The translations under genes and the position numbers were made by a program. From a bacterium (lineage in GTDB: Bacteria > Verrucomicrobiota > Verrucomicrobiae > Opitutales > Opitutaceae), in contig JAJXYI010000202.1 of the NCBI GenBank assembly GCA_021780625.1, forward strand, positions 1 to 32,972: a DNA stretch of 32,972 bases. The letters are read 5' to 3'. Numbering within the stretch: position 1 is the stretch's first letter; each line of letters starts with the position of its first letter. Shown here one piece after another: positions 1 through 32,972 of this stretch. The notes under the pieces are model-generated. The model made no database searches and was not told the origin of the DNA. It saw only the letters and a program-made list of their open reading frames with translations.

Positions 1-2250
1 ATCACGAATCCGTCGGTTTTCGATTTCTACAACAACATGATCCAGGGCGACAATGCGCGCCAGTGGCAGCGTTGGAACGCCGGATCCGCGTCGATCGAGC
101 AGACCTTCTACAGCAACCGCTTTGGCTACCAGCTCGCTGCGCACCAGGAGCAGTACCATAGCGGCCAGTGGAGCATCTTCGGCGGCCCTGGTTCTATCAA
201 CGTGGTGACGGATGCCTACAATATTGATGGCACGCCCAATGCGAACTTCGGCAAGCCCTTTATCACAGGCAATGGTCACTATTCGAACTTTTCGACCGAT
301 GAACAGCGCGACGACCTCCGGCTCACGACCTTCGGCGAAGTACGCGGCCGGGATTTCTTCGCGGCGGATTCATGGCAAGCTCGTCTGATTGGCACCCAGC
401 GCTTCACGGGAATGCTCTCCTCGGACAAGGACTATCGTGAAAACAAGAGCTGGGCGCTGTTCGCGACGGATCCGAGTTACAATGCCCTCTACAATCAGGG
501 CACGAACCAGACTCAGAACCTGCTGAATTACGCCCCGAACATCGTCTCGTTCCTGGGCTCCTCGATGGCGAACGCCAGCACGGCAAACGGGGCTTTCCTC
601 TCATATGCCCCGACGATCACCATGCCCACCCAGGGTGCGACTGAACAGTGGATCGCAAAATGGACGGCTCCCTCTTCGGTCGATCCGACAGCTCCATGGG
701 CCCCTCCGACGCAGGCAGCGGGCACCGCTATCACGACCACGAATGCGGACAATCCGGCCAATTATCAGGGATGGACGACGGTGCCAGTGCATGTTTTGAG
801 TGCCTTCAACGGCGATATCAACCAGCTCTACACCGGCGGTCAGAAGGAACAGACACAGGTTTCGAGCAAGTCTTTCGTCTGGCAGGGATTTTTCGCCGAT
901 GGCGACATCGTTCCCATGATCGGCGTTCGCAAGGACACGGTTCGGACTGCCTACGCCCAGCCCAACCAGAACACGAATGGCACCTATGACCTCATGGATC
1001 CAAACTATCGCGTGGGTTCCGCCACCGTGGAATCCGGCATCACGAGAACTTACAGTGTCGTCGCGCATGTTCCGAAACGTCTCATGGCCAAGCTGCCATT
1101 CGGCATGGATTTGAGCGTGTTTTACAACCAGTCGCAGAACTTCCAGCCCGGCTCCGGTCGTGTCGACGTGTTTGGCAATGCGATTGCGGATCCGAACGGC
1201 AAGACGCGTGACACCGGTGTCGCCATCAGCTTCCTCGACCAGAAGATCATCTTTAAGGTGAATCACTTCGATACCCGGATCTCCAACGCCAGCATGAATG
1301 GCCTTTCAACGTGGGACCTTGGCGCGTCGGTGGTGTGGAATTGGCAATTCGACCAGATCTACAAAAACAACTACGGCCAGGACTGGCAGAATCACTTCGC
1401 GCCGATCAACGGGCAGACGGTCGCACAGGCAGCCGCTCAACAGGCCGCAGCGGTCGCCGCCGTGGACCAGCTGATGGCGGACCCGATGGTGCAGAAATTC
1501 GTCAGTGCCTGGAAGGCGACTTATTCGGGCACTGGCTGGCAAACGGGGTCGACGAGCTATAATGCCCCCGCTGGTTTCTCGCAGACCCAGGATACCGAGT
1601 CCAAGGGCTGGGAGTATGAGCTGACGGCGAACGTCACCTCGAACTGGACGCTCACGGCCAACGCGTCTCACGCCACGGCGTTGACATCCAACATCGGCGG
1701 CACGGCGCTCAACGATTGGGTGAACCACTGGAATAGCTACATGCAGGGCCCTGCCGGCGACATCCGCCTATGGTGGGGTGGCAGCACGACGACGTCCCGG
1801 AGCGACTTCACGAGCACCTTCATGTCGGGCTGGGCGCTCGCCCAACTCGGGGCCGGTGCCGATGTCTCTGAACTACGCCCGTGGCATTTCAACGTGGTCT
1901 CGAACTACTACTTCAGCCGCACCTTCCTCAAGGGCCTGAACATCGGTGGTGCGTATCGCTGGTCCAGCCGCGACATCCTCGGCTACCCGACGACGCTGGA
2001 CGCGAATAATAACTATCACTTCGACCTGAATCATCCGTTCTATGGTCGGAAGGAAACCGCAGTCGATCTGTGGACGGGCTACGACTTCAAGCCGGGCAAG
2101 AAGACGAAGTGGCACGTCCAGTTGAACGTCCGCAACGCCTTCGCCTCGAAGGTGCTCATCCCGATCACTGTCGAACCCGACGGTACTCCGGCTGCGTACC
2201 AGATTCCGGAGCCGCTCGACTGGCAGCTCACGGTTCGCATGTCGTTCTGA
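1..2250 (+). CDS. TonB-dependent outer-membrane receptor, C-terminal part (5' truncated)
   Basis: The reading frame is open from base 1, so the N-terminal plug and signal peptide lie outside the window; 749 residues remain. The visible part is rich in aromatic and Asn/Gly/Thr residues in alternating patterns, typical of an outer-membrane beta-barrel. It ends in Phe (RMSF), the usual C-terminal signature for BAM-dependent insertion. The final segment (LNVRNAF ... PLDWQLTVRMSF) matches the last strands of TonB receptors. An Ala/Gln-rich stretch near residues 475-495 probably forms an extracellular loop. Such receptors import oligosaccharides or siderophores using TonB energy. The neighbouring GH74 and GH27 genes make a glycan ligand plausible, but that is inference. 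It is followed by two hairpins, one with a T-tract. Confidence 0.85.
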   Translation: MTNPSVFDFYNNMIQGDNARQWQRWNAGSASIEQTFYSNRFGYQLAAHQEQYHSGQWSIFGGPGSINVVTDAYNIDGTPNANFGKPFITGNGHYSNFSTDEQRDDLRLTTFGEVRGRDFFAADSWQARLIGTQRFTGMLSSDKDYRENKSWALFATDPSYNALYNQGTNQTQNLLNYAPNIVSFLGSSMANASTANGAFLSYAPTITMPTQGATEQWIAKWTAPSSVDPTAPWAPPTQAAGTAITTTNADNPANYQGWTTVPVHVLSAFNGDINQLYTGGQKEQTQVSSKSFVWQGFFADGDIVPMIGVRKDTVRTAYAQPNQNTNGTYDLMDPNYRVGSATVESGITRTYSVVAHVPKRLMAKLPFGMDLSVFYNQSQNFQPGSGRVDVFGNAIADPNGKTRDTGVAISFLDQKIIFKVNHFDTRISNASMNGLSTWDLGASVVWNWQFDQIYKNNYGQDWQNHFAPINGQTVAQAAAQQAAAVAAVDQLMADPMVQKFVSAWKATYSGTGWQTGSTSYNAPAGFSQTQDTESKGWEYELTANVTSNWTLTANASHATALTSNIGGTALNDWVNHWNSYMQGPAGDIRLWWGGSTTTSRSDFTSTFMSGWALAQLGAGADVSELRPWHFNVVSNYYFSRTFLKGLNIGGAYRWSSRDILGYPTTLDANNNYHFDLNHPFYGRKETAVDLWTGYDFKPGKKTKWHVQLNVRNAFASKVLIPITVEPDGTPAAYQIPEPLDWQLTVRMSF

Positions 2251-2262
2251 TAATACCGTCGC

Positions 2263-2341
2263 CGTGTGAAGCAGTGATTTGATAAGCGCACTCGTCGGAG
2301 CCGCGAGGCCCTACGGTTAAAAGGCTCCGCTGCTTCACACG
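2263..2341 (+). terminator. Two-tier hairpin downstream of the TonB receptor
   Basis: A perfect 12-bp inverted repeat (2263-2274 CGTGTGAAGCAG with 2330-2341) encloses a second perfect 7-bp stem (CGGAGCC 2296-2302 with GGCTCCG 2323-2329). The inner stem stacks directly on the outer one on its 3' side, leaving a 21-nt bulge on the 5' side. There is no strong T-tract, so it may protect the transcript 3' end or act as a preliminary terminator ahead of the hairpin at 2355. Confidence 0.5.
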
Positions 2342-2354
2342 TTTTCTGTCTGAC

Positions 2355-2402
2355 AGCCAGTTCCTCCCGATTCATTTCTGGGCGAACTGGCTTCTTTTTT
2401 TT
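2355..2402 (+). terminator. Rho-independent terminator of the TonB receptor gene
   Basis: A 9-bp stem, AGCCAGTTC (2355-2363) with GAACTGGCT (2384-2392), is followed by TCTTTTTTTT. Orientation and distance (about 105 bp after the stop) fit plus-strand termination between the receptor and the convergent LacI gene. Confidence 0.85.
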
Positions 2403-2456
2403 ATTGGCGGATTCGGTCTGGGCCCAGTCCGTCGGCGCGGGCTCCGGCGTCGAGGG

Positions 2457-3470
2457 TCAGTCCCTCCATACGATCGGCATGAGCGTCGTGGCAGGGAGCG
2501 TGGGGAGGCCGCTGAGGTTTGCGTGGAGATGGAGCATGAGGCGCTCGACGGCGTGCTGGCCGAGCAGGGCGTGCGGAGCGGCGACCCCGGGGAGGGCCGG
2601 GTAGGTGCCGTCGATTTCGACGACGGCGATGGCGGCGCGAGGGAGTGGCATCCGTTTTTTCCCGACGAGACAGGGACGGGGCGTCGAACCTGCAAACACG
2701 ATCCCGTCGACGGACTGGCGGATTGCCCAGGCATCCAGAGACTCGCCCTTCGCCGAACAGTCGTGCGAATCAATGCAGGGCAGCCTGAGGTGGTGGCATT
2801 CGAACAGATAGCCGGCCCTGAGCTGGTGAAGGATGGGGGTGCCGAACCGGGAATCGAGGCTGATGCCCGGACGGCGGCAGCCGGAGGTGGCGAGGCGCTC
2901 GATGGCGAGTTTTGAGGCCTCGCGGTAGTTGCCCGATAGCGTGTCGAGGGGCGGTTGGGGGTGGGGCGACTCGATCGCGATGGCGCAGAACCGGCTCCAG
3001 TCGAGATCGACGGGAGCCTGGGCGGAATCGGGCAAGCCGAGGATAAGCGCCGCGATGCCGCGCGCGCGGAGAATTTGGGCGAGGCGTTGGATCGAGAGCT
3101 GGCGGGGCCCGACGAGGAAGCACTCGAGGGAGCAGCCGTGCGCTTCGGCTGCGGCGCGAGCCGCGGCGAAGGTGGCCTTATGGCGGTGCGAGCGCTCGAA
3201 CTCCTCGCGCGATCCGAGGTTGGACACGAAGGCGAGCGGATAACCTGAGCGCGTGGTGCGGCCCAGACGATGGCGGTTGAAGGCGTCGAGCACCGGGTCG
3301 GGACGATAATCAAGCTGTCGGGCGATGGCTTGGATGCGCGTTCGGGTATGAGCCGGGATGGAGGGATCGTTGCGGAGCGCGAGGGAGACGGTGCTTTTGT
3401 GGACGCTGGCGACGCGGGCCACGTCGGCCATGATGACGCGCTTTGGCAGAGCTGGACTGGTATCGTTCAT
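2457..3470 (-). CDS. LacI-family transcriptional regulator
   Basis: A 337-residue protein. The N-terminal LacI helix-turn-helix is at residues 13-58 (IMADVARVASVHKSTVSLAL ... YRPD). It is followed by a periplasmic-binding-protein-like effector domain (LAFVSNLGSREEF ..., IAALILGLPD). I chose the ATG at 3470 because it directly precedes the HTH and because its ATGA overlaps the stop codon of the upstream LacI gene, which implies translational coupling. Longer in-frame starts read through coding sequence of the neighbour. LacI regulators beside glycoside hydrolases usually respond to sugars; the ligand cannot be read from the sequence. The effector domain is divergent and seems short toward the C terminus compared with LacI/PurR. 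Confidence 0.85.
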   Translation of the reverse strand: MNDTSPALPKRVIMADVARVASVHKSTVSLALRNDPSIPAHTRTRIQAIARQLDYRPDPVLDAFNRHRLGRTTRSGYPLAFVSNLGSREEFERSHRHKATFAAARAAAEAHGCSLECFLVGPRQLSIQRLAQILRARGIAALILGLPDSAQAPVDLDWSRFCAIAIESPHPQPPLDTLSGNYREASKLAIERLATSGCRRPGISLDSRFGTPILHQLRAGYLFECHHLRLPCIDSHDCSAKGESLDAWAIRQSVDGIVFAGSTPRPCLVGKKRMPLPRAAIAVVEIDGTYPALPGVAAPHALLGQHAVERLMLHLHANLSGLPTLPATTLMPIVWRD

Positions 3471-4546
3471 CGGGCGGCGGCGTGGATCGCGGGGGCAGAG
3501 GCGCCGTCCTGCCAGGCGCCGGGGACGTAGGTGACCGAGGCCATGGGGATGGCCTGGCCCTGGAGCACGAGGGCGAGTGCCTCGGCCACCTTGCATCCGA
3601 TCGCGTGGTGGTTGGCGAGAATACCCGCGAGCGACGGATCCGGATCGCTGAGCGCGAGGCAGGCACAGGCGATGTCAGCGGGGGAGCGAAGACCGCCCGC
3701 ACCGAGCAGGTCGCGAATGTTCGTCCAGTTGCAGAGCACCAGATCGATGCGGTGGGCTCGGATCCACTTCGCCAACCGGCGCCCAATCGCGCGGGTGTCT
3801 TCAGAATGTCCGAAATACAGCGGTGCGATTGGCTCGGCATTGTGCAGGTCCTCTGAGAGAAACAGGCCGCTCGAATACAGCCCGTGGGTATTTTGATCAT
3901 CGATACGACCGATGGCCATGCCGATGCGTCGATAACCCAGGCGTCGTCCGTGGTCGTACGCGGATCTCAGCATTTGCATCTGGTCGTTGGAGACCATGGC
4001 GGCACGCGGGAGCATGAACGCGGAGTCAATTTTCACGAGCGGGTAGCGATCCCAGTCGAACTCGACGAGCCGCAGGTGTGGCACGAACGCGCCGATGATA
4101 AGACCGTCGGTATGGGGCGACTCGAGGCGGCGTGCGACATCGGAAGCGGTCAGGGCTTCATCGCCGACGAGCAGGAGGTCGCATTGATAGCCCAGGCGTT
4201 CCGCCTGATGGCGTACGCCGGCGAGAAAATAGCGCATGTGGGCCGTGTTGGCGAAGGTGGCCTCGTTGGGACGGTTGCTGACGAAGACCATGCGCGGAGG
4301 CGCGAGCACGGCGGTGGCGTTGGAACGGCGGGCGGTGAGGGCCTGATAGACCTGATTCGGGGTATAACCGAGTCGTGCGGCAGCGGCCCGGACGCGTTCG
4401 CGGGTCGACAGGGCGATCCGGGGATGATTTCGCAGCGCCTTCGAGACTGTTGAAAAATGCACGCCCGCTTCGAGTGCTACATCCTTGATGGATGCCTGGG
4501 AAACCGACGCATGGCGGACGGGGTCGTGGTGCGGAATTTGAGGCAT
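3467..4546 (-). CDS. LacI-family transcriptional regulator
   Basis: A 359-residue protein with a clear LacI DNA-binding domain at residues 19-63 (ASIKDVALEAGVHFSTVSKA, then RLGYTPNQ). The sugar-binding-like domain starts near residue 85 (MVFVSNRPNEATFANTAHM). The start at 4546 (MPQIPHHDP) is preferred: the upstream in-frame extension is Arg/Pro-rich and unlike any LacI N terminus. No Shine-Dalgarno sequence is visible. The gene lies 77 bp after the AraC gene on the same strand and overlaps the next LacI gene by ATGA, so all three are probably co-transcribed. It shares a similar layout with that neighbour, suggesting an old tandem duplication or a heteromeric pair. Confidence 0.85.
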   Translation of the reverse strand: MPQIPHHDPVRHASVSQASIKDVALEAGVHFSTVSKALRNHPRIALSTRERVRAAAARLGYTPNQVYQALTARRSNATAVLAPPRMVFVSNRPNEATFANTAHMRYFLAGVRHQAERLGYQCDLLLVGDEALTASDVARRLESPHTDGLIIGAFVPHLRLVEFDWDRYPLVKIDSAFMLPRAAMVSNDQMQMLRSAYDHGRRLGYRRIGMAIGRIDDQNTHGLYSSGLFLSEDLHNAEPIAPLYFGHSEDTRAIGRRLAKWIRAHRIDLVLCNWTNIRDLLGAGGLRSPADIACACLALSDPDPSLAGILANHHAIGCKVAEALALVLQGQAIPMASVTYVPGAWQDGASAPAIHAAAR

Positions 4547-4623
4547 CGGAGAGGGGACAACCTTGCGCTGGGGTCGTATCGCAGCAAGCCGCGTGAGGTC
4601 TGTGGCGGGGCGTGATCGGCCCG

Positions 4624-5601
4624 CTAGGCCGCACCACCCGCATGCTGCGGGCTTATTCCTGGTTTGAGGCGGGCGATGGAGGCTCGGTACTGCCGGGGAG
4701 TCATGGCCATCTCCCGGAAAAAGAGCCGATTGAAATACGACTGCGTCGCGTAGCCGCTCGCCCATGCGATTTCGCTGATGTTAAACTCGTCGCGAAACAT
4801 CAGAGACGTCGCGTGCGCGATCCGGGCTCGGTGAATACTCTGGATCAGAGTCAGGCCGGTTCTGCGTCGATAAGCCCTCGACAGATGATCGGGCGTGCAG
4901 CCAAGCCACGCCGCGAGTTGAGTGACCGATAGATCGCGATTGGTAAGGTGCTGCTCGATCAGCGACTGACAGCGCTCCACCAGATGCTGGCTGCCCGAAG
5001 TCTTCACGTAGATGCGGTCGAGACTGGTTCGCATCCCGGCGAGGCAGGCCGCAAGGAGACTTCGTGCATAGTCGTCGACTCGACCCTCCGACGCGTGCAG
5101 CGCCGCGACGATCTCCTCGAGGCATTGGGGCAGGAAACCGCCATGGAGATGAAACCGGTCGTGGGGAGCCGAATACACCCGATGCCCTGGACTCGCGTGT
5201 CCGAAGTGGAGCGAGAATCCGTCGGGCCAGAACATGGTGATCAGAGTCAGGAAAGGAGTCTTCCGTTCGATCGTGGTCTCGGCATGGGGCATGCCGCGGG
5301 GCATGATGCAGACCTCGCCAGCTGCGACCGCGAAGCTTTCGAAAGGCATGTCAAAACGTGTGGAGCCGTTTTGCTGAAAGAACAGTTCTGGGGTGGCGTG
5401 AAACGGGGGACCGCCGGTTTGGCGAAGGCCGCGCAGCCGCGGTGCCCTGAGCGTGAGGCGTCCGGATGCGAGTTGCGCCCGGGCCCGGTCGACGATCTGT
5501 CGGTAGAGATCGATCCGAGCGCCGTGATCTCCCGACGCAACGGCGATCTGACCGTGCAGGTTTTGTAAAAAAGAATCGGGATTCGGCTCAGTCTTCGTCA
5601 T
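4624..5601 (-). CDS. AraC-family transcriptional regulator
   Basis: A 325-residue protein. The N-terminal half resembles an AraC cupin sensor (PPFHATPELFFQQNGSTRF, then VAAGEVCIMPRGMPHAE), which binds small ligands, often sugars. The C-terminal ~100 residues are a double helix-turn-helix. The first HTH is near DLSVTQLAAWLGCTPDHLSR; the second is in FNISEIAWASGYATQSYFNR, followed by the conserved MTPRQYRAS. The start at 5601 (MTKTEPNP) avoids an atypical 26-residue extension. It is divergent from the GH74 gene across a 308-bp intergenic region, making GH74 a natural target. It heads the AraC-LacI-LacI cluster. Confidence 0.88.
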   Translation of the reverse strand: MTKTEPNPDSFLQNLHGQIAVASGDHGARIDLYRQIVDRARAQLASGRLTLRAPRLRGLRQTGGPPFHATPELFFQQNGSTRFDMPFESFAVAAGEVCIMPRGMPHAETTIERKTPFLTLITMFWPDGFSLHFGHASPGHRVYSAPHDRFHLHGGFLPQCLEEIVAALHASEGRVDDYARSLLAACLAGMRTSLDRIYVKTSGSQHLVERCQSLIEQHLTNRDLSVTQLAAWLGCTPDHLSRAYRRRTGLTLIQSIHRARIAHATSLMFRDEFNISEIAWASGYATQSYFNRLFFREMAMTPRQYRASIARLKPGISPQHAGGAA

Positions 5602-5909
5602 GGCCGTAGGTTGGTTTAATTGGAAGATGGGTTTTGATAGGTAGAAGTAGACGCCCTCGTGGTCAGCCACCAGCTCCAAGATCGCCCCTGCCAGAGTGAA
5701 AAATCTTCCAAAACGAGTTTCCGGACCATTTGGTCACCGCCAGATGGATTGCGCTCTGACGGCTTGCCTGTCCGCCGCGGGCAGTGGGTCTTCGCGGCGG
5801 ACGGCATTCCGTGCGGGTTTTGTGCAGGCGGTTGGGGCGATTCGGCTTGAGGCGTGTGCAGCTCCCGAGCGGGGTTGAGGAGCATTTTTCCCCTCTGAAA
5901 TACGACACC
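5602..5909. promoter_or_regulatory. Divergent regulatory region between araC-like and GH74 genes
   Basis: A 308-bp gap that must hold the promoters of both divergent units. I see no convincing -35/-10 pair and no Shine-Dalgarno sequence next to the ATG at 5910. The one strong element is the hairpin at 5768-5804, listed separately. Confidence 0.5.
5768..5804 (+). repeat. Strong inverted repeat upstream of the GH74 gene
   Basis: GTCCGCCGCG (5770-5779) and CGCGGCGGAC (5793-5802) form a perfect 10-bp stem. One T-G wobble and one C-G pair (5768/5804) extend it, and the loop is 13 nt. It lies about 105 bp upstream of the GH74 start, so it could be a 5'-UTR structure or a regulator site. No T-tract follows, so it is not a typical terminator. 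Confidence 0.55.
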
Positions 5910-8900
5910 ATGAAGATCAAGGATTTCCATTTCCGCACAGTCTTGTGCCGAAGAATGCGCGCCCTCGGCCTGGCGCTCGCCGCCTGCGTCGTAGCCGGCG
6001 GCGGTGTGTCCAAAGCGGAGGCGGCCACGCAGCCTGTCGCCTATGCCTGGAAGTCGGTGCAGATTCAGGGTGGCGGATTTGTGAGCGGCCTGTTGTTTCA
6101 TCCGACCAGCCCGGGACTTCTCTATGCGAGGACCGACGTCGGAGGAGTCTATTCCCGGGATACCGGAGCGGGGCAGTGGACGCCGCTGACCGACTGGATC
6201 GACAGCGCGAATTCCCAACTCGACGGCGTGGTGGCCTTCGCGGTGGATCCGCACGATCCCAATCGCCTGTATCTCGCCTGCGGCCAGTACCTCGCCTGGT
6301 GGGCGGAGCAGGGCGTGGTGTTCGCCTCGACTGACCGCGGGGCGACCTGGACCCAGGCGACCCTGCCGGTTGACCTCGGGGGAAATTCGGACGGACGCAA
6401 CACGGGCGAACGGCTGGCCGTGGATCCGAACGACGGAAGTATCCTTTTTTTGGGCACCAATCAGAATGGACTCTACCGAAGCGCCGACCGCGGGGCGACC
6501 TGGACTCCTATGGCGGGGCTCACCGAGCAGAGCCTGACCTTCGTGGCCTTTGACCCGCGCGGCGGTTCGCCCGGATCGGCCACCCAGACGATCTATGCCG
6601 GCGTGAATGACACAGGGGGCAGTCCGCTCTACCGCAGCACCGACGGTGGCACGACCTGGACTCCCGTGGCGGGTGCACCATCCGGACTGATTCCGCAGCG
6701 CGCCGCCATCGATGCGACAAACGGCCTGCTGTATCTGACATTCAGCGACGTACTCGGGCCGAACGGAGCGACGACCGGTGCCGTTTGGAAGCTCGATCTC
6801 ACTGCGGGGACCTGGACGAACATTTCCCCGCCCGCTGGACAGGGAGGATTTGCCGGACTCTCGATGGACGCCGAACATCCTGCGACGCTCCTCGTCTCGA
6901 CGCTCGACCGCTGGTCGCCGCGCGACGAGATTTATCGCTCGATTGACGGCGGCGCGACCTGGAGGGGCGTGTTGGCGGCGAACGGGCAGCTCGACACGAC
7001 CGACACGCCATGGGCGACAGGGCACACGCCGCACTGGATTGGTTGCGTGGCCATCGACCCCTTCAACTCCGATCATGCCGTTTTCAACACAGGCTTTGGC
7101 ATGTTCACGACACACAACCTCACCGCAGCCGACTCGGGAGGCACGGTGGTCTGGACATTCACCGACAAAAACCTCGAGGAGACCGTGCCGCTGGCGCTGA
7201 GCAGTCCGAGCGCCGGTGCGTATTCGCTAGTCAGTGCGCTTGGAGACATCGGCGGCTTCCGCCACTCCGATCTTGATGCCACGCCGCAAGTCTCGGACCA
7301 CTTCTCCACCCACACTGGAACGAACGACTCGATCGACTGCGCCGCGCAGAAGCCTTCGTTCATCGTGCGGACCTTCAGCGATGTGGCGCGCGGGTGCTAT
7401 TCGACGGACTCGGGTAGCACGTGGACCGACTTTCCGTCGCAACCAACTATTCCGAGCTCGAACACCTATGGCATTGTCGCCGTTGCCGCGGACGCCTTGA
7501 GCATCGTGTGGATGCCCTCCGGCATGGGGGCCTACGTGTCGAACGACAATGGCTCGACCTGGAAGGCCTCGGGCGGATCGCCCGTGAACTCCAGCGACAC
7601 TTTCTATCCGGTGGCCGACAAGGTGAATCCGTCGAAGTACTACATCTTCGATTACTCGGCGGGCAAATTCTACCGGAGCACCGACGGAGGCGTCACCTTT
7701 TCGGTTGGTGCGTCAGGACTCCCCACGACCAACGGCGTGCCGGCCACGTCCTGGACGCTCGAGGGTGACATCTGGCTGCCCCTTGGCGACAGCGGCCTTT
7801 ATCACTCGGCCGACTCCGGAGCGACGTTCATGAAGATCGCGGCGGGCGTGTCGAACGCCTATCAGGTCGGCACGGGCAAGGCGGCGCCCGGGCAGTCCAT
7901 ACCGGCGGTTTTCATCGCTGGCGTGGTGAACGGAGTGCGCGGACTGTTTCGTTCGGACGACGGAGGCATCTCGTGGGTGCAGATGAACGATTCCCAGCAT
8001 CAATTCGGCTGGATGAACCAGATTTGCGGCGATCCCCGCGTCTACGGGCGTGTCTACCTTGCGACCGGCGGGCGGGGAGTGATCTACGGAGACATCGCCC
8101 CGCTGGCGATCCAGACTCAACCTTCCCCGATTGGCGCTGCGCCCGGTTCGAGCGCGACCTTCTCGGTGAATGCGACGGGTGCGGCACAGTATCAGTGGAG
8201 CAAGGACGGAACGGCGATTCCCGGGGCGACGGCGGCCTCCTTCACGATCGCCGCCGTTTCGGCCTCGGACGTGGGCTCATACGCCGTGACCGTGACGGGC
8301 CCTGCAGGAAGTCTCACCTCGACGAGTGCGACCCTGACAATGGCGACGGCGATCACCGATAAGCTCACGGGAATTTCGACGCGGGCCTTTGTGGGCACGG
8401 GCAACGACATCATGGTGGCAGGCTTCACGATCAGCGGGACCCAGCCGAAGAGCATCCTTATTCGCGCGAGCGGACCGGGCCTGACGGGGCAGCTGCCGGC
8501 CGGGACGGTGACTCTGCCGGATCCAGTGATCAAGCTGTACGATTTGGCCGATCCCTCCAGCCCGACGATGATCGGTTCGGATGACAACTGGGATTCGAGT
8601 GCGGCGGCGGGGGTGGCGGCCGCGGCGAAGCGGGTGGGGGAGTTTGCGTGGACGCCGGGAAGCACGGATGCGGCGATGCTCGTGACGCTTAGACCGGGGT
8701 CCTACACGGTGGAGGTGTCGGACAAGAACAACGCGTCCGGCATCTCGTTGGTGGAGGTTTACGATGCGGACACCGCACCCACGGCATCTAAGCTCATCGG
8801 AATTTCCACGCGTGCGTATGTGAAAACGGGCGCGCAGATCGAGGTGGCGGGTTTTGCCGTGGGAGGGGCGTCCTCGAAACGGTTCCTGATTCGTGCCTCC

Positions 8901-9200
8901 GGACCGGCATTGGGTATCGTGGCGCCCTACCTTGCGGCCAGCGTGCTTCCCGATCCGATGTTTAACCTCTATGCCATCTCGTCCACGGGGATGCCGACGC
9001 TGATCGGGCAGAACGACAATTGGCCTTCGAACCAGACCTATCGCGATGCGTTTACGGCAACGGGCGAGTATCCGTTCCCAGACGGCAGCAAGGATGCTGC
9101 GTTGATAGCGACCCTCCAACCGGGATTGTACACGTCGGAAGCGAGTGATGTCGCGGGAGGCGTGGGGATTGCGATAGTCGAAGTCTACGAATATCCATGA
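5910..9200 (+). CDS. Secreted GH74-family (xyloglucanase-type) glycoside hydrolase with Ig-like and C-terminal repeat domains
   Basis: A 1096-residue protein. A basic N terminus and hydrophobic core (residues ~15-35, ending AEA) form a signal peptide. Residues ~40-725 are a GH74 double propeller. It opens with YAWKSVQIQGGG and LLYARTDVGGVYSRD, has repeated Asp-box motifs (STDRGATW, STDGGTTW, SDDGGISW), and contains SALGDIGGFRHSDL. Asp76 (TDVGG) and Asp446 (LGDIGG) align with the two catalytic Asp of GH74 as I recall the family. GH74 enzymes cleave beta-1,4 backbones of xyloglucan by inversion. Residues ~731-815 are an Ig-like domain; two homologous ~140-residue repeats start near 816 and 960 (GISTRAFV / GISTRAYV). 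The start at 5910 gives a proper signal peptide; earlier in-frame starts do not. Substrate is inferred from family only. Confidence 0.85.
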   Translation: MKIKDFHFRTVLCRRMRALGLALAACVVAGGGVSKAEAATQPVAYAWKSVQIQGGGFVSGLLFHPTSPGLLYARTDVGGVYSRDTGAGQWTPLTDWIDSANSQLDGVVAFAVDPHDPNRLYLACGQYLAWWAEQGVVFASTDRGATWTQATLPVDLGGNSDGRNTGERLAVDPNDGSILFLGTNQNGLYRSADRGATWTPMAGLTEQSLTFVAFDPRGGSPGSATQTIYAGVNDTGGSPLYRSTDGGTTWTPVAGAPSGLIPQRAAIDATNGLLYLTFSDVLGPNGATTGAVWKLDLTAGTWTNISPPAGQGGFAGLSMDAEHPATLLVSTLDRWSPRDEIYRSIDGGATWRGVLAANGQLDTTDTPWATGHTPHWIGCVAIDPFNSDHAVFNTGFGMFTTHNLTAADSGGTVVWTFTDKNLEETVPLALSSPSAGAYSLVSALGDIGGFRHSDLDATPQVSDHFSTHTGTNDSIDCAAQKPSFIVRTFSDVARGCYSTDSGSTWTDFPSQPTIPSSNTYGIVAVAADALSIVWMPSGMGAYVSNDNGSTWKASGGSPVNSSDTFYPVADKVNPSKYYIFDYSAGKFYRSTDGGVTFSVGASGLPTTNGVPATSWTLEGDIWLPLGDSGLYHSADSGATFMKIAAGVSNAYQVGTGKAAPGQSIPAVFIAGVVNGVRGLFRSDDGGISWVQMNDSQHQFGWMNQICGDPRVYGRVYLATGGRGVIYGDIAPLAIQTQPSPIGAAPGSSATFSVNATGAAQYQWSKDGTAIPGATAASFTIAAVSASDVGSYAVTVTGPAGSLTSTSATLTMATAITDKLTGISTRAFVGTGNDIMVAGFTISGTQPKSILIRASGPGLTGQLPAGTVTLPDPVIKLYDLADPSSPTMIGSDDNWDSSAAAGVAAAAKRVGEFAWTPGSTDAAMLVTLRPGSYTVEVSDKNNASGISLVEVYDADTAPTASKLIGISTRAYVKTGAQIEVAGFAVGGASSKRFLIRASGPALGIVAPYLAASVLPDPMFNLYAISSTGMPTLIGQNDNWPSNQTYRDAFTATGEYPFPDGSKDAALIATLQPGLYTSEASDVAGGVGIAIVEVYEYP

Positions 9201-9204
9201 GGGC

Positions 9205-9229
9205 TGACGTAGGGGACAGTGTCCCGTCA
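9205..9229 (+). repeat. REP-like hairpin with a GTAG bulge
   Basis: TGAC (9205-9208) pairs with GTCA (9226-9229), and GGGAC (9213-9217) pairs with GTCCC (9221-9225) around loop AGT. The unpaired bases between the stems are GTAG (9209-9212). A GTAG foot next to an imperfect palindrome is the known layout of REP sequences used by REP-associated tyrosine transposases. It sits 5 bp after the GH74 stop. One copy only, so the assignment is tentative. Confidence 0.35.
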
Positions 9230-9260
9230 TCGTGAGGCCGGGGGTTCTTTCGCCAAAACG

Positions 9261-9289
9261 CCGGCCCGTGAACCTGTGCCGGGTTTTTT
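9261..9289 (+). terminator. Weak intrinsic terminator after the GH74 gene
   Basis: CCGGC (9261-9265) pairs with GCCGG (9278-9282), followed by GTTTTTT (9283-9289). The stem is only 5 bp, but the T-run and position 60 bp after the GH74 stop fit termination. It supports placing the kinase start downstream, at 9397. Confidence 0.45.
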
Positions 9290-9396
9290 GGGGCGAATTT
9301 GTGGACTTTATTCATATAGCGCTGACTCAGCGATGGTACAAACGGTCGCGTAAGAGGCTAATCGACAGCTGGGGTGCGCAAATCTCCACTCGTGTC

Positions 9397-12387
9397 ATGG
9401 AAGGCTCCCGAGTTCGTATCGCCGTGCGACTGATTGCAGGAGCGTTTGCCGCCATGCTGGCACTCGCGCCATGCGGCGCGCATGCAAAGGGCTATTCGAT
9501 CCGGTCGTGGAGCACGGGACACGGGTTGGAATCGCGAGGATTTGGGTGCTGTATGGTGAGTCGGGACGGAACGGTGTGGATTGGCGCGATTGGCGGCCTG
9601 ATCAGGTTCGACGGCGTCGAATTCGACCGAGTAGGCTTCGATCTGGCCAAGGCGTTTTCGGGTGACCGGATAACGGCTTTGTGGGAGGATGGCTCGCAGC
9701 GCATCTGGTGCGGCTATGAGACGGGAGATATCGTGGTGTACGACCGTCGCAGTGGAGTGTCGCGGCTCATTCCGCTACGATGGGAGCGTCAGACGATCAG
9801 GGCCATACATGCCGACCCGCTTGGAGACATCTGGCTGATTCTGGATGATCACCGGTTGGTGCGCATTCGCGACGGATGGGCGACGCCGTTTACCCCGGGA
9901 AGCGAACACAGCGGAGGGTATTTGGGATTCGTGACGACGAGAGCCGGCAAGCTTTTGGCGGAGTATTCAGGCCTGATTTTTGAATGGGAAAAAGGGACTT
10001 CGGGAGGTCGCTGGGTTCGCATCGACAAGGGCGACGGTTACGTCTCGTTTGTCGTTGCTAGCAGGAAGGGCGGGACGTGGCTCGTGAACGGCGATATGGC
10101 GATCCGAAAGACAGAGGCGGGAGTTGTAGCGGAACTCAGGCGAGTGCCCGTGGCGGGCAACTCGCAAGTGTTGGAAACGGCCTCGGGCAACTTGCTCGTC
10201 GCGACGCTGGGAAATGGGATCTATAGCGTCAGCGCCGAGGGACACATCGAGCGGTATGGTCTGAAAGACGGACTATGCTCGAGATGGGTAGTGCAGATGG
10301 CGGAAGACAGGTTTGGAAATGTGGTAGCAGTTTCCCCCGATGGGGTATCTGTGCTGGGCGTCAGCGAGGCGCAAACGGTCCCGGGCCTTGGAGAATTGGG
10401 AGGGGCGAGACTTACGGGGGTCACGGGGACGCAGGGCGGCGATCTCTGGGTCGGAACGGAGGGGGCTGGCGTGTTCCGTATTCGGGCGGGAAAGGTTCAG
10501 CGCTTTGGACTGAAAGATGGGCTCACGAACGAATTCGTCTGGAGCATCCTCGACGAAGGCCAAGCGGGCGTGTGGGTGGGATCTTGGGGCGGAGGGCTGT
10601 ACCACCGACAGAATGGACACTTTGACCCGGTCGCCAACTCGACCGGGTTCGGGCGGTGGATTGTGACGGCGATTCTCCGGGCGCGTGATGGTTCGTTGTG
10701 GATCGGGACCAACGGAGGCATCGGCAATGAGCGGCACGCAACGTGTAACTGGTATTCGAGGAGTGGAGGCGCGAAACTTGCGATCGTCCGCTGCCTGGCT
10801 CAGGGTCAGCATGATCGAATTTGGTTTGGCACGTATGGCCAGGGTGCCGGCTATATCGAGGGATCGAAGGTGAAGTTGCTCGATCCCAAGGCGCGGACAT
10901 CCTGCCTTTTTGCATCGGCGCTGCTCGACGACGGGACTGGTGGCGTCTGGATCGGCAGCTCGGGTGAGGGGTTATATCACTGGAAGGACGGCGTGTGGAT
11001 GCATATAACCTCCAGCGACGGTCTCCCGAGCAACGACATCTTCCATATCGACGATGACGGACGCGGGCGCCTTTGGTTCACGAGCTCGGCTGGGGTGTAT
11101 TCCATTCGAAAAAGCGATCTCGATGCCGTCGTGGCGGGCATCAGCACGCGGGTGTTCCCGGTGACGATCAACGGCGACGACGGGCTTCCCTCCAACCAAT
11201 GCGCCGGAGGCACACTCAACGCGGCGTACATGGATCGGAACGATAAATACTTTGTACCGACCACGGGCGGGCTGGCCGTGATCGACACGCGCAAGATCCA
11301 TGCCCAATCCCAAGTGTTGTATCCGGAGATCGTAAAGGTCGCGATCGATGATCGGCCCTGCGTCGTCAGTGAAGGCCACCCGCTTGTCGCCAGTCCGCAG
11401 ACTCAGAGCATCTCGGTGAAGTACACCGCCCCCACGCTGGTTCACCCTGAACTTGTGGAGTTTGCCTATCGTCTGGACGGCGAGGGCAAATCGGGATGGG
11501 TGAATTTGGGCCACAGCCGGCATCTGCTTTTGCAGAGGATGTCGCCGGGCGCGCACTGGCTCGAGATCAGCGCGCAAAATCCGAGCTCCAGGACGATGGG
11601 GCCTCCCGTGAGGCTAGAGATCATTCAGAAACCCTTTGTCACCGAGACGCTCTGGTTTCGGGGACTGCTGGCGGTGGGTGCAGTGGCGCTCCTGACGTTT
11701 CTGGTCTGGATGACGCTGCGGCGCCGATACCTTCGGGTTCATCGGAAACTCGAGTTGGAAACGGCGTTGGAAAAGGAGCGCCGTCGCATCGCGCGAGACA
11801 TTCACGACGATCTCGGCGCACATCTCGCACAGGTCATGTTGCTTAGCCAGGCCGACGATCCTCGTGGCGATCCCGCGAGCAGGAAGATGCTGTTCGCCCG
11901 AATTCACTCGAAGGCCAAGGAAATCACGAAAGCGTTCGATGAACTGGTCTGGGCTGTGAATCCGAGCCACGACACGATCGAAAGCTTTGTGTCGTATGCG
12001 ATGCGAATCGCCCAGGAGACGATATCGGCGGCGGGCATCCGTTGCCGCCTGCGGATCCCGGAATCCATGCCCCCGATACCCTTTGGGTCGGGGACTCGTC
12101 ATCACCTGATCCTGTGTATGAAGGAAGCCATCGCCAATGCGCTCAAGCACGCTTCGTGCACCCAAATCGAGGTCAGGCTTGAGATCGAGCAGGGTCGCCT
12201 GCGCCTGACGGTCTCGGACGACGGAAGCGGATTTGACGTGGGGCTACGCGCCGAAGAAAACGTCTCTGACGCCGATCATTCCGGGCTATTCAATCTGAAT
12301 GCGCGGATGCGCGAACTGAACGGAACCATGCACCTCGCATCCACGCCGGGAAAGGGAACCCAGGTCACTTTTGAATGCCCGCTATGA
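9397..12387 (+). CDS. Two-component sensor histidine kinase with extracellular propeller (Reg_prop/Y_Y_Y) and HisKA_3 domain
   Basis: A 996-residue protein. A signal peptide (residues 1-~29, ending GAHA) is followed by a large periplasmic beta-propeller with Reg_prop repeats (GTVWIGAIGGLIRFDG, GDLWVGTEGAGVFRIR, GVWIGSSGEGLYHWKDG). A Y_Y_Y-type domain comes next (SVKYTAPTLVHPELVEFAYR), then a membrane helix near residues 752-775. The HisKA_3 H-box (ERRRIARDIHDDLGAHLAQV) has the phosphorylated His at 803. The C-terminal HATPase_c domain has an N-box (KEAIANALKHA) and G-box (SDDGSGFD). The ATG at 9397 was chosen because it begins the signal peptide; an in-frame GTG at 9232 would run through a putative terminator. 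The stop overlaps the response-regulator start (ATGA). The architecture resembles Bacteroidetes hybrid sensors that detect oligosaccharides, but here receiver and output are on a separate protein. Confidence 0.9.
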   Translation: MEGSRVRIAVRLIAGAFAAMLALAPCGAHAKGYSIRSWSTGHGLESRGFGCCMVSRDGTVWIGAIGGLIRFDGVEFDRVGFDLAKAFSGDRITALWEDGSQRIWCGYETGDIVVYDRRSGVSRLIPLRWERQTIRAIHADPLGDIWLILDDHRLVRIRDGWATPFTPGSEHSGGYLGFVTTRAGKLLAEYSGLIFEWEKGTSGGRWVRIDKGDGYVSFVVASRKGGTWLVNGDMAIRKTEAGVVAELRRVPVAGNSQVLETASGNLLVATLGNGIYSVSAEGHIERYGLKDGLCSRWVVQMAEDRFGNVVAVSPDGVSVLGVSEAQTVPGLGELGGARLTGVTGTQGGDLWVGTEGAGVFRIRAGKVQRFGLKDGLTNEFVWSILDEGQAGVWVGSWGGGLYHRQNGHFDPVANSTGFGRWIVTAILRARDGSLWIGTNGGIGNERHATCNWYSRSGGAKLAIVRCLAQGQHDRIWFGTYGQGAGYIEGSKVKLLDPKARTSCLFASALLDDGTGGVWIGSSGEGLYHWKDGVWMHITSSDGLPSNDIFHIDDDGRGRLWFTSSAGVYSIRKSDLDAVVAGISTRVFPVTINGDDGLPSNQCAGGTLNAAYMDRNDKYFVPTTGGLAVIDTRKIHAQSQVLYPEIVKVAIDDRPCVVSEGHPLVASPQTQSISVKYTAPTLVHPELVEFAYRLDGEGKSGWVNLGHSRHLLLQRMSPGAHWLEISAQNPSSRTMGPPVRLEIIQKPFVTETLWFRGLLAVGAVALLTFLVWMTLRRRYLRVHRKLELETALEKERRRIARDIHDDLGAHLAQVMLLSQADDPRGDPASRKMLFARIHSKAKEITKAFDELVWAVNPSHDTIESFVSYAMRIAQETISAAGIRCRLRIPESMPPIPFGSGTRHHLILCMKEAIANALKHASCTQIEVRLEIEQGRLRLTVSDDGSGFDVGLRAEENVSDADHSGLFNLNARMRELNGTMHLASTPGKGTQVTFECPL

Positions 12388-13106
12388 AGACTCTACTTCG
12401 AAACACAACTTACCGCAGCCGCGTTGACGACGAGGGGACGATGTCCTCGGGCGGCGACGGCGTCCCAGCCAAAAATACGCGCCTGCGAGTGATGATCGTC
12501 GAGGACGATCAAGGTACGCGGGAAGCGGTCTCCAAGTGGATCACGGCCACGGAGGATTTCGAACTTGTCGGCGATTATGCGGACCCTCGGGCAGCCCTGA
12601 GGAAGATCGTGAAGAACGCACCGGACGTCGTGCTGGTCGACGTCAACATGCCCGGTCTCTCCGGCATCGATCTGGTCGCAAAGGCGAAGCCGCAGTGTGA
12701 ACGGACCCAGTTCGTCATGCTGACTGTGTATGGAGATACGGACCACATCTTCCAGGCCTTGGCCGCCGGCGCGTCGGGTTATCTGCTCAAATCGACCCTG
12801 CGCGAAGAGCTGGAGGCTGCGATCCGGGAGGTGAGCCATGGCGGCTCTCCTATGACGAGTGACGTCGCGCGAAAGGTGGTGCAGTCGTTTCATCACCCGA
12901 GTCCTGCCACGCCACTCAAGTATTCGCTGTCGCAACGGGAGAAGACCGTGCTCGACCGACTTGCGGTGGGATTTCTCTACAAGGAGATCGCGGCGGAGAT
13001 GGGAGTCAGTGTGACGACGGTCAGCACCTACGTGCGGCGGATTTACGTCAAACTCCAGGTTCGTTCGCGGTCCCAGGCGGTCGCAAAGATTATGATCAAG
13101 AAATAG
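12384..13106 (+). CDS. LuxR/NarL-family response regulator
   Basis: A 240-residue protein. The receiver domain starts near residue 34 (LRVMIVEDDQGTREAV). The phospho-acceptor is Asp86 in VVLVDVNMPGLSG, the conserved Thr is in MLTVYGD, and Lys136 is in YLLKST. Residues ~180-237 are a LuxR-type HTH (SLSQREKTVLDRLAVGFLYK ... VSTYVRRIYVKLQVRSRSQA). The ATG at 12384 overlaps the kinase stop as ATGA. Starts at 12375 or 12441 are also possible, because the first ~30 residues precede the receiver fold. It is the cognate partner of the kinase. Targets are unknown; the adjacent GH27 and GH74 genes are candidates. Confidence 0.9.
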   Translation: MKTLLRNTTYRSRVDDEGTMSSGGDGVPAKNTRLRVMIVEDDQGTREAVSKWITATEDFELVGDYADPRAALRKIVKNAPDVVLVDVNMPGLSGIDLVAKAKPQCERTQFVMLTVYGDTDHIFQALAAGASGYLLKSTLREELEAAIREVSHGGSPMTSDVARKVVQSFHHPSPATPLKYSLSQREKTVLDRLAVGFLYKEIAAEMGVSVTTVSTYVRRIYVKLQVRSRSQAVAKIMIKK

Positions 13107-13439
13107 ACTGGGAGCATTGTGCGTATTCGGAGACAGCTCATTTGGCAAAAACCCCGCGCCCCCCTAGTGGGCGCGGGGTTCCCTAATAATAAGCCATGAA
13201 CCGTTACGTAATGGCTTAAAGTGTTCTGCGGGGTTCTAGGACGCGCACGGACTGCGGGCCGTTCAATCGGCGTTCGATCGATCCGCTCCATTAGGCTTCA
13301 GACGACATCCGCATGGCAAGGGGGCGCGTGTCGCGAAAAGTAACGACAACGCCGGCCCGGCCGATGTGTCCGATTCGGCTCAAGCGGAAATCCGACGGAT
13401 CCGAGCGATCGAATCGGATTCACGAAAACGGACGGAGCC
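13107..13439. other. Convergent intergenic region with two hairpins
   Basis: A 333-bp gap between the convergent response-regulator and GH27 genes. It contains the strong hairpin at 13150-13180 and a smaller one at 13190-13218 (TAAGCCAT / ATGGCTTA, 8 bp). The loop of the smaller one contains the palindrome TTACGTAA. I find no supported gene in the remaining ~220 bp. Confidence 0.5.
13150..13180 (-). terminator. Bidirectional-type terminator between response regulator and GH27 genes
   Basis: A perfect 12-bp stem, AACCCCGCGCCC (13150-13161) with GGGCGCGGGGTT (13169-13180), and a 7-nt loop. On the minus strand the stem is followed by a T-run from the A-tract at 13147-13151, so it best terminates the GH27 transcript. 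The very stable stem probably also stops or protects the plus-strand regulator mRNA. Confidence 0.7.
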
Positions 13440-15545
13440 TCACTTGTCGCTTCGGAGCACCCGGACAAAACTGGCGCCGTGGGAGGCCACGTTGGCGGTG
13501 AAGCCTGTGTCGAAGACGCCGAGATCCTTGCGCAACCACAGATCGCGCACGGCGTGGGCGCCACTCAGGCCGAGCTGGCTCCAGGTCACGGTGACGGGCT
13601 GGTCCGTTTCACCGCGATTGAAAAACGCCACCGCGAGCGAACCGTCCGCGAGGGGTTTGCACCAGACTTGGGCGTTGCCCGAGTCGAGCACGCGCCGGGC
13701 TCCGGTACCGAGGGAGTCCTGGTTGACACCGAGAACCTCCGGGTTGGTCAGCAGCGCGGTGGTCCAGGCGTTATTGCGGGGGAGATCGGCCCCGACCATC
13801 AGCGGCGAGGGAAGAATGGACCACAGGGTGAGCAGCGTCATTTGCTCGGGTTTCGTGAAATTGGTCTCGCGGCCGGGGCCCACGGAATACTCACCGATGT
13901 GGCCGAGGGGCAGCATGTCGGCATCCGGCCAGTGTCCGGGTCCGGCGTAGCGTCCCCACGCGGCGCCGCGCCCGAATTGCTCCTCCAACTGGTCCCAGTT
14001 GTCCCAGAAATCCCCGGTCACGCGCCATTGGTTGGCGTTGGCGATGAGGTTGGCCGCCTTGTCGATCGGAGCGGCGCCGGGAGAGAGGCTGAGGACGATG
14101 GACCGGCCGCAGCGGTCGATCGCGCGCCGAATCGCCTCGATTTCACCTTGGTGATAGGGGGAGGAAATGTCGTCGACCTTCACGAAATCGACGCCCCACG
14201 AGGCGTACAGCCTGAAGATGGAGTCGTAATAGGCCTGGCCGGCGGGCGTGTCGCCACGGACTCCATACATATCCTCATTCCAACTACAAGTGTCCTTCCG
14301 GTCGGCGGCCTCCGCCGCAGTGTAGGAGGAACCCTCGATCGGGAGATTCGCTTCGACCGCGGGCCTGGGAATCCCGCGCATGATGTGGATGCCGAAACGC
14401 AGACCCATCGCGTGAATCCGGTCCGCGATCGGTTTGAAGCCCGCATTGTCGACCGCCGATGGGAAACGATTGGGCGCGGGTAAGAGGCGGCCATAGGAGT
14501 CCATCACAAGCGGCTTGCGCTGCGGCGGCCGGGCGCCGGCGACGGGTTCGAACCAGAGGTAGTCGATGACGACATACTGCCAGCCCACTCGCTCCAGGCG
14601 GTCGGCGACGGTCCGGGCGGTTTCGAGGACCTGCGCTTCGTTCACGCCACCGCCAAAATTGTCGTAGCTGTTCCAACCCATCGGCGGGGTGAGGGCGAGG
14701 GTTGAACCCACGCGGATTAGCAGCGTCCCACGTGCTTCGCCGTGGCGGTTGGTGACGCGCAGCGCCACGGGGTAGTCTCCCGGTTTGGCGACCTCGCCGC
14801 GGATCTGGCCAGTCACGGGATCAAGCGAAAGCCCCGGCGGGAGTCCATCGGCCGAATAGTGCAGCGGCATCGCGCCGTCCGCAGAGATGGCGAAGAGAAA
14901 CGGAGTCCCGGGCCTGATGCCCGCGACGCGGGGTGCATTGATCTCGGGACGCAGCGGCGTGGGATTGCTGGCGATGGCGACCTGCGGACCCAGCTTTTCG
15001 GCGTGGGAGCCGATGTTGGCCGGCACGGTTTGCGGTGGCTGCCCGTCAAACTCGATCCTGGCATCCGCCCAGTCGGCGTGATCCTTGTCGGAGCCGTCGC
15101 CGGCCTCGGAGACGAGCAGAGTGAGCAGGTGCTCCCCTTCGAGGGCGACGGCGACCTGTCTGGGCGCATCACCGGCGCGCATCACACCGCTGTTCCAGAG
15201 AATCCGACGTCCGTCGCCCAATACACGAAATTCGACGCTGCCGTGGCCTTTGCCCACTTCGTCGTCGACACCCACGGTGGCGGTGAAACGTCGGCCCTTT
15301 CCATCCAGGCCGATCGCCATCTGGCTGCGGGCATGCAGTCCCAAACCGTGATCGTAGACGCGACCATCCAGCGTAAGGGGATGTCCGTCGCTGGAGCGTC
15401 CGATATTTGGATGGCTGAGCCATTGGTCGATCTTGGACAGGTCCAGGGAGGATACCCAGACGGAGTGGTGTGCAGGGGCTGAGAAGGAGCAGGGGAGGAT
15501 GGCGGCGGCGAGAGTGGCCGCCAGGGCAATGGCTCGAGGTTTCAC
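13440..15545 (-). CDS. Secreted NPCBM-domain GH27 family protein (alpha-galactosidase-like)
   Basis: With a GTG start at 15545 the product is 701 residues and begins with a good signal peptide (MKPRAIALAATLAAAIL, cleavage near residue 25). The only upstream ATG in frame gives an odd 51-residue extension. Residues ~27-170 form an NPCBM carbohydrate-binding domain (LTLDGRVYDHGLGLHA). Residues ~195-280 are a putative Ig fold (HYSADGLPPGLSLDPVTGQI). The GH27 barrel begins near residue 285 (LTPPMGWNSYDNFG). Predicted nucleophile is Asp458 (VDFVKVDD) and acid/base Asp512 (WRVTGDFWDNW), by comparison with human alpha-galactosidase A. GH27 enzymes hydrolyse alpha-galactosides, and some act on other alpha-linked sugars. 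It is divergent from a second GH27 gene. Exact substrate is unknown. Confidence 0.85.
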   Translation of the reverse strand: MKPRAIALAATLAAAILPCSFSAPAHHSVWVSSLDLSKIDQWLSHPNIGRSSDGHPLTLDGRVYDHGLGLHARSQMAIGLDGKGRRFTATVGVDDEVGKGHGSVEFRVLGDGRRILWNSGVMRAGDAPRQVAVALEGEHLLTLLVSEAGDGSDKDHADWADARIEFDGQPPQTVPANIGSHAEKLGPQVAIASNPTPLRPEINAPRVAGIRPGTPFLFAISADGAMPLHYSADGLPPGLSLDPVTGQIRGEVAKPGDYPVALRVTNRHGEARGTLLIRVGSTLALTPPMGWNSYDNFGGGVNEAQVLETARTVADRLERVGWQYVVIDYLWFEPVAGARPPQRKPLVMDSYGRLLPAPNRFPSAVDNAGFKPIADRIHAMGLRFGIHIMRGIPRPAVEANLPIEGSSYTAAEAADRKDTCSWNEDMYGVRGDTPAGQAYYDSIFRLYASWGVDFVKVDDISSPYHQGEIEAIRRAIDRCGRSIVLSLSPGAAPIDKAANLIANANQWRVTGDFWDNWDQLEEQFGRGAAWGRYAGPGHWPDADMLPLGHIGEYSVGPGRETNFTKPEQMTLLTLWSILPSPLMVGADLPRNNAWTTALLTNPEVLGVNQDSLGTGARRVLDSGNAQVWCKPLADGSLAVAFFNRGETDQPVTVTWSQLGLSGAHAVRDLWLRKDLGVFDTGFTANVASHGASFVRVLRSDK

Positions 15546-15746
15546 GGTTTTGGTGATCGGCCGACCGCTGGGATGAGTCAATGTCACCAGGGCGACGCGA
15601 GCGGACAATGTGGGTAGCTCGTTTGAACAATCGGTCCCCCTCTGGGATTGGCTTGTCGGGAGGCGACGATTCGGTCCGTAATGTCGCCGGATTTCCACGC
15701 GGGCATAGACAGGTCGGGCCGGCGCGGCCTAGCTTGGGGGCGCACC

Positions 15747-17231
15747 ATGATCACTCTGAAATCAATTGCCCTGGGCCTTGGTCTGATGGTTTTGTCGGCA
15801 CACGCGGCCGACCTCAGTGGAACCTGGAGAATCGACACCGCCAAGCGAGGAGGTGTCGTAACGCACACCTACTTCGTCCTGCAGCAGAAGGGCCGAGTGC
15901 TCACTGGAAAAGTGGTCATCAATGGTGCGGTCGACCTGCCGTTGCGTAATCCGAAAATCGAGGGCTCGGATGCCACTTTCAGTATGGATTGGGGCAACTC
16001 GTACCGGGTGCATCCGGAAGGCAATACGCTGAAGGTTGCGATCCGCTGGGGCACTACGAAGACGGAGGCCACCGCGATCCGGGTTCCGCAGGCGGAGGCG
16101 AATCCTCCACCGTCGCAGATGCTGCCGGCCATGGCCGTGGTTCGTGCGAACGGCCTGGCGGCGACTCCGCCGATGGGCTGGAGCAGCTGGAACCATTTCG
16201 GCGACGGCATCGACGACGCAGACGTCCGTGGCATCGCCGACGCGCTCGCGGGCAGCGGTCTCGCGAAGGCGGGATACGTCTACGTCAACATCGACGATGG
16301 CTGGGAGGGAGGGCGGGATGCGGCGGGGAATATCGTGCCAAACGCGAAGTTTCCCAACATGAAGGCGCTCGCAGACTACGTCCACAGCCGCGGACTGAAG
16401 CTGGGACTTTACTCCTCGCCGGGGCCGCTGACCTGCGGGGGCTATGAAGGAAGCTTTGGGCATGAGGACCAGGACGCCAGGACCTTCGCCTCGTGGGGCG
16501 TCGACTATCTCAAGTACGACTGGTGCAGCGCGGCCCGCGTCTACAGCGACGCCGATCTCGAACAGGCCTATCAATGGATGGGGCAGGCGCTGGCACGTTG
16601 CGGGCGTCCCATCGTGTACAGTCTGTGCGAATACGGGATGCGGGATGTCTGGACCTGGGGCCCCAGGGTTGGGGCGAATCTCTGGCGCACGGCGGGAGAC
16701 ATCCAGGACAATTGGAGATCGATGTCGGAGATCGGCTTCGACCAGAGCCGCCTGGCTCCGTACGCAGGGCCGGGGCATTGGAACGATCCGGACATGCTGG
16801 AGGTTGGAAACGGAGGCATGACCGCGACGGAGTACCGGACGCATTTCAGTCTCTGGTGCATGCTCGCCGCGCCGCTGATCCTCGGCAACGACGTGCGTAC
16901 CATGGCGCCTGATACGCTTGCGATGCTTTCCAACCGCGAGGTCATCGCAATCGACCAGGATCCGCTTGGCCGGCAGGGCCGGCGCGTGGCGTCATCCGGG
17001 GGCATCGAGGTGTGGGCCAAGCCCCTGGCCGACGGTGGCGAGGCGGTGGCGGTGTTCAATCGGAACGACCGCGAGGCGGCGGGATCCTTTACCTGGGCGC
17101 AGGTCGGCTTCGCCGCGCGACCCGGGCATGTGCGCGACCTTTGGGCGAAACGCGACCTCGCACCTGCGGGCGAAGGTTTGGCTCAACGCATCCCCGCGCA
17201 CGGCATGTGGATGCTGCGGCTCGGCCGCTGA
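15747..17231 (+). CDS. Secreted GH27 alpha-galactosidase
   Basis: A 494-residue protein with a signal peptide (MITLKSIALGLGLMVLSAHA). A short beta-rich N-terminal domain (residues ~21-110, DLSGTWRIDTAKRG, FVLQQKGRVLTGKV) is followed by the GH27 catalytic domain from ~135 (ATPPMGWSSWNHFGDGI). The nucleophile is Asp258 in VDYLKYDWC; the acid/base is Asp318 in WRTAGDIQDNW. The C-terminal beta domain carries the usual VAVFNRND and RDLWAKRDL motifs. It matches plant/bacterial alpha-galactosidases more closely than its divergent neighbour. The start at 15747 yields the signal peptide; an upstream in-frame start at 15648 does not. The promoter lies in the 201-bp gap shared with the other GH27 gene. 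Confidence 0.92.
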   Translation: MITLKSIALGLGLMVLSAHAADLSGTWRIDTAKRGGVVTHTYFVLQQKGRVLTGKVVINGAVDLPLRNPKIEGSDATFSMDWGNSYRVHPEGNTLKVAIRWGTTKTEATAIRVPQAEANPPPSQMLPAMAVVRANGLAATPPMGWSSWNHFGDGIDDADVRGIADALAGSGLAKAGYVYVNIDDGWEGGRDAAGNIVPNAKFPNMKALADYVHSRGLKLGLYSSPGPLTCGGYEGSFGHEDQDARTFASWGVDYLKYDWCSAARVYSDADLEQAYQWMGQALARCGRPIVYSLCEYGMRDVWTWGPRVGANLWRTAGDIQDNWRSMSEIGFDQSRLAPYAGPGHWNDPDMLEVGNGGMTATEYRTHFSLWCMLAAPLILGNDVRTMAPDTLAMLSNREVIAIDQDPLGRQGRRVASSGGIEVWAKPLADGGEAVAVFNRNDREAAGSFTWAQVGFAARPGHVRDLWAKRDLAPAGEGLAQRIPAHGMWMLRLGR

Positions 17232-17426
17232 GCGCGGATACGCCGCTGGCCCATCCGAAGCAGGGCGCTGGGCTCCCTAGTCGGACGCCGGCGACGCCAC
17301 CTGACGGAGCGCGGACCAATTTGCTGGCATCGCGCCGAACGGTCGCCCAATCATCCCACCGGCCGCCGAAGCCGGCACGAAGCACCCGCCCGTGAGGCGG
17401 CGGCCCTTCCCAACTTCACCTCCACG

Positions 17427-18707
17427 ATGTCCACTCCCATCGATCCCCGCGAAGCCCTGGTCGCCACCATGCAGCGCATCTACCAGTACCGCATGACGAC
17501 CACATCGGGCGGAAACCTCTCCATCCGCGAACCCTCCGGCGACATTTGGATCACGCCGGCTAGGGTCGACAAGGGCGCGCTGGTGCCCGCCGACATCGTA
17601 CGAGTGAGGGACGACGGCAGATTGGAGGGACGACACCCCCCGTCATCGGAACTGCCGTTCCACAGGGAGATCTATCGTCGGCGACCGGACTTTGGCGCGA
17701 TCGTGCATGCGCATCCCGGAGCCCTCGTGGCGTTTTCGATTTGTAGACAACTGCCGGATACGCGCCTGCAATCGCACGTGCACCAGGTCTGCGGCCGGGT
17801 GGCGATGGCCCCCTATGCCTGTCCGGGCACCCAGGCCCTCGGGGACAATATCGCGGCGACCTTCGAGCAGGGGGCCGACTGCGTGCTGCTGGAGAATCAC
17901 GGCGTGGTGATCGGCGGGAGCGACCTGAAGGACGCCTTCCAGCGGTTTGAAACGCTCGAGTTTGCGGCGCAGACACTCGTCCGTGCTGCGATGCTCGGGC
18001 CGAAGCGGGTGCTGACTCCGGAGGCGCTGGCGATCGACACCATGCCGCACTTTGACGAACTTCCCGCGCGGCAGGAATCGCGACGGGAGCCGGAGTTGCG
18101 TGCGGCGATCTGCTCCTTTGTCCATCGCGCCTACCGGCAGCGCCTGCTGATCAGCACGGCGGGTGCATTTTCGGCACGCCTCGAGGGTACGGAGTTTCTT
18201 ATCACCCCCCGGCGCAGGGATCGGTTGGAGGTCCAACCCGATGGCCTCGTGAGGGTGAGCGGTCGGGCCTGCGTGGCGGACCTGCAGCCGAGCCGATCGG
18301 CGAGTCTGCATGCGGCCATCTACGCCCGTATCCCCGGCGTGGGGGCCGTCATCAATGCGCAGCCGGCGCATGCGTCTGCGTTCTGCGTCACGGACGCGAT
18401 CTTGAGCACGCACACCATTCCGGAGAGTTACGTCGTGTTGAACAACCCCCCGAAGCTCCCCTTCCTTCGCATCGTCGAGGACGCGGAATCGATCGCCGGA
18501 CAACTGTCGCTTGAGAAGACGCCGGTGCTGCTCATTGAGAACGAAGGAGCCGTGGTCATCGGACGCACTCCGCTCGAGGCCTTCGACCGCCTTGAAGTGC
18601 TGGAGGCGACTGCGGAAGCGCTCCTGCTCGCGCGGCCCCTGGGGAAAATCGTGCCCATGGGGGCGGCGGCCATCGACGAGCTTCGGCGCGTCTTCAAGCT
18701 CGCCTGA
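17427..18707 (+). CDS. Double-domain class II aldolase family protein (active N-terminal, degenerate C-terminal domain)
   Basis: A 426-residue protein built of two class II aldolase/adducin domains; family members such as FucA have one (~215 aa). The first half keeps the FucA-type residues: Glu75 (SSELPFH), His94 and His96 (VHAHPG) and His158 (ENHGVVIGG). In the second half the matching positions are Ser291, Asn310 and Gln312 (INAQPAHA) and Glu373 (ENEGAVVIG), so every metal ligand is lost. The first domain could cleave a ketose-1-phosphate to DHAP and lactaldehyde; the second may be structural or regulatory. No encapsulation helix is visible, so it is probably cytosolic. It precedes the DeoR regulator and lies 2 kb upstream of the shell genes, which already include another aldolase. 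Leader is C/T-rich without Shine-Dalgarno. Confidence 0.85.
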   Translation: MSTPIDPREALVATMQRIYQYRMTTTSGGNLSIREPSGDIWITPARVDKGALVPADIVRVRDDGRLEGRHPPSSELPFHREIYRRRPDFGAIVHAHPGALVAFSICRQLPDTRLQSHVHQVCGRVAMAPYACPGTQALGDNIAATFEQGADCVLLENHGVVIGGSDLKDAFQRFETLEFAAQTLVRAAMLGPKRVLTPEALAIDTMPHFDELPARQESRREPELRAAICSFVHRAYRQRLLISTAGAFSARLEGTEFLITPRRRDRLEVQPDGLVRVSGRACVADLQPSRSASLHAAIYARIPGVGAVINAQPAHASAFCVTDAILSTHTIPESYVVLNNPPKLPFLRIVEDAESIAGQLSLEKTPVLLIENEGAVVIGRTPLEAFDRLEVLEATAEALLLARPLGKIVPMGAAAIDELRRVFKLA

Positions 18708-18770
18708 AATCGCGCGGCCGGCGCTTCTGGGATTGATTCCGCCAGAGCACCGCGACCATTGTCCCGGGCC

Positions 18771-19553
18771 ATGCGTGTTCCCCTCCACATCGTCGAACGC
18801 CGCCGAGGACGCTTGCGCGACCTCATCCGCACCGATGGGTTTCTGCCGGTGGCTGAACTCAGCCGGCGACTTGGGGTTTCGGAGGTGACGGTGCGGCGGG
18901 ACCTGACGGCAGTGGCTGCGGACGGGCAGATCACCCGCACGCGCGGGGGTGCGCTGGCGGATTACAACACGACCTTCGCCTCGCTCGGACAACGTGCGCA
19001 CCGCGCACGTTCGGCGAAGGGGCGAATAGCGCAGGCCGCGTTGACGCACCTGCCTTCCAGCGGGGTGGTCTTTCTCGACGCCGGCACGACGGTTCAGGCG
19101 CTCGCTCGCCAACTGCTCCGCCGGCGCACGAGCGGGGAACTCACGATCGTGACCAACAGCCTGCCCGTGGCGAGCATCCTGGGCGGCGCCCGCGGCATCG
19201 AGCTGCACGTGCTCGGCGGACTCTTCCTCCACCGCCAGGCGGTCCTGCTCGGCCCCGAGTCCGTGCGCGCGCTCGCCGACTGGAAGTTCGACGCCTCGTT
19301 TCTGGGTGGAGAGGGGATGGACGCCGAGGGGATCACCAACTCCCACGCGAACCTCGCGCTCTTCCAACAGGCTGTGCTTCGCAGGTCGGCCGAGACCCTC
19401 TTCTGCCTGGATGCGACGAAGCTGTCGCGAGCCACCCCACATCGGGTGACAGGCTGGGACGGCCCGCTCACGCTCGTGACGGATGCCGCGCCGGCAGCCC
19501 TAGCGGGCGCCGGGATCAGCCTACCTTCCAGGAAGCTGATCGTGGCCCGCTGA
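18771..19553 (+). CDS. DeoR-family transcriptional repressor of the microcompartment operon
   Basis: A 260-residue protein. The N-terminal DeoR HTH spans residues ~8-60 (VAELSRRLGVSEVTVRRDL, then ITRTRGGAL). The DeoRC sensor domain contains the sugar-phosphate-site signature VFLDAGTTVQALARQL and IVTNSLPVASIL. DeoR repressors are usually released by phosphorylated sugars, here most likely a rhamnulose/fuculose phosphate or its product (inference). ATG 18771 is preferred over TTG 18759. It is 63 bp after the aldolase gene and directly upstream of the palindrome at 19609. A DeoR gene at this place is a known feature of PV-type BMC loci. Confidence 0.88.
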   Translation: MRVPLHIVERRRGRLRDLIRTDGFLPVAELSRRLGVSEVTVRRDLTAVAADGQITRTRGGALADYNTTFASLGQRAHRARSAKGRIAQAALTHLPSSGVVFLDAGTTVQALARQLLRRRTSGELTIVTNSLPVASILGGARGIELHVLGGLFLHRQAVLLGPESVRALADWKFDASFLGGEGMDAEGITNSHANLALFQQAVLRRSAETLFCLDATKLSRATPHRVTGWDGPLTLVTDAAPAALAGAGISLPSRKLIVAR

Positions 19554-19560
19554 GCGGGCC
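19544..19560 (+). repeat. Hairpin with the DeoR stop codon in its loop
   Basis: GGCCCGC (19544-19550) pairs perfectly with GCGGGCC (19554-19560). The three loop bases TGA are the DeoR stop codon. No T-tract follows. It may mark the end of the aldolase-DeoR transcript or cause pausing before the operator. Confidence 0.4.
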
Positions 19561-19593
19561 GGCCGGAGCGTCCAAAAACGAAAGAGATTCCGG

Positions 19594-19635
19594 TTGACTG
19601 GCCTGTTTTTATATGATCGAAACAGATCATATAAC
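19594..19635 (+). promoter_or_regulatory. Probable DeoR operator/promoter region of the BMC operon
   Basis: A perfect AT-rich palindrome, TTATATGATC (19609-19618) and GATCATATAA (19625-19634) with spacer GAAACA, stands out in GC-rich DNA 62 bp before the PduL start. A TTGACT element (19594-19599) lies 9 bp upstream. The palindrome itself carries TATGAT and TATAAC, but spacing to TTGACT (12 and 30 bp) is not standard, so the exact promoter is unclear. CGAAA occurs at 19579 and in the spacer at 19618; such direct repeats are reported for some DeoR operators. I found no second copy in the window. Confidence 0.65.
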
Positions 19636-19695
19636 TAAAACCGCCCGCTGGTTTCGGCCTTCCGTATCCGCCGTGCGGCTTTCCCTGAGACGACG

Positions 19696-20373
19696 ATGTC
19701 CCAAACCCCTTCCACCCCCCATCGCGCAGAGGTCGAGCATGTTGTCAGGCGGCTGTTGTACCAGCGCCTCAACCGTCCGGCTCCGCGTTCAGCGCTCTCG
19801 CCTCATCCGCTGGTGGTCAACGTCAGCGCCCGCCACTGCCACCTCACGGCGCAGGCGGTGGAGACGCTGTTTGGCAAGGGGCACGTGCTTCATCCCAGGA
19901 AGGCCCTGTATCAAGGCGGACAGTACGCCGCCGAGGAGGCCGTCACCCTGATCGGTCCGCGCAGCCGGATGATCTCCAATCTTCGCATCCTCGGACCCTG
20001 CCGCGACATCAACCAGGTGGAGCTGGCGTTTACGGACGCGATTTCCCTGGGCTTCGACGTTCCGGTGCGCGCGTCGGGCGATATCAAGGATACGCCCGGT
20101 TGCATGCTGATGGGTCCGGCGGGATTCCTGGAGCTTCCACAGGGCGTGATCCGCGCCGCTCCGCACGTGCACATGCACCCCGACGACGCAGCCTTTTACG
20201 GGGTCAAGGCCGGCGCCTACATGAAGTTGAGGATCGGTGGTCCGTGCGCGATGACCTTCGACCGCCTGCTGGCCCGCGTCTCCCCGGATTTCAAACTCGA
20301 GGTGCACATCGATACCGACGAGGGCAACGCCTGCGGCCTGGAGGCCGGCGTTTACTGCGAACTTCTGCCGTAA
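19696..20373 (+). CDS. pduL: BMC phosphate propanoyltransferase (PduL-type phosphotransacylase)
   Basis: A 225-residue protein of the PduL family. Metal-binding motifs are visible: His47 and His49 in NVSARHCHLT, and the His157/159/161 cluster in APHVHMHPDDA. Arg103 lies in GPCRDINQVE, near the phosphate/CoA site. It converts acyl-CoA and phosphate to acyl-phosphate and recycles CoA inside the shell; in this pathway the substrate would be lactyl-CoA. Residues ~11-25 (AEVEHVVRRLLYQRL) form an amphipathic helix typical of an encapsulation peptide. It is the first gene after the operator and leads the operon. Confidence 0.93.
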   Translation: MSQTPSTPHRAEVEHVVRRLLYQRLNRPAPRSALSPHPLVVNVSARHCHLTAQAVETLFGKGHVLHPRKALYQGGQYAAEEAVTLIGPRSRMISNLRILGPCRDINQVELAFTDAISLGFDVPVRASGDIKDTPGCMLMGPAGFLELPQGVIRAAPHVHMHPDDAAFYGVKAGAYMKLRIGGPCAMTFDRLLARVSPDFKLEVHIDTDEGNACGLEAGVYCELLP

Positions 20374-20436
20374 GGCTACCCCCTTTGCCCGTTCCTTTTC
20401 CAACCATCCATAACTCATCCACAACTCAAAACTCCC

Positions 20437-20706
20437 ATGAATGAATCTCTCGGAATGATAGAGACCAAGGGCTACGTCGGCTCCGTTGAGGCCAGCGACG
20501 CCATGGTCAAGGCGGCTGGCGTGACGCTGGCCCGCCAGATCCAAATCGGCGGCGGCCTGGTGACGGTCATCGTCAAGGGCGACATCGGCAGCGTGAAGGC
20601 AGCGGTGGAAGCCGGCGCCGATGCGGCCAAACGCGTGGGCGAGCTCGTCTGCGCTCACGTCATCGCCCGTCCCCACGCCGAACTGCTCAAGGCGTTTTCG
20701 CTCTGA
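20437..20706 (+). CDS. BMC-H shell protein 1
   Basis: An 89-residue single BMC domain, close in length and sequence to PduA ([20 protein letters not shown], then [17 protein letters not shown]). It forms hexamers that tile the shell facets. The pore loop is GGG (residues 38-40) where PduA has GSG. It ends shortly after the domain ([12 protein letters not shown]) with no extension. The leader is C/A-rich with no Shine-Dalgarno sequence. It is followed 28 bp later by a second BMC-H gene; strong expression is expected because hexamers outnumber other shell parts. Confidence 0.95.
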
Positions 20707-20734
20707 TCCCCCAACCCTCGAATCCTCTTTTCCC

Positions 20735-21016
20735 ATGGCACAAGAAGCTCTCGGAATGATTGAAACCAAAGGCCTGTGCGCTCTGCTCGAGGCCTCCGAC
20801 GCCGCCCTAAAGGCGGCCAACGTGACGATGACGGGCTATGAGGCCATCGGCTCGGGCAATGTGGCCGCGTTTTTCCGCGGTGACGTCGCCTCGCTGAAGG
20901 CCGCCATCGATGCCGGCGCCGAAGCGGCCAAGCGCGTCGGCGACGTGGTCGCGGTGCAGGTGATCCCGCGCCCGCACGAAGACCTCGCCGGTCTCGGCAA
21001 GTGGGCCGCGTCCTGA
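20735..21016 (+). CDS. BMC-H shell protein 2
   Basis: A 93-residue single BMC domain ([40 protein letters not shown]). The ATG at 20735 gives the canonical [11 protein letters not shown] start; the longer in-frame version reads through the end of BMC-H 1. The pore loop is GSG (residues 39-41), as in PduA, but the following strand ([10 protein letters not shown]) differs from paralogue 1, so pore surroundings are not equivalent. C-terminal tail [10 protein letters not shown] is short. A strong hairpin lies between this gene and the kinase gene. Confidence 0.95.
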
Positions 21017-21037
21017 ATCGCGTCCATCCGATCTCCA

Positions 21038-21074
21038 GCGCCGTGTCGTAGCCGGAAAACGGTTACGACGGCGC
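21038..21074 (+). repeat. Stable intergenic hairpin after BMC-H 2
   Basis: GCGCCG (21038-21043) pairs with CGGCGC (21069-21074). After a 2-nt bulge TG, TCGTA (21046-21050) pairs with TACGA (21064-21068). A G-T wobble and CCG/CGG then close on loop GAAAA. It ends 14 bp before the acetate-kinase start. There is no T-run, so it is more likely an mRNA 3' protector, processing site or translation modulator than a terminator. Confidence 0.65.
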
Positions 21075-21088
21075 GCCCAACCCATCCC

Positions 21089-22279
21089 ATGCAGATTCTG
21101 GTCGCAAACCTGGGCTCCACTTCGTTCAAGTACCGGCTGTTCGCTCTCGAAGGCGACCAGCCCCGGTTGCTGACGCGGGGCGGAAGCGAGCGGGTGACGG
21201 ACTACGGCGCCGCGATCAGCCGCGCCCTGACCGAGCTTTCGGAGGACGGCCATCTGCGCGACGCCTCCGATCTCGCGGGCGTGGGTTTCAAGACAGTCCT
21301 GGGTGGCGAGATTTCGGGCTGCGTCTTCGCGGACGAGTCCGTGGAGCAGGCGCTGCGCGATACGGCCGACCTGGCTCCCGCCCACAATCCTCCCTATGCC
21401 GAGGGACTGCGGATTTTCCGCGAACGCCTCCCGGGCGTCCCGCGTATCGCCCTGTTCGAGACGGCCTTTTACCAGTGGATTTCCGACGCCGCACGACGGT
21501 ATGCGGTGCCCGAGGCATGGTTCAAGGCGGGCATCCGGCGCTACGGTTTCCACGGGGCGAGCCACAAATTCGTGGCGGAACGCTCCTCCGAGCTGCTGGG
21601 TCGGCAGGATGTCGCGGACGTGGCGAAGCGACTTTATCTCGACGGTCCCAAGGAGGTCGCGGGTGCACCGCTGCGCGTGATATCCTGCCACCTAGGCGGG
21701 TCGAGTTCCGTGACGGCTATACGCAACGGCGTCGCCATCGGCACGAGCATGGGTCTCAGCCCCCAGTCGGGCCTGCCTCAGAGCAACCGTGTGGGCGACC
21801 TCGACTCCGCAGCGATTCCCTGCGCGATTCGCAGGCTGGGCCTCACCCTTGAGCAGACGGAGAAACAGCTCGTCAAGGAAAGCGGCCTGCTCGGACTTTC
21901 CGGCGTGAGCAACGACCTGCGCGACATCAAGGCCGCAGCCGATGCCGGCAATCCGGGCGCGCAGCGGGCCATCGATGTCTTTGTGCACAGCATCCGGCAT
22001 TGGATCGGCGCCTTCTGGCTCGAACTCGGCGGATGCGACGCCCTGGTCTTCACGGCGGGCATCGGCGAAAACAACCCGTGGCTTCGCGAGGCGGTCTGCG
22101 CGGGACTTTCGGGGCTCGGGCTCCAGATTTCCCCTGCCCGCAATACGACGGCGCCAGCCGAGATCAATCTCGCGGCCTCGGACTCGGCGACGCGCGTGCT
22201 CGTGATTCCCGCGAACGAGGAACTCGTGGTCGCCCGCGAGGCGGCCCGCCTGCTCGGCTCGCTCAAGCCAGTCTCCTGA
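21089..22279 (+). CDS. ackA: Acetate kinase-family acyl kinase of the BMC locus
   Basis: A 396-residue member of the acetate kinase family (Methanosarcina AckA is 408). It converts acyl-phosphate and ADP to the acid and ATP; here lactyl-phosphate is the expected substrate. Seen motifs: NLGSTSFKY (N-terminal phosphate site), LAPAHNPP, RRYGFHGASHK, SNRVGDLD, FTAGIGEN and ANEELVVARE. Two active-site positions differ from the classic enzyme: Lys68 (GFKTVLGG) replaces Arg91 of HRVVHGG, and Glu124 (FETAFYQ) replaces Asp148 of FDTAFHQ. HLGGSSS replaces HLGNGSS. No encapsulation helix is visible, so it may be cytosolic. It is embedded between BMC-H genes. Confidence 0.9.
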   Translation: MQILVANLGSTSFKYRLFALEGDQPRLLTRGGSERVTDYGAAISRALTELSEDGHLRDASDLAGVGFKTVLGGEISGCVFADESVEQALRDTADLAPAHNPPYAEGLRIFRERLPGVPRIALFETAFYQWISDAARRYAVPEAWFKAGIRRYGFHGASHKFVAERSSELLGRQDVADVAKRLYLDGPKEVAGAPLRVISCHLGGSSSVTAIRNGVAIGTSMGLSPQSGLPQSNRVGDLDSAAIPCAIRRLGLTLEQTEKQLVKESGLLGLSGVSNDLRDIKAAADAGNPGAQRAIDVFVHSIRHWIGAFWLELGGCDALVFTAGIGENNPWLREAVCAGLSGLGLQISPARNTTAPAEINLAASDSATRVLVIPANEELVVAREAARLLGSLKPVS

Positions 22280-22321
22280 TTTTTTCAAACCCATCCCAAC
22301 ACCCTCAACGCTCAAATTCAT

Positions 22322-22618
22322 ATGGCACAATCCGCTCTTGGTCTTCTCGAAACGCGTGGTCTCACGGCGCTCGTTGCCGGCACCGACGCCATGCTCAAGT
22401 CCGCCAACGTCTCGCTCGTGGGCCCGATGAAACAGGTCGGCAACGCGATGGTGACCGCCATCGTGGTGGGCGACGTGGCCGCCGTGAAGGCCGCCACGGA
22501 AGCCGGTGCCGCCGCGGCCCGCGTCTATGGCGAGGTCCTCACGGTCCAGGTGATCGCCCGTCCCCACGAGGACATCGCCGCGATTCTCCCGAAGGCTCCC
22601 GCCCCGGCCAAGAAATAA
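22322..22618 (+). CDS. BMC-H shell protein 3
   Basis: A 98-residue single BMC domain ([40 protein letters not shown]). The pore loop reads KQVGNAMV (residues 37-44), one residue longer than PduA's KIGSGLV and without the second Gly. Its pore chemistry must differ from the two other hexamers. The tail is Ala/Pro/Lys-rich (KAPAPAKK). It lies 42 bp after the kinase gene, and a hairpin follows in the largest gap of the operon (123 bp). Confidence 0.95.
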
Positions 22619-22636
22619 CGCCCGCGCGAACCCCGT

Positions 22637-22667
22637 CCGGCGGATGCCGCATCCGCGCGTCCGCCGG
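22637..22667 (+). repeat. Stable intergenic hairpin after BMC-H 3
   Basis: CCGGCGGA (22637-22644) pairs perfectly with TCCGCCGG (22660-22667); flanking CC/GG can extend it past a 2-nt bulge. An alternative stem GCGGAT/ATCCGC (22640-22645 with 22651-22656) competes with it. No T-tract follows. It sits 19 bp after the BMC-H 3 stop, before the first pentamer gene. Confidence 0.55.
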
Positions 22668-22741
22668 GGTGTTCCGTCCGATCGCGGGTCCGTCCGCGTT
22701 TCGTTGCCCTTCGCAAGCAAAATTCCAACACGCTGCCCGCC

Positions 22742-23041
22742 ATGTTCCTTGCCCGCGTCATAGGCTCCGTGGTCTCGTCCAAGAAGGACGAGTCCATGCA
22801 CGGCCGAAAGCTCCTCCTGCTTCGCCCGATGCTCGTCGACGAGGCGACCCCGTCGAAGTTCCGCGCCGGTACCAACACGATCGTCGCCGTGGACGCCCTC
22901 GGGGCCGGCATCGGCGATCTGGTGCTGTTCTGCCAGGGTAGCTCGGCCCGCCAGGCCGGAGGCATGAAATCCCTTCCCATCGACGCCGCCGTCATCGGCC
23001 TGGTCGATTCCGTCGAGGTGCTCGGCAAGCGCCTCGACTAA
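22742..23041 (+). CDS. BMC-P (EutN/CcmL-type) shell vertex protein 1
   Basis: A 99-residue EutN/CcmL-family protein (MFLARVIGSVVSSKKDESMH, GRKLLLLRP). It contains the conserved DALGAGIGDLVLFCQGSSAR segment and ends with GLVDSVEV. Pentamers of this family cap the vertices of the shell. It is the closest of the three pentamer paralogues here to canonical EutN/CcmL. It precedes the aldehyde dehydrogenase by 18 bp. Confidence 0.94.
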   Translation: MFLARVIGSVVSSKKDESMHGRKLLLLRPMLVDEATPSKFRAGTNTIVAVDALGAGIGDLVLFCQGSSARQAGGMKSLPIDAAVIGLVDSVEVLGKRLD

Positions 23042-23059
23042 CCTCCTTTCCCACCGTCC

Positions 23060-24508
23060 ATGTCCTCCGCTCCCGCAATCGACGAGGCACTGGTGCGCAG
23101 TGTCGTCGAGCAAGTCGTCAAGGCCTTCGGCCGCGGCCTCCCCTCGTCGCCCGCGCCCGCCGTCGTCAGCTCCAGCCGCCGTCCCGGCGTCTTTGCCGAC
23201 GCACTGTCGGCCTGCGCCGCCGCTCACGCGGCCTATCTCCAGCTCGCGTCCAAGGGCGTAGCCGCGCGGGCCAAGGTGGTCGAGATCGTGAAAACCCTCG
23301 CCTCCCAGAACGCGGAGGAGTGGGGCAGGTTCGAATTTGCCGAGACCAAGATCGGGCGCCTCGACCACAAGATCGAGAAGCTGCAGATCGTGAAACTCGT
23401 CCCCGGCGTCGAGTGGCTTCACCCGGACGCGCGCAGTGGCGATCACGGTATCACGCTGGAAGAATACACGCCCTTCGGCGTGATCGGCGCGATCCTGCCG
23501 ATGACGCATTCGATCCCGACGCTCTCGGGCAACATCATCAACATCGTCGCCGCGGGCAATTCAGTGGTGTTCAACCCGCACCCGGGTGGCGCGCGCTCCG
23601 CGGCGCTGGCCGTGGCGGCCTACAACGAGGCGATCAAGGCCGCGATCGGCATCGAGAACCTCGTATGCACGATCGAGCAGCCCTCCCTCGAATCCTTTGA
23701 TGCGCTGTGCAAGGCCCCCGAGGTCCGCGTGATCTGCGTCACCGGTGGCCCTGCAGTCGTCGCGGCCGCGATGAAATCCGGCAAACGCGCGATCTGCGCC
23801 GGCCCGGGCAATCCGCCGGTGCTCGTGGACGGCACCGGCTGCCTCGACAAGGCCGCGCGCGATATCATCCAGGGTGGCGCCTACGACAACAACCTGCTTT
23901 GCGTCGGCGAAAAGGAGGTCTTCGTCCTCGATTCGGTTGCGGACAAGCTGATGGCGGCGTTCTCCCGCAACGGCGGCCATGCGCTCAATGCGACCCAGCT
24001 GGCGCGCCTCACTTCAGTTGCCTTTTCGACCAAGGCCGACGCCGGCGGCTGCTCGCACCCGGTACTCAACCGCAGCTTCGTGGGGGTCGACGCCGAAGTG
24101 CTTGCCCAACACGCGGGAGCCAACGCCCCCGCGGGCACGCAGCTCCTCTTTGCGGAAACGGACGCCGACCACCCCTTCGTGATCGAGGAACAGATGATGC
24201 CCATGATCCCGATCGTGCGCGTGAAATCCGTCGAGGAAGGCATCGCCGCGGCGATCCGCGCCGAACACGGCTACAAACACTCGGCGATGATCCACTCCCT
24301 GAATGTGGAGCACATGACGATGATGGCCCGCGCTCTGGACACCACGGTGTTCGTGAAAAACGGACCCTGCGTGGCGGGCCTCGGCCTGGGCGGCGAGGGC
24401 TACCTCAGCTACTCCATCGCAACGACGACCGGCGAGGGCATCACGACCCCCAAAACCTTCACCCGCACGCGCCGCTGCGTGATGGTCGACAACCTTCGCA
24501 TCTACTAA
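23060..24508 (+). CDS. BMC CoA-acylating aldehyde dehydrogenase (PduP/EutE-like)
   Basis: A 482-residue protein of the PduP/EutE group. It oxidises an aldehyde to acyl-CoA with NAD+; in this locus L-lactaldehyde to lactyl-CoA is expected. Residues ~7-23 (IDEALVRSVVEQVVKAF) form an amphipathic helix, followed by a Pro/Ala/Ser-rich linker: a classic N-terminal encapsulation peptide. The catalytic Cys281 is in YDNNLLCVGEKEV. The cofactor region contains TPFGVIGAILPMTHSIPT and FNPHPGGARS. The C-terminal part carries KNGPCVAGLGLGGEGY and TRTRRCV. It lies between BMC-P 1 and BMC-P 2, which follows after 3 bp. Confidence 0.95.
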   Translation: MSSAPAIDEALVRSVVEQVVKAFGRGLPSSPAPAVVSSSRRPGVFADALSACAAAHAAYLQLASKGVAARAKVVEIVKTLASQNAEEWGRFEFAETKIGRLDHKIEKLQIVKLVPGVEWLHPDARSGDHGITLEEYTPFGVIGAILPMTHSIPTLSGNIINIVAAGNSVVFNPHPGGARSAALAVAAYNEAIKAAIGIENLVCTIEQPSLESFDALCKAPEVRVICVTGGPAVVAAAMKSGKRAICAGPGNPPVLVDGTGCLDKAARDIIQGGAYDNNLLCVGEKEVFVLDSVADKLMAAFSRNGGHALNATQLARLTSVAFSTKADAGGCSHPVLNRSFVGVDAEVLAQHAGANAPAGTQLLFAETDADHPFVIEEQMMPMIPIVRVKSVEEGIAAAIRAEHGYKHSAMIHSLNVEHMTMMARALDTTVFVKNGPCVAGLGLGGEGYLSYSIATTTGEGITTPKTFTRTRRCVMVDNLRIY

Positions 24509-24511
24509 GCC

Positions 24512-24778
24512 ATGGTCCACGCCCGCATCGACGGCACCATCGTGGCGGCGGCCTGCCACAAAAGCATGGAAGGCCACCGCACCGTGATCTGCCAACCGCT
24601 CGGTGCGGACGGCAGTGACGATGGCGCGCCGGTCCTGGCGATCGATCCTCTCGGCGCGGGCCTCCATCAGCTCGTGATTCTCTCGACGGACGGTTCCGCG
24701 ACCCGCGACTACGTAGGCGATCCAAAATCGCCGCTGCGCAACCTCATCCTCGGCATCGTCGACTCGGCGCAAACCTGA
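24512..24778 (+). CDS. BMC-P shell vertex protein 2
   Basis: An 88-residue EutN/CcmL-family protein (MVHARIDGTIVAAACHKSME, IDPLGAGLHQLVILSTDGSA, LILGIVDS). It is shorter and more divergent than BMC-P 1. It begins only 3 bp after the aldehyde-dehydrogenase stop, so translation is probably coupled. PV loci typically hold three BMC-P paralogues; their separate roles are unresolved. Confidence 0.92.
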   Translation: MVHARIDGTIVAAACHKSMEGHRTVICQPLGADGSDDGAPVLAIDPLGAGLHQLVILSTDGSATRDYVGDPKSPLRNLILGIVDSAQT

Positions 24779-24788
24779 GCCCACCCCC

Positions 24789-25085
24789 ATGCGCCTCGGA
24801 ACTGTAATCGGCCGCGTCACTCTCACGATCAAGGAGCCCGTCTATTCCGGCGGCTGTCTGCTGATCGTGCAGCCATTCTCGCGCGAGCAATTTGCCGGTG
24901 CGCCGAAGCGGCCGCTCGCCAAGGGCTCGAGCGTCGTGGTGTACGACGAACTCGGCGCGGACGAAGGCAGCATCGTCGGGTTCACCGAGGGCGCCGAAGC
25001 TTCGCAACCCTTCGAGGGCGCCGCCCCCGTCGACGCCTACGTGGCGTGCATCGTCACACAGATCAATTATCAGCCCCCGCGCTGA
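24789..25085 (+). CDS. BMC-P shell vertex protein 3
   Basis: A 98-residue EutN/CcmL-family protein (MRLGTVIGRVTLTIKEPVYS, VVVYDELGADEGSIVGFTEG, DAYVACIVTQINY). It starts 10 bp after BMC-P 2. It has a longer central loop (REQFAGAPKRPLAKGSS) than the other two pentamers, and its lineage within the family looks distinct. Confidence 0.92.
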   Translation: MRLGTVIGRVTLTIKEPVYSGGCLLIVQPFSREQFAGAPKRPLAKGSSVVVYDELGADEGSIVGFTEGAEASQPFEGAAPVDAYVACIVTQINYQPPR

Positions 25086-25120
25086 TCCTTCCTTTCATAG
25101 ACCCTCAACTCCGAACTTTC

Positions 25121-26236
25121 ATGCCTCAAGTCCTCACAGCCCGAGAAGTCGAGAGCCTCATTCGCTCCGGTCAGCCCATCCCGGAGGGCGTGCTGCTCAC
25201 GCCCTCGGCGCGCGATGTGCTCGCCGACCTTAAACGCGCTCCGCAGCTGAACCCGGTCGCGGTCGTCGCGCCCGTTCAGACGGCCGCCGTCACGGTGGCT
25301 CCCGCCGTTGCGATGGCGACCGGCCCGATCGTGCCCGACTACGAATACAAATGGACGCCCGGGTCGGACCCGAAGACGCCCGCCGAGATCGAGCGCTTCT
25401 TCAACTCGCCACAGATTCACGAGCTCAAGCGCCGCATCTGCGACATGGGTCGCCGGCTCTGGCTGAAGGACTACACCGACGGCAACGGCGGCAACATCAC
25501 CGTCCGCGTCGGCGACAATCTCGTGCTCTGCACGCCCACGCTCATCTGCAAAGGGTTCATGACTCCCGAGGACATGGCGCTCATCGACCTCGACGGCCGC
25601 CAGCTGGCGGGCACCCGCAAGCGCACGAGCGAGGCGATGACCCACCTGGGCATCATGAAGCGCCAGCCCGCGGCCAAGGCCTGCGTGCACGCGCACCCGC
25701 CGCACGCCACCGCCTTCGCCATCACCAACGCCACCATTCCCTCCTGCCTCATCCCCGAGGCGGAAGTTTTCCTCGGTAAGATCGGCGTCGCTCAGTACCA
25801 GACGCCCGGCACGCCCGAGAACGCGGAGGAAGTCGGCCGCATCGGCGTGGACCATCAGGCCATCCTGATGCAGAACCACGGCGTCATCGTGTGGGGCAAG
25901 GACGTCGAGGACGCGTATTGGAAGATGGAGAACATCGACGCCTATTGCCGCACCGTCGCGATCGCCGCTGGGTTGGGATCGGGACTTCACCGTTTTGGCA
26001 CGGACAAGCTCAAGGATCTCATCAACCTGCGCGTGAAGCTCGGCATGCCCGATCCGCGCGTGGGCCTGAAGGAATGCGAGCTCTGCGACAGCAATGATTT
26101 CCGCGCGCCGGTGGTCTGCGAGTCCCCTGCCGCGCCCGCCTCGGCACCCGCTGCCGAGGCCGCTCCCGATCCGACGATGGAGACGCTCGTGCAGAAGATC
26201 ACCGACGAGATTCTCCGGCAGCTCGCCGGGAAATGA
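25121..26236 (+). CDS. Class II (fuculose/rhamnulose-1-phosphate-type) aldolase targeted to the BMC
   Basis: A 371-residue protein. Residues ~1-40 are a small domain (LTAREVESLIRSGQPIPEGV, LLTPSARDVL) of a kind seen at the ends of other BMC-associated proteins. A Val/Ala/Pro linker follows. The class II aldolase domain spans ~95-330, with Glu171 (TSEAMTH), His190 and His192 (VHAHPPHA) and His253 (QNHGVIV) as catalytic and metal residues. A Pro/Ala linker leads to a C-terminal amphipathic helix (METLVQKITDEILRQLAG), the likely encapsulation peptide. It splits L-rhamnulose-1-phosphate and/or L-fuculose-1-phosphate to DHAP and L-lactaldehyde. ATG 25121 is preferred because an upstream in-frame start would overlap BMC-P 3. 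Confidence 0.92.
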   Translation: MPQVLTAREVESLIRSGQPIPEGVLLTPSARDVLADLKRAPQLNPVAVVAPVQTAAVTVAPAVAMATGPIVPDYEYKWTPGSDPKTPAEIERFFNSPQIHELKRRICDMGRRLWLKDYTDGNGGNITVRVGDNLVLCTPTLICKGFMTPEDMALIDLDGRQLAGTRKRTSEAMTHLGIMKRQPAAKACVHAHPPHATAFAITNATIPSCLIPEAEVFLGKIGVAQYQTPGTPENAEEVGRIGVDHQAILMQNHGVIVWGKDVEDAYWKMENIDAYCRTVAIAAGLGSGLHRFGTDKLKDLINLRVKLGMPDPRVGLKECELCDSNDFRAPVVCESPAAPASAPAAEAAPDPTMETLVQKITDEILRQLAGK

Positions 26237-26282
26237 CACGCCGAATCCGGCTCCCCCAACCAACACCGAATCCCTTTCACCC

Positions 26283-27215
26283 GTGAAAATCACCATCATC
26301 GGCGGCGGCGGCCGCGTGGGATCCAACGCCGCGTTCGCGCTCCAGTGCGCCGGCATTGTCTCGGAAATCCAATTACTCGACGCCAACGCCGACATGGCGG
26401 CCGGCGAGGCGCTCGATCTGCTTCACGGCGCGTCGGTCGCCGGCGACCAGCGCATCTATGCGGGCGATTACGCCCGCGCCATCGACAGCGATGTGTTCCT
26501 GATCACCGCGGGGCTTCGGCGAAAGCCCGACGAATCCCGCCTGGACCTCATCAACCGCAACGTGGCGCTGTTCGATCAGATCGTGACCTCGATCAAGATC
26601 GCCGGCTTCCGCAAGGACGCGCTGGTTTTTGTCGTCTCGAACCCCGTCGATATCCTGACGCAGCTCGCAATCGTGCGGCTTGGGTTGCCCTGGAATCAGG
26701 TGCTCGGGCTCGGCACCATGCTCGACACCGCCCGCTTCCGCTCGCTGATCGCCGACTCCCTGAAGCTCGCGCCGACGCAGGTGAAGGCCCTGATCCTCGG
26801 CGAGCACGGCGACACGATGGTGCCGGTGTGGTCGAGCGCCACGGCGGCGGGTCTGCCGTTGGACAAATTTCCCGGGGTCTCGGCGTCCTTCCAGTCCGAG
26901 GTGTTTGACCGGACAAAGACCAGCGGCGCCGAAGTCATCCGCCGGAAGGGTGGGGCAGGCTGGGCGGTCGCCGTGTCGATCGCCGAGGTCGTGCACGCCA
27001 TTGCACTGGACCGTCGTCAGCTGCTTCCGGTGTCCTCGCTTCAGCAGGGCAAGTACGGCCTGCGCGACGTGTCGATCAGCGTTCCCACCGTGGTGGGCCG
27101 GGCCGGTGTGCTCGCCCAGCTCGAGATTCCCCTCTGGCCCAAGGAACACCAGGGCCTCCAGGCCAGCGCGCGTGCGCTGCAGGAGATCTGGTCCAAGGTG
27201 AAACCCCGGGCTTGA
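26283..27215 (+). CDS. Lactate/malate dehydrogenase-family NAD-dependent oxidoreductase
   Basis: With a GTG start at 26283 the protein is 310 residues and begins at the nucleotide-binding Gly motif (KITIIGGGGRVGS), so this start is firm. Catalytic residues: His175 (GEHGDTMVPVW), Asp148 and Arg151 (LDTARFR), Arg86 (ESRLDL). The specificity position (LDH Gln102) is Arg80 in AGLRRKPDESR, as in malate dehydrogenases. In PV loci this enzyme is proposed to regenerate NAD+ by reducing lactaldehyde to 1,2-propanediol. No encapsulation helix is visible. It lies between aldolase and rhamnulokinase genes with gaps of 46 and 31 bp. Confidence 0.88.
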   Translation: MKITIIGGGGRVGSNAAFALQCAGIVSEIQLLDANADMAAGEALDLLHGASVAGDQRIYAGDYARAIDSDVFLITAGLRRKPDESRLDLINRNVALFDQIVTSIKIAGFRKDALVFVVSNPVDILTQLAIVRLGLPWNQVLGLGTMLDTARFRSLIADSLKLAPTQVKALILGEHGDTMVPVWSSATAAGLPLDKFPGVSASFQSEVFDRTKTSGAEVIRRKGGAGWAVAVSIAEVVHAIALDRRQLLPVSSLQQGKYGLRDVSISVPTVVGRAGVLAQLEIPLWPKEHQGLQASARALQEIWSKVKPRA

Positions 27216-27246
27216 GACGGCGGCGATTCTCGACCTGGATTTTCCC

Positions 27247-28665
27247 ATGAGCAAACCCCTGCATTGCGCAGCTGTCGACCTGGGTGCGACGAGCGGGCGG
27301 GTGATCGTCGGCACCTGGAACGGACAGAAACTTTCGCTCACCGAAGTCCGCCGCTTCGCCAATCAGTTTCGCCCTTTCGCCGGGCATGATTATTGGGACC
27401 TGCCTTACCTCTGGGGCGAGGTGCGCGAAGGCCTGATCGAGGCGAAGCGGCGCTTTCCGACGCTCGCCTCGGTGGGCGTCGACACCTGGGCTGTAGACCA
27501 CGCGCTCGTCGACAGGCGGGGACGCCCGGTCTTCCCGGTTCATGCGTACCGCGACTCCCGCACGGCCGCCTTCTCGGCTCGTCTGGGGAAGAGCGGCATC
27601 AAGCGCGTCTACGGCCTCACGGGCGTTCCCAATTATCCTTACAACACCAGTCTCCAATTAGTGGAGACGCTGAACGCCTGCCCCGGGATGGCCGAGGTCG
27701 CGGAGCGCTGCCTCTTCCTGCCCGACTATTTCAATTTCCTGCTCTCGGGCCGGATGGAGAACGAACTCTCCATCGCGAGCCACTCCCAGCTGCTCGACGT
27801 GCATGGCACCGACTGGTCGAAGGAAGCCCTGGATTATTTCGGGATCCCCGCGAAATGGTTCACCAAGCCCGCGGTCTCTCCGAAACGTCTGGGACCGGTC
27901 ACGGGCGTGGCGGAGTTGAAGGGGGTCCAATCGATCCTCGTCCCCGGCCACGATACGGCCTGTGCGTTTGCGGCCATGCCGGCGTCGGCCGATGGGACGG
28001 ACCTCTATTTGAGTTCGGGCACCTGGTCGCTGCTCGGCTTCGAAAGCCCGGCCCCCGTGCTCGGTCCGAAGGCGCTCAGCTCCCGCATTTCAAACGAACG
28101 CATGGGCGACGGCAGCTATCGCCCGCTGCGTTCCTGTCTCGGACTGTGGCTGCTCGAGCAGACCCTGAAGACCTTCGAAAAAAAACCGACCGGACGGCGG
28201 GAATGGCTCCAACTGGACCGCGAGGCGGAGGTCAAACCCGCCCCGGCGATGCTTCTGGACGTGACCGACAGCTCCCTCTTCAGCCCGCCGGACATGCGGG
28301 TGGCGGTGGACGCCCAGCTACGCAGCCGCGGAGCGAAGCCGCCCAAGGACCTTGCCGGTTACGTGCGCCTGATTTGCGACTCCCTCGGACGCGGGCATGC
28401 AGACGCCGTGAAAACCTTCGAGCAGCTGTCCGGACGTCGCTTCGAGCGCATCCTCATCGTCGGAGGTGGCTCCAAGAGCCGGCCCCTGTGCCAGGCGACG
28501 GCCAATGCCGCCGGCCTGCCGGTCGTGTCCTTCGCCCTGGAAGGCTCCGCGGTGGGCAACATCGCCAGCCAACTCGTCACCCTCGGTGCGGTGGAGAATC
28601 TCGCGGCGTTCCGCGAGCGTCTTGCCCGCAGTCTCCAACAAACGGTTTACAGTCCGAATGCGTGA
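27247..28665 (+). CDS. rhaB: L-rhamnulokinase
   Basis: A 472-residue FGGY-family carbohydrate kinase (E. coli RhaB is 489). The N-terminal ATPase motif is CAAVDLGATSGRVIVG. GVDTWAVDHALVD holds the catalytic-base region. C-terminal motifs include PGHDTACAFAAMP, YLSSGTWSLLGFE and the adenosine motif ILIVGGGSKSRPLCQATANA, which follow RhaB rather than FucK. It phosphorylates L-rhamnulose at C1, giving the aldolase substrate. It is followed after 48 bp by the isomerase gene. Confidence 0.92.
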   Translation: MSKPLHCAAVDLGATSGRVIVGTWNGQKLSLTEVRRFANQFRPFAGHDYWDLPYLWGEVREGLIEAKRRFPTLASVGVDTWAVDHALVDRRGRPVFPVHAYRDSRTAAFSARLGKSGIKRVYGLTGVPNYPYNTSLQLVETLNACPGMAEVAERCLFLPDYFNFLLSGRMENELSIASHSQLLDVHGTDWSKEALDYFGIPAKWFTKPAVSPKRLGPVTGVAELKGVQSILVPGHDTACAFAAMPASADGTDLYLSSGTWSLLGFESPAPVLGPKALSSRISNERMGDGSYRPLRSCLGLWLLEQTLKTFEKKPTGRREWLQLDREAEVKPAPAMLLDVTDSSLFSPPDMRVAVDAQLRSRGAKPPKDLAGYVRLICDSLGRGHADAVKTFEQLSGRRFERILIVGGGSKSRPLCQATANAAGLPVVSFALEGSAVGNIASQLVTLGAVENLAAFRERLARSLQQTVYSPNA

Positions 28666-28713
28666 GCCTCGCACCGTCGCCCTGCCAGGGATTTGATGCA
28701 CGCTTTACCCGCC

Positions 28714-29985
28714 ATGCCCTCCGAAAAACAAATCTCGTCCGCCTACCGTCTCGCCCGCGCCGCCTACGCCGATTATGGCGTCGACACCGAGGCCGCCCTC
28801 GCGAAGGCGCTCTCGATTCCGATCTCGCTGCACTGCTGGCAGGCGGACGACGTCCGCGGCCTGGAGACGCCGAAAGAAGGGCTCGATTCGGGTGGCATCA
28901 TGGCGACAGGCGGCTACCCCGGCCGTGCACGCAACGGCGACGAGATGCGCGCCGACCTCGACGTCGTGCTCAAGCTCCTCCCGGGCCGGCAACGGCTGAA
29001 CCTGCACGCCTTCTATGCCGAAACCGGTGCGAAGGTCGTCGACCGCGATGCGCTCGAGCCCGAGCACTTCTCCCGCTGGCTCGCCTGGGCGAAGGAGCGG
29101 CACGTCGGTCTGGATTTCAACCCGACCTATTTCGCCCACTTGATGGCCACCTCGGGCTTCACACTTTCGTCCCCCGACAAGGCCGTGCGCCGCTTCTGGA
29201 TCGACCACGGCAAGGCCTGCCGCCGGATCGCAGAACATTTCTCCAAAAAACTCGGCTCGCCGTGCGTCCATAATCACTGGATACCGGACGGCGCCAAGGA
29301 CGCTCCGGCCGATCGCTGGGCGCCGCGCGCGAGGCTCGTCGAGTCCTTCGACACGATCTTCGCCGACAAGAGCGTCAGCCGAAAGCACTGCGTCGACGCT
29401 GTGGAGGGCAAACTCTTCGGCCTCGGCAGCGAGGACTACGTGGTCGGCTCCCAGGAATTCTATTCCAGCTACGCGCAGAGCCGGGGACTCGTCCTCTGCC
29501 TCGATCTCGGACACTACCATCCGACTGAATCCGTCGCCGACAAGGTCTCGGCGCTGATGCAGTTTCACCCGCGCATCCTTCTTCACACCAGCCGTCCAGT
29601 GCGCTGGGATAGCGACCACGTGGTGATCCTCGACGATCCCGTGCGTTCGCTCTTCCTCGAGATCGCGCGCGGCGCCGCCTGGGACCGCGTCTTCGTGGCG
29701 CTGGACTTCTTCGACGCCTCCATCAACCGGCTCGCTGCTTACGTCATCGGGGCGCGCGCCACACGGCAGGCCATCCTGCTCGGCCTGCTCGATCCCTCGA
29801 AGCCGTTGGGCCAGGCCGAGGCGGCCGGCCGCGGCCACGAACGGCTCGCCCTGATGGAACAGGCCAAGGCTCTGCCCTGGGGCGCGGTCTGGGACGAGCT
29901 CTGTGCTCGCGCCGATGTTCCGGTGCGTTCCAATTGGCTCGCGACCGTAGCCCGCCACGAGCGCGACACGCTTTCAAAACGCTGA
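28714..29985 (+). CDS. rhaA: L-rhamnose isomerase
   Basis: A 423-residue protein (E. coli RhaA 419), recognisable throughout: PISLHCWQADDVRGLE, MATGGYPGRARN, LDFNPTYFAH, FWIDHGKACRRIA, LDFFDASINRLAAYVIG. Metal and catalytic residues lie in DAVEGKLFGLG (Glu), LCLDLGHYHPTE (Asp, His) and RPVRWDSDHVVILDD (Asp pair). It interconverts L-rhamnose and L-rhamnulose. ATG 28714 (MPSEKQISSAYRLA) gives an N terminus like E. coli; ATG 28696 adds six residues and cannot be excluded. The stop overlaps the lutA start by one base (TGATG). It shows that rhamnose, not only fucose, feeds this BMC. Confidence 0.94.
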   Translation: MPSEKQISSAYRLARAAYADYGVDTEAALAKALSIPISLHCWQADDVRGLETPKEGLDSGGIMATGGYPGRARNGDEMRADLDVVLKLLPGRQRLNLHAFYAETGAKVVDRDALEPEHFSRWLAWAKERHVGLDFNPTYFAHLMATSGFTLSSPDKAVRRFWIDHGKACRRIAEHFSKKLGSPCVHNHWIPDGAKDAPADRWAPRARLVESFDTIFADKSVSRKHCVDAVEGKLFGLGSEDYVVGSQEFYSSYAQSRGLVLCLDLGHYHPTESVADKVSALMQFHPRILLHTSRPVRWDSDHVVILDDPVRSLFLEIARGAAWDRVFVALDFFDASINRLAAYVIGARATRQAILLGLLDPSKPLGQAEAAGRGHERLALMEQAKALPWGAVWDELCARADVPVRSNWLATVARHERDTLSKR

Positions 29986-30752
29986 TGGCTTCCGACCGGC
30001 AACTTCCCCGCGCCGACCGGCGTGTGATGCTGATGGCGACCTGCCTGTGCGACGCGTTCTACGCGGATGCCGCCCGCGCGACGGTTGAGGTGCTCGAGCA
30101 TCTCGGTTGCACGGTCGAGTTCCCTGAAGGCCAGACCTGCTGCGGCCAGCCTGCCTTCAACGGCGGCGACTGGGATGCCTCTCGCCAGGTGGTGCGCCAC
30201 GCGGTGAAGACATTCGCGGGCGACCTGCCCGTCATCGTGCCCTCGGGTTCGTGCGCTGCCATGCTCACGCACGGCACGGCGCTGGAGTTCGAGAAGGAGG
30301 CTGATCTCGGCGAGGTGCGGCAACTTGGCCGGCGCACCTGGGAGTTGGCGGATTTCATTGTGAACGGCCTCGGCGTGAAAACCTGGCCCGGACGTTATGA
30401 GGGGCGGATCGCGTTTCACCGGTCCTGCCACTGTCGCGGCTCGGAGACGGTCCCCGCTGCGCTCGCGCTGCTCTCATCGATAGCCGGCGCCAGCGTTGCG
30501 CCCTTCGGCGAATCCGACCAGTGCTGCGGCTTTGGAGGCACCTTTTCTGTCAGCTTCCCGCACATCTCCTCGGCCATGGGCACGCTCAAGCTCGAACACA
30601 TCCGTGCCTCCGCGCCCGACGTCCTGGTGTCGGTCGACATGAGCTGCCTCATGCACATGGCTGGCCTCGCCGAAAAGGCGGGCCAGCCGATCCGCACCCA
30701 GCATGTCGCGCAAGTGCTGCGAGATGCGCTCCGGAACGAAAATCTTCTCTGA
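29985..30752 (+). CDS. lutA: L-lactate utilisation protein LutA (cysteine-rich Fe-S subunit)
   Basis: A 255-residue CCG-domain protein (Bacillus LutA about 238). Two CCG motifs are seen: Cys52-Cys53 in QTCCGQPAFNGG and Cys180-Cys181 in QCCGFGGTFS. RSCHCRGSE replaces the usual SCH region between them. LutA with LutB and LutC forms a cytosolic iron-sulfur complex oxidising L-lactate to pyruvate. ATG 29985 overlaps the rhaA stop (TGATG), so the Lut genes belong to the rhamnose operon. Confidence 0.93.
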   Translation: MASDRQLPRADRRVMLMATCLCDAFYADAARATVEVLEHLGCTVEFPEGQTCCGQPAFNGGDWDASRQVVRHAVKTFAGDLPVIVPSGSCAAMLTHGTALEFEKEADLGEVRQLGRRTWELADFIVNGLGVKTWPGRYEGRIAFHRSCHCRGSETVPAALALLSSIAGASVAPFGESDQCCGFGGTFSVSFPHISSAMGTLKLEHIRASAPDVLVSVDMSCLMHMAGLAEKAGQPIRTQHVAQVLRDALRNENLL

Positions 30753-30758
30753 TCCGTC

Positions 30759-32192
30759 ATGGCACGCCAGCCCATCGACCAGTTTGTTGAAGGCATTTCT
30801 GCCGAGAAACGCGCCTCGGTCTACCTCGGCACGAAGGTGACGCACGAGAAGCGCGACAAGCTGCTGCACGACCACTACGCGGATCCCGACGCGCTGCGGC
30901 GCCTGGCCGGTGAGATCAAGCAGCATGTCGTCGAAAATCTGGATACCTACCTCCCGAAGGTGGAGGCGAAGCTGCAGTCCAACGGGGTGAAGGTTCACTG
31001 GGCCTCCACGGCCGAGGAGGCCTGCGCCGCCGTCCACGGGATCATGAAGGCAAGGGGGGCGACCAAACTCGTGAAGGCGAAGACGATGGTGAGCGAGGAA
31101 ATCGGCCTGGCCGATTACCTCGAGCATCGCGGTATCGAGGCCCTGGAGACGGATCTTGGCGAGTTCATCGTCCAGATCGACCACGATCACCCGAGCCACA
31201 TCGTCCGTCCGATCATTCACAAGAGCAGGAAAGAGATAGCGACGAGCTTCGAGCGTGAGGGACTCGGCGCCTACAACGACGACCCGGAGACGATCACTCG
31301 CCGCGCGCGGGCCTTCCTGCGGAAGAAATTCCTTCAAGCCGATGTGGGCCTCACGGGGGCTAATTTCGTCTCCGTGGAGAGCGGTCGACTGGTGATCGTG
31401 ACCAACGAGGGAAACTCGCGTTTCTCGCTCGCCGCCACGAAATGCCACATTGCGCTGGTCGGCATCGAGAAGCTGGTGCCGCGCGACCGCGACCTCGGCC
31501 TTTTCCTCAACCTGCTCGCTCGCTCGGCGACGGCCCAGCAGCTCACGGTTTATACCGAATTCATCTCTGGGCCAAAGGCGGCCGCGCAGCCCGACGGCCC
31601 CGAGGAGATGCACGTCATCTTCGTCGACAACCGACGCACGGAAGTGCTGGCCAGCGAGTGCCGGGAAATCCTGCGCTGCATCCGTTGCGGCGCCTGCCTG
31701 AACGTCTGCCCGGTCTACCGGCAGGTGAGCGGCCATGCCTATCGCAGCGTGTATCCGGGGCCTGTGGGCGCCGTGCTCTCGCCGCTGCTCGAGGGCGACA
31801 AGTTTGCGGACAAGGCGGATCTCCCCAAGGCTTCGTCGCTGTGCGGCGCGTGCAACGAGGTGTGTCCGGTGAATATTCCGATTCCCGACCTGCTGCTGCG
31901 CCTGCGCAACAAGGGCAAACGCGAGCATGCTCCGCTGGCGGAGGCGGGCTCGCCTCCGATGGGTGCGTGGGCCCTGATGGCGTCGAGCCCAGCTGCCTGG
32001 AAGACCGCGTTGGTGGCCGGCAAACTGATGAATGTCCTGCCGAAAACGTGGATACCGATTCCAGCGATGAAAGCCTGGACGGACACGCGCACGCTGCCCG
32101 AATGGCGCGGCGGCGAATTTAGGAAATGGCTCAGGCAACGCCCGAGGAAGGCCGACGGTACCAAGGGCAGCCCCCAGTCACACACGCCATGA
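30759..32192 (+). CDS. lutB: L-lactate utilisation protein LutB (Fe-S subunit)
   Basis: A 477-residue protein, the same size as Bacillus LutB. The N-terminal ~270 residues are a LUD-type domain (GLTGANFVSVESGRLVIVTN, EGNSRF). The ferredoxin-like motifs follow: Cys307/310/313/317 in CIRCGACLNVCPVY and Cys362/365/369 in CGACNEVCPVNIPI. It begins 6 bp after lutA and overlaps lutC by ATGA. It should transfer electrons from lactate oxidation; the acceptor is not encoded here. Confidence 0.94.
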   Translation: MARQPIDQFVEGISAEKRASVYLGTKVTHEKRDKLLHDHYADPDALRRLAGEIKQHVVENLDTYLPKVEAKLQSNGVKVHWASTAEEACAAVHGIMKARGATKLVKAKTMVSEEIGLADYLEHRGIEALETDLGEFIVQIDHDHPSHIVRPIIHKSRKEIATSFEREGLGAYNDDPETITRRARAFLRKKFLQADVGLTGANFVSVESGRLVIVTNEGNSRFSLAATKCHIALVGIEKLVPRDRDLGLFLNLLARSATAQQLTVYTEFISGPKAAAQPDGPEEMHVIFVDNRRTEVLASECREILRCIRCGACLNVCPVYRQVSGHAYRSVYPGPVGAVLSPLLEGDKFADKADLPKASSLCGACNEVCPVNIPIPDLLLRLRNKGKREHAPLAEAGSPPMGAWALMASSPAAWKTALVAGKLMNVLPKTWIPIPAMKAWTDTRTLPEWRGGEFRKWLRQRPRKADGTKGSPQSHTP

Positions 32193-32803
32193 GTTCATCC
32201 CGCGACATCATCCTCGAACGCGTGCGCGAGGCGCTCGCTCCGCTCCCAAAGAGGGCACCTTTGCCGGAGTGGGACCTCTCCCGTGCGCGATCGGCAGTCG
32301 CTCCGGCAGGTGCGGATCTGTGGCCCGCCTTTGCGGCGCGCCTGCGAGCGGTGAATGGAACGCCCGTCGCCTCGCCGGACGAATTGGTTGCTCTGCTGGG
32401 GGCCAAGGGCTGGCACCACGGATACTGCGACCCGGCGCTCTGGCCGGCGCTCAAGGCGGCGTTTCCGGCGACGTTTACCGTTGAGACGGCCTTCGACCGC
32501 GAGCGTGTGGACGATTATCAGTTTGGAATCACGTCGGCGGTCGGTGCGATTGCGGAGACAGGAACGATCGTACTCAACGACCGCGGCACCACGACGCGTC
32601 TGGCGGCCCTGGCGCCGTGGGTGCACGTGGCGGCGATCCGGCGGGAAAACATCGTGCCGGATCTCGCGTCGGCGCTCGCGGTGCTTGGCGACGATCCGAA
32701 CGTGATTTGGGTGACCGGCCCCTCGAAGACTGCGGACGTGGAGGGCATTCTGATCGAGGGTGTTCACGGCCCGGGCCTGCAAGTGGCCCTGCTGCTTGAT
32801 TGA
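32189..32803 (+). CDS. lutC: L-lactate utilisation protein LutC (LUD domain)
   Basis: A 204-residue LUD-domain protein (Bacillus LutC is about 240, so this one is on the short side). The N-terminal helix is SSSRDIILERVREAL. The conserved core is FGITSAVGAIAETGTIVLND followed by RENIVPDLASAL and VTGPSKTADVEGILIEGVHG. ATG 32189 overlaps the lutB stop (ATGA); longer in-frame starts lie inside lutB. It is the last gene of the co-directional run from 17427. Confidence 0.92.
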   Translation: MSSSRDIILERVREALAPLPKRAPLPEWDLSRARSAVAPAGADLWPAFAARLRAVNGTPVASPDELVALLGAKGWHHGYCDPALWPALKAAFPATFTVETAFDRERVDDYQFGITSAVGAIAETGTIVLNDRGTTTRLAALAPWVHVAAIRRENIVPDLASALAVLGDDPNVIWVTGPSKTADVEGILIEGVHGPGLQVALLLD

Positions 32804-32806
32804 GGC

Positions 32807-32868
32807 GGCCAGACCGAGGCATCGCGTCCGATATTCGCTAGAGAACGAGAGGGGCGAGCGATCTGGCC
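32807..32868 (+). repeat. Inverted repeat downstream of lutC
   Basis: GGCCAG (32807-32812) pairs with CTGGCC (32863-32868), and ATCGC (32821-32825) with GCGAT (32858-32862), with an 8-nt bulge on the left side. It lies directly after lutC where a terminator is expected, but no T-tract follows. Weak support. Confidence 0.3.
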
Positions 32869-32909
32869 CAGTCCCCTCCTTTCAAAGGGACAGGCAAAAA
32901 AAGGTAGAC

Positions 32910-32919
32910 GTTGGCCAAC
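32910..32919. repeat. Short palindrome next to a GTAG tetranucleotide
   Basis: GTTGGCCAAC is a perfect 10-bp palindrome, with GTAG at 32904-32907 two bases upstream and A-runs on both sides. It precedes a possible transposase start at 32940 and could be part of a REP/IS end. Confidence 0.3.
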
Positions 32920-32939
32920 AAAAAGGGCAAAAGGATTTA

Positions 32940-32972
32940 ATGCGGACGGCACGAATCAAAGTGGATGCAGGA
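32940..32972 (+). CDS. Possible N terminus of an IS200-like/REP-associated tyrosine transposase (3' truncated)
   Basis: Only 11 codons are in the window, reading MRTARIKVDAG. This resembles the N terminus of the Y1_Tnp-type 'transposase IS200-like' proteins common in Verrucomicrobia (R-x-ARIKV...). An AAAGGA Shine-Dalgarno-like stretch lies about 5 bp upstream, unlike the BMC genes. Too short for certainty; the downstream sequence decides. Confidence 0.4.
   Translation, partial: MRTARIKVDAG

Follow-up and report, generated by a model that had tools for sequence, protein, structure and literature searches.

A PVM-type microcompartment locus of an Opitutaceae-like verrucomicrobium with a probable dedication to L-rhamnose

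The 32,972-nucleotide stretch of DNA analysed here (the window) comes from a bacterial relative of the Opitutaceae. It carries a PVM-type microcompartment locus that, as judged from its sequence, is probably dedicated to L-rhamnose (we put this at roughly three in four), with a route leading through RhaA and RhaB, the compartment and LutABC, and with a malate-type dehydrogenase. In the proposed pathway RhaA would isomerise rhamnose in the cytosol, where RhaB would phosphorylate the rhamnulose. Within the shell a class II aldolase bearing an encapsulation-peptide (EP) tail would convert rhamnulose-1-phosphate to DHAP and L-lactaldehyde, a CoA-acylating aldehyde dehydrogenase (ALDH) would form lactyl-CoA and NADH, and PduL together with a kinase would turn lactyl-CoA into lactate and ATP. 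Outside the shell LutABC would oxidise lactate to pyruvate, and the LDH/MDH-fold enzyme of the locus would most likely regenerate NAD+ by reducing oxaloacetate. Such a locus would be expected to be induced by rhamnose.

Gene run and microcompartment core

Positions 17427-32803 hold one unbroken run of genes, all on the plus strand, with intergenic distances of -4 to 142 nt, in the order tandem class II aldolase, DeoR regulator, complete PVM core, LDH/MDH-fold dehydrogenase, RhaB, RhaA and LutABC:

17427-18707, plus strand: tandem class II aldolase with two PF00596 domains, the second catalytically degenerate
18771-19553, plus strand: DeoR-family regulator (NCBIfam match); ATG at 18771, the reading frame opening at TTG 18759
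19696-20373, plus strand: PduL-type phosphotransacylase (PRK15070, 233.9 against a cut-off of 209, passed); N-terminal stretch resembling an encapsulation peptide by eye
20437-20706, plus strand: BMC-H shell protein 1, EutM-like (104.9, below the cut-off of 133)
20735-21016, plus strand: BMC-H shell protein 2 (PF00936)
21089-22279, plus strand: acetate/propionate-type kinase, predicted lactyl-phosphate kinase (TIGR00016, 299.3 against 293.4, passed)
22322-22618, plus strand: BMC-H shell protein 3 (PF00936)
22742-23041, plus strand: BMC-P shell protein 1, CcmL-like (77.6, below the cut-off of 125)
23060-24508, plus strand: CoA-acylating aldehyde dehydrogenase (PRK15398, 594.8 against 403, passed); N-terminal stretch resembling an encapsulation peptide by eye
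24512-24778, plus strand: BMC-P shell protein 2 (PF03319)
24789-25085, plus strand: BMC-P shell protein 3 (PF03319)
25121-26236, plus strand: signature class II aldolase, aligned with 12 relatives; C-terminal tail resembling an encapsulation peptide by eye
26283-27215, plus strand: LDH/MDH-fold dehydrogenase (PF00056, PF02866) with a malate-type Arg at position 102
27247-28665, plus strand: RhaB, rhamnulokinase (best NCBIfam match, below both cut-offs)
28696-29985, plus strand: RhaA, L-rhamnose isomerase (PF06134, PRK01076); ATG at 28696, the reading frame opening at TTG 28693
29985-30752, plus strand: LutA-type Cys-rich protein (PF02754, CCG)
30759-32192, plus strand: LutB-type L-lactate oxidation iron-sulfur protein (TIGR00273, 469.3 against 444.8, passed)
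32189-32803, plus strand: LutC-type LUD-domain protein (PF02589)

Open reading frames, Pfam and NCBIfam thus place every gene named in the original prediction on the plus strand in the order it gave; its gene list had omitted the tandem aldolase (17427-18707) and the DeoR-family regulator (18771-19553). Pfam gathering cut-offs were passed by two BMC-H and two BMC-P proteins, RhaA, LutA, LutB and LutC (the last two as LUD), and the first BMC-H and first BMC-P were scanned with NCBIfam only, with matches below equivalog cut-offs. RhaA passes PF06134 (578 bits) and PRK01076 and just misses TIGR01748 (565.3 against 584.95), RhaB lies below TIGR02627 (337.2 against 527.95) and PRK10640 (335.8 against 639 bits) with fuculokinase far lower at 93.3 bits, and LutABC is recognised by TIGR00273 for LutB and by Pfam domain and position only for LutA and LutC. 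In 17000-32972 no promoter or terminator signal exceeded that of shuffled sequence, and a tRNA search of the window gave no hits.

The gene families, together with a core order shared with relatives, confirm the predicted PV-type (PVM) locus, and gene content bears out a single run of genes with the full set for converting L-rhamnose to pyruvate. The signature enzyme is a PF00596 class II aldolase with a C-terminal targeting tail (seen by eye), BMC-H and BMC-P genes lie beside those for ALDH, PduL and an acetate-type kinase, and both a DeoR-family regulator (assigned at family level, below every equivalog cut-off) and an LDH/MDH-fold dehydrogenase gene are present. The core order PduL-H-H-AckA-H-P-ALDH-P-P-aldolase recurs in relatives and is therefore not a chance arrangement, and at least four shell genes are found in 68 of 80 aldolase regions retrieved. 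The scan of named genomes took the best 80 of 539 relatives, none titled Planctomycetota.

As far as the text compared goes, the PVM locus of Planctomycetes and Verrucomicrobia described by Axen et al. (PMC4207490) shares with the window the class II aldolase as signature enzyme, acylating ALDH, PduL, acetate-type kinase, DeoR regulator, LDH/MDH-fold gene and a BMC-H plus BMC-P set. The window differs from that description in its shell set (three BMC-H and three BMC-P), in having RhaB, RhaA and LutABC directly behind the core, and in a dehydrogenase that we read as malate-type. The joining of sugar and lactate modules to shell genes, put forward in the original prediction, is present here but already in print, at least in part: fucose/rhamnose degradation genes cluster with shell genes in seven verrucomicrobial freshwater MAGs (PMC5615132), as in the window, although the text compared names neither isomerase nor lutABC adjacency. 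Chthoniobacteraceae SH-KS-3 (PMC11596606) likewise has a rhamnose/fucose metabolosome, a LutABC operon that includes a rhamnulokinase gene, and a dehydrogenase in the BMC locus; there the enzyme is named L-lactate dehydrogenase, and the text compared is silent on whether the LutABC operon adjoins shell genes. The gene-order survey that had been proposed covered 87 distinct PVM loci, among which RhaA adjoins shell genes in only four. In a genome of the same genus (G246, 81% complete) RhaB-LutAB and RhaA are on different contigs, and the aldolase match in a DNA search spans only 32 bases. The organelle type is thus already known, and RhaB-RhaA-LutABC directly behind the core and the dehydrogenase reading would be its variant features.

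Rhamnose versus fucose

The dedication of the locus to rhamnose rather than fucose appears well supported, though not by the argument first offered for a 'rhamnose-first' locus, that of missing neighbouring fucose genes. Neither fucose isomerase nor fuculokinase was identified in 17427-32803, and the upstream genes scanned belong to other families; however, we rejected local absence of fucI as evidence for rhamnose because fucI adjoins the shell genes in 0 of the 87 distinct PVM loci. Genome-wide absence does count. A search with a full-length FucI sequence matched the genome from which it was taken (G184) and also, as an independent hit, G170 (57% identity); it had no match in the nearest genome (G001), G246, G279, G094, G086, G142 or G059, and 'rhamnose-first' is therefore well supported on this footing.

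This bears on the alternative that the organelle handles both sugars, L-fucose and L-rhamnose, and that the rhamnose genes are merely parked next to the shell genes. PVM function on both sugars has been reported for Planctopirus limnophila (as cited in PMC4207490, PMC8217296 and PMC8857213), and strict FucI occurs in 23 of 69 PVM genomes. Against it, the FucI query was empty in the window genus and in G094, G086, G142 and G059, and across 236 genomes of the class, which are not independent by descent, the PVM locus tracks RhaA (58/69 PVM genomes versus 61/167 others; Fisher p 1.2e-11) and not strict FucI (23/69 versus 53/167; p 0.88). No PVM genome of the 69 has strict FucI without RhaA, and 11 have neither isomerase. 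With a laxer cut-off there is a weak PVM-FucI association (p 0.04) and FucI without RhaA in three PVM genomes; G086 and G142 carry proteins of this laxer kind, of about 500 residues and with PF02952. We consider shared use of both sugars unlikely.

Role of the LDH/MDH-fold dehydrogenase

In function the dehydrogenase of the window is most likely a malate dehydrogenase, with NAD+ regenerated from oxaloacetate, and not a lactate oxidase. The substrates of this enzyme fold are 2-oxo acids, whose side chain is faced by residue 102 and its loop, and Arg102 marks malate dehydrogenases where Gln102 marks lactate dehydrogenases (PMC4109310). The window protein has Arg102, in the column that is Gln in two aligned PDB lactate dehydrogenases and in canonical L-LDH, together with Arg171 and His195. 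Arg102 recurs in 82 of 86 distinct enzymes from the same slot of the locus, and three Cerasicoccus enzymes are without it. In an alignment of 90 rows, 86 of them with Arg, both Arg171 and His195 are conserved wherever the row extends far enough to include them (81 of the 86). Two distant LDH/MDH-fold proteins of the same class, taken as controls, have Gln, and a third control combines Arg with a loop of MDH type. In addition, an SF1 (canonical) malate dehydrogenase fills the slot in six distinct loci; one copy (L031) exceeds its cut-offs and has as best solved match a malate dehydrogenase with Arg at that column. The malate-type specificity residue means that the lactate-to-pyruvate step is better assigned to LutABC alone, and on this point the original interpretation has to be amended.

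Two other readings have to be weighed. In the first the enzyme is the PVM equivalent of an alcohol dehydrogenase, sending part of the lactaldehyde to 1,2-propanediol and so recycling NAD+; a figure in PMC8857213 shows 1,2-propanediol as an intermediate, and PMC6620236 restates the reading. Against it stand the 2-oxo acid substrates of the fold (PMC4109310), and the window revealed no gene for the use of propanediol. Lactaldehyde also lacks the carboxylate that Arg171 holds, and we regard this reading as improbable. In the second, the enzyme is an L-lactate dehydrogenase making pyruvate, redundantly with LutABC, the reading given in PMC11596606 and in many database names. LDH models do score slightly above MDH models, the top NCBIfam score is L-LDH, the best solved-structure matches are LDHs and the rest of the loop (DESR) is closer to LDH, but every cut-off is missed, for LDH (TIGR01771, 285.8 against 303.55; PRK00066, 281.9 against 339 bits) as for MDH (PRK06223, 276.9 against 283; TIGR01763, 221.2 against 351.85 bits). 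Such an enzyme would also add NADH instead of removing it, and together with the replacement of Gln by Arg in 82 of 86 and the SF1 enzymes in the slot this makes the L-LDH reading quite improbable.

Under the malate dehydrogenase reading a malate valve is conceivable, and we offer it tentatively, as something rather short of an even bet: the slot dehydrogenase would reduce oxaloacetate to malate in the shell and a cytosolic malate dehydrogenase would reoxidise the exported malate, with no lactaldehyde lost to 1,2-propanediol and with an SF1 malate dehydrogenase or a PduS/RnfC-like conduit substituting in some lineages. A limited literature search found no such cofactor-recycling scheme for microcompartments, and inspection of the dehydrogenase sequence revealed no clear encapsulation peptide. 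Among 105 distinct loci with enough flank, 54 have the dehydrogenase only, 9 PduS only, 3 both and 39 neither (the 57 with a dehydrogenase include the three Cerasicoccus enzymes, the 39 one fragment, L044), and 28 genomes with 'neither' loci hold no close homologue of the slot dehydrogenase elsewhere; the enzyme is therefore not essential to every PVM locus. The idea that the slot dehydrogenase and a PduS-like gene exclude each other was dropped, since PduS cases are too few. Also dropped as evidence was an Mqo-family gene, found beside RhaA/RhaB in loci such as L114-L117, L141, L145 and L023, as the malate:quinone partner completing a malate shuttle, because it is present too where both shell genes and slot dehydrogenase are missing and occupies the position of Lut genes elsewhere. 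NCBIfam names the L117 copy malate:quinone oxidoreductase, but a lactate oxidase is as likely; a PF06039 search had no match in G001, G246, G279, G094, G086 and G142.

Related aldolases and implications

It is highly unlikely that rhamnulose-1-phosphate is cleaved by the tandem aldolase rather than by the EP-tailed one, the shell serving something else. The tandem enzyme also adjoins RhaA or RhaB where PVM shell genes are unmatched (L098, L104, L111), and the catalytic residues of its first domain are all present (Glu and the three His in 33/33 aligned rows; the second has lost Glu in 33/33 and retains none of the three His in 28 rows or one in 5), but only 26 of the 236 genomes of the class have it, far below the 69 with a PVM locus; it shows no encapsulation tail by eye, and is not the PVM signature gene, which is the EP-tailed aldolase.

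A shell-free bifunctional rhamnulose-phosphate aldolase/dehydrogenase occurs in none of three window-genus genomes (all incomplete) versus 30 of 61 in the family, and in the PVM-bearing near relatives G094, G086 and G142 it also lies beside the PVM locus. The family's shell-free RhaA-RhaB loci (L114-L117) share RhaB with the window and have RhaA in the same clade (support 100/100), and L114-L116 also share a DeoR-type gene; they differ in that PVM shell genes are unmatched, the bifunctional aldolase stands in place of the compartment, and the Mqo-family gene follows RhaA where the window has LutABC. In the RhaA tree, which carries a long-branch warning for L205 and L119, PVM-linked and aldolase/dehydrogenase-linked rows are mixed, neither being of single origin.

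The published account of NAD+ recycling in PVM-type microcompartments, in which the LDH/MDH-fold enzyme turns lactaldehyde into propanediol, rests on elimination, and the Arg102 signature with the SF1 malate dehydrogenase in six loci offers a specific and cheap test of the dehydrogenase's role. For expression work the gene order provides a compact cassette leading from rhamnose to pyruvate. The association of the organelle with rhamnose isomerase, but not with strict fucose isomerase, across this class is relevant to the question of which substrate selected for it.

The microcompartment gene run and its surroundings

Eighteen genes occupy positions 17427 to 32803, all on the + strand and with intergenic gaps of –4 to 142 nt, in the following order:

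17427–18707, +, gene 1: tandem (two-domain) class II aldolase
Genes 2–6, +: DeoR regulator, PduL, BMC-H, BMC-H, acyl kinase
Genes 7–11, +: BMC-H, BMC-P, acylating ALDH, BMC-P, BMC-P
25121–26236, +, gene 12: class II aldolase with an encapsulation peptide (EP) tail
26283–27215, +, gene 13: LDH/MDH-fold dehydrogenase
Genes 14–18, +: RhaB, RhaA, LutA, LutB, LutC

The gene list of the original prediction, which read the run as a rhamnose-first locus of the Planctomycetes-Verrucomicrobia microcompartment (PVM) type, was correct: every gene it named was found, and only the tandem aldolase and the DeoR regulator were missing from it. All 18 genes follow GC3 > GC1 > GC2 in a window of high-GC DNA (59–67% in 2-kb steps). 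G001 (97% of sampled words; 91% complete, 430 contigs) is the nearest genome and belongs to one family with G142. The upstream part (2457–17231) is a polysaccharide locus with two LacI regulators and one AraC regulator, a BNR/Vps10-type repeat protein, a two-component sensor with Reg_prop repeats and its LuxR-type partner, and two alpha-galactosidase-type (Melibiase_2) proteins; no obvious rhamnosidase was found among these genes.

The EP-tailed aldolase matched 100 of the 236 class genomes at E 1e-40 or better, and at least four shell genes were present in 68 of 80 fetched regions (from 79 of the matching genomes), with the core order PduL-H-H-AckA-H-P-ALDH-P-P-aldolase repeated in relatives. 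A scan of named genomes added 80 loci (the best 80 of 539), four duplicates being already in the first set. By eye, the C-terminal tail of the aldolase (e.g. TMETLVQKITDEILRQL) has a similar counterpart in 12 of 12 aligned proteins, and EP-like N-termini are seen on the window's PduL and ALDH. The aldolase also bears an N-terminal extension (25121–25240), and 7 of the 12 rows aligned show a TPSARDxL-like motif there; several rows have a later start. The extension presumably resembles the start of EutT-type proteins. In the tandem aldolase, domain 1 keeps the Glu and three His in all 33 rows (30 distinct sequences), whereas in domain 2 the Glu is absent from every row, and of the three His none is retained in 28 rows and one in five.

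After the EP-tailed aldolase or the dehydrogenase, 24 of 160 aldolase loci encode an unnamed protein family of ~435 residues, for which the copy at L064:792–2105 (–) matched no Pfam family over cut-off. Its model (mean pLDDT 68) resembles class I DHAP-type aldolases in Foldseek (ADH synthase, LsrF, LacD; best E 3.5e-9), and its conserved C-terminus looks EP-like by eye; it is possibly a second encapsulated aldolase.

Rhamnose and fucose isomerases across the class

The rhamnose-first reading was well supported. A full-length FucI query gave no match in G001, G246, G279, G094, G086, G142 or G059, while recovering its source genome G184 and, at 57% identity, G170; G094 and G086 are listed as single contigs and 100% complete, and G086 and G142 hold ~500-residue PF02952 proteins of unsure function. 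Across the class, RhaA occurs in 58/69 PVM genomes versus 61/167 others (p 1.2e-11), strict FucI in 23/69 versus 53/167 (p 0.88), and FucI at a lax cut-off in 37/69 versus 65/167 (p 0.04), p-values that are descriptive because the genomes share ancestry and because genomes were counted as non-PVM with no search for shell genes, three or more truncated contigs probably being PVM. With strict FucI the 69 PVM genomes divide into 35 with RhaA but no FucI, 23 with both, 11 with neither and none with FucI alone (three at the lax cut-off), and by family RhaA is found in 25 and FucI in 12 of the 29 PVM families. This co-distribution of PVM with RhaA is one of the new points of this analysis.

Neighbours were counted as presence within the fetched region in 87 distinct PVM loci with flanks of 7.5 kb or more to both sides of the aldolase:

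Genes near the EP-tailed aldolase (of 87 distinct PVM loci)
RhaB-like kinase: 20
Lut genes: 10
Bifunctional rhamnulose-phosphate aldolase/dehydrogenase: 9
Tandem aldolase: 7
RhaA: 4 (L014, L015, L132, L205; the window is a fifth case)
Mqo-family gene: 2
FucI: 0

RhaB, the tandem aldolase, RhaA and LutABC occur together in L132 (a Lacunisphaera MAG) and L015 (G086), and L014 (G094) has the first three. The bifunctional enzyme, present in 30 of 61 family genomes and in none of three from the window's genus, also adjoins the PVM locus in G094, G086 and G142. Layout is not fixed inside this genus: in G246 (81% complete), DNA searches placed RhaB-LutAB and RhaA on separate contigs and matched just 32 bases of the aldolase, and in G279 (83% complete) they gave no match to the locus. 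The tandem aldolase adjoins RhaA or RhaB and Mqo-family genes in L098, L104 and L111, regions that gave no match to PVM shell genes.

In a tree of 15 RhaA proteins, those of the window, L014, L132 and L015 group with shell-free loci of the same family (L114–L117) at 100/100 support, shell-bearing and shell-free rows being intermixed; this single clade common to both kinds of locus is a further new point. Since the RhaA of L205 (an Opitutales MAG) falls outside this clade, RhaA probably came to adjoin PVM at least twice, with the long branch of L205 as a caveat.

An Mqo-family gene lies near RhaA/RhaB in L114–L117, L141, L145 and L023, at the place held by Lut genes in other rhamnose loci; NCBIfam calls the L117 copy a malate:quinone oxidoreductase, and its gene context suggests lactate. 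G001 has a second RhaB-like gene (C327:4–807; 59% identity to that of the window), truncated by the contig end.

A malate-type signature in the dehydrogenase

When aligned by HMMER to its two best solved LDH matches, the window dehydrogenase has Arg where these LDHs carry the specificity-loop Gln (position 102). Arg102 is found in 82 of 86 distinct enzymes from this slot (90 found with PVM loci), the exceptions being a fragment and three Cerasicoccus enzymes with Ser or Ala. The stretch AGLRRKPDES is shared by 119 of the top 120 homologues listed, many of them named L-lactate dehydrogenase in databases. According to PMC4109310, specificity is governed by Arg102 in MDHs and Gln102 in LDHs, and a single Gln-to-Arg change converted a Bacillus LDH into an MDH. 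An SF1-type malate dehydrogenase occupies the slot instead in L023, L030–L032, L193 and L203; the L031 copy passes the PRK05442 and TIGR01759 cut-offs, 23 of 25 solved chains matched at 1e-60 are titled malate dehydrogenase, and the best chain has Arg in the position-102 column. As a control, the column was read in distant LDH/MDH-fold proteins of three genomes without the slot enzyme: two have Gln, in a GETR loop, and the third has Arg, in a GMSRDD loop.

Against a malate reading, the rest of the loop is LDH-like, the best solved matches of the window enzyme are LDHs, it scores below every cut-off, and 39 of 105 distinct PVM loci have neither a full slot copy nor a PduS-like gene. Among 28 genomes lacking both genes at the locus, no close copy of the dehydrogenase was found elsewhere and distant ones (E 1e-30) occurred in three (positive control, G094, the 29th genome). 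Because PMC4109310 also warns of epistasis, the predicted malate-type specificity is strong but not certain; the signature itself is another new point.

The Cerasicoccus proteins (L174, L189, L197) have a diverged LDH/MDH fold, two without the catalytic His, and are perhaps no longer dehydrogenases. Nine PVM loci (L016, L017, L050, L055, L084, L132, L139, L151, L156) have a PduS/RnfC-like gene and no slot dehydrogenase, and three (L019, L141, L150) have both; for the L084 copy the closest match is RnfC, slightly under cut-off. This gene is a possible alternative NADH outlet.

Published descriptions and a proposed route

Published accounts predict an AlcDH function for the dehydrogenase gene of PVM loci (Axen et al., PMC4207490), draw 1,2-propanediol in the PVM scheme (PMC8857213), restate the propanediol scheme (PMC6620236), and name an L-lactate dehydrogenase at a metabolosome locus and LutABC with a rhamnulokinase gene (PMC11596606). 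They also describe fucose/rhamnose genes clustering with shell genes (PMC5615132) and, for related bacteria, PVM loci or rhamnose pathways (PMC9600693, PMC8706344, PMC12388122), and count 285 PVM loci (PMC8217296). No proposal of a malate role in PVM appears in the titles and abstract openings of the papers listed by the searches, which covered few subscription papers.

The gene content of the run is consistent with a route in which RhaA and then RhaB would act on rhamnose in the cytosol, and the aldolase, ALDH, PduL and kinase would yield DHAP, lactate and ATP in the lumen. LutABC would convert lactate to pyruvate, and the slot dehydrogenase may recycle NAD+ with oxaloacetate, the malate being reoxidised by a putative separate malate dehydrogenase; a second PF00056 gene is present in G001, on contig C29. 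The gene run holds up as originally read and represents a known type of organelle in a variant dedicated to rhamnose.
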